A stretch of 54,539 bases of DNA, taken from a virus. The translations under genes and the position numbers were made by a program. Location of the stretch: the IMG/VR virus record IMGVR_UViG_3300032214_000203, positions 1-54,539 of that record. One strand, given 5' to 3'. Positions 1-54,539 of this stretch are shown here, piece by piece. How positions within the stretch are numbered: the stretch's first letter is position 1; each line of letters begins with the position of its first letter. The notes beneath the pieces are model-generated. The model was not told where the DNA came from. It made no database searches and was given only the letters and a program-made list of their open reading frames with translations.

Positions 1-1
1 C

Positions 2-292
2 CGCAGACAGGCAGCGGCTGACGGCGTAATCAGGGTGTTTGAGGGCAGCGAGGGAGTTTTTCGAGACTTTGTGCCAGTGGAGCGGTTGATTGAGGTTCAT
101 AAACGCTTCTTTGACTTGGACGTTTGCGGCGTGTATAACTTAGGAACAGGAAACGTTCAGTCCTTTATGGACGTTGCTACGTCCGTGGCCATTGAAACCA
201 ATGCGGAGATTGTCACCGTGCCGATGCCTGAAATCTCTGGTTATCAGCGGTACACGCGGGCAGACATGACAAAAACAAACGCCATGCTCTAG
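2..292 (+). CDS. hldD: ADP-L-glycero-D-manno-heptose 6-epimerase-like, C-terminal part
   Basis: The reading frame is open from the left edge, so the 5' end lies outside the window. The visible 96 residues match the C-terminal half of HldD/RfaD: FEGSE followed by RDFV (the substrate-binding segment), then YNLGTGNVQSF, and a PMPE...YQRYTRADMT segment corresponding to the IPFP...RYQAFTQADL region of HldD. HldD is an NAD(P)-dependent short-chain epimerase that makes ADP-L-glycero-D-manno-heptose for LPS inner core. The N-terminal Rossmann GxxGxxG part is not visible. An internal GTG at 35 would give a truncated protein without the cofactor site and is not the start. A phage copy next to tail genes suggests modification of host LPS or a recycled sugar-nucleotide enzyme (inference). 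Confidence 0.8.
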   Translation, partial: RRQAAADGVIRVFEGSEGVFRDFVPVERLIEVHKRFFDLDVCGVYNLGTGNVQSFMDVATSVAIETNAEIVTVPMPEISGYQRYTRADMTKTNAML

Positions 293-301
293 GATGCCAC
301 A

Positions 302-2221
302 ATGCCGCTCTCAAAGCTCCAGTTCCAGCCCGGCATCAACCGTGAATCAACCTCGTACAGCAATGAGGGTGGCTGGTTCGACGTGGACAAGATGCGCTTT
401 CGCGCTGGCTATCCAGAGAAGATTGGCGGTTGGGTTAAGCTGGGCCTGAAATCATTCTTGGGAACGTGCCGTGCTCTGCATGCGTGGAGAACGATTAACC
501 TAGACAACTATCTGGGTCTTGGCACGAACCTCAAGTACTACATCGAAGAAGGCGAAGGCTACTACGACATCACACCAATCAGGGCGACGACCACTGCCGG
601 GGATGTGACTTTTGCCGCAGTCAATGGGTCTTCTGTTCTTACGGTTTCTGACACGGCACATGGTGCTGTAGCTGGCGACTTCGTCACTTTCACGGGGGCC
701 ACCAGCTTAGGTGGGAACATCACAGCCGCAATCCTGAACCAAGAGTATCAGATTGCAACAATCGTCAACGACAACTCGTACACCATTGTTGCTCGTGCCG
801 TGAACACAGTTGCGGATATTACGGTTGATGGGCAGTACACACCCGTGCCTGTGCTTGCCAACGCATCTGATAGCGGAGACGGCGGCGCGGCTGTTGTCGG
901 TGCCTATCAGATCAATACTGGCATCGACACCTCAATTTATGGAAACGGCTGGGGCGCATCGTTTTGGGGCCGTGGCACTTGGGGTTCCGGTGCATCCATT
1001 GATGCGTTGACCGATACGCTCCGCATTTGGTCGCACGACAACTTTGGTGAAGACCTAATCATCAACGTCTATAACGGTGGCATCTATTACTGGGATGCTT
1101 CTGTAGCAACACCCCTTGCGCAGAGAGCCGTTCCATTGACGGCACTGAGCGGTGCCAGCAACCCGCCCACAGTGGCGGCTAAGATCATTGTCTCTGACGT
1201 GGACAGGCACGTTATTGCTTTCGGGTGCAACCCTCTTGGTTCGTCAACGCAAGACCCCCTGCTCATTCGATTCTCCGATCAGGAAAACGCGGCAGACTGG
1301 ACTCCGACAACGACGAACACGGCTGGTGATTTGCTTGTTGGTTCAGGGTCTCGGATCGTCGCTGCTGTTGAGACACGTCAGCAGATACTTGTGTTCACTG
1401 ACATCTCAGTTCACGCGATGCAGTACCTCGGCCCTCCGTTCACATTCGGCATCAACATGATGGCAGAAGGCACAACCATCGTTGGGCCAAACGCTGTTGT
1501 CGCCGTAGATGACAGTGTGTTCTGGATGGGGCAGACAGAGTTCTATGTCTACAACGGCTCTGTGCAAAAGCTTCCCTGTTCTGTCCGGGATTATGTTTTC
1601 TCAAACTTCAACACAGACCAGATCGAGAAGGTGTTCTGCTCGACCAATACATCCTTTGCGGAAATCTGGTGGTTCTATCCTTCTGCCAATAGCGACGTTC
1701 TAGACCGCTACGTCGTTTACAATTACGAACAGAACATCTGGTATTACGGATCGATAGCGCGCAGTGCGTGGATCGACCGTGGCGTTGTTGGCTTCCCAAT
1801 AGCTGCAGGCTTGGATGGTTATCTCTACTATCATGAAAACGGCTTTGATGATGGCAGCACATCGCCATCCTCGGCCATCAATGCCTACATTGAGTCAAGT
1901 CAGTTCGACATTGCTGATGGCAACAACTTCAGTTTCGTGAGCCGCCTGATCCCGGACATCACGTTTAGAAACTCTAGTGCGGCATCGCCATCTGTAGTGT
2001 TTACGATGAAGGCACGAAACTTCCCCGGAGGTGCCTACCTGCAGGATGACAGCGAGACTGTCACCAAGACCGCATCAGTGCCAGTCGAACAGTTCACCAA
2101 TCAGGTGTACGTCAGGCTGCGGGGCAGGTCTATGGCGTTGAAGGTTGAGTCTTTGACAAAAGGAATTGGCTGGAGACTAGGCTCTCCGAGGATTGATGTC
2201 AGACCTGATGGTAGGCGCTGA
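302..2221 (+). CDS. tail hub/nozzle candidate (P22 gp10-like family)
   Basis: A 639-residue protein beginning PLSKLQFQPGINRE, then a KMRFRAGYPEKIGGW segment. This N-terminal signature is typical of a large family of podophage virion proteins that I associate with P22 gp10-like stabilisation proteins or T7 gp12-like nozzles; the assignment is by pattern, not alignment. Residues about 100-170 form an inserted beta-rich module (AHGAVAGDFVTF ... SYTIVARAV) resembling the FCCH/Ig-like modules of phage tail proteins. The start follows AGGA with an 8-nt spacer. The stop overlaps the next start (TGATG), so the two are translationally coupled. Confidence 0.6.
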   Translation: MPLSKLQFQPGINRESTSYSNEGGWFDVDKMRFRAGYPEKIGGWVKLGLKSFLGTCRALHAWRTINLDNYLGLGTNLKYYIEEGEGYYDITPIRATTTAGDVTFAAVNGSSVLTVSDTAHGAVAGDFVTFTGATSLGGNITAAILNQEYQIATIVNDNSYTIVARAVNTVADITVDGQYTPVPVLANASDSGDGGAAVVGAYQINTGIDTSIYGNGWGASFWGRGTWGSGASIDALTDTLRIWSHDNFGEDLIINVYNGGIYYWDASVATPLAQRAVPLTALSGASNPPTVAAKIIVSDVDRHVIAFGCNPLGSSTQDPLLIRFSDQENAADWTPTTTNTAGDLLVGSGSRIVAAVETRQQILVFTDISVHAMQYLGPPFTFGINMMAEGTTIVGPNAVVAVDDSVFWMGQTEFYVYNGSVQKLPCSVRDYVFSNFNTDQIEKVFCSTNTSFAEIWWFYPSANSDVLDRYVVYNYEQNIWYYGSIARSAWIDRGVVGFPIAAGLDGYLYYHENGFDDGSTSPSSAINAYIESSQFDIADGNNFSFVSRLIPDITFRNSSAASPSVVFTMKARNFPGGAYLQDDSETVTKTASVPVEQFTNQVYVRLRGRSMALKVESLTKGIGWRLGSPRIDVRPDGRR

Positions 2222-2520
2222 TGTCAAACAGGCTTGTTCCAGCACCATACTTTCCAATTCCTCCGAGGGAGTACGATCAGAGGTACTTCAACGAGATCAT
2301 CCGTGCGTTCTCCCTATATCTAGATCAGTCACGCAATCCCGGTGAAGGCAGGAATACCTTTTCTGTTTTTACCAACCTGCAAACTGACGATTTTGGCTTA
2401 GAGACTGGGGCTATATTTAACCACGGTGGGTATGTTAAGATCACGCAGGAAAACACACCACACGTTCGTGGGTCGTCTGGCACTGGCCTTGTCGGCTCCG
2501 TTACCGTGACAACGACATAG
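2221..2520 (+). CDS. small virion-associated protein, unknown
   Basis: A 99-residue protein starting inside the stop codon of the tail hub gene (TGATG). It has a conserved-looking front (PAPYFPIPPREYDQRYFNEI) and an end reading VGSVTVTTT. Almost the same ending (VGSVGTVTVVTT) closes the protein at 48673-48987, so the two may share a short C-terminal module. No catalytic motif or membrane segment is visible. Position between the tail hub and a proline-rich protein argues for a virion or assembly role (inference). Confidence 0.65.
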   Translation: MSNRLVPAPYFPIPPREYDQRYFNEIIRAFSLYLDQSRNPGEGRNTFSVFTNLQTDDFGLETGAIFNHGGYVKITQENTPHVRGSSGTGLVGSVTVTTT

Positions 2521-2550
2521 TCAGGTTGACGCCGGAAGAGGAAGAACATT

Positions 2551-3381
2551 ATGGGACTTGGCCGAGACAGAAGTGAAAGAAGTGCGCCCGGAGAGGGTAT
2601 TCGCGGCGTGGGTCAGGGCATTGCCAGAGACGTAGCCATGGGGTTTTCAGCGGGGTTTGGGAACCGCGACAAGCAGGCCTCAAACCTCTCAAACAGAGGC
2701 TATACTGACAAAGACATCCGGGACTACCAAGAGCGCACTGCAGCGACGATGGAACGGAATCGTCAAGAGCAGGCCCAGCGTGATCGTGGTGGCAGGGACA
2801 GGAATGAGAGTCTTCCGCCCCGTGTCACGTTGCCAGTTGAGCCGCCAATTACCACGATGCCCATCACACCGGGCCCAGTAACTCCGCCGCCACCGCCTCA
2901 GGTTACACCAGAGATGCGCCGTGAGGCTCTGCGTATTTTTGAATCTCAGCGTGGTGCTGGGCAAGTTCCGTATCAGATGATGCCGTATCAGCAGGGTCTT
3001 GGTAGCTTGCCAATGCAGCAGAATCCCAATGCAAGCCCTGCATTCCAGTACGCAGCTCAGAACTACTCGCGCCTTGGTGGCTCTCAGCGCCTGATGGATC
3101 GCCCCATGGAGATGATGAGCGTGGCTGAGCGCCAGCGAATCAACGAGATGGCGCAAGGTATGCTACCACAGACGCCGCCACAAGTCGGCCCAAATGAAGT
3201 TGCGTCGATACTGTCCAGAATGAGCGCGGGCAAGGGCGGCGGGATGGTTCAGCCTCAGACGCCACGACCTATGCCTCGGCCCAGCCAAGTAAACAATAGA
3301 CCATTGCCCGGTTCTTCTGGCGCAAACCCCAGCATGGGCGGTCTTATGAGCATGCGTAACCGCTTTATGCCGCCTCGATAA
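2551..3381 (+). CDS. proline/glutamine/methionine-rich protein, unknown
   Basis: A 276-residue low-complexity protein: a basic, glycine-rich N-terminus, a charged Arg/Glu helix-like region at about 55-85, a Pro-rich linker (TPPPPPQVTPEMRR) near 110-125, and a Pro/Met/Gln-rich C-terminal half ending MRNRFMPPR. No enzymatic motif is seen. RBS-like GAGGAAG precedes the ATG. The composition is like that of intrinsically disordered internal or tail-tip virion proteins, but the function is unknown. Confidence 0.6.
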   Translation: MGLGRDRSERSAPGEGIRGVGQGIARDVAMGFSAGFGNRDKQASNLSNRGYTDKDIRDYQERTAATMERNRQEQAQRDRGGRDRNESLPPRVTLPVEPPITTMPITPGPVTPPPPPQVTPEMRREALRIFESQRGAGQVPYQMMPYQQGLGSLPMQQNPNASPAFQYAAQNYSRLGGSQRLMDRPMEMMSVAERQRINEMAQGMLPQTPPQVGPNEVASILSRMSAGKGGGMVQPQTPRPMPRPSQVNNRPLPGSSGANPSMGGLMSMRNRFMPPR

Positions 3382-3404
3382 GTCACGCAGGTCGGAGTCA
3401 TTAA

Positions 3405-3614
3405 ATGTCCACAGAAGATTCTGTTAACAAGCGCCTTGACCTGATTGAGCCACGAGTTGGACAATTGGAGCGCGATGTGTCGTCCATAAAAACTGAGGTT
3501 CGCATCCAGTTCAAAGAATTGTTCAATAGAACAAAACGGCTGGAAGGCATTCTGGTTGGCACTGCTGGGACAATCATCATCATGCTCATGGGAATACTTT
3601 TTAAAATGGGGTGA
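3405..3614 (+). CDS. XhlA/hemolysin-like coiled-coil membrane protein (lysis accessory)
   Basis: A 69-residue protein with a charged heptad-rich helix (residues about 8-48, RLDLIEPRVGQLERDVSSIK and following) and one C-terminal transmembrane segment (GTAGTIIIMLMGILF). This coiled coil plus C-terminal TM plan is that of XhlA/holin-associated proteins. It opens the lysis cassette, upstream of two further small membrane proteins, a secreted nuclease and the endolysin. Start is preceded by GGAG at good spacing. A perfect GTTC-N4-GAAC palindrome lies inside the gene at 3521-3532. Confidence 0.6.
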   Translation: MSTEDSVNKRLDLIEPRVGQLERDVSSIKTEVRIQFKELFNRTKRLEGILVGTAGTIIIMLMGILFKMG

Positions 3615-3623
3615 GGTGGTAGG

Positions 3624-3809
3624 ATGTTTGAGAAGATTGTCTGGTCAGCAGTCGCGGCCTTTGTTGTGGCGATCATCTATTTTTCTGGTGACGGGTTCTA
3701 TCGTTACCCGTGCCAAGACCCGGTCAACTGGGCTGCGCTTGAATGCACACCACCGATTTGCCTTCGCACTGGCATGTGCGCCACTGACCTGACGGGAGAC
3801 TCGCAATGA
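3624..3809 (+). CDS. small single-TM cysteine-containing protein of the lysis cassette
   Basis: A 61-residue protein with an N-terminal transmembrane segment (IVWSAVAAFVVAIIYF, residues 5-20) followed by a short soluble tail with four cysteines (CQDP, CTPPIC, MC). In an N-in/C-out orientation the cysteines would face the periplasm and could form disulfides. Function unknown; a spanin-like or holin-modulating role is possible from context only. GAGGT lies upstream and the stop overlaps the next ATG (ATGA). Confidence 0.6.
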   Translation: MFEKIVWSAVAAFVVAIIYFSGDGFYRYPCQDPVNWAALECTPPICLRTGMCATDLTGDSQ

Positions 3810-4087
3810 GCAAGAACGACCCTGACTTTATGGAAGCCAAGCTGCGTTACTTCATTGGCGTGGCACTGACCGTGATCCTTGGTGGCACCATCTTTGTCAT
3901 TCTCTATTCGCTGGTCTTCGTGACCCAGCCGCTCGGCGAGTCAAGCGAGAACGACCGCAAGTTCTTTGAACTTCTAACACCCATTGCCTCGTTCATCGTT
4001 GGGGCCTTGGGCGGCGTGATGGCCGCTGGCAACAACCGAAACCGTGGCAACAATGACGAGCCGCCAAGACAGGAGTACACAGAATGA
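3806..4087 (+). CDS. two-TM holin candidate
   Basis: A 93-residue protein with two hydrophobic segments (residues about 13-36, FIGVALTVILGG...LYSLVFV, and about 53-71, LLTPIASFIVGALGGVMAAG) and a hydrophilic Asn/Arg-rich tail. Small size, two TM helices, charged C-terminus and its place three genes before the endolysin fit a holin that permeabilises the inner membrane. There is no family-specific motif, so the call is contextual. It overlaps both neighbours by 4 nt (ATGA), indicating one translational unit. Confidence 0.55.
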   Translation: MSKNDPDFMEAKLRYFIGVALTVILGGTIFVILYSLVFVTQPLGESSENDRKFFELLTPIASFIVGALGGVMAAGNNRNRGNNDEPPRQEYTE

Positions 4088-4311
4088 TTGGTAAACTTAT
4101 TGGGATGTTCATGGGGCGCAAGCTCAAAGAGAAGGCTGTTGACGTGGTCTTGGACAAGGTGAACCTGCCTGACCCGGTGGAGAACGCAATCAAGGTTGCG
4201 GCCACTGGCAACGTCGGTGACCTGCTCGGCGGCATGGGCAAGGACATGGCGCAGGAAGCTGTGCTTGAACAGATCACCAAGAAGGTGCCGATCAAGAGAC
4301 CGAAGAAGTGA
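4084..4311 (+). CDS. small basic amphipathic protein, unknown
   Basis: A 75-residue protein with a Met/Gly-rich N-terminus, a Lys-rich helix and a glycine-containing middle (VGDLLGGMGKD), ending VPIKRPKK. No clear transmembrane span. It overlaps the holin candidate by 4 nt and the secreted nuclease start by 4 nt (GTGA), so it is co-translated with the lysis cassette. Function not recognised. Confidence 0.6.
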   Translation: MIGKLIGMFMGRKLKEKAVDVVLDKVNLPDPVENAIKVAATGNVGDLLGGMGKDMAQEAVLEQITKKVPIKRPKK

Positions 4312-4715
4312 AGTGGCTTGGCATTCTCTTCCTGTCGGCCAGCCCCGCGCTGGCTGACCAGTATGAGATCACCCGCGTGATCGATGGCGACACGGTTGAG
4401 ATCGCCGTGGACTTCCTGCCGAAGCCCCTGCCACCCAAGCTGTCGATCCGCGTGATGGGCATTGATACACCCGAGAAGGCACCGCGCGCTCAGTGTGATG
4501 CCGAGGCAGCGTTGGCTAAGAAGGCAACCGCCTTTACCAAGCGGGCAGTTTCCGACGCCCTCGAGGTTGAAGTCGTGATCCTCAAGTGGGACAAGTATGG
4601 TGGCCGGGTGTTGGGCGAGGTCTACCTAGATCATCAGAGCCTCGCTCAAAGCCTGATCTCTGCAGGTCTTGCCCGTCCGTACAAGGGTGAAGCAAAACAA
4701 TCTTGGTGTGAATAG
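4308..4715 (+). CDS. secreted staphylococcal-nuclease-like (thermonuclease) protein
   Basis: A 135-residue SNase-fold nuclease. Residues 1-16 look like a cleavable signal peptide (LGILFLSASPALA followed by D17). Core motifs: VIDGDTVEI (D28), IRVMGIDTPE with R48, D53, T54 and E56, and WDKYGGR with R100; these correspond to Arg35, Asp40, Thr41, Glu43 and Arg87 of staphylococcal nuclease, so the active site appears intact. The predicted role is calcium-dependent phosphodiester cleavage in the periplasm or outside the cell. It starts with GTG overlapping the previous stop and lies directly before the endolysin, suggesting release at lysis (inference). Confidence 0.85.
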   Translation: MKWLGILFLSASPALADQYEITRVIDGDTVEIAVDFLPKPLPPKLSIRVMGIDTPEKAPRAQCDAEAALAKKATAFTKRAVSDALEVEVVILKWDKYGGRVLGEVYLDHQSLAQSLISAGLARPYKGEAKQSWCE

Positions 4716-4724
4716 GAGCCGTAG

Positions 4725-5612
4725 ATGACCCTGCTAACCGTCGATCAACTGCGCGCCATGATCCCGACCAACAAGGAGGTCGAGGAGTGGTGTGAAGCAT
4801 TGAATGAAATGCTGCCGAAGTATGGCATCACCACCGACAAGCGCATTGCCAGCTTTGTCAGCCAGTGCGCCCATGAGAGCATGGACTTCCGCGTGTTGGA
4901 GGAGAACCTGAACTACAAGGAGTCCACGCTGCTGCGCGTGTTCCCGCGCTACTTTGGCCCCGGCAAAGAGAACGCCGCCGAATATGCGGGCAAGCCTGAG
5001 AAGATTGCCAACTATGTGTACATGGATAAGAACCGCTCCAAGGCGGGTGCTTTAGGCAACCAAAAAGATGGGGATGGTTTTTTATTCAGAGGAAAAGGTC
5101 TGAAACAAGTTACTGGCCGTGCGAATACGACCGCATTCGGCAAGACCGTTGGCATGACCGCCGAGGAAGCTGCTGAGTATCTCCTGACCAAGAAGGGCGC
5201 ACTTGAGAGCGCGCTGTGGTTCTGGGGTAGCCGCAACCTGAACGAGGTCGCAGACACGGGCGACGTGACACGTCTCACCAAAATCATCAACGGAGGCGAC
5301 ATTGGCCTCGCGGATCGCAAGGCACGCTATGCCAAGGCCATGGCAGCTATGGGCGGGGCTGTCACTGCGCCCGCTCCTGCCGCCTCTCCAGCGGCCTCCG
5401 TTGGAACTCTACGCAAGGGCTCAAAGGGGGATGCTGTCAAGAAGATGCAGGCTGCGCTTGGCATCAAAGCTGATGGAGACTTTGGGCCCGGAACAGAAGC
5501 TGCCGTTAAGAAGTGGCAGGCTGCCAATGGGCTAACGGCTGATGGCATCGTTGGCCCAAGGACTATGGAGAAGCTGTTCAGCAAAGCGCCCAAACAACAA
5601 AGGTTCAAATGA
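4725..5612 (+). CDS. endolysin: GH19 chitinase/lysozyme domain plus peptidoglycan-binding domain
   Basis: A 295-residue protein. Residues about 40-205 form a GH19 lysozyme-type domain: QCAHES (catalytic Glu51), ENLNYKES (Glu60), an FPRYF segment, a KIANYVY segment, then [13 protein letters not shown] Ala/Pro linker at about 208-222 leads to a PG_binding_1 domain ([18 protein letters not shown] ... [16 protein letters not shown] ... DGIVGPRT) at about 225-290. It degrades the glycan strand at lysis. No signal peptide, so it needs the upstream holin candidate. AGGAG is well placed before the ATG. The stop codon lies inside the palindrome at 5603-5614. Confidence 0.9.
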
Positions 5613-5614
5613 AC
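5603..5614. promoter_or_regulatory. GTTC-N4-GAAC palindrome, endolysin/virion boundary
   Basis: Perfect palindrome GTTCAAATGAAC followed by TTTT, overlapping the endolysin stop codon and 52 nt before the next gene. A TAATAT that could act as a -10 box lies 24 nt further on, without a good -35. One of 12 perfect copies in the window. Confidence 0.5.
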
Positions 5615-5665
5615 TTTTAATGTTGGCACCTTGGTGCTAATATCTGCCAAACGTTGAGGTACGCC

Positions 5666-6805
5666 ATGGTTTTGCCACTCCTTATGTCGCTGGGTCTGCC
5701 TGCGCTTGCCGCATCCGGGTCTATCCCTTTCCTTACAACACTGGCCGGAACCGTTGGGACGGCAGGTCTTGCTGGTCTGGGTGCTGGACTTGGATCGTTT
5801 ATTCAAACGGGAGACCTTGGAGAGGGAATCAAGACTGGCCTAACGTCTTTCCTTGGCGGGAAAGTCCTTGGTGGAATCACCGGAGGATCAGGCGCTGCCA
5901 ATGCGCCCATGACGGAGACTGCAATCGGTAACCTTCCAACGCCCCGCTTCTTGCAGGCAGCGCCAGCCGCTAGTGGGGCTGCGGCTGGAACGGCTGGCAG
6001 GGGCGTTCTTGGAAACCTCTTCTCCTCGCCCGGAATGCAACAGGCAGCGGCTGGGGCATTCGCTCCGGGTGTGTTTCAGGCTGGCATGATTGGGCAGACC
6101 ATGTCCGACATGAGCATGGCTCAGAGACAAGCCAGCGATGCAGAGCGCAAGAAAAAAGAAAAAGAAGAAGCCGGAAAGCCACCGATGCCGAGGCCTATGC
6201 GGGCGACATACAACCCAGACCCTTATGCAAGTGGTGGCGGAGAAGGTCTTTACTTCCAGTATCAGAGACCTCCGGCACCTCCCGGATACACCCCGCAATA
6301 TCCATACTACTATTCAAGTGGTGGCATCCTTGGTCTGCGCCGCATGCAAGAGGGCGGAGAGGCTGAGGTCGAAGTCGAAGTCGAAGACGAGATGGAAGCC
6401 AATGGCATGAACGAAAAGGATGTCATTGTTGAGGCCATTCGCGCCATCAAAGGCGCATCTGATCGACCTGAAATTGTTTTGGGAATGTTCGTTCAGAAAT
6501 ACGGAGAGGATGCGCTGCGTGATCTCGTTGATCGCGTCCAGTCTGGTGAGCTTGATGATACTGTCGAGCGTTTTGCTGAAGGCGAGAAGGGCATTGTTCG
6601 CGGCCCCGGAGATGGTTCCGGCGTAGACGACATGGTGCCCGCCACCCTAGAGGGTGAGCAAGATGTTCTTCTCTCTGATGGGGAGTTTGTGTTGAGGAAG
6701 AAGACCGCCGATGCTCTGGAGAAAGCTTACGGTGGTGGCTTCCTTGATATTGTAAATCGTTCGGAAGATGATGCTCCAAGGAAACTCGAAGCAATGGTGG
6801 GATAA
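5666..6805 (+). CDS. virion-associated protein with hydrophobic N-terminus, unknown
   Basis: A 379-residue protein from an ATG preceded by GAGGT (7-nt spacer); a TTG four codons upstream is less likely. The first 60 residues are hydrophobic and glycine-rich (MVLPLLMSLGLPALAASG then TTLAGTVGTAGLAGLGAG), able to insert in a membrane. A Lys/Glu patch (ERKKKEKEEAG) and a Tyr/Pro-rich linker follow, then an acidic EVEVEVEDEME run. The C-terminal 130 residues contain GPGDGSGVDDMVPATL and LSDGEFVLRKKTADAL, a module I recognise from aquatic phage virion proteins of unknown function. Probably an internal or ejected protein (inference). Confidence 0.65.
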   Translation: MVLPLLMSLGLPALAASGSIPFLTTLAGTVGTAGLAGLGAGLGSFIQTGDLGEGIKTGLTSFLGGKVLGGITGGSGAANAPMTETAIGNLPTPRFLQAAPAASGAAAGTAGRGVLGNLFSSPGMQQAAAGAFAPGVFQAGMIGQTMSDMSMAQRQASDAERKKKEKEEAGKPPMPRPMRATYNPDPYASGGGEGLYFQYQRPPAPPGYTPQYPYYYSSGGILGLRRMQEGGEAEVEVEVEDEMEANGMNEKDVIVEAIRAIKGASDRPEIVLGMFVQKYGEDALRDLVDRVQSGELDDTVERFAEGEKGIVRGPGDGSGVDDMVPATLEGEQDVLLSDGEFVLRKKTADALEKAYGGGFLDIVNRSEDDAPRKLEAMVG

Positions 6806-7285
6806 GTGCTGAGAATAAGTTCGGTGCCGCAAGACGCGGTGAGGATGGTATGGAAGGATGTTGACCGGGTACTGAGAAAAAGCGTAGCGACCGTCAAGAA
6901 CAAGTCTGATGTTATCGACATTTTAGATGGCATGTTTGATGGGACATACGCTCTTTGGGTCGTACTGGATGACGACAACAACATCGTTGCTGCATTCACC
7001 ACACGACTGATTGTGTATCCGCAGCGAAGGGCACTAGCCTTAGATTGGGTTGGCGGCACCCGCATGAAGGAATGGGCCGATCAGATGATTGACACCATGA
7101 TGCGCTACGCGGGTGAACTGGGGTGTGAACACCTCGAAGGATATGGTAGAAAAGGCTGGGGTAGGTTCTTGGAGAAGTATGGATTCTATCCAGAATACAC
7201 AGCCTACCGAATGGAGTTGAGCGATGGGCAAGGGCAGATCACAGGCACCGACAGAGTCAACGGTACGGCAAACGAATCTACCTGA
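6806..7285 (+). CDS. GNAT-like acetyltransferase-fold protein
   Basis: A 159-residue protein starting with GTG directly after the previous stop. The pattern ALWVVLDDDNNIVAAFTTRL, then ALALDWVGG, a long helix (MKEWADQMIDTMMRYAGELG), and a LEGYGRKGWGRFLEKYGF ending resembles the GNAT-like proteins found beside virion genes in many phages. The acetyl-CoA loop (Q/RxxGxG/A) is not clear, so the enzyme activity may be lost. A second in-frame ATG at 6845 also has an RBS. The 3' end overlaps the next gene by 62 nt, a long overlap. Confidence 0.55.
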   Translation: MLRISSVPQDAVRMVWKDVDRVLRKSVATVKNKSDVIDILDGMFDGTYALWVVLDDDNNIVAAFTTRLIVYPQRRALALDWVGGTRMKEWADQMIDTMMRYAGELGCEHLEGYGRKGWGRFLEKYGFYPEYTAYRMELSDGQGQITGTDRVNGTANEST

Positions 7286-8873
7286 ATACGCTGACCCGTA
7301 CTTCCGTCGCCTGCTTCAGGGTGCTGAAGAGTCAATGATGCCGTTCGACCCTGTTACGGGGGAGAGCACATACGTTCCCTATCAGGGTGAGCGCATTGCT
7401 CCGTCCGAAATGTACGGTGACATTCAGGGGTCTCGTGCCATGGTCAGGGGCATTGCTGAGAGCGGCATTGCTGGCATGCCTGAAGCTATGGACGCTGCGC
7501 GTCGTGGCATGGGATATCAAGACGAAGCTATCCAAGGTCTGCGTGGCTTGGCCAATTATGATACTGGCCAATTTGATCAATACGGGGGCTTCAAGGCTGG
7601 CTCTGGAACATCCATGATGGATGAGTTCCAAGCCTTTAACCCAACGCGGTACGAAGGATTCAGGGAAGCTGAGTTTACGCCTTTTGGGGAATTTGATCAG
7701 TATCAGTTCCGTGGGCCTGCGGAGTTTAGCAGCTTTGAGTTCCGCCCTGACTATCAGTTTGAGGGGTTCCAGTATCAAGAACCCGAACGCTTTACGGGTT
7801 CTGCCGTAGGGCAGTACATGTCTCCGTACATGCAGTCTGTTGTAGATCAACAGCAGCGTCAGGCTCAGTTGGAGTTTGAGCGGCAGGGTGCTTCCCGCGC
7901 AGCTCAAGCCGTTCAAGCCGGGGCATTCGGCGGTTCGCGTCAGGCTGTACAGGAGGCGCTTGCCGAGGAAGCCCTTGGTCGCCAGATGGGTGACATTCAG
8001 GCTCGCGGTTCTCAGGCTGCGTTCGAACAAGCGGCGCAACAATTCGGTCTGGATCGCGCCGCCCGCATGGAGACAGAGCGCGCGCAGGCGGGAGAGTTTG
8101 CGCGAGTACAGGCAGGTCAGGCGGCTGAACAAGCGCGTGTTGATCAGGCGCGCTTTACAGAGCTGGCTTCTCGTGAGCAGGCACAGGCCGCTGAGTTTGC
8201 TCGCTCCGGTGATCAAGCTGCCGCAGAAGCAGCGCGTGTTCAGGCGTCTAAGTACCAAGACTTGGCACGCATTCAGGCTGGCAAGGCATCCGAAATGGGT
8301 CGCGTTCAGGGGGCTCAGGCCGCAGAAAACGCTCGCATGGATGCAATCATGCAGCAAGAAATGGCTCGCGTTCAGGGAGCCCGTGCTGCAGAGCAGGCTC
8401 GCTTGGATCAAATTTCCATTGGAGAGGGCGCTCGCGTTCAAGGGGCTGAGGCCTCTGAGCTTGGTCGCGTTCAGTCCGCAGGAGAGCAGTCGCGTCAGTT
8501 CGGTGCAGGCCAAGGTCTTGCTGCGTATCAGGCGATGGGCAGTGGTGCCGGACAGCTTGCTGGACTTGGCGCTGGCCTTGCTGGCCTTGGAGAACGTCAA
8601 CGTGCAGCCGACATTCAGGGGGCACAACTTCTTGAAACGGTTGGCCGCGATATTAGGGCGGAAGATCAGGCTCGTCTGGACATGGCGTATGAGGACTTTG
8701 TGCGCCAGCGTGACTACCCGATGAGCATGTATGAACGCTTTGGTAATCTTATGCGCGGCATTCCCGTTACGCCGAATGTGGAAGAGCAGCGTTTTGCTTC
8801 GTACAATCCTGTCCAGCAGGCGCTGGGCGCTGGGATTTCGGCGCTTGGACTTTATAGAGGGCTGACAGCATGA
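7224..8873 (+). CDS. repeat-rich internal virion protein candidate
   Basis: A 549-residue protein whose ATG follows GGAG at 7 nt, inside the end of the GNAT-like gene. The N-terminal 200 residues are rich in Phe/Gln/Gly. A Gln/Ala region (SPYMQSVVDQQQRQAQ ... AQAGAFGGSRQAV) follows, and residues about 270-430 are a degenerate helical repeat (AxxARVQGxxAxExARxDQ type) of about 11 or 22 residues, expected to form a long coiled rod. The C-terminus has a short glycine-rich hydrophobic stretch. The family is common in aquatic podophages beside the giant protein; a role in DNA ejection is plausible but inferred. Confidence 0.65.
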   Translation: MGKGRSQAPTESTVRQTNLPEYADPYFRRLLQGAEESMMPFDPVTGESTYVPYQGERIAPSEMYGDIQGSRAMVRGIAESGIAGMPEAMDAARRGMGYQDEAIQGLRGLANYDTGQFDQYGGFKAGSGTSMMDEFQAFNPTRYEGFREAEFTPFGEFDQYQFRGPAEFSSFEFRPDYQFEGFQYQEPERFTGSAVGQYMSPYMQSVVDQQQRQAQLEFERQGASRAAQAVQAGAFGGSRQAVQEALAEEALGRQMGDIQARGSQAAFEQAAQQFGLDRAARMETERAQAGEFARVQAGQAAEQARVDQARFTELASREQAQAAEFARSGDQAAAEAARVQASKYQDLARIQAGKASEMGRVQGAQAAENARMDAIMQQEMARVQGARAAEQARLDQISIGEGARVQGAEASELGRVQSAGEQSRQFGAGQGLAAYQAMGSGAGQLAGLGAGLAGLGERQRAADIQGAQLLETVGRDIRAEDQARLDMAYEDFVRQRDYPMSMYERFGNLMRGIPVTPNVEEQRFASYNPVQQALGAGISALGLYRGLTA

Positions 8874-10747
8874 ACATCATCGATCTACAGGAACGTCTGA
8901 AGGATTTGCCTGAACAGTCTTTGATGCAGGAAATGCAGATGCCGACTGGCACTGCGCCTCAGTTCCTTGTCTTGAGCGAACTAAAGCGCCGCAAGCGGAT
9001 GCGCGATGAGTATCAGCGTCAGCAGGCACAGGGCATGCAGACTGTGGCCGAAGAAGCTATCACTGCGGCGGGCATGCCGCAGGAAGGCATCATGGGTATC
9101 TCTCAGGCAATGGCCCCGAGAAGTGCAATTGCACAAGATACTGGCGTCAATGACATGATGCAGGCCGAGGCGACCCGTGCGCCACAGCCTCAAGAGATGC
9201 CAGTGCAGGGCATGTACGACGGTGGCTACGTTCGGAAGATGCAGGTTGGTGGGTTCCCTGAGGATGACTATCTAGTTTTTCTTGAGCGAATGAATCTTAC
9301 CGACTCGCCTGCAGCACGCAGAATGTACGCCAGCGAAGCTGGACGTGATGCCACGTCTTCCGGAATCTCCAACGTGAGTGCGGATGTTTCTGCATTCTTG
9401 CCCGGCGCTAGTGGGGCTGCAACTATAGACTTTGATGCCTCCGAAATGGGAGTGCCTTCAGGTGGTGAAAGGTCTTTTGGTCAGCGATACATAGGCGATC
9501 CGCTGCGTAGCTTGTTTCAGCCTGTTGGCGAGTCAATGCGCGAAACGCTGCAGCCTGTAGGAGAAGACCTCACGCAGGTGCTAAGGGGCAGACCGCAGGA
9601 GGACTACGCCTTTGTACCACCTAGAGACCCGCGCCTAGACCCTCAACCGTTGTCGTATGATCAGATCATTGCTCGTGCGCAAAGTGGCGCTATGCCGTCT
9701 CTTGATCAACTACAAAGCTCAGTTGAGGCTGGACTTCTGACTAGTCAGCAAGCGGCAGATGTGCAGGCAATGACTGAGGGCACTGGGTACATGCCGAGCG
9801 AGCAAGAAATTGCCGCAGCCCAAGCACCGGGAATGAGTCCTGTAATTCCAGATGACCCAAGACTTGTCACTGATCCATATCTTTTGCAAAGTGCGCGCAC
9901 TCAGCTTGGACAGGGTGTTGGAGACTACCTTGCTGGCGCGTTTGGAGATCGGAGTGTGCAGGAACAGTTAGACCTTAACGCTGCCCGCTCCAGAGCTATT
10001 GAGGAAACGGTATCGCAAGGCGTTGACAGCACTGCTGCAGTATCAGAAGCCAGTACTACCGCACCACGCACGCAGGCCGATGGCCTTTCATACGGCCTTG
10101 GATCGCTTGATACTGGCACTATCGCTGTGGGCCCTGACGGGATTCCGCTTTCGTTCGGCACTGCAGCAACTGGTGCTGCAACGCAGCCTAGCACAACCAC
10201 ACCTGATATTTCAGGTGGCGGCGGTGGTGGCGGCGGTGGTGCGCTTGGCTCAATTGAGGGGCGGATTGCACGCATGATCGAGGAACGTGAGAAGTCTGCT
10301 CAGGCTGACAAGTGGCTGGCTCTTGCCCAGACTGGTCTGGCACTGATGGCTTCTGATCAGCCCACCATTGGTGGCGCTATTGGTGAGGCTGGGCTTGCAG
10401 GGATTGGTGCCATGCAACAAGCTCGCAGCGCCTATGACAAGGACATCCTGACGCTTCTTGATGCACAGGCTGGCGTACAGCGTGCTCGTTCTACAGGTGC
10501 CCGTGGGTCGCAACCAAAAGCGCGAACCCCGGCAGAACTTAAAGGAGCACTTGACGTTTTCGAGGGGGAGGTTCAGCGACTTGCAAAACCAATCTACGGC
10601 CCTGACCCAACTGATCCCGTAGGAATGAAGCAGGCAATTGTCGGATATGACTACAGCTCTGTTCCTTCAGATGTTATGAATAACTACACAAGTCTGAGAC
10701 AACAATACTTGCAATTGTTCCAGTCTCCTGTGGATGTAACATCATAA
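8870..10747 (+). CDS. large virion-associated protein, unknown
   Basis: A 625-residue protein overlapping its upstream neighbour by 4 nt. The N-terminal helix region (LQERLKDLPEQSLMQEMQ, then LVLSELKRRKRMRDEYQRQQ) is characteristic of an aquatic phage virion family. The middle is low-complexity, with a run of ten glycines near residues 451-462. The C-terminal 170 residues include a charged helix (EGRIARMIEEREKSAQADKW) and a hydrophobic Gly/Ala segment (TIGGAIGEAGLAGIGAM). It sits between the repeat protein and the giant protein, so all three may be ejected or internal proteins (inference). Confidence 0.65.
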   Translation: MNIIDLQERLKDLPEQSLMQEMQMPTGTAPQFLVLSELKRRKRMRDEYQRQQAQGMQTVAEEAITAAGMPQEGIMGISQAMAPRSAIAQDTGVNDMMQAEATRAPQPQEMPVQGMYDGGYVRKMQVGGFPEDDYLVFLERMNLTDSPAARRMYASEAGRDATSSGISNVSADVSAFLPGASGAATIDFDASEMGVPSGGERSFGQRYIGDPLRSLFQPVGESMRETLQPVGEDLTQVLRGRPQEDYAFVPPRDPRLDPQPLSYDQIIARAQSGAMPSLDQLQSSVEAGLLTSQQAADVQAMTEGTGYMPSEQEIAAAQAPGMSPVIPDDPRLVTDPYLLQSARTQLGQGVGDYLAGAFGDRSVQEQLDLNAARSRAIEETVSQGVDSTAAVSEASTTAPRTQADGLSYGLGSLDTGTIAVGPDGIPLSFGTAATGAATQPSTTTPDISGGGGGGGGGALGSIEGRIARMIEEREKSAQADKWLALAQTGLALMASDQPTIGGAIGEAGLAGIGAMQQARSAYDKDILTLLDAQAGVQRARSTGARGSQPKARTPAELKGALDVFEGEVQRLAKPIYGPDPTDPVGMKQAIVGYDYSSVPSDVMNNYTSLRQQYLQLFQSPVDVTS

Positions 10748-10763
10748 TAAGCGGGGTGTAGTT

Positions 10764-13700
10764 GTGGGTATTATCAGCGTACAAAGCCCAACGACAGGCG
10801 GAAGCTACTCTGTAAGAATTGCAGGTGATGTTCCTACCGCAGAAGAACAGCAGCGCATTGACGCATATCTCGCGCAGCAAGACGCCACGTTTGCAAGAAC
10901 TGCTAGTCAATTGTTTCCTAGTGTCGCTCCGGCAGAAGCGCCAGAAGCCCCTGTTGAGGAAGATGACGGCACGGCTATTGGCCGTGGCTTTCAGCGTGGC
11001 CTCCAAGGCATCCGATCCCTCACTGGCACCACAATCGAAGAGGCTGGGCGCGCTCTTGGTTTGGAGGGTGTGCAGGAATTTGGCCGCGGCATGGAGACCG
11101 CTGCCGAAGAGGAGTTCCGCAAACTCCAAGAAGTCAGGGCGCGAACTGGGCTGTATGATGTAGAGGATTTAAGTAGCGCCCTCACCTACGGCGGTGAGAC
11201 ATTCGGCGAACAGGCTCCGATACTTGCACAGACACTGGCTGGCACTGCCGCTGGTGCTGCCATTGGTTCTGCCGTTCCAATCGTTGGCACGGGGATTGGT
11301 GCTGTTGTCGGTGGTGCAATAGCATCTCTGCCCCTTTTGTTTGGCGGGAACGTCCAGCGGCAAGAGGAGCAGGTAGCGGCTGGCGAATTGGATGAGGTCA
11401 GCGTCCAACGTGCACTTGCGACAGCCATTCCTCAAGCTGCACTCGAAGGTATCGCTGGTAGAATCCTTGCGTTTACACCGCTGCGTCCCGGCGTAGGCAA
11501 CGTTTGGGCAAGGGCTGGCAAGGGTGGCGCGGCTGGTGTCGTGGCTGAAGTCCCAACCGAAATTACACAGCAGTTGCTGGAGCGTGCGCAAGCTGGCCTG
11601 CCCATCGACAGCGATGATGCTATCAAAGAATACGTCGAAGCTGGCGTGGCCGCTGGTATTCTTGGTGGCCCGATTGGTGCCGCTGGTGGTGTGGTGCAGC
11701 GTGATGTTGCGCCCAAGGAACTCGATGATGACTACAAAGAGTTAGCCCTTGAGGGTGATCGCAGGATTAAGTTTGCCGAGGAAACGGAGCGGCAGATTGC
11801 AGAAGATCGTGCGAAGGCTCTTGCCTCCGCTGGCATTGACCCTGATGCACCGCTTGGCATTGAGGGGCCGCAGCAACGCCTTGCGCTTCCTGCGCCTGAG
11901 ACTGTTGATATTGCGCCCGAGACCGCAATCGCTGACGAAGAGTTCGCTAACCTGAGCTTTAACAAGGCTCAGTATGAGCGTGTGCTGCAGCAGGTAAAGG
12001 CCGACATTACCAGCGGGAAGAAGATCAACATCCCTGCAATCCAACAGCGCGTAAAGGCTGACATGCCTGATGTTACCGTACCCAAGGTGCGTGACATCAT
12101 GAAGGAGCTTCAGGCTCGCGACTTTGTCGTGGAAAACCCGGTAGCAAAAAAGAACAAGTACGTCGCCAAGAACGCTCTGGCACCGGAAGTAAACACGCCT
12201 GACGTTTCTTACCGCCGACAGATTGATACTGCCGCAGACTTCATCAAAGCGGATCAGTCAAAGCTGGAGCGCCTGCGCTATGACCTGCAGGCGGCAGAAG
12301 CATATGGTCGCGATCTAAATGGCAACAAGGTTACGCCGGATCAGGTGAACGCAGAGATCGCCCGCACAGAGCAGGGCATTGCGAAGAGCCAGCAAAGCAT
12401 TGAGCTTGCAAACCAGCGCCTCAAGACACTGGGCCGCGACACGCACGTCCCCCGCATTGAGAAGGTAGGCCTGCCGCCCAGCATGAAGGCTGTGCCTGTC
12501 GCTGAAGCCACACCGGATGCCCTTCGACCGCGCTTTGAGGCACAGCAGAGCGCCATTCGCGGTATGAAGGAGCAGATCACTTCCGTTAACAAACAGGTTA
12601 GCAAGCTCAACGAAAACGCCAAGAAGCGCACTTTAAGTTCTATTGAACTTGATCGCATGCAGAAGCTGCAACAGCAGCAAGCTGAGTTGTCTACGCGCCT
12701 TGGAGAGGCACAGGCAAACCTGAAAACACCTGAGAAGATTTTTCAGGAAGCAAAGGGTGAGCAATTCCGTGAGCAAGAACGGCAGCGTGAGATTGAGCGT
12801 AAGCTTATTGCAGCCCGCGCTCGTGCGGCAGCGGATCAGGTTAAAGCGCAGGAAGATCAGGGTGTGTCTCCGATCTCTTCAGCGTTCAATGCGAAGCAAG
12901 CGAATGTTCTCAAATCTCTCCAAACTCGACTGAACAATCTCGGCCTCAAAGATGTAAAGCTTGAGGGCGCACAAAGGATTGAGGGTGCTGAGGGCATGTT
13001 TGATCCAGTTACCAAGGTGCTTAGCCTTGGTATGGGCCTGTATGATCCGAAGATGACGGATCAACAGTTGTTCGATGCCACCTCTGAGGTGATGAACCAT
13101 GAGGTGGTTCATGCGCTGCGGGCTATGGGTTTGTTCAAGCCCAATGAGATGAAGACTCTCGAGCGTTTTGCAGAGAAGACCAAGTACGTCAAACGTACAA
13201 AAGACGGTACGCAAAAGCGGAACTACACATACCTTGACCGTGCAAATAAACTGTATCCAGACCTCACTCCGACACAGCAGAAAGAAGAAGCCTTTGCGGA
13301 AATGTTTCGCGACTACACGGCTGGCCGTCTGAAGCTTGGTGGTGGGCCGCGTGCTTTCTTCGAGAAGATCAAGAAGTTCTTCAAGGCTCTAATCGGTGCG
13401 AACGTTGATCAGGGCTTCACCCGTGTGGAGGATATCTTCCAAGGCATCCGCCGTGGTGAGATTGGTGCCCGTGATCGTGTGGCACCTGCCGCACCCGCTG
13501 CGCAACCTGCCGCCGCTGCGCCGATGCAGTCACGCATCCCTGCTACGGAAGAAGACATTCGCCCGCAGCAAGACATCCGCATGCCAATCAATCCAAACCT
13601 GCCGAACGATCAAGTGCGGGCACAAATTCAAAGGCTCACAGACCAGAACCGCCCCCTCGTTAAGCGGCTGATCAAGCGCATCGACGAGCGGTTCGGCACC

Positions 13701-16700
13701 AAGTCTGGCGACAATGTTAAAGACCTGTCCAAGGTCACGCAGAAGGCGCGTCGTCCCTCTATCTTGGCAGCTAAGCCATGGCATGATGTGTCGCACATCC
13801 GCGACAGCTACCGCTTCAAGACAGTGGTCGATGACTTCCGTAATGTGCCCGCCATCTTTGACGAGCTTTTGGCTGATGGCGTTGGCCTCGTGAAGATCGA
13901 TACCAACAAGCTATTCGCGCCGAAGGAGTGGGGCTGGCGCATCATTGCGTTCGATCTGCGCATGCCGAACGGCCAGCTTGTTGAGTGGTATTTGCCGCTC
14001 AAAGAACTTGAAGCAGAGAAGAAAGCCAAAGGCCACCTCATCTTTGAGGAGTGGCGGAACAAGACGCAGGAAGAGCTTTCCGCCCAGCGCGATGAATACT
14101 TCGCGTCAATCCGGCGCAGCTATGAGGGCTACGATCAAGCCTTCCAAGCAGCACTGGATCGCATGGGCGTCAGCCGTCAGGAAGCGGAAGCCTCTTGGAG
14201 AAGCGCAGAGAGTTCGTTGCTCGACGCTGCACGGAACGCCCGGAGATCGTCCGGCGTGGGGATTTCTTCCGCAGCAAGCGCAGAGACTGGCTTGACGGCA
14301 CCATCCATGGTGCGCACTGCAGTGGAGCCGTCCGCTCCGTATATGATGGCACGCCCAGTGCCGTCCTCGACCAGTGCAAAAGCTTCTGCCATTGTATCTA
14401 CCTCCGATGATTACATGCCGGACGCACCTGCAGAGGAGCGCCCCTTGTTCTCTAGGTTGCCTCGCTCCTCGATGGTAGCGGGCCTGCGGGACTTTATCAA
14501 AAATAATCCCGATGGTTTCACCATTGACTCTACCACATTCGACCCTGCCGCTGGCGGGTTTGTTGTGGCACCCCTAAAGGAAGCCGAAATAATTGTCGGA
14601 GAGTCCTTGCCAGAAGAGGTTCTACTAGGTTATATAGAGGATAACAAGGATATTGCAAGGGCAATCAATCGTCCCGTCTACTTGGGGGGATGGTTCGACA
14701 GCCAGAGCCAGCAGTACTTCTTGGACAACACACTGATTGTTCCCACTGCGGAAGAGGCGTTGTACATCGCCGAAGCTGCAGACCAGTTGGCAATCTTTGA
14801 CCTGAATAACTTTGAGGAGATCAGGACAAATGCAGGAATCGAACGACTCAAACAAAGTGGAACTTATCGGGGTGACGCCGCAGTCGGATACCAAAGAAAC
14901 CTTGCGGAGGTTGGTCGCCGCTTTGCGCAAGCAAGGGATCAACGTCGTGCCCGCATCCAAGAACAGCTTGTTGGAGGACTAGAGCGTCCGCGCCAGTCGC
15001 GCCTCGTTGTGCCGCTGACGCCCGAGCAGCGGTCGGCAAGCATCATCGACTACCTCAATCCGAACACTGGCAAGCCGCTCTTCAAGAAGAAGCCCGGAAG
15101 TGAAACGCTGGTAAGCTTTGCGAATAAGTTGCTGGAGCTTCGTGGCACCCGCACATACGACATCGTTAACTCTGAAGCGGATCGTCGTGAGATTGCGCAG
15201 ATCATGGCTGCAGAGGCAGAGGCTGCGCTTCTGTCGAGCCGCGATGCGCTGGGCTGGTATGACAGCACACTGAAGTTGGCGAAGCAAATCCTGTACCCTG
15301 TGTACCCAGAGATTTCGCCCACTCGTCCCGACGGCACCCCCAACCGGATGCACGATCCTGCAGCGGAGCATGCCTTCGACTACGCTACGGCAGTCACATC
15401 CAACGGCATGGCTGTCGTGGACAACTACCAGTTTGCGTCAGAGCAGTACGATGCGTGGAAGGCGAGCCCCGATGGCAAGTTCCCTGTCGTTGGCAAGGGT
15501 GATCAGGGCGGCTCAATGCTGTCTGCGTTTGAGTTCTGGAATGCGCTTGTCGATGTAGGGTACGACTCAAATCAAATCTCTCAGCTACTCACAACGCAGT
15601 TGCCACGCTCAGAGGTTAACAACATTCTGAAGGAAGTCTTTGGTGTTCGTCGTCTGGCAGACCTGCCAGTTCAAGCTGACACCAAGGAAGAGGCTGACAC
15701 CGTTGTGTCGGTGGCATACGTCATTGGCCCGAAGATTGGCAACGGCTTCTACCAAAACCTGCGTGGGAACTTCAACCCTCTGACAATGGATCGCTGGTGG
15801 ATGCGCTTTGTAAATCGCATCACCGGGAACCCGCTTGTGATCCACACCGAGGAGAGCCTTGGCAATACGTTCAACAAGCTGTGGAACTACGTCAGCAATC
15901 CTGATGGCCTGACAAATATGGAGCGCGACATTCTTCGTCGTGCCCAAGAAAACCTGAACATGACCAAGCTGGAAAGAAGTGACATTGCACTTTTGTCTAG
16001 CGAGATGGACAAGGTTTGGAACAAGGAGTTCTTCAACAAGGCCTACAACGACAAGCTCCGCGACCTTCAGAACGAAGGCATGGACTTTGAGATTGTGAAA
16101 GGTTCTGTGCGCGGCCCGGATGCCGAGCGCGTCAAGCGCCTTGCTCGTGAGGCTCGCCCCGAAAAGCCAGCCATGTCCAAGGCGGCGACCACCCTTGTGA
16201 AGAAACTGAAGCCGTCTCTTGAGGAGGCACCTCGCAACGCACCTGATCGCACCGCTATGCGTGATGCAGCAAATCGTGCCCGCGAAATCCTAAGACGTGA
16301 CCTTGGCGTCGAGCTTACCAATGCCGACTTCCAAGCCCTCATGTGGTACGCAGAGAAGCGCATCTTTGATGCTGGCGGCGTGAAGCGTGGGCGCGGTGAG
16401 GACAATGACTATGCGGATGGTGCGATTGCCATCGCCAAAGCGAAGGGAATATCCGATGCAAAAATTGAAGCCGCACTCCCCGAGGCAGAACGAGGCCGAG
16501 TCCGTGGTGTCGAATCTCAACTCGCAGGAGATCAAGATGCTGGCGGCAGGGTTGGCGAACTGGTTCGAGAACCAGAAGCGGGAGACTTCTTCGCCCCAAG
16601 AAGACTGACGCTCGTCCCTGAGGATGACACTATCGAAGCGAACATGACGCCCAGAGAACGGGCTGAGGTTCGTCAGGCACTGCAGGGCGCAGAGATCGAT

Positions 16701-19700
16701 CAGGAGATGCCGAGGCAGATGTACTCGCGCATGCCCGTGGCTGAGGCATACATGCCCACTCGTGCGCCTGTAGACAACAAGGCTGGCCCGACACCGATCT
16801 ACGGTTCCATCATGGAGCGTGGCCGCTTGTTGCCCGTTGTTCTGCCGAAGGGTTCGCACCGCGTCTATGAGAGCGGTATCGAGGTTGGCAATGGACTGTT
16901 CCATATCCAACAGCGTCAGCACGACAGGGAGCTTGTCGAGAACTCCAAGTACAAGCGCGTAGAGAATGCCATCTATGACCTGATGCGCCGTTGGCAGAAT
17001 CAAGGCTATGAAGATGGCGAGTCTGTCGTCGGCTACAACAGCCGCGACGGTATTGTGCTTGAATGGCGGAACAACCTTGCCTTCAGTTCTCCTCCCCTCC
17101 TTCTCGTTCTTGAGCGTGGCAGTGAGGTGCAAGGCGCTCCACTGCGTGATGCCTACTACGTCAAGACATTCTTCCCCGTCCTGAAGAAGAAGGATCGCGC
17201 AGCACCAGAGCGCAAGGCACAACAGCAGCGTCTCTATAGCCGCCTGTATTCCACCACTGCGACACTGGCACCACAGGTCAAAGCCAAGACCCTGAAGCTG
17301 GACTATGCGCGTGCGGCAGACTTCCTTGCAAAGGGTCTGCGCGTTGTGGTCACGCCCGACAAAGCGCAAGCCGCAGCCGACACGATCCTTCGCAAGTTCC
17401 AAGACAACATGCTGCCCGTTGGCCGCATGATCCAAGAGCTACAGGCCAAAGGCCTGACGATTACCGACGCCATGGATACCTATCTGAAGGAAGAGTTGTA
17501 TCACGGCGTTGTTGGCAACGAACTGAACCGTCGTGAAGAAGGCATCTACAAGGACGCTCTCAATGCAGTGAAGGCACTGAATGTGAATGCTGGCATGCTC
17601 GATGGGCTGCAGCGTGCATCTGATGCTGCGTCTGGCACTGGGGATGGCTTTGTGAAACAGGCGCGCCAGTCGGCTGGCAGCGACAAGCTGGCCTTGGCTG
17701 AAGCGTACCTCTACGCCAAGCATGCGAAGGAGCGGAATGCCTACATCCGTACCATCGATCCTAAAAACGACAGTGGCTCAGGCATGCAAGACGCAGAGGC
17801 TGACGCTATCCTGCGTTGGTTCTCTAGCTTGGATGCTTCCAATGCTGCGGCAATAGCCAACCTCAACACTGCAGCCCGTGGCATTGTGGCTGACACCAAC
17901 CGGGTTCGCGTTGACAGCGGGCTGATCCCTGATCAATTCGACCAGATTGTGGATGAGGACGGTCAGGTGATTAACCGCCCAGAGTACGACTTCTTCGTGC
18001 CTCTGCGTGGTATCTACGACCCTGAGGCTGCGGAGTCTGACGGCACCACTAGCGCCGCTGGCGGTCAGCTTTTTGGCGGAAGGGGTCGCCCCGATCCTCG
18101 TGCCCTTGGCCGCTACAAGTATGCCACTGACGTACTGGCAAACCTGATTAATCAGAACCAACAATCTGTATCTCGTGGCGAGCGCAACAAGGTCGGCCAA
18201 TCGTTCTTGGAGTTGCTTCGTGCAAACCCATCAATGACAAAGGCATACGCAGAAATTCTGACGAAGACGCCCAAGCGCCGCGCACTGAGGAGCGGGCGTG
18301 TGCGTGAGATCACTAACTTCGCTGCGGCACAAGACCCGAACATCTTTGTCGTGAAGGAAGACGGCAAGGATGTGTACGTCGAGCTGTTCAACCCGAACCT
18401 TGGCGCTGCGCTCAAGGGTGACAACGGCGTTGGCGCTGGCGCTCTAGGCTACATCGTGCGGTCTATGGGCATGGTGAACCGCTACCTGTCCAACATCAAC
18501 ACGTCCTATAACCCCGAGTTCTTCATCACCAACTTCCTTCGCGACTTGCAAGCTGCAGGCGTAAACATCCAACAGTTCGACGAGCAGGGTCTGACAACTC
18601 AGATCGTCAAGGATGTGCGCAAGGCTCTCGCTGGGATCAAGCGTTCCATCCGCAACAAGGACGACTCGTCCGAGTGGTCTCAGATTTACAGAGACTTTGT
18701 GAATGCTGGCGGTCAGAACGTCACGAACCAGATGTCTACCGTCGCAGATCAGATGGATAACATCCGCAGTCTGGTCGGGGATATCTCCGACAAGGGTGCC
18801 CGTGGCAGGTGGAACCAAGTTAAAAACAGCTTCGTCGGTAAAGGCGCTGGCTCTCTTCTGAGCTTTATCGAAGACTACAACACGGTGGTCGAAAACGGCA
18901 TCCGCGTTGCGACGTACAAGACGCTGCTCGACCGTGGGTTCACGCGCGAGAGGGCGGCACAGGCGGCTCGCAACGTGACTGTGAACTTCGCCAAGGGTGG
19001 CGAGTACAAGTCATTCCTGAATGCGTTCTACCTGTTCTACAACGCGTCTCTGCAGGGTTCGTTTGCCCTTCTGAATGCGGCACTGCGTTCGCGTAAGGTG
19101 CAGGGTATCTGGGCTGGCGTGATTGCTGCGGGCTTCCTGCAGGATCAACTGAATGCCTTGCTGTCCGATGAGGACGAAGACGAAGACAAGCAGTATGACA
19201 AAATTCCAGACTACATTCTGGAACACAACTTCATCCTGCCCGATCCGTTCGGCTTTACAGATCGCTCTTACATCGCCATCCCCATGCCGTATGGCCTGAA
19301 CATGGCGCACAACATTGGTCGCGCAACAAGCCGTGCATTGCGCGGTGAGTACGATGCAGGCGAGGCGACGGGCAGCATCGTTGGGAATATCGTTGACACC
19401 ATCAACCCGCTTGGTGGGTCTGAAAGCTTTGCAAACTTTGTTGCGCCAACCGTGGTCGATCCGTTCATTGACATCATCGAGAACGAAGACTTCGCGGACA
19501 AGCCGATCTTCAAGGAAGCATTCCCCGGAGATCGCGGGCCCGACAGTCAAAGGTACTGGGCAACGACAAACCCATCTGCAATCTGGGTGGCGCAGAACAT
19601 CAACTCTCTCACTGGTGGCACCTCTGCTATCCCCGGCTTCATCGATGCATCTCCAGATGTCCTGAACTTCTGGTTGGAGTTTGCGACAGGTGGTGTCGGT

Positions 19701-20126
19701 CGCTTCGTGCAGCGCACGGCAGAACTTCCTGTCCGCGTTTACGAAGAGGGTCTGAATGACGAACTCTACCGAGAGGTGCCGTTCGTTCGTAAGATCATTG
19801 GCAGCGTATCGACTCGCGAAGACTACGGTCGCTACATCGAAAAGCGCAATGCGATCTTGCTGGCAGGGGATGAAATCAAAGAGGCCATCGACAATCAGGA
19901 TCGTGAGCGCGCGCTTGCTGCTCGTGAAGAGTTTGCCGAAGAGCTTCGCTATCTTCCCCGCGTTCGTGCAATCGACAACGCGATCCGTCAGGTGAACCAG
20001 CAAATGAACAAGCTGCGCGACAACCGCAACATGCCCGATGAGCAAAAGCAGGCTATCATGGATCGTCTCGATGAGCGCAAGCAGGCGCTGATCTTGCGTG
20101 GCAATCAAATCCTGATGGACTACTGA
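10764..20126 (+). CDS. giant 3,120-residue polyvalent protein with metallopeptidase-like HEVVH
   Basis: The largest gene of the window, starting with GTG. Visible parts: a short N-terminal module (SYSVRIAGDVPTAEEQQRI); a glycine-zipper hydrophobic segment at about 153-196; coiled coil at about 560-720; a zinc-peptidase signature HEVVH at 779-783 with a downstream EEAFAEMF helix (E842/E846) that could supply the third ligand; many further uncharacterised domains; and near residue 2580 NTSYNPEFFITNFLRDLQAA, resembling the LPD38-type domain of large polyvalent proteins. Such proteins are packaged and injected with phage DNA. Which activities remain is unknown. The 3' end overlaps the convergent gene by 7 nt with no terminator seen. 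Confidence 0.8.
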   Translation: MGIISVQSPTTGGSYSVRIAGDVPTAEEQQRIDAYLAQQDATFARTASQLFPSVAPAEAPEAPVEEDDGTAIGRGFQRGLQGIRSLTGTTIEEAGRALGLEGVQEFGRGMETAAEEEFRKLQEVRARTGLYDVEDLSSALTYGGETFGEQAPILAQTLAGTAAGAAIGSAVPIVGTGIGAVVGGAIASLPLLFGGNVQRQEEQVAAGELDEVSVQRALATAIPQAALEGIAGRILAFTPLRPGVGNVWARAGKGGAAGVVAEVPTEITQQLLERAQAGLPIDSDDAIKEYVEAGVAAGILGGPIGAAGGVVQRDVAPKELDDDYKELALEGDRRIKFAEETERQIAEDRAKALASAGIDPDAPLGIEGPQQRLALPAPETVDIAPETAIADEEFANLSFNKAQYERVLQQVKADITSGKKINIPAIQQRVKADMPDVTVPKVRDIMKELQARDFVVENPVAKKNKYVAKNALAPEVNTPDVSYRRQIDTAADFIKADQSKLERLRYDLQAAEAYGRDLNGNKVTPDQVNAEIARTEQGIAKSQQSIELANQRLKTLGRDTHVPRIEKVGLPPSMKAVPVAEATPDALRPRFEAQQSAIRGMKEQITSVNKQVSKLNENAKKRTLSSIELDRMQKLQQQQAELSTRLGEAQANLKTPEKIFQEAKGEQFREQERQREIERKLIAARARAAADQVKAQEDQGVSPISSAFNAKQANVLKSLQTRLNNLGLKDVKLEGAQRIEGAEGMFDPVTKVLSLGMGLYDPKMTDQQLFDATSEVMNHEVVHALRAMGLFKPNEMKTLERFAEKTKYVKRTKDGTQKRNYTYLDRANKLYPDLTPTQQKEEAFAEMFRDYTAGRLKLGGGPRAFFEKIKKFFKALIGANVDQGFTRVEDIFQGIRRGEIGARDRVAPAAPAAQPAAAAPMQSRIPATEEDIRPQQDIRMPINPNLPNDQVRAQIQRLTDQNRPLVKRLIKRIDERFGTKSGDNVKDLSKVTQKARRPSILAAKPWHDVSHIRDSYRFKTVVDDFRNVPAIFDELLADGVGLVKIDTNKLFAPKEWGWRIIAFDLRMPNGQLVEWYLPLKELEAEKKAKGHLIFEEWRNKTQEELSAQRDEYFASIRRSYEGYDQAFQAALDRMGVSRQEAEASWRSAESSLLDAARNARRSSGVGISSAASAETGLTAPSMVRTAVEPSAPYMMARPVPSSTSAKASAIVSTSDDYMPDAPAEERPLFSRLPRSSMVAGLRDFIKNNPDGFTIDSTTFDPAAGGFVVAPLKEAEIIVGESLPEEVLLGYIEDNKDIARAINRPVYLGGWFDSQSQQYFLDNTLIVPTAEEALYIAEAADQLAIFDLNNFEEIRTNAGIERLKQSGTYRGDAAVGYQRNLAEVGRRFAQARDQRRARIQEQLVGGLERPRQSRLVVPLTPEQRSASIIDYLNPNTGKPLFKKKPGSETLVSFANKLLELRGTRTYDIVNSEADRREIAQIMAAEAEAALLSSRDALGWYDSTLKLAKQILYPVYPEISPTRPDGTPNRMHDPAAEHAFDYATAVTSNGMAVVDNYQFASEQYDAWKASPDGKFPVVGKGDQGGSMLSAFEFWNALVDVGYDSNQISQLLTTQLPRSEVNNILKEVFGVRRLADLPVQADTKEEADTVVSVAYVIGPKIGNGFYQNLRGNFNPLTMDRWWMRFVNRITGNPLVIHTEESLGNTFNKLWNYVSNPDGLTNMERDILRRAQENLNMTKLERSDIALLSSEMDKVWNKEFFNKAYNDKLRDLQNEGMDFEIVKGSVRGPDAERVKRLAREARPEKPAMSKAATTLVKKLKPSLEEAPRNAPDRTAMRDAANRAREILRRDLGVELTNADFQALMWYAEKRIFDAGGVKRGRGEDNDYADGAIAIAKAKGISDAKIEAALPEAERGRVRGVESQLAGDQDAGGRVGELVREPEAGDFFAPRRLTLVPEDDTIEANMTPRERAEVRQALQGAEIDQEMPRQMYSRMPVAEAYMPTRAPVDNKAGPTPIYGSIMERGRLLPVVLPKGSHRVYESGIEVGNGLFHIQQRQHDRELVENSKYKRVENAIYDLMRRWQNQGYEDGESVVGYNSRDGIVLEWRNNLAFSSPPLLLVLERGSEVQGAPLRDAYYVKTFFPVLKKKDRAAPERKAQQQRLYSRLYSTTATLAPQVKAKTLKLDYARAADFLAKGLRVVVTPDKAQAAADTILRKFQDNMLPVGRMIQELQAKGLTITDAMDTYLKEELYHGVVGNELNRREEGIYKDALNAVKALNVNAGMLDGLQRASDAASGTGDGFVKQARQSAGSDKLALAEAYLYAKHAKERNAYIRTIDPKNDSGSGMQDAEADAILRWFSSLDASNAAAIANLNTAARGIVADTNRVRVDSGLIPDQFDQIVDEDGQVINRPEYDFFVPLRGIYDPEAAESDGTTSAAGGQLFGGRGRPDPRALGRYKYATDVLANLINQNQQSVSRGERNKVGQSFLELLRANPSMTKAYAEILTKTPKRRALRSGRVREITNFAAAQDPNIFVVKEDGKDVYVELFNPNLGAALKGDNGVGAGALGYIVRSMGMVNRYLSNINTSYNPEFFITNFLRDLQAAGVNIQQFDEQGLTTQIVKDVRKALAGIKRSIRNKDDSSEWSQIYRDFVNAGGQNVTNQMSTVADQMDNIRSLVGDISDKGARGRWNQVKNSFVGKGAGSLLSFIEDYNTVVENGIRVATYKTLLDRGFTRERAAQAARNVTVNFAKGGEYKSFLNAFYLFYNASLQGSFALLNAALRSRKVQGIWAGVIAAGFLQDQLNALLSDEDEDEDKQYDKIPDYILEHNFILPDPFGFTDRSYIAIPMPYGLNMAHNIGRATSRALRGEYDAGEATGSIVGNIVDTINPLGGSESFANFVAPTVVDPFIDIIENEDFADKPIFKEAFPGDRGPDSQRYWATTNPSAIWVAQNINSLTGGTSAIPGFIDASPDVLNFWLEFATGGVGRFVQRTAELPVRVYEEGLNDELYREVPFVRKIIGSVSTREDYGRYIEKRNAILLAGDEIKEAIDNQDRERALAAREEFAEELRYLPRVRAIDNAIRQVNQQMNKLRDNRNMPDEQKQAIMDRLDERKQALILRGNQILMDY
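14177..14392 (-). CDS. possible antisense gene nested in the giant protein gene
   Basis: A 71-residue frame on the strand opposite the giant gene. It has an ideal Shine-Dalgarno (GGAGGT) 7 nt before its ATG and a balanced composition (MAEAFALVEDGTGRAIIYGA at the front, then AVRTMDGAVKPVSALAAEE). Over the same interval the giant protein itself reads as Ser/Ala-rich low complexity (SSGVGISSAASAETG, then SSTSAKASAIVSTS). That is what one expects if the antisense frame is, or once was, the coding strand. No promoter was identified. It could also be chance. Confidence 0.35.
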   Translation of the reverse strand: MAEAFALVEDGTGRAIIYGADGSTAVRTMDGAVKPVSALAAEEIPTPDDLRAFRAASSNELSALLQEASAS

Positions 20127-20599
20127 GCCAGCTTAGGAAACCAGCGAACGTCAAAGATGTAACTGTCTTTGGCGTTTCCTTGTGTGTCGTCCACGCGCGT
20201 CTGGTATTTGTGCAAGTGAACTTTTCCAGATCGCACCATGCGTTCTAGACGGGTCATGTCTGCCCAGTGGGTGCCCTGATAGTCAGGGTACTGCACGTCC
20301 AGTATGATGATAATGTTGGGATACAACTGGTAATACCGACGCAGGTCTTTCCTGTTAATGGAGACCGCGTAGGTCGGTGGTATCCCGAACATTCTTTCGG
20401 AATAAATCCACGGCGTGGTCAGTGTCTTGAGATCGCATGGCATGTCGATGCGCATGTCGTAGGTGAAGATGTCCTGCTCTTTGGCAGGGTTCATCCTCAC
20501 CTGTACGTCATTGAACCTGCGCTCTGCGACAAACTTATCTTCAAGCTTGCGACCGCCTTGGCACCATAGGTACTTGTCGTTGAAGTCATCAAACATCAT
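20120..20599 (-). CDS. unknown protein, possibly PD-(D/E)XK-fold
   Basis: About 159 residues from the ATG that overlaps the end of the HTH gene (a second ATG 9 nt upstream is possible). A central pattern of an acidic strand (YDMRIDMPCDLKTL, with D..DLK) and a hydrophobic strand (YPNIIIILDVQY) is suggestive of a restriction-endonuclease-like core, but no family was recognised. It is the last gene of the leftward recombination operon and overlaps the end of the giant gene by 7 nt. An imperfect palindrome copy (GTGCAAGTGAAC plus TTTT) falls inside it at 20210-20221. Confidence 0.55.
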   Translation of the reverse strand: MMFDDFNDKYLWCQGGRKLEDKFVAERRFNDVQVRMNPAKEQDIFTYDMRIDMPCDLKTLTTPWIYSERMFGIPPTYAVSINRKDLRRYYQLYPNIIIILDVQYPDYQGTHWADMTRLERMVRSGKVHLHKYQTRVDDTQGNAKDSYIFDVRWFPKLAQ

Positions 20600-20789
20600 T
20601 GACGGCATCACCGCCCTTGCCTTCGATCCACGCCACGATATCGCTGTATCTCCAGCGCGTGAGGCGGGGCCCAAGGTTTATGGCTTTGGGAAATGATGCA
20701 TCCTCTCTGATGATCTTGCGTAGGGTTTTTGTGTGGATCATCGTCATCTCAGAGAGCTTCTGGATGTCGATCAGTTTTGTTTCTTCCAT
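20589..20789 (-). CDS. AlpA-like helix-turn-helix DNA-binding protein
   Basis: A 66-residue protein: LSEMTMIHTKTLRKIIRED fits the helix-turn-helix, FPKAINLGPRLTRWRYSDIV the wing, and VAWIEG the closing helix of the AlpA/excisionase-like MerR-type family. Such proteins are small phage transcription regulators or recombination directionality factors; with no integrase in view, regulation is likelier (inference). It overlaps both neighbours, so it is translated with the recombination operon. It is one candidate binder for the repeated palindromes. Confidence 0.75.
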   Translation of the reverse strand: MEETKLIDIQKLSEMTMIHTKTLRKIIREDASFPKAINLGPRLTRWRYSDIVAWIEGKGGDAVNDV

Positions 20790-21220
20790 ACTCTGAAGTC
20801 CTCTCTTAGCTCTTCAAACTTTCTGCGTGCCTCTGGGTTGTCACGAAACTCTGTTCGCGAAGCTATCCCACAATAATCTCGAACAGCCTTTATGGCCGCA
20901 GGTTCCATGTTGCGAGGATCGTAAGACCCCACAAGGCCAACACCAACGAGGTAGGCGGCGAACTCTGCATTGCGGCACAGCAAACCTGCTGATGCAATCA
21001 GCCGCTCCACACGCTGCTGTTCTTCTCGCGTCTCTGGCTCATCGTGGTCGTTCAGGCGAACCATAGCGACCATGTATCTAGTGCCCACCCAGTCGGTATG
21101 AAGTTCCGGCGGGCAGTCGTTGGGGTGTACATTCAGTCGCAGCACAATGCCGTTTCTGTCTTGCGACATGGACACCTTCACAGCCTCGAACCCAATGGCT
21201 GCATCTCTGAGGTTACTCAT
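20771..21220 (-). CDS. unknown phage protein of the recombination operon
   Basis: 149 residues from an ATG preceded by GGGAG and overlapping the stop of the HNH-type gene. The segment VLRLNVHPNDCPPEL then WVGTRYMVAMVRLND is a pattern I associate with a widespread phage family of unknown role found in replication/recombination blocks. A C-terminal helical domain follows (EFRDNPEARRKFEELREDF). A longer form starting at 21298 has no RBS support. A perfect GTTC-N4-GAAC copy at 21050-21061 lies in the coding region, without the TTTT flank. Confidence 0.65.
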   Translation of the reverse strand: MSNLRDAAIGFEAVKVSMSQDRNGIVLRLNVHPNDCPPELHTDWVGTRYMVAMVRLNDHDEPETREEQQRVERLIASAGLLCRNAEFAAYLVGVGLVGSYDPRNMEPAAIKAVRDYCGIASRTEFRDNPEARRKFEELREDFRVWKKQN

Positions 21221-21494
21221 TGTACTTCTCCCAGTTCTGTTTGGCCCATTCGATTGCGTCGATACCTTCCAAGTCCCACCACGTTTGTTCGTCTCCAAAA
21301 TGGTGCAGCTTCATATGGCAATCGTGGCACAGAGGCACGGCCCAGTTATCTCCCGTTTTGTAGCCTACACCACGCCGCTCCCCACGTTGCAGATGGTGCG
21401 CCTCTGCGCCACGCCTGCAGACCAAGCACGGGGCACCGCGCAAGGTCTTCAGGTAGTTCTCATCCCGAACTTTGTTTTGTTTCGGGATGAGCAT
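21213..21494 (-). CDS. HNH-type (DUF968-like) endonuclease
   Basis: A 93-residue protein with CLVC, then AEAHHL, a KTGDNWAVPLCHDCHMKLHH segment and a WW pair near the end. Two Cys pairs and clustered histidines match DUF968/Ref-like phage nucleases of the HNH superfamily, associated with recombination. All expected metal and catalytic residues appear present. It begins 2 nt after the stop of the upstream gene with only a weak RBS, so coupling is likely. Confidence 0.75.
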   Translation of the reverse strand: MLIPKQNKVRDENYLKTLRGAPCLVCRRGAEAHHLQRGERRGVGYKTGDNWAVPLCHDCHMKLHHFGDEQTWWDLEGIDAIEWAKQNWEKYNE

Positions 21495-21496
21495 TC

Positions 21497-21982
21497 TTAA
21501 AATGGACTCGGTGATGGCCCATTTTTAGTCATATGGAACCTTGTCTTGTTGCGTATCTTCATGAACTTTTTCTCTGCCAACTCGAACCAATCCGGTGCGT
21601 AGTTTGCAGACGTAGAACCGCCACGCATGACGCTGTCGAAGAGTTCAATGCGATCTGCTTTGTTCATGACGTTGTACTTCTTCGCGAAGTACGACGCCGT
21701 CAGGAACTTATCAAACCACTCCACATCGTCAGTCACAATGAAGTTCAACTCACCGAAACGAAGCGACGTAAAACTGCAAGAATGAAGGGCGACGTACTCC
21801 GCGATGTTCTCTGGCGGCTCGAAGCCCAACTCTTTGAGAGACCTAACTGCTTGCTTCGCGTCGTTGCACAGAACCAGATAGTCGTCGTCCGTGTCTGTCG
21901 GCGGTGGGTTGCATGTGCGCCTGCTACCGACAGGCACCATGACGTAGTCGCCGTCACTGAGTTGCTCGATGATCGATGTCAT
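21497..21982 (-). CDS. polymerase-beta-like nucleotidyltransferase candidate
   Basis: A 161-residue protein with VGSRRTCNPPPTDTDDDYLVL, which fits the GS...DxD signature of the pol-beta nucleotidyltransferase superfamily (Gly-Ser near residue 18 and an acidic DTDDD cluster near 29-33). A third acidic residue on a later strand is plausible in FGELNFIVTDD. Function in phages is unknown; nucleotide transfer to RNA, protein or small molecules is possible. Preceded by AGGTGAAG. It sits in the recombination operon between the SSB-like and HNH genes. Confidence 0.5.
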   Translation of the reverse strand: MTSIIEQLSDGDYVMVPVGSRRTCNPPPTDTDDDYLVLCNDAKQAVRSLKELGFEPPENIAEYVALHSCSFTSLRFGELNFIVTDDVEWFDKFLTASYFAKKYNVMNKADRIELFDSVMRGGSTSANYAPDWFELAEKKFMKIRNKTRFHMTKNGPSPSPF

Positions 21983-21989
21983 GCTTCAC

Positions 21990-22289
21990 CTAAAATGGGA
22001 TATCATCATTGAGGTCGTTGCTCGGCGGTGCCTGATACCTAGTGACGGCCTGCTGTGTGCGCTCGCGCATGACGCTAACCTTCACCGACAGGAAGGTCTT
22101 GCCGCTCTTGGATGTCTTGCGCCATCCCACAAGGTTTACCTTTGGGTGATCGCCTCCGCTCTGCATCTGTTGATACAGATCGCGGACGGTCTCCGCGTCG
22201 ATCTCCAAGTTGCCAGTGTAGTCGGGTTGCTTGTCGCTCTGCTTGCGGTCATTGGCAAACAGAACGCCGGATGCTGGGAATTGGCTCAT
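21990..22289 (-). CDS. single-stranded DNA-binding-like protein
   Basis: A 99-residue protein with a beta-rich body (KVNLVGWRKTSKSGKTFLSV then KVSVMRE) and an acidic end NDDIPF. That end is very close to the DDDIPF tip of bacterial SSB, which recruits partner proteins. The body resembles the small DUF736-like phage family. Its place directly after the annealing protein fits an SSB feeding recombination and replication. ATGA overlap with the annealing protein gene. Confidence 0.55.
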   Translation of the reverse strand: MSQFPASGVLFANDRKQSDKQPDYTGNLEIDAETVRDLYQQMQSGGDHPKVNLVGWRKTSKSGKTFLSVKVSVMRERTQQAVTRYQAPPSNDLNDDIPF

Positions 22290-23026
22290 GATGCTTCTCC
22301 TTGGAAATGAGCTTTGCGTGCTTTGAACGTCGCCAGCACCTGCTCATGCAGGGATGGGGACGCATTCTTTAGTTGGTTGAGAACGCCAACGTTCAACGAC
22401 CAGACCTTCTTCAGTTCCTCTTCGTCTTTGGTGAAGTGGTTAACGACCTCGCACATAACGTCCGCCACCATATCCCATCCCTTTGTCTTGCGCTCATCGC
22501 CCTCGACGCCCTTTACCGATGGCGTCTGAGGCTCAGGCTGCGGTGGAGCGGGTGCTGTGGCTGCGGGTGCCGTCACCATAGCGGCGGCAGACTTGGCCTT
22601 CTGCGGTGCCTCTGCGGGGCTCTGCGGTGCATCCTCGCTTTGGGGCAGGTCTTCGCCCGCGTAGATGTAATGCCCAAGGCCGTGGTAGCTGATCGCTTTG
22701 GCGAGTGCCCGCTGCATCGCAGTGTTGATGGCGAAGCTGTCTGGCTTCACGACCGCCTTGTTCTTGTAGTCAAGGACGGGGAAAAGTTCAGTCGCACTAA
22801 TTCCGTCCACCGTCACGGTGACCTGCACATAGGCAAAGCCATTGGCGTCGATGATGTACGGCATGCCGTTAGGCTGGATGTGCTTCTCGAAGGTCGCGTC
22901 AGGATAGTTATCCTTCAGCACGCCCCACGCCCACGCCCAAGACAGGTAGGTCAGGCCGTTCTTCTTCTCCGTGTGATCGTTGACGTTTATCTTGGAGAGA
23001 GTTTCCCATGCGGATTTTTTAGTCAT
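22286..23026 (-). CDS. single-strand annealing protein candidate (DUF1071 / Sak3-like)
   Basis: A 246-residue protein. Residues 1-115 carry DUF1071 landmarks: WETLSKINVNDH, LTYLSWAWAWG, YPDATF, AINTAMQRALAKAISYHGLG and YIYAGEDLP. The family is considered a Rad52-superfamily annealing protein. An Ala/Pro/Gln linker (about 125-165) leads to a short helical C-terminal domain. It would pair with the upstream RecB-like nuclease as an exonuclease/annealase system. The stop of the nuclease overlaps its start. Confidence 0.75.
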   Translation of the reverse strand: MTKKSAWETLSKINVNDHTEKKNGLTYLSWAWAWGVLKDNYPDATFEKHIQPNGMPYIIDANGFAYVQVTVTVDGISATELFPVLDYKNKAVVKPDSFAINTAMQRALAKAISYHGLGHYIYAGEDLPQSEDAPQSPAEAPQKAKSAAAMVTAPAATAPAPPQPEPQTPSVKGVEGDERKTKGWDMVADVMCEVVNHFTKDEEELKKVWSLNVGVLNQLKNASPSLHEQVLATFKARKAHFQGEAS

Positions 23027-23921
23027 TGGTTTTCCACCCTTTGAATTGTTCGCAGAACTCAGCGACGGAACAGTAGTTGCCCTCGCATCGTGTCAGTTCG
23101 CCTCTGCGGAATTGGATTTCAAACTTGTCCTTTCCGCTCTGCTCTTCGACGTAGGCTTTGGCCTCGTCCATGCTGCCGCACAGCTTGGTCGCTCTCTTGG
23201 CACCCACCTTATGCACCGCCCACTGGCTGGGCTTTGCCCACTGCTCTTGCTCATTGCACATCGCCATGCGGTCGTAGAGATCGTACTCCGCCTGCGCCCC
23301 CTGATGCAGGGTGATGCGGTCGATGATGTAATCTTCCCGCTCCTTGGCGCTCCACAGCGGCAGATCAACGATCACCACCGGGGACTGAGGGTACTCGCTG
23401 TCGAACTCAGCCTTCTTGCGCTGCCAATCCCTCAAGACAGCGCAGATGCGAATGCCGCTGACCTTCTTCTGTCGGTTGGTGCCGTTGTTGGAGTTCTCCA
23501 CCAGCCAAGCGTAGCAGTTCTGTTGCTTGACCCACTCGTCCTTCCCAAGGATCACCGACCACGCGGATGTAACCTTGTAGTCCGTGATCTGAACGGTGCC
23601 GTCGGGAAGAACCTCTTGGTGGTCAAGTGCCCCAGACAAAGTCCAGCCCGCTGCCTCTGCGTAGAGACGCTCTTCCATCATGACGTGGCTGGGATCGTCG
23701 GCACTCTCAAGGACGTGATGCACAGCGGTGCCGAACAAAGCCCAGATCATATCTGATGCGTCGGTCTCAAGCTGATCCTTGTGCTTGTCGCGCATCAAGC
23801 GCACACGCGGCGAGTCGATGAGCGTGGTGACGCTGATGTCAGCCTTGCCCTTCGTGTACTTGTCGTTCCGCGCAAAGTTGTAAAAGGCGTCGGGCAGGTT
23901 GAACCTGTTCGTGATTTTCAT
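23019..23921 (-). CDS. PD-(D/E)XK exonuclease, RecB/Cas4-like
   Basis: 300 residues from the ATG that follows GGAG (a start 33 nt upstream lacks an RBS). Motifs in order: GTAVHHVLE (motif I His), SGALDHQEV (Asp), ITDYKV (catalytic D-x-K) and QQNCYAWLV (Q-x3-Y). The C-terminal RCEGNYCSVAEFC supplies three of the cysteines typical of Cas4/AddB iron-sulfur clusters; a fourth could lie upstream. Likely resects DNA ends for the adjacent annealing protein. It is the first gene of the leftward operon, 23 nt downstream of a good promoter. Confidence 0.8.
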   Translation of the reverse strand: MKITNRFNLPDAFYNFARNDKYTKGKADISVTTLIDSPRVRLMRDKHKDQLETDASDMIWALFGTAVHHVLESADDPSHVMMEERLYAEAAGWTLSGALDHQEVLPDGTVQITDYKVTSAWSVILGKDEWVKQQNCYAWLVENSNNGTNRQKKVSGIRICAVLRDWQRKKAEFDSEYPQSPVVIVDLPLWSAKEREDYIIDRITLHQGAQAEYDLYDRMAMCNEQEQWAKPSQWAVHKVGAKRATKLCGSMDEAKAYVEEQSGKDKFEIQFRRGELTRCEGNYCSVAEFCEQFKGWKTND

Positions 23922-23943
23922 TGATGTCTCCGCTTTTTTTTGT

Positions 23944-23973
23944 ACTCTAACCACACATAGAAATTGATGTCAA
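23944..23973 (-). promoter_or_regulatory. sigma-70-type promoter for the leftward recombination operon
   Basis: On the minus strand a perfect -35 TTGACA (23968-23973) and a -10 TAGAGT (23944-23949, 4/6 matches) are separated by 18 bp. It lies in the 63-bp divergent gap between the nuclease and RusA genes, so host RNA polymerase could drive this operon early (inference). Confidence 0.5.
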
Positions 23974-23984
23974 CAGGGGTATAT

Positions 23985-24386
23985 ATGGTGTACGAAGAGA
24001 TAACATTTACTATACTTGGTGAGCCAGCCTCTAAGGCCAACAGCCGAAAGGCCGTGATGTTTGGTAAGCGCCCTGCTTTTATCAAGTCGGACAAGGCGCG
24101 GGGGTATGTCAATGTGTTCGCAGCCCAGTGCCCCAAGCTTGCAGTGCCCTTCGAAGAAGATGTTCGCGTGGAGATGTTGATCTACTACGCATCCCGTCGC
24201 CCCGATCTGGACGAGAGCCTGATCCTCGACTGCATGCAGGGCCCGATCTACCTCAACGACAGGCAGGTCAAACAGAAGATGATCTACTGGGGTTTGGACA
24301 AGGCGAACCCACGCACAGTCATCAGGGTGAGTGCCGTCGAAAAAATTCCATCTCACCTATTACTAAAGCCGGAAGACGTTATGTAG
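23985..24386 (+). CDS. rusA: RusA-like Holliday junction resolvase
   Basis: 133 residues from an ATG with AGGGGT six bases upstream. RusA landmarks: FTILGEPASKANSRK (nucleic-acid-binding front), RRPDLDESLILDCMQG (the paired acidic residues) and IYLNDRQVKQK (third Asp). It resolves branched DNA made by recombination and replication. The last codons and the TAG stop are part of the first box of the repeated control module (24366-24418), so the module has overwritten or co-evolved with the gene end. Divergent to the exonuclease operon. Confidence 0.8.
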   Translation: MVYEEITFTILGEPASKANSRKAVMFGKRPAFIKSDKARGYVNVFAAQCPKLAVPFEEDVRVEMLIYYASRRPDLDESLILDCMQGPIYLNDRQVKQKMIYWGLDKANPRTVIRVSAVEKIPSHLLLKPEDVM

Positions 24387-24428
24387 ATTATCTATAAGTC
24401 GGAAGACGTAGTAGGTATATATATATAA
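24366..24428 (+). repeat. control module A: two CGGAAGACGT boxes 30 bp apart plus AT tail
   Basis: CGGAAGACGT at 24370-24379 and 24400-24409, followed by TAGGTATATATATATA. Over 53 bp (24366-24418) it is identical at 46 positions to module B at 37927-37979, in the same orientation, and both sit ahead of a rightward operon. No convincing -35/-10 pair was found in it; it may bind an activator or a phage-specific polymerase. Confidence 0.7.
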
Positions 24429-24490
24429 CTCTAAGTATAAGGCGAGATCGAACGACCTCGTTGACGGGCACCCCCAGCATCTCTTAGGAT

Positions 24491-24517
24491 GGTTCGGTCA
24501 GAGTTGGAGACCGAGCC
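24491..24517 (+). promoter_or_regulatory. translation-initiation hairpin abutting the primase-helicase start
   Basis: GGTTCGGTC and GACCGAGCC form a 9-bp stem (one G-T pair) around a 9-nt loop, ending at the base before the GTG start at 24518. The Shine-Dalgarno GGAG (24506-24509) lies at the loop/stem edge. Folding would limit ribosome access; a protein binding the loop could repress translation, as in known phage operators of this geometry (inference). Confidence 0.5.
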
Positions 24518-26299
24518 GTGCAAATCGAACAACAAGTTCGCGGCGAGGCATACAGATTAGGGTTAGGTCAGCACAAGATTAAGTGCCCTAGCTGTAGCCA
24601 CAGCCGTAAGAATAAAACCGATAGAACGCTCTCGCTCCGCATCGAACAAGACCGCATCCTGTATCAATGCTGGCACTGCCAGCAACAGGGCATTGTTCCG
24701 TTGCGTGAGGAGATGCCAGAGCCAAAGGTGATGCCTATGTCCGTCGCGAAGAATGTCGTTAAAGACCCACTGTCAGCCGAAGCCGTCGCATGGCTTAACG
24801 CCCGTGGCATATCGAGGGAGACCGCCGAGAAGGCTGGCGTATCTTCGACGCGCCATTGGGTGCAGGCACTTGGCAAGGAGACCGAGTGCATTCAGTTCTC
24901 CTACAAGAACAAGGGGCAAGAATACGCATACAAGATCAGGTCAATGGAGGGCAAAGGTTTCTCCTGCAATGGCGCACCGCAGACCTTCTTCAACATCGAG
25001 AGCGTGAAGCGCAACGATTGGATGATCATCTGCGAAGGCGAGATGGATGCGCTGGCATTCATGGAAGCCGGGTATGACAGCGTTGTTTCCGTCCCGAACG
25101 GCGCAGTGATGAAGGTTGTCGATGGGCAGATCGATCCCAAAGAAGACAACAAATTCAAGTTCTTATGGGAAGCGAAGAAGCAGATCGACAACGCCGCTCG
25201 CATTGTCATTGCCACTGATAGCGACGAGCCCGGTCAGGCGATGGCTGAGGAGATGGCCCGCCGCATTGGCAAGGATCGTTGCTGGAAGGTGGAGTTCCCT
25301 GCCGGGTGCAAGGATGCCAACGACGTGCTGATGTTGGCTGGCAAGGAAGGTGTCGATGGCATCGTTGTGAATTGCAAGCCGTGGCCTGTCGCTGGTCTTT
25401 ACGACGCCGAGCATTTCTATGAAGAGCTTGACGACATTTACGACAGGGGCATGGGGCGTGGCGAAAGCACAGGCTATGACAACGTGGATGAGTTCTACAG
25501 CGTGGTGACAGGGCAGCTTACAGTGGTCACCGGGCACCCGTCATCCGGCAAGTCAGAGTTCATTGACCAGATCATGGTCAACTTAGCGCAGTCAAAGGAT
25601 TGGAAGTTCGCCATCTGTTCTTTTGAAAACGAGCCGCGCCTGCATATTGCGAAGTTGATTAGCAAGTACCTACGCAGACCGTTCTTCGATGGGCCGAGTG
25701 GTCGAATGACCAAGGATGAATTGGATCGCGGCAAGGAATTTGTTCAGTCGCACTTTTCTTTTTTGTATCAGGCTGACGGCTCTCTCTCCTCAGTGGAGAG
25801 CATCATTGAGAGGCTGAAGGTTGCAGTTCTGCGGCACGGTGTGCGCGGCGCGATCATCGACCCCTACAACTACATCCAGAAGGGCCGCGATGTCAGTGAG
25901 ACGGATTGGGTGTCTGATGTCCTGACCAAGCTGCGCGTCTTTGCTCAGGCACACGGCATCCACCTGTGGTTCGTGGCACACCCGACGAAGATGATGCGCG
26001 ATCAAAGCGGCAAGGTGCCAGCACCGAAGGGGTACGACATCTCTGGCTCTGCGGCATGGTTTGCCAAGGCAGACATTGGCCTGACTGTTCACAGGCCCGA
26101 CCCCGCTAACTCCATCAGTTCAGAGATACACATCTGGAAGTGCCGCTTCTCATGGGTCGGCAAGCAGGGGCAGGCTGAGTTGGACTTCGATGTTCCGACC
26201 TCGACGTATAAGGGGCACGTCCCCGATCCGTTCTTGGATACAGCTATCGTGGTGCCCAGACCTTTGAGTTACAAAGATGACGACGACTTCCCATTCTAG
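24518..26299 (+). CDS. primase-helicase (T7 gp4/Twinkle-like)
   Basis: A 593-residue protein with three parts. Zinc ribbon: C23-P-S-C26 and C51-W-H-C54. TOPRIM primase core: IICEGEMDALAF (E173) and ATDSDEPG (D234, D236). RecA/DnaB-like helicase: Walker A GHPSSGKSE (339-347, K345) and Walker B AIIDPYN (D448). It ends SYKDDDDFPF, a tip like that of SSB proteins. It primes and unwinds DNA at the fork. The GTG start lies at the foot of a hairpin, and the gene is downstream of control module A. No DNA polymerase gene is present nearby. Confidence 0.9.
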   Translation: MQIEQQVRGEAYRLGLGQHKIKCPSCSHSRKNKTDRTLSLRIEQDRILYQCWHCQQQGIVPLREEMPEPKVMPMSVAKNVVKDPLSAEAVAWLNARGISRETAEKAGVSSTRHWVQALGKETECIQFSYKNKGQEYAYKIRSMEGKGFSCNGAPQTFFNIESVKRNDWMIICEGEMDALAFMEAGYDSVVSVPNGAVMKVVDGQIDPKEDNKFKFLWEAKKQIDNAARIVIATDSDEPGQAMAEEMARRIGKDRCWKVEFPAGCKDANDVLMLAGKEGVDGIVVNCKPWPVAGLYDAEHFYEELDDIYDRGMGRGESTGYDNVDEFYSVVTGQLTVVTGHPSSGKSEFIDQIMVNLAQSKDWKFAICSFENEPRLHIAKLISKYLRRPFFDGPSGRMTKDELDRGKEFVQSHFSFLYQADGSLSSVESIIERLKVAVLRHGVRGAIIDPYNYIQKGRDVSETDWVSDVLTKLRVFAQAHGIHLWFVAHPTKMMRDQSGKVPAPKGYDISGSAAWFAKADIGLTVHRPDPANSISSEIHIWKCRFSWVGKQGQAELDFDVPTSTYKGHVPDPFLDTAIVVPRPLSYKDDDDFPF

Positions 26300-26447
26300 A
26301 ACGCTGATCACTGTCAGAACCCACGCAGATGGAGTTGTTCTGTTTGTGTGGGTTGATGGCAAAGAGGTGGCGCAGGTGGTGATGGATGCGCCACACTACC
26401 TTAACCACATCCATGAGATATGCAGCGCAGCAAGACTCAATTGTTGA
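26277..26447 (+). CDS. small overlapping protein after the primase-helicase
   Basis: A 56-residue frame starting in another frame 22 nt before the helicase stop (MTTTSHSRTLITVRTHADGV and on, ending SAARLNC). The ITVRTHADGVVLFVWVDGKE part looks like a beta-hairpin module. The RBS is weak, so expression would depend on coupling. It is the last gene before the terminator at 26544. Function unknown. Confidence 0.55.
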   Translation: MTTTSHSRTLITVRTHADGVVLFVWVDGKEVAQVVMDAPHYLNHIHEICSAARLNC

Positions 26448-26543
26448 CCGCAATAAATTGCGCTGCTACATGTTGTGCCAGACAGCCATTGGCACACAGT
26501 GCTTGGTGCGTCTCCGCTCTGACCGTTCGTAGAACACACCTAG

Positions 26544-26571
26544 TGGGTGGCTTTTTAGCCACCCATTTTTT
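26544..26571 (+). terminator. rho-independent terminator of the RusA/primase-helicase operon
   Basis: TGGGTGGCT and AGCCACCCA form a perfect 9-bp stem with a TTTT loop, followed by TTTTTT. It faces rightward transcription and lies exactly at the convergent junction with the leftward accessory operon. Confidence 0.9.
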
Positions 26572-26773
26572 AATGGTGCGTTGAGTTCGCGGCCTCTGCT
26601 TCTGCCCTACTCATCTCATTGAGAATAAGCCCAACTGATGTTGCGATAATTGGCCAGTCTTCTCTAAAAGAGTACACCTCCACCGTTCCGACAAACAGTT
26701 TTATGATGTCAGCCGCCCACATTTTTTGGGGGAGTGAGGCTATGATCTTTTCGATTTCGTCTTGGTCGTTCAT
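26570..26773 (-). CDS. small protein, unknown
   Basis: A 67-residue acidic protein (MNDQDEIEKIIASLPQ at the front, IIATSVGLILNEMSRAEAEA towards the end). It is the last gene of the long leftward operon and its stop touches the terminator of the opposing operon. No motif recognised; the hydrophobic IIATSVGLIL is too short and mixed to be a clear membrane span. Confidence 0.55.
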   Translation of the reverse strand: MNDQDEIEKIIASLPQKMWAADIIKLFVGTVEVYSFREDWPIIATSVGLILNEMSRAEAEAANSTHH

Positions 26774-26794
26774 GGCAAGATCACCTTTCCTGTT

Positions 26795-27553
26795 TCAATC
26801 AAGGCCAAGCAGTGCATCCGTTACCTCCTTCTTTATGCGGCGGCGAAGCAGGCTCTCCGCCTTGGCAAAGTCTTTGTTGAGTGCAGTGATGCGCCTGTTG
26901 CCGTTGTCCCAGCACATTACCCATCCTTCGTGCAGAACCGGAACACCGCCCGTGCCTGTCATGGTGATGCAGTTGTAAGCCCGCACATCATCCGCACGAA
27001 GGCGATCTAGCTTGCGCTCACTGGCGCGAAGGATCAGGTGGGTCTTGTCTCCATCAGATACGGTAGAAATTCCCCTGTTATAAACGCTCCTGATCCATGT
27101 CAGTGGGACATTTATCCTGTAGCTCTTACCAAAGTAGTGAGAGCTTTTCACATCGATGTATTCGTGGACGGACTTCTTGGCATGGATGCTATCCACCTTC
27201 ATCTTTGGAAAGCAACTGGCAACAAGCGACTTCATCCAGAGTTCGGTGCTTGCTTTGGCTTGCTCAAAAATTCCATCTTGTTTTCTGTTGATCAAGACGG
27301 CACGGCAGTTAGCGAGTTCTATATACGCCGCGTGGAGTGCGTTGTAGATGCCAGAATTAAAGGGATCACTCAGTATCCTTGCGAAGTCCGGCACCCCATG
27401 TGGTGGGGGAGTGCCATATTTATATTGATTTGGGTCTCTGCAGAAAGTCTTGCGTTGTTCTGGCGTGAAGTGCAGCATCTTGAACGTCTGGTCGAGATAG
27501 TATCCTGCCATTTTTGATCGCGCGTAGATGGCGCGTGTGTCCATGTTTTTCAT
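26795..27553 (-). CDS. unknown 252-residue phage protein
   Basis: 252 residues, basic overall, from an ATG preceded by GGAG at 7 nt. Features: an N-terminal charged region (MDTRAIYARSKMAGYYLDQ), a mid Trp/Tyr-containing region (VHEYIDVKSSHYFGKSYRIN), and a Lys/Arg-rich helical C-terminus (FAKAESLLRRRIKKEVTDAL). A TMTGTGGVPVLHEGWVMCW strand-turn segment suggests a beta domain. No known family recognised. It has its own upstream gap with a palindrome (27570) and a possible folded RNA, so it may be regulated separately. Confidence 0.6.
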   Translation of the reverse strand: MKNMDTRAIYARSKMAGYYLDQTFKMLHFTPEQRKTFCRDPNQYKYGTPPPHGVPDFARILSDPFNSGIYNALHAAYIELANCRAVLINRKQDGIFEQAKASTELWMKSLVASCFPKMKVDSIHAKKSVHEYIDVKSSHYFGKSYRINVPLTWIRSVYNRGISTVSDGDKTHLILRASERKLDRLRADDVRAYNCITMTGTGGVPVLHEGWVMCWDNGNRRITALNKDFAKAESLLRRRIKKEVTDALLGLD

Positions 27554-27569
27554 TTCCGATCTCCGATTT

Positions 27570-27581
27570 GTTCGTTTGAAC
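27570..27581. promoter_or_regulatory. GTTC-N4-GAAC palindrome before the 252-residue gene
   Basis: Perfect palindrome GTTCGTTTGAAC followed by TTTT on the plus strand, 17 bp upstream of the leftward start at 27553, where a repressor would block the leader or RBS region. Confidence 0.5.
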
Positions 27582-27641
27582 TTTTGTTATTGTTCTGCAC
27601 CCGCCAAAAGCGAGCGCCTGATATATTGATTGAGTGATTGC

Positions 27642-27716
27642 GAGGGGCACGATGGTGGATGATGAGCCGTAGCGCAGTCTGATCTTCGACCAACACAAAG
27701 CCTGTGTGCGCCCCTC
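27642..27716 (-). ncRNA. possible folded RNA, tRNA-sized
   Basis: On the leftward transcript, GAGGGGC and GCCCCTC close a 75-nt unit (7-bp stem) that holds a small hairpin ACAC-AGGCTTT-GTGT and a second weak hairpin around GGTC/GACT. The size and closing stem recall a tRNA, but there is no T-arm and no proper anticodon loop. It lies in the gap between two leftward genes. Confidence 0.25.
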
Positions 27717-27734
27717 ATGGACTAGGCTATCGCC

Positions 27735-28043
27735 TCAACCCATTGCTTGCAACCGTTTCTGTTCTTCTAATTTCTTCAAGGCGCGCTCGACCGAAGCCTT
27801 GCTGGCCGACAGCTTCACCTTCTTGGGCGGCTGGTATGGCTCAATCTTATCGACCCATACACGTTCCGGTGCGGTAAGCGGCTTGCCGAATGTCATGAGC
27901 GGCAGCACAATTCCGAACCGTTCGCATGCAGCCTCGATACTTTTTCTGTGGAAGCCAAAGTGTTTACTTGCCTGCCCTGCATTCCAGCGTTTAGCCAGTG
28001 CGCTCTCCATCATATCGCGCGTTATAATCCTGCGGCCATTCAT
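27735..28043 (-). CDS. helix-turn-helix protein
   Basis: 102 residues from an ATG with AAAGGAG upstream. The segment LAKRWNAGQASKHFGFHRKS then IEAACERFGI reads as a helix-turn-helix; the C-terminal part is Lys-rich (KKVKLSASKASVERALKKLEE). A small DNA-binding regulator is likely. Its first 53 nt overlap the end of the upstream gene in another frame, unusually long for this operon where overlaps are 1-8 nt; an internal Met-Met at residues 11-12 would shorten the overlap but lacks an RBS. Confidence 0.55.
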   Translation of the reverse strand: MNGRRIITRDMMESALAKRWNAGQASKHFGFHRKSIEAACERFGIVLPLMTFGKPLTAPERVWVDKIEPYQPPKKVKLSASKASVERALKKLEEQKRLQAMG

Positions 28044-28206
28044 TCTCGGCTCTCCTTTTGATGGTCTCGATTTCAGGCAATCTCTGCCTAGCCATATACT
28101 CTATCAGCTCAAAGTCTGATTGCTGAACCCACCAACCCGGCAGCTTGACGTAGCCTGCTTCACGCAGGGCGCGGGCCGCAGGGCTATCGCTGGATGCTCG
28201 GCTCAT
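27991..28206 (-). CDS. small protein, unknown
   Basis: 71 residues, starting inside the stop of the preceding gene (TGATG). The core GYVKLPGWWVQQSDFELIEYM is aromatic and could be a compact winged or helical domain. No family recognised. The 3' end overlaps the HTH gene by 53 nt. Confidence 0.55.
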   Translation of the reverse strand: MSRASSDSPAARALREAGYVKLPGWWVQQSDFELIEYMARQRLPEIETIKRRAENEWPQDYNARYDGERTG

Positions 28207-28379
28207 CAGTCGCTGTCCGTTGTGATTTCGTAAGCCACGAGATGCAGAACACCAACGGCGGCGGCGAGGGGCATTCGTCCGCTATACTCATAGATCAGGG
28301 CTTTGATGCGGTCGCCCAGTTCCCCGGTCACGTCCTCGGCCCGCTTGCCGTCGCCCTTAAAGATGCGGATGTCACTCAT
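28206..28379 (-). CDS. 57-residue protein, unknown
   Basis: A frame of 57 residues (MSDIRIFKGDGKRAEDVTGE at the front; PLAAAVGVLHLVAYEITTDS at the end) linked to both neighbours by overlapping start and stop codons and preceded by AAGGAGGT. The C-terminal half forms a hydrophobic helix, possibly buried rather than membrane-spanning. Function unknown. Confidence 0.6.
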   Translation of the reverse strand: MSDIRIFKGDGKRAEDVTGELGDRIKALIYEYSGRMPLAAAVGVLHLVAYEITTDSD

Positions 28380-28563
28380 GGGGCACCTCCTTCACATTCG
28401 CCCGCAGATACAGCTTCTTGGCCCCTGCCCCGCAGGTCGGGCATTTGGTTTCCCGCACCAGCTTGGACAGCTTCCGCGCATCCATCGGGAACAACGGCCC
28501 TGCGGAGAAGCCTGTGGCGCACTCGCCGCAACGGAAGTGCAGGCGCTTGTCTAGGTCAGTCAT
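28372..28563 (-). CDS. zinc-ribbon protein
   Basis: 63 residues from an ATG after GGAG. FRCGECATGF and TKCPTCGAGAKKLYL give two CxxC pairs about 30 residues apart, a classic zinc ribbon. Such small proteins are common in phage accessory operons; the target is unknown. The start overlaps the upstream stop, and the shared upstream junction is a 30-bp repeat (28569-28598). Confidence 0.65.
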   Translation of the reverse strand: MTDLDKRLHFRCGECATGFSAGPLFPMDARKLSKLVRETKCPTCGAGAKKLYLRANVKEVPHE

Positions 28564-28795
28564 GGGTGTCTCCTTTGATCTCTGCGAGGGTGGCGCGGCG
28601 GTGATGCCACCAATCGTTGTATTTTGGTGTGCCGTGTCGAAAGGGGCATTCCTCAAGGGCCAGCCCCACCGCCTTCGCCAGTTTGGCAGTCAGGGCTTCG
28701 ATGCGGTCGGCGGATTGGCGGCACCAATCGCAGGCCATCTCTTTGGTCGCATGTAGTGGATAGCCGCACGCGCCACAGCATTTTTCGTCAGTCAT
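28556..28795 (-). CDS. Cys-rich small protein, unknown
   Basis: 79 residues with CCGACGYPL and CDWC near the N-terminus (two CxxC-type knuckles), a central helix, then ECPFRHGTPKYNDWW. It ends RATLAEIKGDTHD. Nearly the same ending (RATLAEIKGESHE) closes the protein at 29130-29309, because both gene ends lie in an identical 30-bp DNA repeat. GGAGGT is present upstream. Confidence 0.6.
   Translation of the reverse strand: MTDEKCCGACGYPLHATKEMACDWCRQSADRIEALTAKLAKAVGLALEECPFRHGTPKYNDWWHHRRATLAEIKGDTHD
28569..28598. repeat. 30-bp gene-junction repeat, copy 1
   Basis: Identical over 30 bp to 29143-29172. It encodes the last residues of the leftward gene (ATLAEIKG) plus the RBS GGAG of the next gene. 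Confidence 0.8.
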
Positions 28796-28970
28796 CGTCC
28801 ACCTCCATCATCTGCTTCACCAGTGCTGGCACCTTGCGCCACTTGTACAGGCTTGAGACACCGACGCGGTGCGTCTCAGCCGCATGCTGCACGCCGAAAC
28901 GCTCGGCATCCTGCAAGGCGGCAAGGCGCAGGCAATCCGTCAGCCCGTAGTCTGGATGCAGCCCGGTCAT
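28788..28970 (-). CDS. small helix-turn-helix protein
   Basis: 60 residues from an ATG preceded by GGGGAG. AERFGVQHAAETHRVGVSSL followed by YKWRK is a helix-turn-helix of the homeodomain/transposase-N-terminal type. It could be a regulator or a remnant DNA-binding module. It overlaps both neighbours by a few nt. A second candidate binder for the repeated palindromes. Confidence 0.6.
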   Translation of the reverse strand: MTGLHPDYGLTDCLRLAALQDAERFGVQHAAETHRVGVSSLYKWRKVPALVKQMMEVDDD

Positions 28971-29137
28971 TTGACGCAACTCCCCTGCACCCACTGCTTG
29001 TCGGCGGCGAGGCACTGCTCGTAGCGCACCTGACCGCGCTCCAAGTCAGCGAAAATAATTTGCCCCATGCCGTAGAAAAATAGTCCCGCAACGGCGGTGA
29101 TGGCCAACGGCACGGCGTTGTCCCAGAAGTCACTCAT
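28967..29137 (-). CDS. 56-residue single-TM protein
   Basis: 56 residues: a short soluble front, one clear transmembrane helix (AVPLAITAVAGLFFYGMGQI, residues about 8-27), then a polar tail with two cysteines (EQCLAADKQW...GSCVK). It overlaps both neighbouring genes by about 4-8 nt and has GGAGAG before the ATG. Possibly an inner-membrane peptide of a lysis-control, exclusion or host-takeover type (inference). Confidence 0.6.
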   Translation of the reverse strand: MSDFWDNAVPLAITAVAGLFFYGMGQIIFADLERGQVRYEQCLAADKQWVQGSCVK

Positions 29138-29309
29138 GGCTCTCTCCTTTGATCTCTGCGAGGGTGGCGCGGGCCTTCTCTGCCAGAAACTTATTGCCAG
29201 TGTCCTTGGCGTATCGCTCTACGCGTCGAGTAAAATCCACCAAAACGGCTAACTGGTTTATGCGCTTTGCCGCCTCTCCTTCCCAAGAGTTGTCCGGTTT
29301 ATCTTTCAT
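29130..29309 (-). CDS. small protein, unknown
   Basis: 59 residues, charged and helical (EAAKRINQLAVLVDFTRRVE and on), from an ATG with GGGGG five bases upstream. The end RATLAEIKGESHE comes from the 30-bp repeat at 29143-29172. Its start overlaps the stop of the upstream gene. No family recognised. Confidence 0.55.
   Translation of the reverse strand: MKDKPDNSWEGEAAKRINQLAVLVDFTRRVERYAKDTGNKFLAEKARATLAEIKGESHE
29143..29172. repeat. 30-bp gene-junction repeat, copy 2
   Basis: Identical over 30 bp to 28569-28598, at the same place relative to gene end and next RBS. Confidence 0.8.
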
Positions 29310-29524
29310 CTGCGCCCCCTGTTCCAAGCCAGCCGCGAAATCTTGTTGGCCAAGTCATCCAGTTCCGCTACGCTGATGCCGGGATTGTCGAGCAGGGCGG
29401 TGTAGATCGCCCCAGTCAGGCGGCGAGACGGCAGGATTGCCGACCCCTGAATGATTGCGGCCACCGCCTCTGCCTGCACGTCCCGTGTCGGCATCCGCGC
29501 CGCTTGTTTCTTCCAGAACATCAT
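29306..29524 (-). CDS. small helical protein, unknown
   Basis: About 72 residues starting at the Met-Met pair that follows AGGAGAG. Helices VQAEAVAAIIQGSAILPSRR and TGAIYTALLDNPGISVAELD end in a basic tail WNRGRR. It is directly downstream of the VWA protein gene and could be a small partner, but nothing shows this. Confidence 0.55.
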   Translation of the reverse strand: MMFWKKQAARMPTRDVQAEAVAAIIQGSAILPSRRLTGAIYTALLDNPGISVAELDDLANKISRLAWNRGRR

Positions 29525-29547
29525 CTCTCTCCTCATGATGGTCATTG

Positions 29548-30675
29548 TTATGCTGCCTTCAGGTAGGTCGTCTCACCCCAAGGCGCTGCTGTTGCGTGGC
29601 TCCAACTCGACACCCACAATGTCGGATAGCTGGGTTCCTCTTCAGGATAATCCCAAACTTGCAGGTCACTCAAGTAAACCATGTTGTCCACCTCTAGCTC
29701 GTTATCTTCGATGTACTGGAACACGGGCGAGACCATCGTGCCGCCGCGACCGCCGACGTGTATCTCATCGATCACCTCGCCGCGCTCATAGCGCCGCACT
29801 GTCCGCACCTTTGTGTCGCAGGTGATGACCGTGACCGACGCTGGCATGATGTCCTCGCTGATCGCGTTCAACTCGCCAAGAAACTGTGTCAGTTCGCCAT
29901 GCGACACCGACCCGCTGGTGTCTATGCCGATCACCACGTTGCCAGCGCCGATCCTCTGGATTGAAGGCGCGACGATGCCAGCCATGTGATACATCGCACG
30001 CTGCGGTCGGCGCATGCTGTAGTCGTCGGGTTGGTCGCCACCAATGAACCGCCGCATGACATCACGCCAATCAACCTGCGCCTTCTTCATTTGCTGGATC
30101 ATCTGATCGATCTTGAGTGGCAGCTTGCCGACAGCCTTGGCTGCGTTCGCCGCCATCATGACCTTGCTGTCGATGCTGGCTTCCATCTGCTGCTGTTCAG
30201 CGTTCGACAGTTCCTTCCCGCTCTTGCCCTTGGCATCGACCACCTCGCCAAAGCCACTGCCCTTTGCCTTCTCGCCTATGTTCTCAGGCAGTCGGTCGTA
30301 AGCAGCCTCGGCGCTGAGGTCTTTGTATTGCTCATCCATCAGCGCACCCATTGGCAGGATGAACCCACCCTCGAACAGGATGGGGTTGATGACGTAGTCG
30401 CAGGCATAGTTCCAACGCTCAGGATCACGCAGCCCACGCCGCAGCATGTGCTTCATCACGATGTGCATGACCTCATGTGCCAGCACGCCAATGCATTCGT
30501 CTGGCGTCATCCGATCCACGAAGTCGGGCGACCACATGATGGACAGCCCGTCCGTACACATTGTCGGGATGGTCGGATCAGGTGAGACCTTCACCGACAG
30601 GCACAACGATCCAAAGAACGGGTGCCGCACCACCAACTGGGTGATGGCACGGGACATCTTCATTTGTGCGTCCAT
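29548..30675 (-). CDS. VWA-domain protein with DUF2201-like metallopeptidase N-domain
   Basis: 375 residues from the ATG 4-9 nt after GGAGG. The N-terminal part has the DUF2201 pattern: HEVMH (67-71), an Arg/Gly turn, then WNYACDYVIN (D93). A Lys/Gln linker leads to a VWA domain with a complete MIDAS: DTSGS (D252, S254, S256), T313 in GGRGGT, and D337 in YLSDLQ. Proteins of this kind work with MoxR ATPases, whose gene is immediately upstream here. The pair may remodel or mature metal- or cofactor-dependent target proteins; the phage target is unknown. A palindrome (30691) and a hairpin terminator separate it from the ATPase gene, so it may be controlled on its own. Confidence 0.8.
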   Translation of the reverse strand: MDAQMKMSRAITQLVVRHPFFGSLCLSVKVSPDPTIPTMCTDGLSIMWSPDFVDRMTPDECIGVLAHEVMHIVMKHMLRRGLRDPERWNYACDYVINPILFEGGFILPMGALMDEQYKDLSAEAAYDRLPENIGEKAKGSGFGEVVDAKGKSGKELSNAEQQQMEASIDSKVMMAANAAKAVGKLPLKIDQMIQQMKKAQVDWRDVMRRFIGGDQPDDYSMRRPQRAMYHMAGIVAPSIQRIGAGNVVIGIDTSGSVSHGELTQFLGELNAISEDIMPASVTVITCDTKVRTVRRYERGEVIDEIHVGGRGGTMVSPVFQYIEDNELEVDNMVYLSDLQVWDYPEEEPSYPTLWVSSWSHATAAPWGETTYLKAA

Positions 30676-30690
30676 GTTTTCCTCCAAAAA

Positions 30691-30702
30691 GTTCAAGTGA
30701 AC
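30691..30702. promoter_or_regulatory. GTTC-N4-GAAC palindrome before the VWA gene
   Basis: Perfect palindrome; on the leftward strand it reads GTTCACTTGAACTTTTT, running straight into the GGAGG RBS of the VWA gene. Confidence 0.55.
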
Positions 30703-30748
30703 TAAAAACCCCGTAGATTTTGCTAGCAAATTTCATTCGGGGTTTAGT
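30701..30748 (-). terminator. hairpin terminator between ATPase and VWA genes
   Basis: On the leftward strand AAACCCCG pairs with CGGGGTTT, followed by TTAG; the loop holds a second palindrome TTTGCTAGCAAA. It begins a few bases after the ATPase stop. The plus strand also has a T-rich 3' side (TTTAGTTTTG), so it may act in both directions. It would reduce read-through into the VWA gene. Confidence 0.6.
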
Positions 30749-30753
30749 TTTGT

Positions 30754-31773
30754 TTACAGGATCAGGTTCTTGCCCACGGTCATGATCCAATCGCGCACAG
30801 GATCGACCTGCTTCAGTGACTTGTCGCGCGACAGTGCATCCTTGACCACGAAGGCAGCGAACTCTTGCTGCGGCAGGCGCATCAGGTACTTGATCACGTT
30901 GCCTGCGTTCTTGGGGTTCATCTTCACCGACAGCGCAGCGCAGATGGCGTACATCACAGCCGGGTCTTGGCTGATCATGGCCCCCATTGGGTTGGCAATC
31001 AGTTCGTCCATGTCCGGCACGATGCTGTACATCTCAATGAACCCTGTGAAGTCAGCCGTTGCACCGCGCCCGACCTGACCCGCCAGTGCCTCGCGTTCGT
31101 TCACCGGGCTGAGGCCCCATGACATGATCGATGCCACCCGTTCCCACGAACGTGGCGATGGGCATGCGTTCGCGTCACGGTCGAACTTGTGCAGCCACTC
31201 GGGGCGGAAGCGAAGGAAGGCACACACCCGCTCGTCGATCTTCTTGTTGTAGAAGTACTGGATGGTGTCTTCGAGGTCGGCCTCGACCTCAAGGAACATC
31301 AGGCGATCCTTGAGGTGGGACGGCATGGTGTTGGTGCCCGCACGATCTGAGGTGCGGTTGCCAGCGGCGACGATCACCCACCCCTCGGGCAGTTGATGCG
31401 GGCCGACCCGGCGTTCGTTGACGATCTGCGCCGCGATGTTCTGGTTCGCGGTCGGTGCCTGAGGCAGTTCGTCGAGGAACATAACGCCTTTGCCCTCGGT
31501 CGGCATCCAATCAGGGCGCATGCGGATCATGCTCTCGCCGTCCTTTGATGGGACAGGCCAGCCGCCCAGTTCGCCAGCGTCGTACTGTGCCAGCGACAGG
31601 ATGCTGCACTGCATGTCCATGCTTGCCGCCACATCCTTGACAACAGTTGTCTTGCCTAGGCCAGCGCCACCGATCAGGTAGGGCACAACGTACTGCGCAT
31701 CGCGTGCGTTCTTCAGGCTAAGGGCGTGGGTGATGGCCTTCTCGACAATGGCCTGTGCTTGGGAAAGTTTCAT
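30754..31773 (-). CDS. MoxR-family AAA+ ATPase
   Basis: 339 residues with Walker A GGAGLGKTT (35-43, K41), Walker B VMFLDEL (D101, E102), sensor-1 region IVAAGNR (N139) and a candidate arginine finger in HLKDRLMF (R157). The architecture is that of MoxR-type AAA+ chaperones (RavA, NorQ, CbbQ relatives). These form rings and act with VWA partners; the next gene encodes one. Its ATG overlaps the upstream stop and has GGAG. A palindromic hairpin terminator follows the stop. Confidence 0.85.
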   Translation of the reverse strand: MKLSQAQAIVEKAITHALSLKNARDAQYVVPYLIGGAGLGKTTVVKDVAASMDMQCSILSLAQYDAGELGGWPVPSKDGESMIRMRPDWMPTEGKGVMFLDELPQAPTANQNIAAQIVNERRVGPHQLPEGWVIVAAGNRTSDRAGTNTMPSHLKDRLMFLEVEADLEDTIQYFYNKKIDERVCAFLRFRPEWLHKFDRDANACPSPRSWERVASIMSWGLSPVNEREALAGQVGRGATADFTGFIEMYSIVPDMDELIANPMGAMISQDPAVMYAICAALSVKMNPKNAGNVIKYLMRLPQQEFAAFVVKDALSRDKSLKQVDPVRDWIMTVGKNLIL

Positions 31774-32129
31774 TGGTCGTTCTCCATTTCTCTGATGATC
31801 TTGTTAATTTGTTGGTCGATCCGCTCTTGGTCTTGGCGGATGCTGACGTGGAAGGATTTGTTTTCGAGCATGGCGCGTTGCTCTCGCAGCGCCACAACGC
31901 GCGGGTCTTTGTCGGCCAGTGCCTTTTGCTGCGCGAAGCGGCGGGACGTGCGGACGCTGGCATGCGCGTCTTTCATGGCGCGGGACAGGTCTTGCCTGCT
32001 GACGTGACCGAAATCTCGACGCGACCACTTGTCTTGCGCGATCCACAGCCAAGCGAGGCGCATCGCTGCGCCTTTTGACGAGAAGTCCATGGTCTGGCTT
32101 TGCAGGCGTGTGATCGTTTCAAGCTTCAT
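31770..32129 (-). CDS. helical basic protein upstream of the AAA+ ATPase
   Basis: 119 residues (MKLETITRLQSQTMDFSSKG at the front), very rich in Arg/Lys/Gln, with a long predicted coiled coil in its second half (ALREQRAMLENKSFHVSIRQ, then QERIDQQINKIIREME). Coupled on both sides (TAATG and ATGA). It could be an adaptor for the ATPase, by position only. Confidence 0.55.
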   Translation of the reverse strand: MKLETITRLQSQTMDFSSKGAAMRLAWLWIAQDKWSRRDFGHVSRQDLSRAMKDAHASVRTSRRFAQQKALADKDPRVVALREQRAMLENKSFHVSIRQDQERIDQQINKIIREMENDQ

Positions 32130-32671
32130 TACAGGCTCCAATTGTTCAGGCAGATAGGCCCGATCCCAAGTTCGATAGACACCGGGTCGGTCAGTGGCCG
32201 ACCACAGCATGAGCATTGCCCGGTCAGCTTGCCGTGCTTGACGGCCTCACCTTTCGGGTCACGCGCCACAGCGACAACGTTGTCAGGCACGTCAGAGGCA
32301 CAGGTCTTGGCAGGCACGAACATGCTGCCCACGATCTTGCCTTGATAGTCCGGGCCGCGCTTGACGTAGACAGCGCCAGCGTTCTTGCCGTTGGTGGGTG
32401 CCAGCGAAAAGGACAGGGCCGCAGCGCGGAACACGGGCTTCTTCACCTTGGCGTGCAGGAGCAGGTCTTTGATGCGCGACACATCGACGGCCCGCGTCAT
32501 GTCCTGCTTCTGCGTTGCTGTCTGCTTGACCTTCAGGATCATGCGCTCGGCTGCGTCCCACTGGCGCTCCGACAGTTCGCCCTTGCGCTGGTACTGCAAC
32601 AGCAGGCTGTGGGCGAAATCGTTCCACTCGATCATGGGCTTCAGCGCCTCGACGATCTCTTCGTATTCCAT
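32129..32671 (-). CDS. DUF6011-like zinc-knuckle protein
   Basis: 180 residues. The C-terminal GQCSCCGRPLTDPVSIELGI followed by GPIC is the DUF6011 signature: CxxC, then a lone Cys, with a conserved GR-LTD and GIGP. The middle (GAVYVKRGPDYQGKIVGSMF) resembles the beta-rich domain that often precedes DUF6011 in phage proteins. Function unknown; zinc binding is likely. GGAG precedes the ATG, which overlaps the upstream stop. Confidence 0.65.
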   Translation of the reverse strand: MEYEEIVEALKPMIEWNDFAHSLLLQYQRKGELSERQWDAAERMILKVKQTATQKQDMTRAVDVSRIKDLLLHAKVKKPVFRAAALSFSLAPTNGKNAGAVYVKRGPDYQGKIVGSMFVPAKTCASDVPDNVVAVARDPKGEAVKHGKLTGQCSCCGRPLTDPVSIELGIGPICLNNWSL

Positions 32672-32799
32672 CACACGCGCTCCTTATGTGCCTGCAGTTC
32701 GCGCAGGATGTTGACAAGGGCCAAGGCGTGCCCGCCGTTCTGGATGGCGTCACGCGCGATCAACTCGATCTGATCGAGCGTCTTCTGCATCTGTTCCAT
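32671..32799 (-). CDS. 42-residue helical peptide, unknown
   Basis: A frame of 42 residues (MEQMQKTLDQIELIARDAIQ and on) with GGGAG six bases before the ATG and a stop overlapping the next start (TGATG). It is predicted to be one or two amphipathic helices. The palindrome at 32816-32827 lies 17 bp upstream, the same distance as for the gene starting at 27553. Confidence 0.5.
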   Translation of the reverse strand: MEQMQKTLDQIELIARDAIQNGGHALALVNILRELQAHKERV

Positions 32800-32815
32800 T
32801 TCGATCTCCCGTTTA

Positions 32816-32827
32816 GTTCGTTTGAAC
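32816..32827. promoter_or_regulatory. GTTC-N4-GAAC palindrome before the 42-residue gene
   Basis: Perfect palindrome GTTCGTTTGAAC plus TTTT, with the same 16-bp sequence as the site at 27570, in the gap between two leftward genes. Confidence 0.55.
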
Positions 32828-32830
32828 TTT

Positions 32831-32920
32831 TCACCATGTGTCGGGCATCGACAGCATGGCGAACATGACGATCACCATCACGACCTTGAAGGCCAGAAGC
32901 TCTGCGATCTCGCGCATCAT
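32831..32920 (-). CDS. 29-residue hydrophobic peptide candidate
   Basis: MMREIAELLAFKVVMVIVMF then AMLSMPDTW: one membrane helix with a charged front. Start overlaps the stop of the preceding gene and follows GAGGGGG. Very short, so uncertain; the shape is that of small phage membrane peptides. Confidence 0.35.
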   Translation of the reverse strand: MMREIAELLAFKVVMVIVMFAMLSMPDTW

Positions 32921-33255
32921 GCGAACACCCCCTCTTCTTCGCAGGCCTTGAACAGCGCGCCGATCTCCTCGCCGGAGAACCGCTTGCCCTTGCTGTTCAT
33001 GGGGTAGGTGCGGATCACGCTGCTACCCTGCGTCGTGACGTGCTTGAAGGTCACGGGCTTGCCAGCTTTCTTCATGGCCAGCATGAACACCCCAATGTCG
33101 ATGTCTTCTTCGAGGAAGACAGTCGGCTTGTAGTTCTTGACGACAGCGTAGCTAAACCGCGACACGTCTTCGAGCGTCACACCGACGCCCAGCATGTCCT
33201 GATACGGCACCTCAAGCCAGCCGTGGCCGTCGTCGTGGTGGAACGTGTAGGTCAT
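32917..33255 (-). CDS. small protein, unknown
   Basis: 112 residues starting at the second Met (GGAG 8 nt before it). Front: TYTFHHDDGHGWLEVP, then MLGVGVTLEDVSRFSYAVV and a FLEEDIDIGVFMLAMKKAG stretch. It reads as a compact alpha/beta domain and resembles an unannotated phage family seen in early operons. The previous gene's stop overlaps the alternative upstream ATG. Confidence 0.6.
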   Translation of the reverse strand: MTYTFHHDDGHGWLEVPYQDMLGVGVTLEDVSRFSYAVVKNYKPTVFLEEDIDIGVFMLAMKKAGKPVTFKHVTTQGSSVIRTYPMNSKGKRFSGEEIGALFKACEEEGVFA

Positions 33256-33257
33256 GG

Positions 33258-33428
33258 TCATTTCTCCTTTTTCCCCCAGATCAGCACCTTGCCGATCACC
33301 TTCGACCGCAGGTCATCGCGGCCCAACAGTTCCTTGATGAAGTATTCTTCAAGGTCTTCGAAGCTTTCGAACTCGCAGCGGGTGTGTTCTTTCCCGTGCG
33401 CCTTGATCACAGTTTGTTTGATGAACAT
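33258..33428 (-). CDS. small protein, unknown
   Basis: 56 residues (MFIKQTVIKAHGKEHTRCEF and on), with AGGA 8 nt before the ATG. Alternating charged and hydrophobic residues suggest a small alpha/beta domain. No family recognised. Confidence 0.55.
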   Translation of the reverse strand: MFIKQTVIKAHGKEHTRCEFESFEDLEEYFIKELLGRDDLRSKVIGKVLIWGKKEK

Positions 33429-33450
33429 GTCACATCCTTTCTGTTCCATT

Positions 33451-33484
33451 GGATGCTGGCCCTGCAGGGCCAGACACCGATAGA
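33451..33484 (-). repeat. intergenic hairpin H1 with covarying partner
   Basis: CTGGCCCTGCAGGGCCAG (33456-33473), a perfect inverted repeat flanked by GGAT and ACACCG, lies 11 nt past the stop of the 226-residue gene. The same element with compensatory stem changes is at 34211-34244. No T-run follows, so it is not an ordinary terminator. Confidence 0.6.
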
Positions 33485-34165
33485 TCAGAACTCGCCCAGC
33501 CCCTCGGCCACAAAGGCAGAGACCGCAGCGTCCACGGTTTCATTCTCGGCACCCGCGCCAGCCTGTGCCGCCTTGGCAGCATCGCTGTTGCGGTAGGCAC
33601 GACGCGCCGCCATCAACTCGCGCATCGCGTTCTGGAACTCGTCCAGTTCCTCGTCGCTCAGGCCGTCCTTGAAGACGTTGCCCTGCACGACCTTGCCGTC
33701 TTCGTCCTTGGCGCTCGACCACTTGCCGACCACCTGTTCGGCCAGCATCTGGGCCTTGGACTTCTCAGCCTCGCCCTTCACGGCCTTGGCCAGCTTGTTC
33801 TCGCTGTCGATGCCGCTGCCGTCCAAGAACTCGCGCACCATCTGGGGGGTCGCGTTGGACATCCCGCCCAGATCGAACAGGCGCACAGCACCCACGCTGT
33901 TTTCAATGTAACGCTTGGCGGTTGCCTCCTTCAGGCCCGCCTCTTCAAGCAGGGCGGAGCGCAGTGCCTTGCTGACGGCGCGGGGCAGGTTGCCCTTGAC
34001 CAGCTTGACCGGGGCGATGCTGGCGATCAACTCGCAGTAGGCACCGATCTTGCGGCTGTTGGCGACTTCGTTGTTCGCCTTGTTGTCGGCCTTGAGGCCA
34101 GCGATCTCGGCCTCGGCGGCGTTGATCACATTGATGGTTTCGTCGGCAATAATGAACTTAGACAT
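33485..34165 (-). CDS. 226-residue helical protein, unknown
   Basis: 226 residues from the ATG after GGAGG. Mostly helical and Ala/Glu/Lys-rich: MSKFIIADETINVINAAEAE, then VKLVKGNLPRAVSKALRSAL, LKEATAKRYIENSVGAV, and an acidic C-terminus (LSDEELDEFQNAMREL ... FVAEGLGEF). It could be a nucleic-acid-associated or oligomeric structural protein, but no family is recognised. Hairpin repeats bracket it on both sides (33451 and 34211). Confidence 0.55.
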   Translation of the reverse strand: MSKFIIADETINVINAAEAEIAGLKADNKANNEVANSRKIGAYCELIASIAPVKLVKGNLPRAVSKALRSALLEEAGLKEATAKRYIENSVGAVRLFDLGGMSNATPQMVREFLDGSGIDSENKLAKAVKGEAEKSKAQMLAEQVVGKWSSAKDEDGKVVQGNVFKDGLSDEELDEFQNAMRELMAARRAYRNSDAAKAAQAGAGAENETVDAAVSAFVAEGLGEF

Positions 34166-34210
34166 CTGGGTTCCTCCATCTGGCTGTCTATGTTGTCGAG
34201 GTGATCCTCG

Positions 34211-34244
34211 GGATACCAGCCCCGCAGGGCTGGACACCGGAAGT
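34211..34244 (-). repeat. intergenic hairpin H2 with covarying partner
   Basis: CCAGCCC (34216-34222) pairs with GGGCTGG (34227-34233), flanked by GGAT and ACACCG, again 11 nt past a stop codon. Two of the seven pairs differ from H1 and both stay paired. Confidence 0.6.
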
Positions 34245-34688
34245 TCACGCTGCCACGGGCAGGGCGTTGGGGCGCTGGCAGGCGATCTGCTTTGCCATGA
34301 CGCTGAAGGCGAGGGCTGCATGTTTCGGCAGCGAAGCCCAGCCAAAGCTGCAGCACACCGACACGCCGTCTTGGCTGACCACCACATCGCCGACCGACAT
34401 CGAACGCAGGCCCTTGCAGTGGTAGATGGGCTGGACACCCGTGTCGAACGGCGCGCCGTTGTCGTAGTCGAACACGGCATCCACGCTGCGGGCCTCAACC
34501 GTCAGGCCGTGGTGGTACAGGCCGACCAGCGCAGCGCACATGACGTGCATGGGCATCTCGGGGTTGTCACCCTTTGCGAAGGTGAGGCGACTGTAGGTGA
34601 TGCTCTCCGGCGAAGCGTTCCATCCCTTGGCGTTGATGGCAGCGGAAACGGCGTCGGACAGGTGCAGTTTGTAGACGTGGTAAAGCAT
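34245..34688 (-). CDS. YodL-like domain protein candidate
   Basis: 147 residues with GGAGG upstream. The region VDAVFDYDNGAPFDTG followed by LRSMSVGDVVVSQDGVSVC and a FGWASL segment resembles the YodL-like domain, in which an RS(L/M)SVGDVV strand pair precedes an aromatic Gly turn; that domain is found in polyvalent and accessory phage proteins. Role unknown. Confidence 0.5.
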   Translation of the reverse strand: MLYHVYKLHLSDAVSAAINAKGWNASPESITYSRLTFAKGDNPEMPMHVMCAALVGLYHHGLTVEARSVDAVFDYDNGAPFDTGVQPIYHCKGLRSMSVGDVVVSQDGVSVCCSFGWASLPKHAALAFSVMAKQIACQRPNALPVAA

Positions 34689-34689
34689 T

Positions 34690-34845
34690 TCAGGCCTCCT
34701 TATGGCTCAGTGCTTGGATCAAAATCGCGCTGTCTGCGGCGTTCAGCAGCAACTCGGCGAAGGGGTGTGTTTTGTGGTAGGCAGCAATGCGCTTGGCATT
34801 GGCGGCTGACGGGTCAGCGATGTAGAGGGCAAGCAGTGTGGACAT
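34690..34845 (-). CDS. 51-residue protein, unknown
   Basis: A frame of 51 residues (MSTLLALYIADPSAANAKRI and on, ending ALSHKEA), coupled to the upstream gene through TAATG and carrying the RBS of the next gene (AAGGAGG) in its last codons. Ala/Leu-rich helices, no motif. Confidence 0.55.
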   Translation of the reverse strand: MSTLLALYIADPSAANAKRIAAYHKTHPFAELLLNAADSAILIQALSHKEA

Positions 34846-35051
34846 TACCACGCCCCCATCATCTCGCTGCGATGCTCATCCAGCACCTTCACCACCCGCT
34901 TGCAGGCAGCGATGGCAGCCTTGGGCGTCTTGGCGCCGCCAATGGCAACGGCGATATCTTCATCACTCCAGCACTCGGCCAGAAAGTCCCAGCCGCCCTT
35001 GCCCCAATGGGCGTCGGCGTGGTCGCGAACAGCGCGGATCAGTTCATCCAT
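34845..35051 (-). CDS. small protein, unknown
   Basis: 68 residues (MDELIRAVRDHADAHWGKGG at the front) from an ATG after GGAG. WDFLAECWSDEDIAVAIGGA then TPKAAIAACKRVVKVLDEHR suggests a helical bundle. No family recognised. Confidence 0.55.
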   Translation of the reverse strand: MDELIRAVRDHADAHWGKGGWDFLAECWSDEDIAVAIGGAKTPKAAIAACKRVVKVLDEHRSEMMGAW

Positions 35052-35061
35052 GTCAGTCTCC

Positions 35062-35229
35062 TCAGTTCAGGGCGCAGTCGAGCATGATTGCCCGACGCTC
35101 AGCCTCGGCCAGCGACACACCAGCCTTGATTGCATAGGCCTCGATCAGGCCAGCGCAGCGATCAGCAGCGCCGGGATAGTTCGCTCGCAGGGTGCGGGCT
35201 GCATTCTCAAGGATCATCTTCGCAGTCAT
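35062..35229 (-). CDS. first gene of the long leftward operon, unknown
   Basis: 55 residues from the ATG after GGAGG (MTAKMILENAARTLRANYPG at the front). Helical, Ala-rich. It follows a leader of about 370 nt that holds an attenuator-like hairpin. Confidence 0.55.
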   Translation of the reverse strand: MTAKMILENAARTLRANYPGAADRCAGLIEAYAIKAGVSLAEAERRAIMLDCALN

Positions 35230-35259
35230 GGGATTTCCTCCAGTTGATTGAGCCACCAA

Positions 35260-35281
35260 AACGGCCCACCAAAGGGCCGTT
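35260..35281 (-). promoter_or_regulatory. leader hairpin (attenuator-like)
   Basis: AACGGCCC and GGGCCGTT form a perfect 8-bp stem with a 6-nt loop, 31 nt before the first gene of the leftward operon; on that strand it is followed by only four T, so a weak terminator or RNA-structure element. Confidence 0.45.
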
Positions 35282-35733
35282 CGAATTGTTCAATCATAAG
35301 CACCTCTGCCGTTCTCTGGGGATCAGGCCAGCGCAACGCTGAGCCATCCGACCCTTCCGATACCAGACCGTGTTTTAAGCGATCACCTGAGCATCAGTGC
35401 TGCACCCCGTTTGGTGGGAAGACCCCGCTTTGTGGGCCGACCAGACTGCCGGGCGAAAGCCCCTGTCCAATCCGCGCTAGGCGAGAACCTGATCCTGCTG
35501 GCCGTGCGAGGCCTTTATGTCAATTCCGCTGGATCGTGGCGGCGGTGCCGGGGTCAGGGTGGGGGGGCCAAGCGCCGCGCCGTCCCTTCCGACACCAATA
35601 GACTTATTCCCCTTTCACTCCCTTGTCAACACCTATGTTCCCTTGTTTACCCTTACATGCAGCATGGCAGAAAGCCCAATCATCACAGGGGTTTGGGATG
35701 GCAAAAAAGCCGGGAACGTGTAGGATGTTGAAA
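35282..35733. other. gene-free leader/control region of the leftward operon
   Basis: No convincing gene on either strand. It contains two near-copies of a 15-bp unit (ACCCCGTTTGGTGGG at 35404-35418 and ACCCCGCTTTGTGGG at 35422-35436), G/C-rich stretches able to fold, the possible leftward promoter at 35601-35629, and the palindrome just beyond at 35734. It probably acts as the divergent control region between the accessory operon and the small terminase gene. Confidence 0.5.
35601..35629 (-). promoter_or_regulatory. possible promoter for the leftward accessory operon
   Basis: On the minus strand a perfect TTGACA (35624-35629) stands 17 bp from TAAGTC (35601-35606), a poor -10. Supported mainly by position ahead of a 24-gene operon. 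Confidence 0.35.
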
Positions 35734-35745
35734 GTTCGTTGGAAC
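35734..35745. promoter_or_regulatory. GTTC-N4-GAAC palindrome before the small terminase gene
   Basis: Perfect palindrome GTTCGTTGGAAC followed by TTTTT, 109 bp before the terminase small subunit and in the divergent control region. Confidence 0.5.
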
Positions 35746-35854
35746 TTTTTCTGGCATCACGCTGGGGCCAGATCAGCCAAAACGAATCACCCCAAACATT
35801 CAGGGGGGTGAATGTATCAAACCCCGAAAGCCCAGCGCAGCGCAGGACAGATCG

Positions 35855-36412
35855 ATGACAGATAAACCCAAGCTCACAGTGGTAGGCGGATCAGGTGACA
35901 CCACAGGCACCAACACAGATGCCAAGACCCCAAGGGGAAGGGCATACAAAGGCCAGCCAAAGACAAGTGGCCCAAAGACGCCAGTGAACAGCGAAGGCCT
36001 CACAGCCAAGCAGGAGGCGTTCTGTCACGCTATCCTCGGCGGCAAGGGATGGAGTGACGCATACCGCGAGGCATACGATGCTGAGAACATGAGCGCCGCA
36101 AGCGTCCATCGCGAGGCATATGCACTGGCAACCAGCCCCAAGATTGCATCAAGGCTGGAGCGTGCAGAGAAGGAAAGACAGGCGGAACAGCGCATGCAGC
36201 GGCTCTCTCGAGCAGAGCGTGTCATTGAAAAGCTTGAAGGTATCGGTGTTCGGGGCGATGCTGCAGACGGCACACAGGTGCGGGCACTGGAACTGTTGGG
36301 CAAGACGCTGGGCCTGTTCGTTGACCGGGTCGAGACAGAGGATAAGACGCCGCGTGATGCAGACAGCATCCGTGCAGAACTGGAGCAGCGGATCAACAGG
36401 CTGATGGGTTAG
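35855..36412 (+). CDS. terS: terminase small subunit
   Basis: 185 residues. A basic, disordered front (residues 1-45) is followed by LTAKQEAFCHAILGGKGWSD, AYREAYDAENMSAASVHREA and a PKIASRLERA segment: the helix-turn-helix DNA-recognition part of small terminase proteins of the Terminase_2 type. A coiled-coil region and an acidic C-terminus follow. It recognises the packaging site, which could lie in the adjacent repeat-rich gap. It is separated from the large subunit by 1.7 kb and by two opposing genes, an unusual arrangement. The stop is 1 nt before an imperfect palindrome copy (36412-36423). Confidence 0.8.
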   Translation: MTDKPKLTVVGGSGDTTGTNTDAKTPRGRAYKGQPKTSGPKTPVNSEGLTAKQEAFCHAILGGKGWSDAYREAYDAENMSAASVHREAYALATSPKIASRLERAEKERQAEQRMQRLSRAERVIEKLEGIGVRGDAADGTQVRALELLGKTLGLFVDRVETEDKTPRDADSIRAELEQRINRLMG

Positions 36413-36431
36413 TTCAATTGCACTTCTGGCA

Positions 36432-36454
36432 GGGGGGGGTCTTGGCGGGGGGGG
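36432..36454 (+). other. paired G8 tracts
   Basis: Two runs of eight G separated by TCTTGGC. They could form a G-quadruplex or slip during replication; they are also positions where read errors are likely. Confidence 0.5.
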
Positions 36455-36728
36455 TGTCCTTTATTCCCGCAGCCTTCAAACGCGGGCCGTACAGTGGCGG
36501 TGTGTGCTGTCGGGTAGGGTGACCGCCGACACCATAGACTTGGGCCTCTAGCGGGCAGCACAGCGCGTCTGCGGTGCATCTGCTTGCCATGTGCTGCACA
36601 TCCAGCCATCCACACGGTGCAGCGGCGTCAGGACGGTCGGCCCACGACGGAAACGGCCATGGTGCGACCCCCACCTACCCCCATCCCCCCTGACTGCGGG
36701 CTGGCCGACAGCCGAGACATACATGATA

Positions 36729-36750
36729 TTCCGCTCAAACAATTAGCAAA
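36729..36750. repeat. 22-bp direct repeat, copy 1
   Basis: Begins TTCCGCTCAA and ends CAATTAGCAAA; one mismatch to copy 2. A partial copy (TTCCGCT) follows at 36927-36933. Iteron-like. Confidence 0.75.
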
Positions 36751-36770
36751 CCGCTAGAAAACCCTTCTTC

Positions 36771-36792
36771 TTCCGCTCAAGCAATTAGCAAA
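36771..36792. repeat. 22-bp direct repeat, copy 2
   Basis: Same unit as 36729-36750 with A to G at one position, 42 bp downstream (four helical turns). Confidence 0.75.
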
Positions 36793-36974
36793 TTCTCACA
36801 AAACCCCCTACCCCCCCTCTTTTTTTCCACTACTCAACCGGAGATAGGTAAAAACCCGGAAAAACACCAGACATGCCTAGGAATCCTACACCCCCCGGTA
36901 GTATTTCTGGCTAAGATTCAGAACTGTTCCGCTATTTCTTTGAACTTTTCACACAAAGCGTGTCGTCTGGGATT

Positions 36975-37035
36975 ACCCGCCAACGCAACTGCGAATGTGT
37001 AACGGCTACAGGTCTGGGAGGCGGGTGTTTTTTTT
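36975..37035 (+). terminator. terminator-like structure after the small terminase region
   Basis: ACCCGCC (36975-36981) pairs with GGCGGGT (37020-37026), followed by eight T. The loop is long (38 nt) but contains a small hairpin. It faces the opposing gene that ends at 37080. Confidence 0.5.
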
Positions 37036-37079
37036 GTTTTGACCCTACGACGTTGGGTGCCGTGCGTGAGATGCGCGGT

Positions 37080-37544
37080 TTACCAGTTCCCTCTGGCTTT
37101 TCCGATGAAGTAGACGGCGGCCACGAGGATGGCGACGGCGCAGATTGAGGCGGCTATGCCGACGCTCCAGAGGATCACGGCCTCTTTGATCTCCGCTCTG
37201 CGGTATTCGGTCTCTTGGCGCTGTTTGCGGACGCGCCGTATGGTTTCTTTGTACTCTTCTAGACCGTCATGGCCGTATGTGTAGCCAATCATTGTCTCAA
37301 CGTCCTTCTTCATCTGCTGCACCTTCTTCTGTGCAGCGAAGATGTTCATGGCTTCTTCTTCGGCGGAGCCACCGAACTTCCACCATGGTGGGTTTTGGGC
37401 TTTTTCTGCGGCGTAGTTGATGTCCGCGTAGGCACCCGCGAACTTCGACATGGCTTGGGTTGCGTCACGCCCTGCGGATATGAGCGACTGGATGTTTGAC
37501 ACGGCACCTGCCGCGATGGAAAGGGCGGTAAACGGGTCGATCAT
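37080..37544 (-). CDS. C-terminal-TM protein near terminase, unknown
   Basis: 154 residues from the ATG after GGAG. The front MIDPFTALSIAAGAVSNIQS, the middle AQNPPWWKFGGSAEEEAMNI and the coiled coil KKVQQMKKDVETMIGYTYG recall a family I know from aquatic phages, of unknown role. A C-terminal transmembrane helix (ILWSVGIAASICAVAILVAA) ends in a short basic tail. Coupled to the upstream gene (AATGA). Confidence 0.65.
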   Translation of the reverse strand: MIDPFTALSIAAGAVSNIQSLISAGRDATQAMSKFAGAYADINYAAEKAQNPPWWKFGGSAEEEAMNIFAAQKKVQQMKKDVETMIGYTYGHDGLEEYKETIRRVRKQRQETEYRRAEIKEAVILWSVGIAASICAVAILVAAVYFIGKARGNW

Positions 37545-37702
37545 TTTGATATTCTCCGAACGAGCGGGCATGCGCTGAATGGCTTTTGGACGAAGCTATG
37601 GTGGGTGCCGTCAGGTGAGGTGTACCTGCATATCTGAACGAAGGTGTTGCGACCTTCGAGCCAGAGATGTGTGAAAGATACAAAGATCAGGACGACTTCC
37701 AT
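37541..37702 (-). CDS. 53-residue protein with hydrophobic front, unknown
   Basis: 53 residues from the ATG after GGGAG: MEVVLIFVSFTHLWLEGRNT, then FVQICRYTSPDGTHHSF and a short basic end. The hydrophobic front could be a signal anchor. The stop overlaps the next start, which supports both genes being real. Confidence 0.55.
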   Translation of the reverse strand: MEVVLIFVSFTHLWLEGRNTFVQICRYTSPDGTHHSFVQKPFSACPLVRRISK

Positions 37703-37826
37703 GGCGGTTCTCCCGCCTGAGTCTCCCGCCTCAGACATGAAAATCTATACACGAATCGAGCCCTTTGCTCAACACGGTGCCAGACATGAGATGCCACAAT
37801 GTCGTGTGACAAGACTCTTTCCGATT

Positions 37827-37857
37827 AGGTTAACGGAGGAGGTAGCGCCGTTAACCT
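37827..37857. promoter_or_regulatory. AGGTTAACGG inverted repeat
   Basis: AGGTTAACGG and CCGTTAACCT form a perfect 10-bp inverted repeat with an 11-nt spacer, then TTTT. It could be a terminator or a protein-binding site in the control region ahead of the large terminase. Confidence 0.5.
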
Positions 37858-37874
37858 TTTAGAGTCCGTAAGAA

Positions 37875-37886
37875 GTTCTCTTGAAC
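37875..37886. promoter_or_regulatory. GTTC-N4-GAAC palindrome before the late operon
   Basis: Perfect palindrome GTTCTCTTGAAC plus TTTT, 41 bp upstream of module B and 232 bp before the large terminase. Confidence 0.55.
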
Positions 37887-37926
37887 TTTTCTCGCGCACA
37901 CGCGCGAACGACGTATAGACGTTAAG

Positions 37927-37992
37927 GAGTCGGAAGACGTTATGTATAGTGTATATAAGTCGGAAGACGTAATAGGTATTATATATATATAC
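37927..37992 (+). repeat. control module B: two CGGAAGACGT boxes 30 bp apart plus AT tail
   Basis: CGGAAGACGT at 37931-37940 and 37961-37970, then TAGGTATTATATATATATA. It matches module A at 46 of 53 positions. An alternating GC stretch (CGCGCGCGCG) flanked by an imperfect inverted repeat follows at about 37991-38015. It lies upstream of the whole late operon, 126 bp before the terminase start. Confidence 0.7.
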
Positions 37993-38117
37993 TATTACGC
38001 GCGCGCGTTAGTAGTTATATACTTAGGGCCGTGAGGTTTGGGTTTCTCCCACCCGTGCCTCATAGGCAGGCAGGCGCACCCCACCCGCGTCTGTCTGCCG
38101 CCACAAAGGAGAGCCAC

Positions 38118-39626
38118 ATGAGCAGTCTTGCCGCACTGAAGGATAAGATCGGCACCCTCCCACTGGAGGAGCAAGCCAAGCTCCTTGATCTCCTGACGGA
38201 GCTTGAGGAGGCTGAGAACAAAACTGCCGCGAAGGATAACTTCATGGCATTCGTTAGGATGATGTGGCCGAGCTTTATCGGCGGCAAGCATCACAAGACA
38301 ATGGCCGAGGCCTTCGAGCGTGTTGCGCGCGGAGAGTTGAAGCGTCTGATCATCAACATGCCACCTCGACACACCAAGTCAGAGTTTGCATCCTACCTTC
38401 TGCCCGCTTGGTTTCTTGGGAAGTTCCCAGAGAAGAAGGTTATTCAGACGGCACACACAGCCGAACTGGCCGTCGGCTTTGGTCGTAAGGTAAGGAACCT
38501 GATTCAGTCAGAAGACTTTAACAAGGTTTTCTCTGGCATCACGCTGTCGTCAGACTCAAAGGCCGCTGGCCGTTGGAACACCAACAAGCGTGGCGACTAC
38601 TTCGCTATCGGTGTCGGTGGTGCCGTCACAGGTAAAGGCGCAGACCTTCTGATCATCGACGACCCGCACTCCGAACAAGAGGCACAGCAGGGACAGTTCA
38701 ACCCTGAAGTCTATGACCGGGTCTATGAATGGTACACCTCCGGCCCACGTCAGCGTCTCCAGCCCGGTGGTGCCATCATCATCGTTATGACTCGATGGGC
38801 AAAGCGAGACCTGACAGGTCAGATTCTGAAATCCACGGGAGACCGTAAGGGCATGGATGACTGGGAGGTCATTGAGTTCCCGGCAATCATGCCATCAGGA
38901 AATCCGCTCTGGCCCGAGTTCTGGTCGTTGGAAGAACTGGAGGCACTGAAGGCAGAACTTTCTATCTCGAAGTGGTCTGCCCAATACCAACAAGACCCAA
39001 CCTCTGAAGAGGGGGCACTCATCAAGAGGGACTGGTGGCGCGAGTGGCCGGAAGACGAACCCCCCTCTTGCGAAGCTATCATTCAGTCTTGGGACACGGC
39101 ATTCTTGAAAACGCAGCGAAGCGACTACAGCGCCTGCACGACGTGGGGTGTGTTCTATCACCCGGACAAGAATGGCAAGTCTATGCCAAACATTATCCTG
39201 CTTGATGCCTACAAGGAGAAGCTTGAGTTCCCAGACCTGAAGCGCGCAGCCTACGATAAGTTCAAAGAGTTTGACCCCGATCAGATGATTGTTGAAAAGA
39301 AAGCATCTGGTGCTCCGTTGATCTTTGAGCTTAGGGCCATGGGCATTCCAGTGACAGAGTTCACGCCCTCACGGGGGCAAGACAAGATCGCGAGGGTGAA
39401 CGCCGTTACAGACCTGTTCGCCAGCGGAGCGATATGGTATCCTCCCACGCGATGGGCAGAAGAGGTCATCGAGGAATGCGCCGCGTTTCCTTCTGGGGAG
39501 CACGATGACTTTGTGGACTCGACCACTCAAGCTCTGTTAAGGTTCAGGCAAGGTGGCTGGGTGAGAGCCGAATCTGATGACTGGGATGACGAGCCGAAAT
39601 ATCGCAGGCCAGTCGAGTACTACTAG
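38118..39626 (+). CDS. terL: terminase large subunit
   Basis: 502 residues from the ATG after AAAGGAG (in-frame codons further upstream lack an RBS). Packaging ATPase: Walker A-like MPPRHTKSE (81-89, K87) and Walker B LLIIDDPHS (D181, D182). Nuclease: SWDTAF (D326) and C-terminal EHDDFVDS (D463, D464) provide acidic residues of the RNase H-like fold. It cuts and pumps DNA into the prohead via the portal encoded next. The leader contains a small hairpin (TGCCTCATAGGCA at 38056). Confidence 0.92.
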   Translation: MSSLAALKDKIGTLPLEEQAKLLDLLTELEEAENKTAAKDNFMAFVRMMWPSFIGGKHHKTMAEAFERVARGELKRLIINMPPRHTKSEFASYLLPAWFLGKFPEKKVIQTAHTAELAVGFGRKVRNLIQSEDFNKVFSGITLSSDSKAAGRWNTNKRGDYFAIGVGGAVTGKGADLLIIDDPHSEQEAQQGQFNPEVYDRVYEWYTSGPRQRLQPGGAIIIVMTRWAKRDLTGQILKSTGDRKGMDDWEVIEFPAIMPSGNPLWPEFWSLEELEALKAELSISKWSAQYQQDPTSEEGALIKRDWWREWPEDEPPSCEAIIQSWDTAFLKTQRSDYSACTTWGVFYHPDKNGKSMPNIILLDAYKEKLEFPDLKRAAYDKFKEFDPDQMIVEKKASGAPLIFELRAMGIPVTEFTPSRGQDKIARVNAVTDLFASGAIWYPPTRWAEEVIEECAAFPSGEHDDFVDSTTQALLRFRQGGWVRAESDDWDDEPKYRRPVEYY

Positions 39627-39636
39627 GAGCTTGTGA

Positions 39637-42081
39637 ATGGCTATTGAAAAGCGCATGGAGCCGTCGGACTTCGACATCGAAGGCACTGATGCCGAGGAAA
39701 TCGAAGTAGAAATCGTCAACCCAGAAGCTGTGTCCATCGACACGGAAGATGGTGGGGTGATCATTGACTTCGAGGGTGGTGCTTCTGAAGAGCTTCTTGA
39801 GACAGACCATGACTCGAACCTTGCTGAGTTCATTGATGAGTCTGACCTGCAAGCCATGGCCGCCGAGCTTATTGATGATTTCAATTCAGACCGGGAATCC
39901 CGCAAGGAGTGGGCACGAGCCTACGTTAAGGGCCTAGACCTTCTTGGCATGAAGATCGAAGAGCGCAGCCAGCCGTGGCAGGGTGCCTCTGGTGTGTTCC
40001 ACCCCGTCCTGACCGAAGCCGTTGTTCGCTTCCAAGCGCAAGCCATGAGTGAGCTTTATCCGGCCTCTGGCCCTGTTCGCACCAAGATCATGGGCAAGCT
40101 GACGCCTGAGAAAATGGATCAGGCTGACCGGGTAAAGACGGAGATGAACTACATCATCACCGAGGAAATGACCGAGTATCGCGATGAGATGGAGCAGATG
40201 CTGTTCAAGCTTCCGCTTGCTGGCTCTTCGTTCAAGAAGGTCTACTACGACCCCATCCTTGAACGCCCGTGTGCCATGTTCATCCCTGCAGAAGACTTTG
40301 TTGTTTCCTACGGTGCCTCAGACCTCATGACGTGCCCGCGTTACACGCATGTTATGAAGAAAACCAAGAACGAAATCTTGGAGATGCAAGTCGCTGGTAT
40401 GTATCGAGAGGTAGAGCTTCCCGATCCAGCGCCCGATTTCTCCGACATCCAAGACAAGTACGATGAGCTTGATGGGGAAAGCGCCGTCCTTGAGGACGAT
40501 GATCGCTACACTCTCCTCGAGATGCATGTCAGCATGAACATGCCGGAAGACTTTGACGACCCGGATGGAATTGCCCGCCCCTATGTGGTGACCATCGACA
40601 AGTCATCGAAGGAGGTTCTTGCCATCCGCAGGAACTGGTATGCCGACGACCAGAAGAAAAAAAAGCGGATGCACTTCGTCCACTACAAATATCTTCCGGG
40701 TCTAGGGTTCTATGGCACAGGTCTTATCCACCTCATGGGTGGTCTGGCCAAATCAGCGACATCGATCCTTCGGCAGCTCATTGATGCTGGCACTTTGTCA
40801 AACCTTCCGGCTGGTCTCAAAGCCCGTGGCCTGCGCATTAAGGGCGATGACACGCCCCTGATGCCGGGCGAGTTCAGGGATGTGGACGTGCCGGGCGGAG
40901 CGATCCGCGACTCGATCACGTTCATTCCTTACAAGGAACCGTCAGCAGTTCTCTACTCGCTACTCGGAAATATCGTTGAGGAAAGCCGCCGCGTGGGCTC
41001 AGTCGCAGATATTCAAGTTGGCGACATCAGCGCGCAGGCACCCGTTGGTACAACGCTGGCACTGATGGAACGCTCCATGAAGGTCATGAGCGGCGTACAA
41101 GCCCGCCTACATGCTGCCATGAAGAATGAACTCCGCATTCTTGCGAGGATCATTCACGACTACATGCCCGCCGAGTATGCCTACGAAATGGATGGCGACT
41201 TCAATCGCATCGAGGACTTTGACAAGCGCATTGATGTTATCCCGGTCTCTGACCCGAACGCTGCCACCATGGCGCAGCGGATCATGCAGTATCAAGCTGC
41301 CCTACAGCTTTCACAGCAGGCACCACAACTCTACGACATGGGAAAGCTTCATCGTCAAATGCTGGAGGTTCTCGGCATTCAGGACGCAAGCGACATCATC
41401 AAACTTCCGGAAGACATCAAGCCTGCAGACCCAGTCACAGAAAACATGATGCTGCTGAAGCAAGAGCCAGTGAAGGCATTCAAGTACCAAGATCACGAAG
41501 CTCACATCGCTGTCCACATGGCGGCAATGCAAGACCCGAAGATGCGCGAACTGGTTGGCCAGTCTCCGTTTGCTCAGGCAATTGGGCAGGCTATGGCGGC
41601 GCACGTCACCGAGCACGTTGCCTTCCAGTATCGTCGCAACATCGAGAAGATGCTTGGCGTCGAACTGCCAAACGAAGATCAGGCACTTCCCGAGGATGTC
41701 GAGATCGAAATCTCTCGCCTTGCCAAAGACGCAGCCGAAAAGCTTCTTCAAAAGGATCAGGCCGAAGCTCAGGCAGCGCAGGCACAGCAGCAAATGCAAG
41801 ACCCTGTTGTGCAGATGCAGCAACAAGAGCTTCAACTCAAGCAGCAGGAACTGCAGCACAAGATCAAAATGGACGAAGCAAAGCTGCAGCTTGATGCGCT
41901 AAACAAGCAAACCAACGCACAGCTTCAGGCTCAGCGGATCAGTTCCGAAAACCAAAGGGCTGGCGCGCAGATTGGTGCCCGCCTCGCTGCGGAACTTGAC
42001 AGAGGACAGCGTGAAGACAAACAGGCTGGAGCAAAACTTGGAATCGAAATAGCAAAGGAGCTTGCTAAGGGAGATGGATGA
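39637..42081 (+). CDS. portal protein (P22/SU10-like long form)
   Basis: 814 residues. An acidic N-terminal arm (residues 1-65) leads to the portal core: SQPWQGASGVFHPVLTEAVV, then AQAMSELYPASGPVRT and a LFKLPLAGSSFKKVYYDP segment, followed by GLIHLMGGLAKSATSILRQL and GTTLALMERSMKVMSGVQAR. The last 110 residues are Gln-rich coiled coil (QQQMQDPVVQMQQQELQLKQ and on), matching the long helical barrel of P22-type portals. Forms the dodecameric DNA channel. Confidence 0.9.
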   Translation: MAIEKRMEPSDFDIEGTDAEEIEVEIVNPEAVSIDTEDGGVIIDFEGGASEELLETDHDSNLAEFIDESDLQAMAAELIDDFNSDRESRKEWARAYVKGLDLLGMKIEERSQPWQGASGVFHPVLTEAVVRFQAQAMSELYPASGPVRTKIMGKLTPEKMDQADRVKTEMNYIITEEMTEYRDEMEQMLFKLPLAGSSFKKVYYDPILERPCAMFIPAEDFVVSYGASDLMTCPRYTHVMKKTKNEILEMQVAGMYREVELPDPAPDFSDIQDKYDELDGESAVLEDDDRYTLLEMHVSMNMPEDFDDPDGIARPYVVTIDKSSKEVLAIRRNWYADDQKKKKRMHFVHYKYLPGLGFYGTGLIHLMGGLAKSATSILRQLIDAGTLSNLPAGLKARGLRIKGDDTPLMPGEFRDVDVPGGAIRDSITFIPYKEPSAVLYSLLGNIVEESRRVGSVADIQVGDISAQAPVGTTLALMERSMKVMSGVQARLHAAMKNELRILARIIHDYMPAEYAYEMDGDFNRIEDFDKRIDVIPVSDPNAATMAQRIMQYQAALQLSQQAPQLYDMGKLHRQMLEVLGIQDASDIIKLPEDIKPADPVTENMMLLKQEPVKAFKYQDHEAHIAVHMAAMQDPKMRELVGQSPFAQAIGQAMAAHVTEHVAFQYRRNIEKMLGVELPNEDQALPEDVEIEISRLAKDAAEKLLQKDQAEAQAAQAQQQMQDPVVQMQQQELQLKQQELQHKIKMDEAKLQLDALNKQTNAQLQAQRISSENQRAGAQIGARLAAELDRGQREDKQAGAKLGIEIAKELAKGDG

Positions 42082-42262
42082 TACTGTGGTCGCGCTGATA
42101 AAGCGCACGATACAAGAGTCCAAGCAAAGTCTGGAACAATATCTCGCGGGTGGTGGCGCGGATAGCTTCGAACAATACAATCGCGCCGTTGGCCGATATG
42201 AAGCCCTGCGCCTCATAGAAGGAGAAATAGCGGACATAGAGAAAAGATACATTGAAAGTTAG
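42074..42262 (+). CDS. small helical protein after the portal, unknown
   Basis: 62 residues (MDDTVVALIKRTIQESKQSL and on), overlapping the portal end by 8 nt, with AAGGGAG just before the ATG. Fully helical, ending IADIEKRYIES. Many P22-like operons have a similar small gene here; function unknown. Confidence 0.65.
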   Translation: MDDTVVALIKRTIQESKQSLEQYLAGGGADSFEQYNRAVGRYEALRLIEGEIADIEKRYIES

Positions 42263-42350
42263 AACTTTTAAGGTATCTTGCGAACCGGGAGAGCTTCGCG
42301 GGTAGTCCGCGCAGGGTGACTGTGAGCCTTAAATCACTGCAGGAACGAGA
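42263..42350 (+). promoter_or_regulatory. structured leader of the GroES-like gene
   Basis: An 88-nt non-coding leader opening with AGAACTTTTAAGG (a degenerate palindrome copy starts at 42258). It holds the hairpin CGCGG-GTAGT-CCGCG (42297-42311) and outer AAGG/CCTT arms. No known riboswitch was recognised. It may control the cochaperonin separately from the portal. Confidence 0.4.
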
Positions 42351-42719
42351 ATGTACACGGGTGAGACAACGACAGACGAGCGCGTAGCGTCTAAACTACC
42401 GCAGCCTCAAGGATACAAAGTCCTTATTGGCGTCCCAGAAATCAGCGAAAAAACCGAAGGTGGTGTCTTCATGCCGGATGGCTTGAAGTCTGCTGAAGAG
42501 ACAGCGTCAATTATTGGCTTTGTCATGAAGGTTGGGCCTGATGCCTACAAAGACGAAAACAAGTTCCCGAACGGCGCTTACTGCAAAGAAGGCGACTTCG
42601 TGATCTTCCGTTCGTACTCTGGCACGAGATTCAAGATTCATGGGAAAGAGTTTCGACTCATCAACGACGACACCGTGGAAGCGGTTGTTGACGATCCAAG
42701 GGGGTATAGCCGAGCATGA
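42351..42719 (+). CDS. GroES-like cochaperonin
   Basis: 122 residues of the Cpn10 fold: PQGYKVLIGVPEISEKTEGG begins the fold, GGVFMPD occupies the place of the GroEL-binding tripeptide (Ile-Val-Leu in GroES) in the mobile loop, then TASIIGFVMKVGPDAY, CKEGDFVIFRSYSGTRFKIH and FRLINDDTVEAVVDD. It presumably caps host GroEL to fold capsid proteins, as T4 gp31 does. Position between portal and scaffold supports a capsid role. AGGA precedes the ATG. Confidence 0.8.
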   Translation: MYTGETTTDERVASKLPQPQGYKVLIGVPEISEKTEGGVFMPDGLKSAEETASIIGFVMKVGPDAYKDENKFPNGAYCKEGDFVIFRSYSGTRFKIHGKEFRLINDDTVEAVVDDPRGYSRA

Positions 42720-43669
42720 ACCGCGCACTTGAACAGGACGATTTTGAATTTGAGGAAGAGACCTCCTCAAAAGTTCAATCGAACAAATCCGAAGACGAAG
42801 ACTTTGAGATCGAGGTAATCGATGACACGCCCGAGCCGGATCGCGGCAAGGCGCGTCGTGCGGATGATACCGAGGCTCAGGTTCCAGAAGACGATGAGAT
42901 TCAGTCTTACAGCGAGGGTGTGCAGAAGCGCATCAAGCAGTTGAAGTTTGAATACCATGAAGAGCGCCGCCGCAAAGAAGAGGCCGCACGTCTTCAAGAA
43001 GAGGCACTGCGCTACGCCCAGCAGGTTAAAGCTGAGAACGACAAGCTTCGCAAAACGCTTGAAGAGGGCGAAGGCGTTCTTGTCAATCAAGCTAAGGGCC
43101 GCGTTGCTGCCGAGCTGGACAAGGCAAAGGCCGCCTACAAGGCAGCCTATGAGGCTGGCGACTCAGATGCTCTGATTGAGGCACAGGAGCGTTTGACCAC
43201 GCTTCAGGCTGAGAAGATGCGGTATGACAGCTATCGTCCGCAACCGCGTCAGGCTCAAACTCCCGCACCGGAATATACAAAGCCGCAGCCACAGCCGCCT
43301 CGTCCAGACGAGAAGGCTTTGTCTTGGGCGCAGAAGAACACTTGGTTCGAGCGCGACTCAGAGATGACTGGCTACGCTTATGGGCTGCACGAGAAGCTCG
43401 TAAGAAGTGGAGTTGATCCGCGAAGCGATGAGTATTACAATCAAATTGACCGTGCGGTTCGCCGCATGTTCCCGGATAGGTTTGACATTGGGAAAATTGA
43501 GGAAGCAGCACCCCATCGTCAGGCTGGTAACGTGGTCGCCCCCGCCGCTAGAAGCGGAAAGAAACCACGCAAAGTGCAACTGACCTCGACGCAGGTCGCT
43601 CTCGCCAAGCGGCTTGGTCTGTCAAATGAACAATATGCGGCGCAATTGCTGAAGGAAATGAACAAATGA
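42716..43669 (+). CDS. capsid scaffold protein candidate
   Basis: 317 residues. A very acidic front, then long charged coiled coil (KQLKFEYHEERRRKEEAARL, then RYAQQVKAENDKLRKTLEEG), a Pro/Gln linker, and a C-terminal helical domain with basic residues (RSGKKPRKVQLTSTQVALAK). This plan and its location before the capsid genes fit a scaffold. A perfect palindrome (42773-42784; the opposite strand reads GTTCGATTGAACTTTT) lies in its 5' coding part. Start overlaps the GroES stop. Confidence 0.7.
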   Translation: MNRALEQDDFEFEEETSSKVQSNKSEDEDFEIEVIDDTPEPDRGKARRADDTEAQVPEDDEIQSYSEGVQKRIKQLKFEYHEERRRKEEAARLQEEALRYAQQVKAENDKLRKTLEEGEGVLVNQAKGRVAAELDKAKAAYKAAYEAGDSDALIEAQERLTTLQAEKMRYDSYRPQPRQAQTPAPEYTKPQPQPPRPDEKALSWAQKNTWFERDSEMTGYAYGLHEKLVRSGVDPRSDEYYNQIDRAVRRMFPDRFDIGKIEEAAPHRQAGNVVAPAARSGKKPRKVQLTSTQVALAKRLGLSNEQYAAQLLKEMNK

Positions 43670-44109
43670 CGGATCGCACCCCACGCAATGTTGAAACGCG
43701 CGAAGCGGAAAAACGTAAGGTGACATGGGAAAGACCTTCGATGCTGCCTACCCCCGAACCTCGCGATGGGATTTCCTACCGCTGGATTCGCACATCCACT
43801 TTGGGTAACGCAGACAACACGAATGTCTCTTCCAGATTTCGTGAGGGCTGGACACCTGTCCGTGCAGCTGATCATCCAAACCTTCAAATTGTGTCCGACA
43901 TCGACTCTCGATTTAAGGACAACATTGAGGTCGGTGGGTTGCTGCTTTGTCAGAACGCTACCGAAAAAGTTGAGGCTCGGATTGAAGCCCAGCGCACAAT
44001 GGCCGCAAACCAAATGAGTGCTGTGGACAACAACTACCTCAAGAACTCAGACCCTCGCATGCCCGTCCTGAAACCAGAACGTGCTACGCGAACTTCGTTT
44101 GGTAAGTGA
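43666..44109 (+). CDS. virion-region protein, unknown
   Basis: 147 residues, overlapping the scaffold stop by 4 nt. VTWERPSMLPTPEPRDGISY, RWIRTSTLGNADNTNVSSRF and REGWTPV form a conserved-looking domain typical of phage head modules; the C-terminus is polar (NNYLKNSDPRMPVLKPERAT). Probably a head protein; role unknown. Confidence 0.65.
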   Translation: MTDRTPRNVETREAEKRKVTWERPSMLPTPEPRDGISYRWIRTSTLGNADNTNVSSRFREGWTPVRAADHPNLQIVSDIDSRFKDNIEVGGLLLCQNATEKVEARIEAQRTMAANQMSAVDNNYLKNSDPRMPVLKPERATRTSFGK

Positions 44110-44154
44110 ACCTAAACAGTCGCTTGCCTTTGTTGAAATCTAGGAGGATGAGAT

Positions 44155-44766
44155 ATGGCTACTACTGCCGCTCCTTATGGCCTTCGTCCGGTGAAACGCG
44201 CCGACGGTATGCCTTACGCTGGGGCTACGTCCCAGTACCTCATCGATCCGGCTGGTGAAGCGACGAACCTGTTCTATGGTCAAGTCGTTATCATTGGCGC
44301 GGATGGATACATTGCTCTTGCTACCGGGACGGGTTCCGACCTGACCACGAACAGCATCAGCGGCACAACTGGTGTCGGCGCTATCGGCGTCTTCGTTGGT
44401 TGTGAGTATGTGAACTCTTCGGGGCAACTCGTTCAGGCACAATACTACCCTTCTGGTACTGCCAACGGTGGCACGATTAAAGCCTATGTCGTCGATGACC
44501 CCAATGTCTTGTTCCAAGCTCAGCTTGACGGGTCGGGTGCTCAGACGGTCATTGGCACCAACACGTTCTTTGCTGCGGCTCAGTCTACCTCGACAGGCTC
44601 GACCTCGACGGGTAACTCGACCTCGGCACTGGATGCCACCGTCCAAACCGCAGCGGCTGCATTCCGCATCGTTGCTCATGTGTCACCTGCGAGTGATGCG
44701 TTTCCGGATGTACTTGTAAAGTTCAATCCGGGCGCTCATCAGATGACTAACAACGTCGGCCTGTAA
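44155..44766 (+). CDS. head decoration-like structural protein
   Basis: 203 residues, RBS GGAGG. Begins TTAAPYGLRPVKRADGMPYA, a front seen in phage head proteins; beta-rich throughout, with a Ser/Thr/Gly run (STSTGSTSTGNSTS) near residue 150. Located just before the major capsid gene, it is likely a decoration or minor capsid protein (inference). Confidence 0.7.
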   Translation: MATTAAPYGLRPVKRADGMPYAGATSQYLIDPAGEATNLFYGQVVIIGADGYIALATGTGSDLTTNSISGTTGVGAIGVFVGCEYVNSSGQLVQAQYYPSGTANGGTIKAYVVDDPNVLFQAQLDGSGAQTVIGTNTFFAAAQSTSTGSTSTGNSTSALDATVQTAAAAFRIVAHVSPASDAFPDVLVKFNPGAHQMTNNVGL

Positions 44767-44777
44767 GGAGTTGTGAC

Positions 44778-45686
44778 ATGGCTATTTCACGCGCCCAACT
44801 TCTGAAAGAACTCCTGCCGGGCCTTAACGCCCTGTTCGGCTTTGAGTACGGTAAGTACGAAAACGAGCATGCAGAAATCTACGAGACCGAAACCTCTGAG
44901 CGTAGCTTCGAAGAAGAAGTCAAGCTGTCTGGTTTTGGCGCAGCTCCGGTGAAAGCTGAAGGTGCATCTCTCTCGTATGACAACGCACAGGAATCTTTCA
45001 CTGCCCGTTACAACCACGAAACCGTGGCAATGGGCTTCTCCATCACTGAAGAAGCGATGGAAGATAACCTGTATGACTCGCTGTCTGCGCGTTATACGAA
45101 GGCTCTGGCTCGCGCCATGGCTTACACCAAGCAGGTTAAGGCAGCATCGCTGCTGAACACCGGGTTCGATGTCTTCACCTCTGGTGATGGCGCGTTCCTG
45201 TTCAGCACTACGCACCCGACTGTGGCTGGCACTAACAATGCCAACCGTCCGTCGGTCGCGGCTGACCTTAACGAAACCTCGCTCGAGCAGGCTGTGATTG
45301 ATATCGCAGCATACACTGACGAGCGTGGCCTGCTGATCGCTGCACGTCCGCGCAAGCTGATCGTGCCGCCGTCCCTGATGTTCGTTGCGACCCGTCTGCT
45401 GCAGACTGAGCTGCGTGTCGGCACCGCCGATAACGACATCAACGCTCTCAAGTCGAACGGCTCGATCCCGGAAGGCTACCGTGTCAACCATTATCTTATC
45501 GATAATGACGCATGGTTCCTGACCACGGACGTTCCGAACGGCATGAAGCACTTCGTGCGTACTGCAATGCAGACCGCTATGGATGGCGACTTCGACACCG
45601 GGAACGTTCGCTACAAGGCCCGCGAGCGTTACTCGTTTGGCGTTTCCGACCCGCTGGGTATCTACGGTTCGCCGGGCGCTGCATAA
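44778..45686 (+). CDS. major capsid protein (Mu gpT-like HK97 fold)
   Basis: 302 residues. LLKELLPGLNALFGFEYGKY, ETSERSFEEEVKLSGFGAAP, YDNAQESFTARYNHETVAMG, FSITEEAMEDNLYD and LLIAARPRKLIVPPSLMFVA are characteristic of the Mu-like major head subunit family. It forms the icosahedral shell. A GGAG RBS, regular codon use and a strong terminator right after the gene suggest high expression. A perfect palindrome sits at the stop codon. Confidence 0.88.
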   Translation: MAISRAQLLKELLPGLNALFGFEYGKYENEHAEIYETETSERSFEEEVKLSGFGAAPVKAEGASLSYDNAQESFTARYNHETVAMGFSITEEAMEDNLYDSLSARYTKALARAMAYTKQVKAASLLNTGFDVFTSGDGAFLFSTTHPTVAGTNNANRPSVAADLNETSLEQAVIDIAAYTDERGLLIAARPRKLIVPPSLMFVATRLLQTELRVGTADNDINALKSNGSIPEGYRVNHYLIDNDAWFLTTDVPNGMKHFVRTAMQTAMDGDFDTGNVRYKARERYSFGVSDPLGIYGSPGAA

Positions 45687-45698
45687 GTTCAATTGAAC
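45687..45698. promoter_or_regulatory. GTTC-N4-GAAC palindrome after the capsid gene
   Basis: Perfect and fully self-complementary GTTCAATTGAAC, starting 1 nt past the capsid stop and just ahead of the terminator. Confidence 0.5.
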
Positions 45699-45706
45699 TT
45701 ATAAAG

Positions 45707-45738
45707 AGGGGGCGGCTTCGGTCGCCCCTTTCTTTTTT
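45707..45738 (+). terminator. terminator after the major capsid gene
   Basis: A G/C-rich stem of eight or more pairs (GGGGCG with CGCCCC, a G-T pair and a C-G closing pair) with the very stable TTCG tetraloop, followed by TTTCTTTTTT. Confidence 0.9.
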
Positions 45739-45848
45739 ATTGTGCGCCGTGTACACTTCGCGCAGGGTAACATCAGCCACGCAGACAGGACGCCCGACCT
45801 GACGATGCACAGACTGCGCGGCGAATCCTTGTGCAAAGGGGTAATTCC

Positions 45849-46448
45849 ATGGCTAACACAACTTTCAGCGGCCCCGTCCGCTCGCAGAATGGCTTCCAGA
45901 CCATCTCCGTAAACGCAACCTCCGGAACTGAAACTCTTACAGGGTCTTTTGGTTTCGCCATGGGCACCCCTGCCGCCACTGGCGCAGGCATTGAGGGCAC
46001 CGCCGCCGTTTACGAGACTTCGGTTGCTCGTAACAACGGCATCGTTACCACCTCGATCATGATCGACCTTACTGGCCTGCACTCGGGCGGCACCGCTGGC
46101 GACATCATCGGCAAGAACGGTTCTGGCGTTGCCTACATTGGTCGCGTCACCGCAGCAAACAGCGGCACCGTGTTTGGTGTCCGTATGACTTGCTATGAGC
46201 TTCCGGCTGGCGGCGACACCGACATCGACCTGTACTCGGCGACCGAGGGAACTGGCGTTGAAGACACCGCAATCACCGCTCTGGCTGAAACCCAGATCAT
46301 CAACTCTGGCACTCTGGCTCTCGGATCGGTTGTCTACGGCACCGATATCGCTGCCAATCAGTATCTCTATCTGGTTGGTCAGGGCACCTCGAACGCGGCC
46401 TACACCGCTGGTCGCTTGCTGATCGAAATCTTTGGCTACGACGCCTAA
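45849..46448 (+). CDS. beta-rich virion protein, head fibre/decoration candidate
   Basis: 199 residues from the ATG after AAAGGGG (a GTG 18 nt upstream is less likely). Rich in Gly/Thr/Ala with strands such as FQTISVNATSGTETLTGSFG and DLYSATEGTGVEDTAITALA. It follows the capsid terminator by about 110 bp, so it may have its own promoter; none is clear. Probably a virion surface protein (inference). Confidence 0.6.
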   Translation: MANTTFSGPVRSQNGFQTISVNATSGTETLTGSFGFAMGTPAATGAGIEGTAAVYETSVARNNGIVTTSIMIDLTGLHSGGTAGDIIGKNGSGVAYIGRVTAANSGTVFGVRMTCYELPAGGDTDIDLYSATEGTGVEDTAITALAETQIINSGTLALGSVVYGTDIAANQYLYLVGQGTSNAAYTAGRLLIEIFGYDA

Positions 46449-46460
46449 TAGGAGTCTTTC

Positions 46461-46988
46461 ATGGACGACGTATACGTTCGATCTGGCCATCTGCACAGCA
46501 GTGGGTTTATTTACAAAGAGCGAGCCGCAGTAAAGGCTATCGATGTTGTGGGTAGCTCAAGTGCTGGTATATTGGAGCTATGGGACACAAACCTAGCTCC
46601 TGTAGCCGGAACCTATGGGCGCTCTGGAACAACCGTTACTGTCACAAAAAATGCGCATGGCCTGTCTACTGGCGATTTTGTTGGCATTTCGTTTCAGCCA
46701 GATGCTGGGGTTATTGCCACTCCGGGGAACTACAAGATCACTGTCACGAATGCGAATACTTTTACCTTGACAGACATCAACTCCGGAACAATCTCCAACA
46801 ACCCGGTGTGCCGTTATGTTTCGTCTGTAGTAGATGGAAACAGTGCTAGATGGATGGCTACCTACCATACCTCGGCTAGCGACATATTCTTTAACGGGTT
46901 TTCAATTCCCGGAAATGGATTGTTGGCTCGAATCGGGTTGTACGTTTTCGCAAGCAACCTCGACTCGATCAACATCTACTACGGATGA
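46461..46988 (+). CDS. beta-rich virion protein with FCCH-like module
   Basis: 175 residues. The front (DDVYVRSGHLHSSGFIYKER) leads to a module TVTVTKNAHGLSTGDFVGIS, then GNYKITVTNANTFTLTDINS, which matches the FCCH/Ig-like repeats of phage tail proteins and resembles the insertion in the tail hub gene at 302. Likely an exposed structural protein. GGAG upstream. Confidence 0.6.
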   Translation: MDDVYVRSGHLHSSGFIYKERAAVKAIDVVGSSSAGILELWDTNLAPVAGTYGRSGTTVTVTKNAHGLSTGDFVGISFQPDAGVIATPGNYKITVTNANTFTLTDINSGTISNNPVCRYVSSVVDGNSARWMATYHTSASDIFFNGFSIPGNGLLARIGLYVFASNLDSINIYYG

Positions 46989-46992
46989 TCCC

Positions 46993-47253
46993 ATGGCAAA
47001 GACGCCCGCGTGGACACGCAAGGAAGGCAAAGACCCAAAGGGTGGCCTGAATGCAAAAGGGCGGGCGTCAGCCAAGGCTCAGGGTATGAACCTCAAGCCT
47101 CCGGCACCGAGTCCCAAGACCAAAGAAGACAAGGGTCGTAGGGCTTCCTTTTGTGCCCGGATGACAGGCATGAAGAAGAAACTCACGAGTGAGAAGACCA
47201 AGCGCGACCCCAACAGTCGCATTAACAAGAGCCTTCGGGCTTGGAACTGCTGA
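46993..47253 (+). CDS. Lys-rich microprotein 1 (DUF6321-like)
   Basis: 86 residues: MAKTPAWTRKEGKDPKGGLN, then RRASFCARMTGMKK and KRDPNSRINKSLRAWNC. The front and RASF-ARM motif match a small conserved phage family (DUF6321-like). Strongly basic. First of five consecutive basic microproteins in the head-tail region; may bind DNA or be packaged. Confidence 0.65.
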   Translation: MAKTPAWTRKEGKDPKGGLNAKGRASAKAQGMNLKPPAPSPKTKEDKGRRASFCARMTGMKKKLTSEKTKRDPNSRINKSLRAWNC

Positions 47254-47261
47254 GGTGATGC

Positions 47262-47402
47262 ATGCCGCTTACCGCTAAAGGCAAGAAGATCAAGGCCGCT
47301 ATGGCCAAGCAGTACGGGAAGGAGCGCGGTGAGCGCGTCTTCTACGCCGCTGAGAACAAGGGTTCTATCAAGGGTGTAGCCAAGAAGGGGAAGAAGAAAT
47401 GA
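47262..47402 (+). CDS. Lys-rich microprotein 2
   Basis: 46 residues: MPLTAKGKKIKAAMAKQYGK, then ERVFYAAENKGSIKGV and a KKGKKK tail. The AMxxQYGxxxGxRVFYAxxNKG pattern is one I associate with small virion-region proteins of many phages. Its stop overlaps the next start. Confidence 0.65.
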   Translation: MPLTAKGKKIKAAMAKQYGKERGERVFYAAENKGSIKGVAKKGKKK

Positions 47403-47557
47403 TCAGTCGCGCAAACATGGGTAAGCAGATCGCAACTGCGCCATCCAGCAAGAAGCCAAAGATGATGGCCAAGGGTGGCAAGGCTTTCAAGACCTGCGCC
47501 TCTTGCCCGTCGCCTGCAAAGTGCAAGGCAGCAGGTCGTTGCCTGAAGGCAAAGTAA
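47399..47557 (+). CDS. Lys/Cys microprotein 3
   Basis: 52 residues, basic, with CASC then CKAAGRC near the end (four Cys: CxxC-x6-C-x5-C), which could bind one zinc. It overlaps both neighbours (ATGA at the start, TAATG at the end). Confidence 0.6.
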   Translation: MISRANMGKQIATAPSSKKPKMMAKGGKAFKTCASCPSPAKCKAAGRCLKAK

Positions 47558-47739
47558 TGAAAAAGACTAAGTCACGCGTCAACGAAGCTGGGAACTACAC
47601 AAAGCCTTCCATGAGGAAGGCTCTGTTCGAAAGCATCAAGTCGGGTGGCAAGGGTGGTAAGCCGGGTCAGTGGAGTGCTAGGAAAGCACAGATGCTGGCG
47701 CAGCAGTACAAAGCCAAGGGCGGGGGGTACAGAGATTGA
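47557..47739 (+). CDS. Lys-rich microprotein 4
   Basis: 60 residues: KPSMRKALFESIKSGGKGGK then PGQWSARKAQMLAQQYKAKG, a motif block widely conserved in small phage proteins of unknown function (DUF5872-like). Strongly basic; starts inside the previous stop. Confidence 0.65.
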   Translation: MKKTKSRVNEAGNYTKPSMRKALFESIKSGGKGGKPGQWSARKAQMLAQQYKAKGGGYRD

Positions 47740-47990
47740 AAGCTTCCCAGAAAAGTCTAAAGAACTGGACGGAGCAGAAGTGGCGAACCAAATCTGGTAA
47801 GCCGTCCACTCAGGGGCCCAAGGCAACGGGAGAGCGTTATTTGCCTGAATCGGCAATAAAGGCTCTTTCGCCTGCTGAGTATGCCGCAAGCACCAAGGCC
47901 AAGCGTGAAGGCACACGCAAGGGCAAGCAGTTTGTAGCGCAGCCCAAGAATATTGCCAAGAAAACCGCCGCTCACAGAAAGGCCAAATGA
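47736..47990 (+). CDS. Lys-rich microprotein 5 (TTG start)
   Basis: 84 residues starting with TTG (GGGGGG just upstream). SQKSLKNWTEQKWRTKSGKP, ERYLPESAIKALSPAEYAAS and GKQFVAQPKNIAKKT form a pattern conserved in aquatic phages. Very basic (many Lys). Function unknown. Confidence 0.65.
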   Translation: MKASQKSLKNWTEQKWRTKSGKPSTQGPKATGERYLPESAIKALSPAEYAASTKAKREGTRKGKQFVAQPKNIAKKTAAHRKAK

Positions 47991-48673
47991 TGGCTGTAGT
48001 CACACCAGACCTGCCAGAACTCTTTGAGGAAGCCTACGAGCGGGCGGGCCTTGAGATGCGTTCGGGCTACGATCTTAAAACGGCGCGGCGTAGTCTTAAC
48101 CTGATGACGCTGGAGTGGCAGAACCGTGGACTCAATCTGTTCACGATTGATTCCGGCACACTTGCAATCACTGCAGGCACCGCAACTTATACAATGCCAT
48201 CTGATACCATTGACCTCCTAGAGCATCAGGTTCGTACAGGAACTGGTACAAATCAAACCGACACGGCGCTTGAGCGCATCAGTGTCTCGACATATGCCCA
48301 GCAGACCAACAAGAACACGCAGGGGCGTCCAACTCAGATTTATGTGCAGAGGTTGCCAACCGAAACGAAGATCACACTGTGGCCAGTCCCAGATGCTACG
48401 ACGCCTTACACTCTGGCATACTATCGCCTGAAGGGAATTGATGGCCTGTCGTCGGGTATTGGATCATCTACCAGCTCTGTGCCGCCTCGGTTCGTTCCTG
48501 CTCTTGTGTCTGGTCTTGCCTATTACATCGCCATGAAGAAGCCAGAAGCCGCGAACCGCGTTGCTTCCCTGAAGCAGGAATACGAGTTCCAGTTTAATCT
48601 GGCATCCGGCGAGGATGAAGAGCGTGCATCCGTAAGGTTTGTTCCGTTCAGCTCTTACATGATGGGTGGCTAA
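47987..48673 (+). CDS. head-tail adaptor candidate (SU10/P22 gp4-like)
   Basis: 228 residues. LFEEAYERAGLEMRSGYDLK then TARRSLNLMTLEWQNRGLNL is a typical adaptor front; TATYTMPSDTIDLLEHQVRT gives the beta-region and RFVPALVSGLAYYIAMKKPE the closing helices. Fits the adaptor ring between portal and tail. A second member of the same broad type is at 49277. Confidence 0.65.
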   Translation: MMAVVTPDLPELFEEAYERAGLEMRSGYDLKTARRSLNLMTLEWQNRGLNLFTIDSGTLAITAGTATYTMPSDTIDLLEHQVRTGTGTNQTDTALERISVSTYAQQTNKNTQGRPTQIYVQRLPTETKITLWPVPDATTPYTLAYYRLKGIDGLSSGIGSSTSSVPPRFVPALVSGLAYYIAMKKPEAANRVASLKQEYEFQFNLASGEDEERASVRFVPFSSYMMGG

Positions 48674-48987
48674 TGTCATACGCCAAGGGAAAGTATGCAT
48701 TTGGTTTCTGCGACAAGACCGGGTTTCGCTACCCGCTCAGTGATCTTGTCTGGGAATACAACAATGGGGTCAAGACGGGCTTCCGTGTAGGTCGGGATGT
48801 TGCTGATCCCGATCAGCCGCAAAACTTTCTTGGCCGCGTGAAAATCAATGACCCGCAATCTTTGATGAACCCAAGGCCCGACACATCTCAGGATGCCAGC
48901 AGGCAGCTATGGGGTTGGAATCCGGTTGGGAATCCAGCACAGTATATGGTAGGGTCTGTTGGAACCGTGACTGTGGTCACAACGTAA
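48673..48987 (+). CDS. small virion-region protein with VGSVGTVTVVTT tail
   Basis: 104 residues, starting in the previous stop (TAATG). YAKGKYAFGFCDKTGFRYPL and the LMNPRPDTSQDA segment define a family common in phage tail regions. The last residues resemble the end of the protein at 2221-2520. Role unknown. Confidence 0.65.
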   Translation: MSYAKGKYAFGFCDKTGFRYPLSDLVWEYNNGVKTGFRVGRDVADPDQPQNFLGRVKINDPQSLMNPRPDTSQDASRQLWGWNPVGNPAQYMVGSVGTVTVVTT

Positions 48988-48997
48988 GGAGATCGAC

Positions 48998-49270
48998 ATG
49001 CAAAAGTCACCTCGTCCGAAGGCAAATCCATTCAATAAGCCAAAGCGTCCGCGCACCAGAACTGACAAAGAGATCGATGATATGGCAGATCACTCGATCA
49101 AGCAGGGCGTGAAGTACCAAAAGGCTGGCGGAAAGCTTGAGATGGTCAAGAATGGTGGCAAGAGTGTGCCAGCCTTTGCTGCCGATGGAGTTGGAAAAAT
49201 GCGTGATGGCGGCGGCATGTGCCGTGGCATGGGGTCTGCCACTAAGGGTGGCAAATACCGTATGGGGTAA
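48998..49270 (+). CDS. small basic Gly-rich protein, unknown
   Basis: 90 residues with AAGGAG upstream. A basic front (KANPFNKPKRPRTRTDKEID), then VKNGGKSVPAFAADGVGKMR and a Gly/Met-rich tail ending GGKYRMG. Similar Gly-rich proteins occur beside adaptor genes in aquatic phages. The stop TAA touches the palindrome at 49271. Confidence 0.6.
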   Translation: MQKSPRPKANPFNKPKRPRTRTDKEIDDMADHSIKQGVKYQKAGGKLEMVKNGGKSVPAFAADGVGKMRDGGGMCRGMGSATKGGKYRMG

Positions 49271-49282
49271 GTTCAAATGAAC
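49271..49282. promoter_or_regulatory. GTTC-N4-GAAC palindrome over the adaptor start codon
   Basis: Perfect palindrome GTTCAAATGAAC; the ATG of the next gene (49277) is in its centre, so the first codons (Met-Asn) are part of the site. Confidence 0.5.
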
Positions 49283-49933
49283 TATTCTGAGCTAGTACAA
49301 GCGATTGAGGACTACACGGAAAACACGGAGACAACCTTCGTGTCCAATATCCCAACGTTTGTACGTCAGGCTGAGGAACGAATCTACCGCACGGTAATGA
49401 TCCCAGAGCTTCGCAAGAACGTCACTGCAAACATGACGGCATCTAACCGTTTCTTGGCGCGACCCTCTGACTTTCTATCTCCGTTCTCTCTTGCTGTGAT
49501 TGATGGAGATGGGAACTACACGTTCCTATTGGACAAGGATGTGAACTTCATTCGAGAAGCTTACCCATCCAATTCAACAACTGGGCTGCCAAAGTACTAC
49601 GCAGAGTTTGATGGCGATGTGCAGTCCACAAACTCTCCGGGCCACTTCATGCTTGGGCCGACCCCGAATGCCAGCTATAGCGTTGAGCTGCACTACTACT
49701 TCGACCCGCCGTCGATTGTAGATTCCGGCACATCTTGGCTTGGCACCAATGCAGAAGAGGTCTTGCTGTATGGAAGTTTGATTAATGCTTACATCTTCAT
49801 GAAGGGTGAGCAGGATGTCATGGCCGCATATCAGCAATCATACGACAACGCACTTCGCCGCCTTGTGAACCTTGGCGATGGACGGTTGAAACGCGACAGC
49901 TATCGAGATGGCGAGCCAAGGATCAACATGTAA
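49277..49933 (+). CDS. SU10-like adaptor / tail tube terminator candidate
   Basis: 218 residues: MNYSELVQAIEDYTENTETT, then FVRQAEERIYRTVMIPELRK, RPSDFLSPFSLAVI, and a C-terminal LLYGSLINAYIFMKGEQDVM. These match the adaptor family described for SU10-like podophages. The RBS region is replaced by the palindrome, so a protein bound there would directly block initiation. Coupled to the next gene by TAATG. Confidence 0.7.
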   Translation: MNYSELVQAIEDYTENTETTFVSNIPTFVRQAEERIYRTVMIPELRKNVTANMTASNRFLARPSDFLSPFSLAVIDGDGNYTFLLDKDVNFIREAYPSNSTTGLPKYYAEFDGDVQSTNSPGHFMLGPTPNASYSVELHYYFDPPSIVDSGTSWLGTNAEEVLLYGSLINAYIFMKGEQDVMAAYQQSYDNALRRLVNLGDGRLKRDSYRDGEPRINM

Positions 49934-50229
49934 TGTTTGAGGTCAAGCTAAGCATTCCACGCGATGAGCCTGTTGTCTTGGTGAAGACAACCCACAACCG
50001 TGGCTTCACGCCAGAGGAATTGGCGGAGCAGTGCGTGAACCGAATTGTGTCTGTCTCTGATAGCGCGCATCCGGGGATTCGAGATCAGGCTCGCGCGTTT
50101 CAAGGCAACATTGAAACGCTTGTGGCGAGCTACATGCGGCAGGCTATTCGCAGTGACCGTACAACTGTGTATAATGCGCTAACAGATGCGGGCCATCCGG
50201 AACTGGCCGAACTCATAAGGAGACTCTGA
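49933..50229 (+). CDS. small tail-region protein, unknown
   Basis: 98 residues: PVVLVKTTHNRGFTPEELAE, QCVNRIVSVSDSAHPGIRDQ and ARAFQGNIETLVASYMRQAI make a small helical protein widespread in phages beside adaptor genes. It resembles assembly or minor tail proteins. Function unknown. Confidence 0.65.
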   Translation: MFEVKLSIPRDEPVVLVKTTHNRGFTPEELAEQCVNRIVSVSDSAHPGIRDQARAFQGNIETLVASYMRQAIRSDRTTVYNALTDAGHPELAELIRRL

Positions 50230-50230
50230 C

Positions 50231-50668
50231 ATGGCCTTCACTGGCAACTTTATGTGCACGTCCTTTAAACAGGAAGCCCTGCAGGGCGTACACAACTTCA
50301 CCAACGGCACGGGCAACACCTTTAAGCTGGCGCTCTACACCAACAGTGCCTCGTTCACGGCAGCGACAACGGCATATACCTCAAGCAACGAGGTAGGTGC
50401 TTCTGGGTCGTATTCGGCTGGTGGTGGCGCTTTGACCAATGTCACGCCAACAACCAGTGGCACGACAGCCTTTGCTGACTTTAACGACCTGACATTCACC
50501 TCGGCCACAATCACGGCTCGCGGCGCGTTGATCTATAACGACTCTGCTGCTGGTGATCCGGCTGTTGTTGTATTGGACTTTGGGTCAGACAAAACCTCAA
50601 CTGCTGGGGACTTCACTGTTGTCTTCCCAACGGCAGACGCCTCGAACGCACTTATCAGGATCGCCTAA
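50231..50668 (+). CDS. beta-rich tail structural protein
   Basis: 145 residues, AGGAG upstream. MAFTGNFMCTSFKQEALQGV, then TFKLALYTNSASFTAATTAY and GARGALIYND-like strands: a family common in aquatic phage tail modules. Likely structural. Confidence 0.65.
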   Translation: MAFTGNFMCTSFKQEALQGVHNFTNGTGNTFKLALYTNSASFTAATTAYTSSNEVGASGSYSAGGGALTNVTPTTSGTTAFADFNDLTFTSATITARGALIYNDSAAGDPAVVVLDFGSDKTSTAGDFTVVFPTADASNALIRIA

Positions 50669-50671
50669 GAC

Positions 50672-51286
50672 ATGACAGATGTCGTCGTCCCCTTTAGCGG
50701 CTGGGGCCGAGCGGGGTTCGGCGAACTCGCTTGGGGTGAAGGCAGTATTGCTGTTGGCTTTGCCACTGGTGAAGTCGGCAGCGTTGCGGTTACCACAACT
50801 GAGAATGTGTCTGTCAGTGTTACTGGCGTCTCTGGGTCTGGTGAAGTCGGGACGGCAACCGTTGAGGCTGATGGCTTTGCGGTTGTTACTGGCGTTGCCG
50901 CATCTGGTGAAGCTGGAAGCGTCACGGTCTCTGAGGGCTCAGGCGTATCTGTAAACGTCACAGGCGTTGAGGCCGTTGGGGCCGTAGGAACGGCTGGCGT
51001 GCAGGAATCTGTCTCGGTCAGCGTTACCGGGGTTGAGGCTACTGGCGGCGTTGGAAGCGTTGCTATTGTTGGCGAGGCAAACGTCAGCGTCACTGGCGTT
51101 AGCGGAACTGGGCAGGTCGGTCAGGTTACTACTATCTGTGATGCCAATGTTTTCGTGATTGGCGTTTCGGCTACAGGACTTGTCAAACCTGTGCTAGTGT
51201 GGGGCAGGATTGTCCCAGACCCCGGAACTGTTTATACTGAGATTACACCCTCAGTCGGCACCATCTGGACTGAAATCGCGGCGTAA
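50672..51286 (+). CDS. protein with tandem VSVTGV beta-repeats
   Basis: 204 residues. A short front (GWGRAGFGELAWGEG) precedes at least five tandem repeats of about 22-24 residues (VSVTGVxxxGxVGxxxV), then VWGRIVPDPGTVYTEITPSV with a Trp/Glu tail. The repeats should build a beta-solenoid or fibrous shaft. The weak RBS is 13 nt away. Repeat number is likely variable between relatives. Confidence 0.65.
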   Translation: MTDVVVPFSGWGRAGFGELAWGEGSIAVGFATGEVGSVAVTTTENVSVSVTGVSGSGEVGTATVEADGFAVVTGVAASGEAGSVTVSEGSGVSVNVTGVEAVGAVGTAGVQESVSVSVTGVEATGGVGSVAIVGEANVSVTGVSGTGQVGQVTTICDANVFVIGVSATGLVKPVLVWGRIVPDPGTVYTEITPSVGTIWTEIAA

Positions 51287-51295
51287 GGAACCAAA

Positions 51296-52099
51296 ATGCC
51301 AAGTTCATATACTCAGACAGGCATAGAGCTGATTGCCACTGGTGAACAGTCTGGCACATGGGGCTCGACCACAAACACCAACCTGCAGATCATTGACCGC
51401 CTAACCAACGGAATTGGTGCAATTGCACTTTCCGGAACAACGCATACACTGACGACAGCGGATGCAACGTTGTCTGACGGACAGTATGCTGTTCTGGTTT
51501 TCGGTGGAAGCCCGAGTGGAACCAACACGGTGACCATCTCGCCCAATGACGGACAGCATTTGTATGTTGTTAAGAACTCCTCGGGACAGAGCGTAGTTCT
51601 GACGCAGGGCTCTGGTGGCAATGTCACTGTAGCCAACGGCGACACAAAGATTGTGTACAGTGATGGTGCTGGCGCAGGGGCTGCTGTGGTAGACCTTACC
51701 GCTGACCTTGCCATGTCGAGCGTCAACATCACTGGCGGCTCAATTACTGGCATCACCGATTTGGCAATTGCGGATGGCGGTACGGGGGCTTCAACTGCAG
51801 GCGCTGCACGCACAAACCTCGGACTGGGAACTGGAGACAGCCCAACGTTCACTGCTGTCACTGCTGGTCAGGTGGACATTACGGCGCAAGGAGACCTTCG
51901 CCTTCAGGACACTACGGGCGGACAGTACATTGCGCTTCATGCTCCCGGCACTGTTTCCGTCAGCTACACTCTAACGCTACCTGCAGCAGATGGCACGAGC
52001 GGACAGGCTTTGGTGACAGACGGCTCCGGAAATTTGAGCTTTGGTAGTGCGGGCATTTCAACAGGCAAGGCCATCGCCATGGCCATCGTGTTCGGCTAA
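51296..52099 (+). CDS. tail fibre protein
   Basis: 267 residues. The front TQTGIELIATGEQSGTWGST is the usual start of phage tail fibre proteins; later GGTGASTAGAARTNLGLGTG is the classic fibre repeat. A beta-rich shaft and Gly-rich end (GQALVTDGSGNLSFG) follow. It probably helps bind the host surface. AAGGAA upstream. Confidence 0.8.
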   Translation: MPSSYTQTGIELIATGEQSGTWGSTTNTNLQIIDRLTNGIGAIALSGTTHTLTTADATLSDGQYAVLVFGGSPSGTNTVTISPNDGQHLYVVKNSSGQSVVLTQGSGGNVTVANGDTKIVYSDGAGAGAAVVDLTADLAMSSVNITGGSITGITDLAIADGGTGASTAGAARTNLGLGTGDSPTFTAVTAGQVDITAQGDLRLQDTTGGQYIALHAPGTVSVSYTLTLPAADGTSGQALVTDGSGNLSFGSAGISTGKAIAMAIVFG

Positions 52100-52110
52100 G
52101 GAGATAAGCT

Positions 52111-52485
52111 ATGGCAAACCCGAATATCGTCAACGTCACCTCGATCTACGGCAAGTCAGCCGTGGTCAACCTGACAACCACTTCTGCAACCGCAGTGGTG
52201 AGTAATCCAGCGTCGAGCGGCAAGGTCTTCAAGATCAACTCGCTTGTGGTCTCAAACGTGGACGGCACAAACGCTGCCGACATCACGGTCAGCTACTACA
52301 GCGAAGACGACATTGGCGGAACGGCGACCCAGATCGTGAGCACCGTGAGCGTGCCTGCGGATGCCTCGCTGGTGGTGATCGACAAGAACACCTCGATCTA
52401 CCTTGAAGAAGACCGCTCGATTGGAGCAACGGCTGGTGCAGCGAACGACCTCAAGGTGATAATCTCTTATGAGGACATATCATAA
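52111..52485 (+). CDS. beta-rich virion protein, unknown
   Basis: 124 residues: NVTSIYGKSAVVNLTTTSAT and FKINSLVVSNVDGTNAADIT belong to a family of small beta-sandwich-like proteins of phage tail regions. The end LKVIISYEDIS lies 2 nt before the homing endonuclease gene. Role unknown. Confidence 0.65.
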   Translation: MANPNIVNVTSIYGKSAVVNLTTTSATAVVSNPASSGKVFKINSLVVSNVDGTNAADITVSYYSEDDIGGTATQIVSTVSVPADASLVVIDKNTSIYLEEDRSIGATAGAANDLKVIISYEDIS

Positions 52486-52487
52486 AA

Positions 52488-53081
52488 ATGCAGGAGCAGC
52501 TTGTGGAAAAAGCTGCCTGCGTTTATTCCGTGACCAATAAGGTTAACGGAAAAATGTACATTGGCGTGACTGTTGAATACGAACGTCGGCAGCGCAGCCA
52601 TCTTAAACACAACATCAGAACCCGGTCGCTGCTCAAAAAGGCTGTCGCAAAATACGGGGAAGAGAACTTTGTGTTTAAGGTTCTTTGCATCGGAACGAGG
52701 GACTACTGCTATCTCGTGGAACCCCGGTTCATAGCTGCGTACAACACCCGCACGCCTGAAGGGTACAACATCTGCTCTGGCGGAAAAGGTTCCAAGGGCT
52801 TGCTTGCAGAGTACAACGGGATGTACGGTAGAACCGGCGAGCTCCACCCGCACTTTGGCAAGCCCGGGTACAGGAAAGGTATTCCTCACACAGAGGAAAC
52901 AAAACAGAAGATGCGGGAGGCGCATCTAGGTAAGGTTTTCTCCGAGGAGACTCGGAGGAAGATTAGCGAAAACGCTAAGAAAAGGCCTGAGCACATGGCC
53001 AAGATGTGGGAGGCGGCACGAGTGGCTTGCGAAAAAAGAAAACTCTTGGCCATGAAAACGCCCCTAAAGGACGAGGAGTAG
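52488..53081 (+). CDS. GIY-YIG homing endonuclease
   Basis: 197 residues. GIY-YIG core: VYS (12-14) with YIG (24-26), ERRQRS (catalytic Arg region), LVEPRFIAAYNT (metal-binding Glu) and GYNICSGG (Asn). The C-terminal part has NUMOD-like DNA-binding repeats (GIPHTEETKQKMREAHLG, VFSEETRRKISENAK). No good RBS. It fits between two tail genes with gaps of 2 and 3 nt, as a free-standing homing gene. Confidence 0.88.
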   Translation: MQEQLVEKAACVYSVTNKVNGKMYIGVTVEYERRQRSHLKHNIRTRSLLKKAVAKYGEENFVFKVLCIGTRDYCYLVEPRFIAAYNTRTPEGYNICSGGKGSKGLLAEYNGMYGRTGELHPHFGKPGYRKGIPHTEETKQKMREAHLGKVFSEETRRKISENAKKRPEHMAKMWEAARVACEKRKLLAMKTPLKDEE

Positions 53082-53084
53082 ACC

Positions 53085-54461
53085 ATGACTACGTCCCAAG
53101 GCGGCTACGTCGACGGCGGCTTTGACCTTCTGAAAGCCCCCGACGCCCCGACCATCACGTCTGTCACGAACGGCATCGGAACCATGTCCGTGGCATTCAC
53201 TGCGCCCGCCAACCCCGGCGGAAGCGCGGTCACGGGCTATACGGTCACGGCGATCAACGAAAGCACCGGGGCATCCGTCGGCGCGACTGGGTCGGCGTCT
53301 CCGATTACTGTAGCCACGGGCGCAGGCACCTTTAGGGTTCGATCTGCCGCAACCAACATCTATGGGCCGGGTCGGGTGTCTGCGTTCAATACTGGGAACG
53401 TGGTGTTTTCTGGGGCGAGCTTGTGGAGCTGGGGCGAGAACAGCGTCGGCGCAGTTGGCGATGGAACTGTCATCAACCGCTCAAGCCCCGTTCAAATTGG
53501 TGCTTTAACTACTTGGGGCTTTGTTTCTAGTAGTCGCGCTACAAAAACCGCTCTAAGAGCCGATGGAACCCTATGGGCTTGGGGGCAAAATGCTTTCGGC
53601 GCCTTGGGCCAAAACAATACTATCAATAGATCAAGTCCCGTTCAGATCGGTGCTTTGACAAACTGGTCGAAGTCGTCGGCCTCTGTGAACCATGTCGTGG
53701 CGACTAAGTCTGATGGTACGTTATGGTCTTGGGGAAATAACAGCTCCGGAGAACTTGGAGACGGCACAACTGTCAACAAATCTAGTCCCGTTCAAGTCGG
53801 CGCACTCACCAATTGGGCTCAGGTTTCCGCTGTTTCCGGTGTTACAGCCGCTATCACAACTACTTCACAGTTGTGGACATGGGGTTCTGGAAGTTATGGT
53901 CGCCTCGGGCAAAACAGCACCGTTAGCCGATCCAGCCCCGTTCAAATCGGCGCACTCACCAATTGGGCTCAGGTTTCTGTGGGCGAATCAACGGGTGCGC
54001 AGCATGCAGTAAAAACAGATGGTACACTTTGGGGGTGGGGAAGATATATTGGCGATGGAACTGCGACATTTCGTTCCAGCCCTGTTCAGATCGGCACCCT
54101 TGCAGACTGGGCTCAGGTCTCTTGCGGTGCAAGCGGAGAACATACGTCGGCCATCAAAACGGATGGGACTCTTTGGTCTTGGGGTATAAACACTTTTGGA
54201 CAACTTGGAGACGGCACCACAAGCAATCGACTGAGCCCCGTGCAAATCGGCATTCTGACAAATTGGTCTCAGATTTCAACCTCTGGGCTCGCCGATGTGT
54301 TTGCGGTAAAAACGGACGGCACTCTTTGGGCATGGGGACGAGGAACTGATGGTGACCTTGGTGACAACACAAATGCCAACAAGAGCAGTCCCGTTCAGGT
54401 CGGTGCCCTTACATCATGGTACTTGGTGAGCAACACCCTCGCCCTCTACGGAGTAACCTAA
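53085..54461 (+). CDS. FN3 plus seven-bladed RCC1-like beta-propeller, receptor-binding candidate
   Basis: 458 residues. Residues about 17-105 form a fibronectin-III domain (APTITSVTNGIGTMSVAFTA, then VTGYTVTAINESTGA). The rest has exactly seven RCC1-type repeats (LWxWGxNxxGxLGDGT ... SSPVQIGALTNW), enough for a closed seven-bladed propeller. Beta-propellers on phage tails often bind glycans; receptor binding is inferred. Blades 3-5 share a 31-bp identical DNA segment, a sign of recent repeat exchange. RBS GAGGAG lies within the homing endonuclease end. Confidence 0.75.
   Translation: MTTSQGGYVDGGFDLLKAPDAPTITSVTNGIGTMSVAFTAPANPGGSAVTGYTVTAINESTGASVGATGSASPITVATGAGTFRVRSAATNIYGPGRVSAFNTGNVVFSGASLWSWGENSVGAVGDGTVINRSSPVQIGALTTWGFVSSSRATKTALRADGTLWAWGQNAFGALGQNNTINRSSPVQIGALTNWSKSSASVNHVVATKSDGTLWSWGNNSSGELGDGTTVNKSSPVQVGALTNWAQVSAVSGVTAAITTTSQLWTWGSGSYGRLGQNSTVSRSSPVQIGALTNWAQVSVGESTGAQHAVKTDGTLWGWGRYIGDGTATFRSSPVQIGTLADWAQVSCGASGEHTSAIKTDGTLWSWGINTFGQLGDGTTSNRLSPVQIGILTNWSQISTSGLADVFAVKTDGTLWAWGRGTDGDLGDNTNANKSSPVQVGALTSWYLVSNTLALYGVT
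53797..53827 (+). repeat. 31-bp blade repeat, copy 1
   Basis: Identical to 53947-53977, exactly 150 bp downstream; contains CACCAATTGGGCTCAGG. Confidence 0.8.
53947..53977 (+). repeat. 31-bp blade repeat, copy 2
   Basis: Identical to 53797-53827. Confidence 0.8.
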
Positions 54462-54539
54462 ATGCCGAATTTCTCCGCAAAATGGGGCTTGATGGAGCAA
54501 CTGCAGGCCGTGGCCGCAGGGACGTGGACGGGGATTCCG
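54462..54539 (+). CDS. next tail gene, 5' end only
   Basis: The 26 visible residues (MPNFSAKWGLMEQLQAVAAG then TWTGIP) resemble the start of aquatic phage tail proteins that often carry further RCC1-like repeats. The right edge of the window cuts it. It does not continue in frame into the left end of the window. Confidence 0.55.
   Translation, partial: MPNFSAKWGLMEQLQAVAAGTWTGIP

Follow-up and report, generated by a model that had tools for sequence, protein, structure and literature searches.

We identified two matching AT-rich modules in a 54,539-nucleotide stretch of metagenomic viral DNA from an uncultured marine phage (positions 1 to 54,539 of IMG/VR record IMGVR_UViG_3300032214_000203; hereafter the window), one ahead of the primase-helicase gene and one ahead of the terminase operon. 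The two are the least stable parts of the window by computed melting energy, and across related genomes the two modules change in sequence together. We propose, with middling confidence, that they may serve as paired iteron-type replication origins, or as an origin and a fork-stalling site or late origin, in the manner of oriL and oriR of phage SPP1. We favour this reading over a shared transcription-factor site, to which we assign a clearly lower probability. Our observations cover the pair and its positions, phasing, covariation, computed melting minima and neighbouring genes; protein binding, unwinding, replication start and stalling are inferred.

The initial annotation described module A (24366-24418) and module B (37927-37979) as identical at 46 of 53 positions, and rechecking the window sequence confirmed the match, the exact boxes, their 30-bp spacing and the coordinates. 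The box CGGAAGACGT occurs twice in each copy, 30 bp apart and always on the plus strand (Table 1). All 20 box positions are identical between A and B, and the mismatches fall at columns 0, 3, 20, 22, 24, 26 and 45, four of the seven in mid-spacer. The window holds a single further exact CGGAAGACGT, a lone copy on the minus strand at 9353 within an ORF. As the annotation had also stated, TAGGTAT and then an AT run follow each copy, and copy A overlaps the rusA stop codon (24384-24386). The replication and late operons it placed behind the modules are indeed there: the primase-helicase gene follows A, and genes for the terminase large subunit, portal and head follow B. The window may be circularly permuted.

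Table 1 Features of the two modules and their surroundings in the window.
Feature	Coordinates	Strand	Evidence
Module A, twin boxes and AT tract, oriL-like position between rusA and the primase-helicase gene	24366..24440	+	
Box A1, CGGAAGACGT	24370..24379	+	exact motif match
Box A2, CGGAAGACGT, 30 bp from A1	24400..24409	+	exact motif match
AGTAGGTAT and AT tract of module A, putative DNA-unwinding element	24410..24440	+	
Imperfect inverted repeat ATCTCACCTATTACT / AGTATAAGGCGAGAT around module A	24350..24448	.	RNA fold z = -2.65
Module B, twin boxes and AT tract, oriR-like position ahead of the terminase/late operon	37927..37997	+	
Box B1, CGGAAGACGT	37931..37940	+	exact motif match
Box B2, CGGAAGACGT, 30 bp from B1	37961..37970	+	exact motif match
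AATAGGTAT and AT tract of module B, including TATACT 37988-37993 (candidate late -10)	37971..37997	+	alignment
Dispersed palindrome AAGTTCNNNNGAACTTTT, one copy, upstream of module B	37873..37890	.	
Sak single-strand annealing protein	22286..23026	-	PF06378
Exonuclease, PD-(D/E)XK-like	23019..23954	-	phrog_2139
RusA-like Holliday junction resolvase, stop codon in module A	23964..24386	+	PF05866, phrog_140
Primase sigma-70 promoter TTGACG-N18-TAGGAT	24461..24490	+	promoter scan; TTGACT-N17-TATGAT at the same place in relatives
Primase-helicase (Toprim and DnaB_C)	24518..26299	+	
Leftward sigma-70-like promoter TTGAGC-N17-TATAGA of the leftward operon	37744..37772	-	read by eye, absent from the scan list
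Two-hairpin leader of the terL mRNA	38031..38099	+	z = -4.0; 14/21 pairs with two-sided compensatory change
Terminase large subunit (terL), first gene of the late operon	38118..39626	+	

We calculated duplex stability from nearest-neighbour energies over 40-bp stretches. In this computed ranking, made without a positive-control genome, the least stable stretch of the window is module B and the second is module A. The two modules take ranks 1 and 2 in 12 of 13 genomes and ranks 1 and 3 in the remaining one (G006); with stretches of 30-100 bp they rank first and second in 11-12 of the 13. The outgroups HTVC027P and 023Pt_psg01 have weaker minima at other places. AT-rich promoters would likewise score low in such a ranking. 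The annotation had remarked in passing that the AT-rich parts may matter for replication, an aside that has become the leading explanation.

Relatives were collected from IMG/VR (80 by terminase and 80 by primase), and the two sites were compared on contigs holding both genes, giving 13 genomes with the window included, several of the relatives being partial contigs. The nearest cultured or named phages (HTVC027P, HTVC023P, DSL-LC04 and 023Pt_psg01) share about 50-58% terminase identity. All 13 genomes have one AT-rich module ahead of the primase and another ahead of the terminase operon, and the two sites are 11.0-14.5 kb apart in the 12 relatives, where the value for G035 assumes a circular record. 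The modules themselves are of several kinds: GGWAGAC boxes in the window, G022, G035, G031 and G012; GGTATA boxes in G030; GTACATA or ACTAGTTATAA repeats in G055 and G049; CT/GA or C/G hairpins in G006 and G047; and AT-only modules in G026 and G050. In box-type relatives, multi-box clusters beside AT tracts occur exactly twice per genome, before the primase gene and terL only. In G030 and G055 the primase-side module runs opposite to its terL-side partner. The annotation had suggested searching related genomes for the CGGAAGACGT pair. The architecture is conserved in them but the box sequence is not, and a scan of 2.9 million viral contigs found the exact twin box elsewhere only in the close relatives L006 and L007. 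Three other contigs carried it as unrelated coding repeats, and we discarded the exact motif as a widespread phage promoter.

Within a genome, the two modules resemble each other. When the primase-side module was compared with its own genome, its best second match lay upstream of terL in the window and in ten relatives (G022, G035, G031, G006, G047, G050, G026, G030, G055 and G049), with self-palindromic matches inside the module ignored. The terL-side match of G012 was weak by BLAST but evident from its box content. G034 is a mosaic that combines a hairpin at terL with boxes at the primase. We then counted shared 8-mers with at least two G/C letters between modules whose boundaries were hand-chosen around the stability minima and boxes; the diagonal reached 138, against 96 for the best of 20,000 permutations, with AT-only genomes adding zero by construction. 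Among nine lineage representatives, the mean number of shared k-mers was 11.9 within a genome and 0.78 between genomes. The site ahead of the terminase also changes on nearly constant surroundings. L006 and L008 encode terminases identical to that of the window over 502 residues and share both flanks of the site, yet L006 carries twin boxes there and L008 a CT/GA hairpin. About 200 bp have therefore been exchanged without the neighbouring genes.

Paired origins would account for these observations as follows. A putative binding protein on the phased boxes, occupying one DNA face, would melt the adjoining AT tract. At A, this protein would load the primase-helicase, whose gene is adjacent. Bound at B, ahead of the terminase, it would make a late origin or a fork barrier and so lead, by way of the phage exonuclease, Sak annealing protein and RusA resolvase, to recombination-dependent concatemer synthesis. 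The box sequence would be lineage-specific at both places because both sites must answer to the same protein and so change together. Lambda-type O-protein origins have an iteron spacing of about 20 bp beside an AT-rich tract, near helicase-loading genes. They differ in being single and inside the O gene, whereas the window has two copies that are essentially intergenic.

SPP1 offers the closest design. Its two origins lie about 12-13 kb from each other and both consist of direct repeats and an AT-rich DUE; one is beside the replication genes and the other intergenic in the late region (PMC6316719, PMC3485210). Its origin-binding protein gp38 (G38P) is proposed to stall forks at the second site, after which resolvase, exonuclease and annealing protein would start concatemers in a theta-to-sigma switch (PMC6316719, PMC3485210). 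The window likewise has two similar sites, 13,550 bp apart, with direct repeats and an AT-rich element, and genes for an exonuclease, an annealing protein and a Holliday junction resolvase flank module A. We favour paired origins because the same kinds of recombination genes lie beside A, the pair is 13.55 kb apart and B lies by a packaging gene. Unlike SPP1, whose oriL is inside the initiator gene, the window has module A between rusA and a fused primase-helicase gene, and the box sequence and even the module type (hairpin, AT-only) vary among close relatives. A precedent for exchange comes from the PLE satellites of Vibrio cholerae, where related elements trade the origin jointly with the RepA_N type (PMC8263062). 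The likeness lies in an origin type exchanged between related backbones, and PLE iterons covary with the cognate initiator domain (PMC8263062). PLEs are described with a single origin each (PMC8263062), whereas here two sites change in concert and the search for a cognate initiator found none.

Several observations count against origins: hairpin- and AT-type lineages are without visible iterons, the two sites of G034 differ in type, no initiator was found and AT-rich minima are also promoter-like. Family and fold searches of the scanned proteins yielded neither a cognate initiator or binding protein nor a counterpart of gp38/gp39, and the scanned subset of ORFs contained no phage RNA polymerase gene. 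The hypervariable protein next to the primase (26795-27553) was rejected as the binder, as its identity was 0.41 in a same-type pair and 0.42 in a different-type pair; it has no family match, and its AlphaFold model (pLDDT 88) has no PDB match with E below 0.001. The small product of an AlpA/HTH_17-like gene (20589-20789), a candidate activator whose homologs occur in the long genomes among the relatives, does not track module type either: its recognition region is alike in a box-type and an AT-type genome and unlike between two box-type genomes. When gene content was compared by module type, the clearest candidate was a DUF6011 gene (32129-32674), which also occurs in two hairpin-type genomes and is not diagnostic. 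A host search in GTDB returned only two environmental MAG contigs, from Flavobacteriaceae and Porticoccaceae bins, and is unreliable. The binder may be a protein outside those examined or a host protein, or melting and structure may outweigh specific sequence.

The strongest alternative, which we consider a real but lesser possibility, is a shared transcription-factor site. On this view a regulator from the phage or the host would act on the phased boxes at two divergent control regions in an early-to-late switch; TATACT would be the -10 of the late promoter, and module A would enhance or repress the primase promoter from upstream. The annotation had likewise taken the same-face spacing to suggest a dimeric activator or a phage promoter. 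Helical phasing is indeed kept in relatives: box gaps in box-type genomes are 11-12, 20-21 and 30 bp, corresponding to roughly one, two and three DNA turns, and they stay fixed while the AT tract varies in length. Such gaps fit a protein on one helix face, and phased boxes would also suit cooperative activators. A promoter activated at fixed geometry, by contrast, is not supported. The last box lies 28, 34, 36, 39 or 42-53 bp from the terL-side landmark and 48-60 bp from the primase -35 across relatives, a drift that argues against direct contact with RNA polymerase at a set place. The activators P2 Ogr and Mu C bind boxes ahead of late operons without a good -35. Their boxes keep a set spacing to the -10, whereas here the gap between the last box and the terL-side landmark drifts between 28 and 53 bp. 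The inverted primase-side modules of G030 and G055 likewise speak against fixed geometry and against a shared regulator, and a promoter need not be one of two global stability minima.

Promoters near the modules bear on both readings. The annotation had found no ordinary -35/-10, which is incorrect for copy A: a sigma-70 promoter conserved in relatives lies between the module and the primase gene, and the primase keeps it in the lineages examined, which weighs against an activated promoter of fixed geometry and against a shared regulator. Near B, too, a leftward promoter can be read by eye upstream, and the alignment shows it as TTGAGG-N17-TATAAC in L010 and L012. Promoter sites overall were no commoner in our scan than in shuffled sequence, and we therefore put weight on conservation, as in the primase promoter found at the same place in relatives. 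In favour of a shared regulator, the leftward promoter near B and another from the scan at minus 23973-23944 make divergent control regions of both sites, and the scan found no sigma-70 -35 for the late operon. The alignment further showed that TATATATACTATTACGCGCGCGCG is kept in relatives with an exchanged upstream part (one base differs in L011), and both this core and the leader are unchanged between L006 and L008 despite the exchange just upstream. We keep a shared regulator at the probability given above because downstream of B come a candidate -10 that is conserved and a two-hairpin leader that covaries. A role of module B in transcription is possible, and with that -10 and structured transcript leader downstream, the module is probably at least partly a promoter region. 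Searches of the window for Rfam families and tRNAs returned none, and we set aside an RNA-element reading of module B, which has no Rfam match and ordinary foldability (z = -0.79). GC skew tracks gene direction and adds no independent signal.

Both roles could also be combined at B, as a late promoter fused to a late origin where initiator binding would couple replication to late transcription. Such a fusion would suit both the conserved -10 core and leader at B and the origin-like pairing with its stability minima; being the least parsimonious reading, it seems to us improbable. Least probable of all are terminators, recombination sites or packaging (pac/res) sites. In their favour, the modules of hairpin-type relatives (CTCTCTC/GAGAGAG, CCCCCC/GGGGGGG, AT flanks) look like bidirectional terminators, recombination could occur between direct repeats 13.5 kb apart, and site B adjoins terL. 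Against them, box-type modules lack a U tract and shuffled RNA folds as well as module B does; many relatives have a leftward gene beginning directly upstream of site B, which leaves no rightward transcript to stop; the unlike sites of G034 could not recombine together; and a pac site is not needed before the primase.

Paired origins, with theta replication starting at one and concatemers possibly triggered at the other, have been described mainly from SPP1. If our preferred reading of paired origins is true, the SPP1 design would recur in uncultured marine phages of a large lineage, whose origin sequences would turn over fast and in concert. The genomes would then form a natural series for changes in specificity between origin and binding protein, and origins might be predicted from sequence as two global stability minima that match each other. 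More tentatively, and in our view rather unlikely as a whole, this lineage may carry exchangeable paired replicon cassettes, in which both sites switch type together on near-identical backbones and a late origin is coupled to a late promoter at the terminase. If this is true, phages would have replicon types (direct-repeat, hairpin and AT-only) comparable to plasmid incompatibility groups.

The two hairpins in the leader of the mRNA of terL, the terminase large subunit gene, were kept across relatives, with two-sided compensatory changes in 14 of 21 pairs. The hypervariable protein (mean identity 0.32) neighbors the primase in nearly all relatives; its AlphaFold model was confident, and comparison of this model with the PDB gave no convincing match. 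The recognition region of the predicted AlpA/HTH_17-like protein changes fast. PHROGs labels the DUF2201 protein an HNH endonuclease, and the RCC1-repeat gene contains 150-bp DNA repeats.

Features in the window
Feature	Position
AlpA/HTH_17-like small DNA-binding protein (predicted)	20589-20789
Hypervariable protein adjoining primase	26795-27553
AAA/MoxR-like ATPase and adjoining DUF2201 metallopeptidase/VWA-like protein	29548-31773
Two-hairpin leader of terL mRNA	38031-38099
RCC1-repeat protein	53085-54461
GTTC-N4-GAAC palindrome	3521, 5603, 12637, 21050, 27570, 30691, 31140, 32816, 35734, 37875, 42773, 45687, 49271

A palindrome, GTTC-N4-GAAC (consensus AAAAGTTCAATTGAACTTTT), is scattered through the window, where 13 copies were found against 0.9 expected, several of them close to gene boundaries. 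The other related genomes examined each carry 3-19 copies, and a search of the outgroups HTVC027P and 023Pt_psg01 returned none. It may act as a terminator or as a stoperator-like element.

Follow-up and report, generated by a model that had tools for sequence, protein, structure and literature searches.

Two neighboring genes of a virus, one for a MoxR-type AAA+ ATPase (P0001) and one for a protein in which a predicted metallopeptidase domain precedes a VWA domain (P0002), form a genuine pair, the adjacency of which is not strict. The window, by which we mean the whole stretch of DNA that was analyzed, is virus record IMGVR_UViG_3300032214_000203 at its full length of 54,539 bases (features in Table 1). 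Our favored reading, to which we give a probability of roughly 60%, is that P0001 works as a MoxR-type AAA+ ATPase with a dedicated VWA co-chaperone, P0002, that is fused to a zinc-metallopeptidase; less weight within this reading goes to a substrate of the replication phase. The sequences themselves provide complete active sites in both proteins, joint presence or absence of the two genes, and orthology to gp24 and gp25 of phage N4.

Table 1. Coordinates of the paired genes, their surroundings and the head and packaging genes of the window
Feature	Position	Strand or direction	Remarks
AAA+ ATPase, MoxR type, 339 aa (P0001)	30754-31773	-	PHROG_1297; ortholog of N4 gp24
Metallopeptidase (DUF2201_N) + VWA (DUF2201), 375 aa (P0002)	29548-30675	-	PHROG_1314; ortholog of N4 gp25
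Intergenic gap	30676-30753	-	Hairpin and palindrome copy, then GGAGG ribosome-binding site of VWA gene
Small helical protein P0003	31770-32129	-	Candidate adaptor of the earlier note; only closest relatives
Small protein P0004	29306-29545	-	Candidate adaptor of the earlier note; only closest relatives
DUF6011 protein	32129-32674	-	Frequent upstream neighbor in clade, not obligatory; 11/18 representative loci
Conserved protein, ~225 aa	33485-34162	-	Upstream of pair; 17/18 representative loci
Conserved protein, ~252 aa	26795-27553	-	Downstream of pair; 16/18 representative loci
Primase-helicase	24518-26299	Opposite to leftward block	Within ~20-35 kb region
Terminase	38121-39626	Rightward	Head/packaging gene
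Portal	39637-42081	Rightward	Head/packaging gene
GroES-like co-chaperonin	42351-42719	Rightward	5' of capsid gene
Capsid	44778-45686	Rightward	Head gene

Joint presence of the ATPase and VWA genes

The ATPase gene lies upstream and the VWA gene 78 bases downstream, both on the same strand and both with plausible ribosome-binding sites. The two frames are open over the positions listed in Table 1, as the earlier note had them, and the motifs that it named in them are correct. When whole records were searched with both profiles, 37 of 49 virus records contained both genes, 12 of 49 contained neither, and none contained a single one, which upholds the claim that the ATPase and the VWA-metallopeptidase belong together; the 49 records were picked in three ways and are not all independent. 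Both genes were present in 21/21 records picked through the pair or its neighborhood, and neither was present in 8/8 named phages picked by terminase similarity and not by the pair (Pag-Yong1, searched alongside these eight and already counted, has both). The 20 IMG/VR contigs picked by terminase comprised 16 with both genes and four with neither, all four being fragments.

Stretches selected by DUF6011 with at least 2.5 kb downstream held both genes in 35/35 cases, and the VWA partner was found in 53/53 viral loci that were selected by the ATPase and had room for it. The pairing extends to bacterial DUF2201 loci, 73 of 80 of which have the ATPase (within 200 nt in 46); most of the other seven are truncated on one side, near the gene. 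The bacterial copies of the partner carry the same zinc and MIDAS residues. A tblastn search over 50,697 phage records gave 794 with the ATPase and 570 with the partner, the nearest match being Roseobacter phage CRP-7 with 39.8% (ATPase) and 35.3% (partner) identity.

The ATPase-first order within one genome was found in the window and in relatives, and close adjacency is not universal. Bacillus phage G and CRP-7 have several small genes between the ATPase gene and the VWA gene, and in E. coli phage FV3 the two are about 4 kb from each other and on opposite strands. Relatives with the ATPase gene and no VWA gene nearby, or with loss of key residues, had been named by the earlier note as telling against a functional pair. 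Both kinds exist and are rare: the former in Vibrio phage SRILMA, with about 44 kb between the two genes, and in the opposite-strand arrangement of FV3, the latter in Rhodothermus phage RM378, in two zinc ligands. As a side observation, the layout of the pair in Campylobacter phage A141 (L022, MG065672), classed as Vequintavirus, is the same as in FV3, and the host label of A141 may be wrong.

The both-or-neither pattern, together with the conserved zinc and MIDAS sites described below, suggests that the two proteins act together as a single machine, in which the peptidase is probably important.

Active sites and structure models

On its sequence, P0001 is a MoxR-type AAA+ ATPase. It matches PHROG_1297 over nearly its full length (E 1.6e-77, residues 26-336 of 339) and Pfam AAA above cut-off, and it has the Walker A, Walker B, sensor 1, arginine finger and sensor 2 elements that serve to recognize the MoxR clade. 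The motifs are GGAGLGKT (Walker A), FLDE with D101 and E102 (Walker B), sensor N139, R157 and R208. Residue conservation was read across 54-55 distinct phage sequences, ranging from cyanophages to Bacillus phage G, in which the Walker, zinc and MIDAS residues of the pair are 96-100% conserved. For the ATPase (55 sequences), K41, D101, E102, N139 and R157 are present in 100% and R208 in 98%, so the Walker motifs are as intact as had been claimed.

Structure models of both proteins were built as single chains from clade alignments. The P0001 model (m55b5763291f3, mean pLDDT 85.5) is closest to NorQ and CbbQ, with Foldseek E values of 1e-8 to 1e-7 and, in VIA-align, a Z of 14.5 and rmsd of 3.4-4.0 over 200-229 residues, Clp and HslU chains falling within about 1 Z of these two. 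The best solved relative by sequence is midasin. At the place where the helix-2 insert of the clade would be expected, the model has short strands (73-75 and 82-84) between a helix (66-70) and the Walker B strand.

The most likely start of P0002 is the ATG at 30675, behind GGAGG, rather than the TTG at 30729. The protein matches PHROG_1314 over its full length (E 1.7e-102, residues 2-373 of 375), and PF13203 (6.7e-47, 160.8 bits, cut-off 23.2) is followed by PF09967 (4e-25, 88.8 bits, cut-off 26.4) in the expected order, both above cut-off. The peptidase motif HEVMH (67-71) is accompanied by H76 and D93, and the MIDAS consists of D252-S254-S256, T313 and D337. Both sites, described in the earlier note as intact and full, hold across the 54-55 phage sequences: H67 is conserved in 98% and E68, H71 and H76 in 100%, and in the MIDAS D252, S254, S256 and T313 reach 100% and D337 98%. 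We infer that D93, also at 98%, is the third zinc ligand. The one clear exception is the RM378 copy (L027:9084-10364), which lacks H67 and D93 and keeps the MIDAS; because two zinc ligands are missing there, proteolysis by this family may not always be needed.

In the P0002 model (m8c5f9386f7e1, mean pLDDT 83.9), the VWA part resembles many VWA domains (Z about 12, rmsd 2.4-3.1, ~135 residues), in a VIA-align list that is filled by VWA folds and covers this part only. The peptidase part gives weak matches to M. jannaschii selecase and HtpX, selecase being also the weak Foldseek match.

In the database the family PHROG_1314 is called 'HNH endonuclease', a name that recurs in many RefSeq (NC_) phage annotations. 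The sequence of P0002 is that of a metallopeptidase-VWA protein, and the database name masks the nature of the partner.

The gene block, its neighbors and a dispersed palindrome

The tail-side genes of the window run rightward, as do the head and packaging genes. Most genes between ~20 and 35 kb run leftward, a Sak annealing protein and an exonuclease among them, and the pair is contained in a leftward block of about 23 mostly small same-strand genes from 26570 to 35259. The pair thus lies opposite in strand to the head and tail genes, with small genes around it and replication and recombination genes next to it. The earlier description of an operon of about 24 tiny genes is thus a fair one, and its membrane protein can be recognized in a small product (28967-29137) with one apparent transmembrane helix. 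Of the other members it named, the DUF6011 protein was confirmed with Pfam, and the zinc-ribbon-like protein appeared only below the Pfam cut-off.

The nearest terminase matches are phage 023Pt_psg01, DSL-LC04 and the pelagiphages HTVC027P and HTVC023P. A GroES-like gene upstream of the capsid gene is an arrangement common to the window and HTVC023P-type pelagiphages, and terminase relatives (53-58% identity) that keep the capsid and GroES genes are without both genes of the pair. We also note that a general scan of the proteins at window positions 20000-36000 showed no apparent DNA polymerase gene, and that HTVC023P-type relatives have one. Elsewhere in the window, a 3120-aa protein with an LPD38 polyvalent-protein domain is encoded at 10764-20126, and the tail-side block ends with an RCC1-repeat protein (a predicted beta-propeller; 53085-54461), the gene before it coding for a GIY-YIG endonuclease (52488-53081).

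The two conserved proteins of ~225 and ~252 aa that flank the pair had no match in the phage collection and no useful one in Pfam or PHROGs. The proposal that the small flanking proteins P0003 and P0004 are adaptors is not supported by the neighborhood comparison, in which both are confined to the closest relatives. As general adaptors they were rejected: tblastn over the first 20 loci placed P0003 in five viral relatives and P0004 in three, all of them close, and a scan of viral contigs with P0003 gave two relatives. The distribution of P0003 rests on tblastn, its profile having also caught out-of-frame overlaps.

The gap between the two genes folds into a hairpin with z -1.8 in the window and a mean z of -2.3 over 13 loci (hairpin scan with shuffles). 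A hairpin is found in most relatives that have a gap there, with differing sequences, and was not listed by a consensus scan for intrinsic terminators. It could lower expression of the VWA gene relative to the ATPase gene.

A separate feature of the window is a dispersed palindrome, AGTTCANNTGAACTTTT, with 22 matches at up to three mismatches against 0.98 expected (0/100 shuffles). Copies lie at window positions 5602, 12636, 22785, 27569, 30690, 32815, 35733, 36411, 37874, 42772, 45686 and 49270, among others, one of them just before the VWA gene. Its core, AGTTCNNNNGAACT, occurs at 13 sites against 1.3 expected, seven of them intergenic in a window of which only ~10% is intergenic. The palindrome is enriched in most clade members checked and not in the relatives that lack the pair, and its distribution appears operator-like or stoperator-like.

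Possible function and relation to known systems

The mechanism of a MoxR ring with an inserted VWA partner is supported for NorQ-NorD (PMC13036017). By analogy with that system, P0001 would form a hexameric ring onto or into which the VWA domain of P0002 would dock, the VWA domain holding a substrate through its MIDAS so that the VWA-peptidase serves as the substrate adaptor of the ring. ATP hydrolysis would then pull or twist the substrate, and the adjoining peptidase domain, in most carriers at least, could cut it. With less weight, we would place the substrate in the cell during the early or replication phase, as a phage or host protein complex and not as part of the finished virion. Such a role is somewhat likelier than one in virion assembly, because HTVC023P-type phages lack both genes and because the pair is found among small early-type genes. 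The broader proposition, that gp24/gp25 are an AAA+ unfoldase-zinc peptidase acting on host or replication-phase proteins, and not in virion assembly, across unrelated phages and bacterial chromosomes, is tentative and on balance doubtful.

The alternative that survives best is a virion-assembly chaperone, in which the pair would assemble the tail or head and the peptidase would trim structural proteins. This role, virion assembly with proteolysis, was proposed for the pair of group 2.2 jumbo phages by Iyer et al. (PMC7824862), by analogy with ATV p618/p892, the data on which are reviewed in PMC4124505. The position of the genes speaks both ways: the pair adjoins virion genes in RaK2 and cyanophage S-TIM5, and virion proteins are encoded near gp24/gp25 in N4-like roseophages, but in both the window and N4 the pair belongs to a block of early or middle genes, gp24 and gp25 being middle genes of N4 (PMC4193335). 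The pair is entirely missing from phages with related genes for terminase, capsid and GroES, and its carriers span unrelated virion types (podo- and myoviruses). We consider an assembly role unlikely, a little more so than the broader proposition above.

Less probable again is the host-takeover or anti-defense machine put forward in the earlier note, which would unfold or cut a host protein or defense complex. The pair does sit among small, fast-changing early-type genes, its N4 orthologs are expressed in the middle phase (PMC4193335), and bacterial MoxR-VWA pairs remodel host complexes (PMC9976466). However, a PADLOC scan gave no defense or counter-defense signature: the ATPase had an insignificant BrxF match (E 0.0061, a short P-loop stretch), the DUF6011 protein a weak typeIV_Cas5 match (E 1.2e-4), and nothing in the scan was convincing. 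The same pair is, moreover, common in bacterial chromosomes. Counter-defense genes are usually patchy in distribution. Core-gene status throughout a phage family, seen in N4-like phages of many hosts (PMC4193335, PMC7650795), fits host-specific counter-defense poorly and speaks mildly against it.

A highly improbable alternative is that the pair acts on the giant ejected or polyvalent protein of many carriers, by folding, loading or trimming it. The window and N4 do encode such proteins (3120 aa, and a vRNAP of about 3500 aa), and large ORFs occur in Thermus phage phiFa and Rhizobium phage TM29. Of the genomes scanned for LPD38, giant proteins with this domain were found in 7/7 clade members and in Pag-Yong1, each of which carries the pair, and in none of the four closest pair-less relatives, an association that could come from relatedness alone. 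Two counter-examples leave the idea as a weak rival only: CRP-7 has the pair, and the stretches of it that were read contain no ORF above about 1,400 aa; ctsTn925 has a giant LPD38 protein and lacks the pair. The LPD38 frames of the clade members, Pag-Yong1 and ctsTn925 measure 2291-3149 aa.

The window pair can be set beside several known systems. NorQ-NorD, CbbQ-CbbO and RavA-ViaA share with the window pair an AAA+ ring component and a VWA partner with a MIDAS. These bacterial systems act on nitric oxide reductase, Rubisco and respiratory enzymes, and no such target was seen in the window. To our knowledge, the VWA partners NorD, CbbO and ViaA have no DUF2201 metallopeptidase domain. The MoxR and VWA core is also common to the MoxR-vWA ternary conflict systems (PMC7159879), in which it is joined by VMAP, iSTAND, FtsH or a beta-propeller; no third component (VMAP, iSTAND, FtsH) or fused beta-propeller is present in P0002 and the scanned neighbors, and the bpMoxR model scored 13.5 bits in the window, below its cut-off of 27.

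Among viruses, ATV p618/p892 of an archaeal virus is likewise a virus-encoded MoxR ATPase with a VWA cofactor (PMC4124505). Unlike the window pair, it has no reported peptidase domain (PMC7824862), and p618 is one of the main components of the virion, with a link to the growth of its tail outside the cell. The pair of the group 2.2 jumbo phages, a MoxR ATPase and a vWA protein with an N-terminal metallopeptidase (PMC7824862), has the same domain architecture as ours, and jumbo phage RaK2 holds both families. Whereas that pair was proposed for virion assembly, the window pair lies in a block of small genes away from the structural operon, in a genome of 54.5 kb.

The closest described counterpart is gp24/gp25. 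In the list of 14 core genes of N4-like phages, gp24 stands as 'unknown' and gp25 as 'vWFA domain' (PMC4193335), and both reappear in a later panproteome table (PMC7650795). Our literature search found no experimental study of phage gp24/gp25 and no activity, complex or substrate shown for phage members; the pair goes unmentioned in the papers on rV5 and on the pelagiphages, and a term search of a CRISPRi-ART paper that used N4 gave no mention of these genes. The window pair matches gp24/gp25 in families, ATPase-then-VWA order, active-site residues and early or middle region, at about 26-28% protein identity and in a phage that is not close in terminase to N4 (the N4-like phages are now Schitoviridae). 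The pair is therefore not new, N4 gp24/gp25 (PMC4193335, PMC7650795) and the jumbo-phage pair (PMC7824862) having already been described. What we present is an already described pair in a new phage, and the new element is the test of the pairing itself. The genes gp24 and gp25 belong to the core of an entire phage family, and finding their substrate would account for a conserved infection step in many phages.
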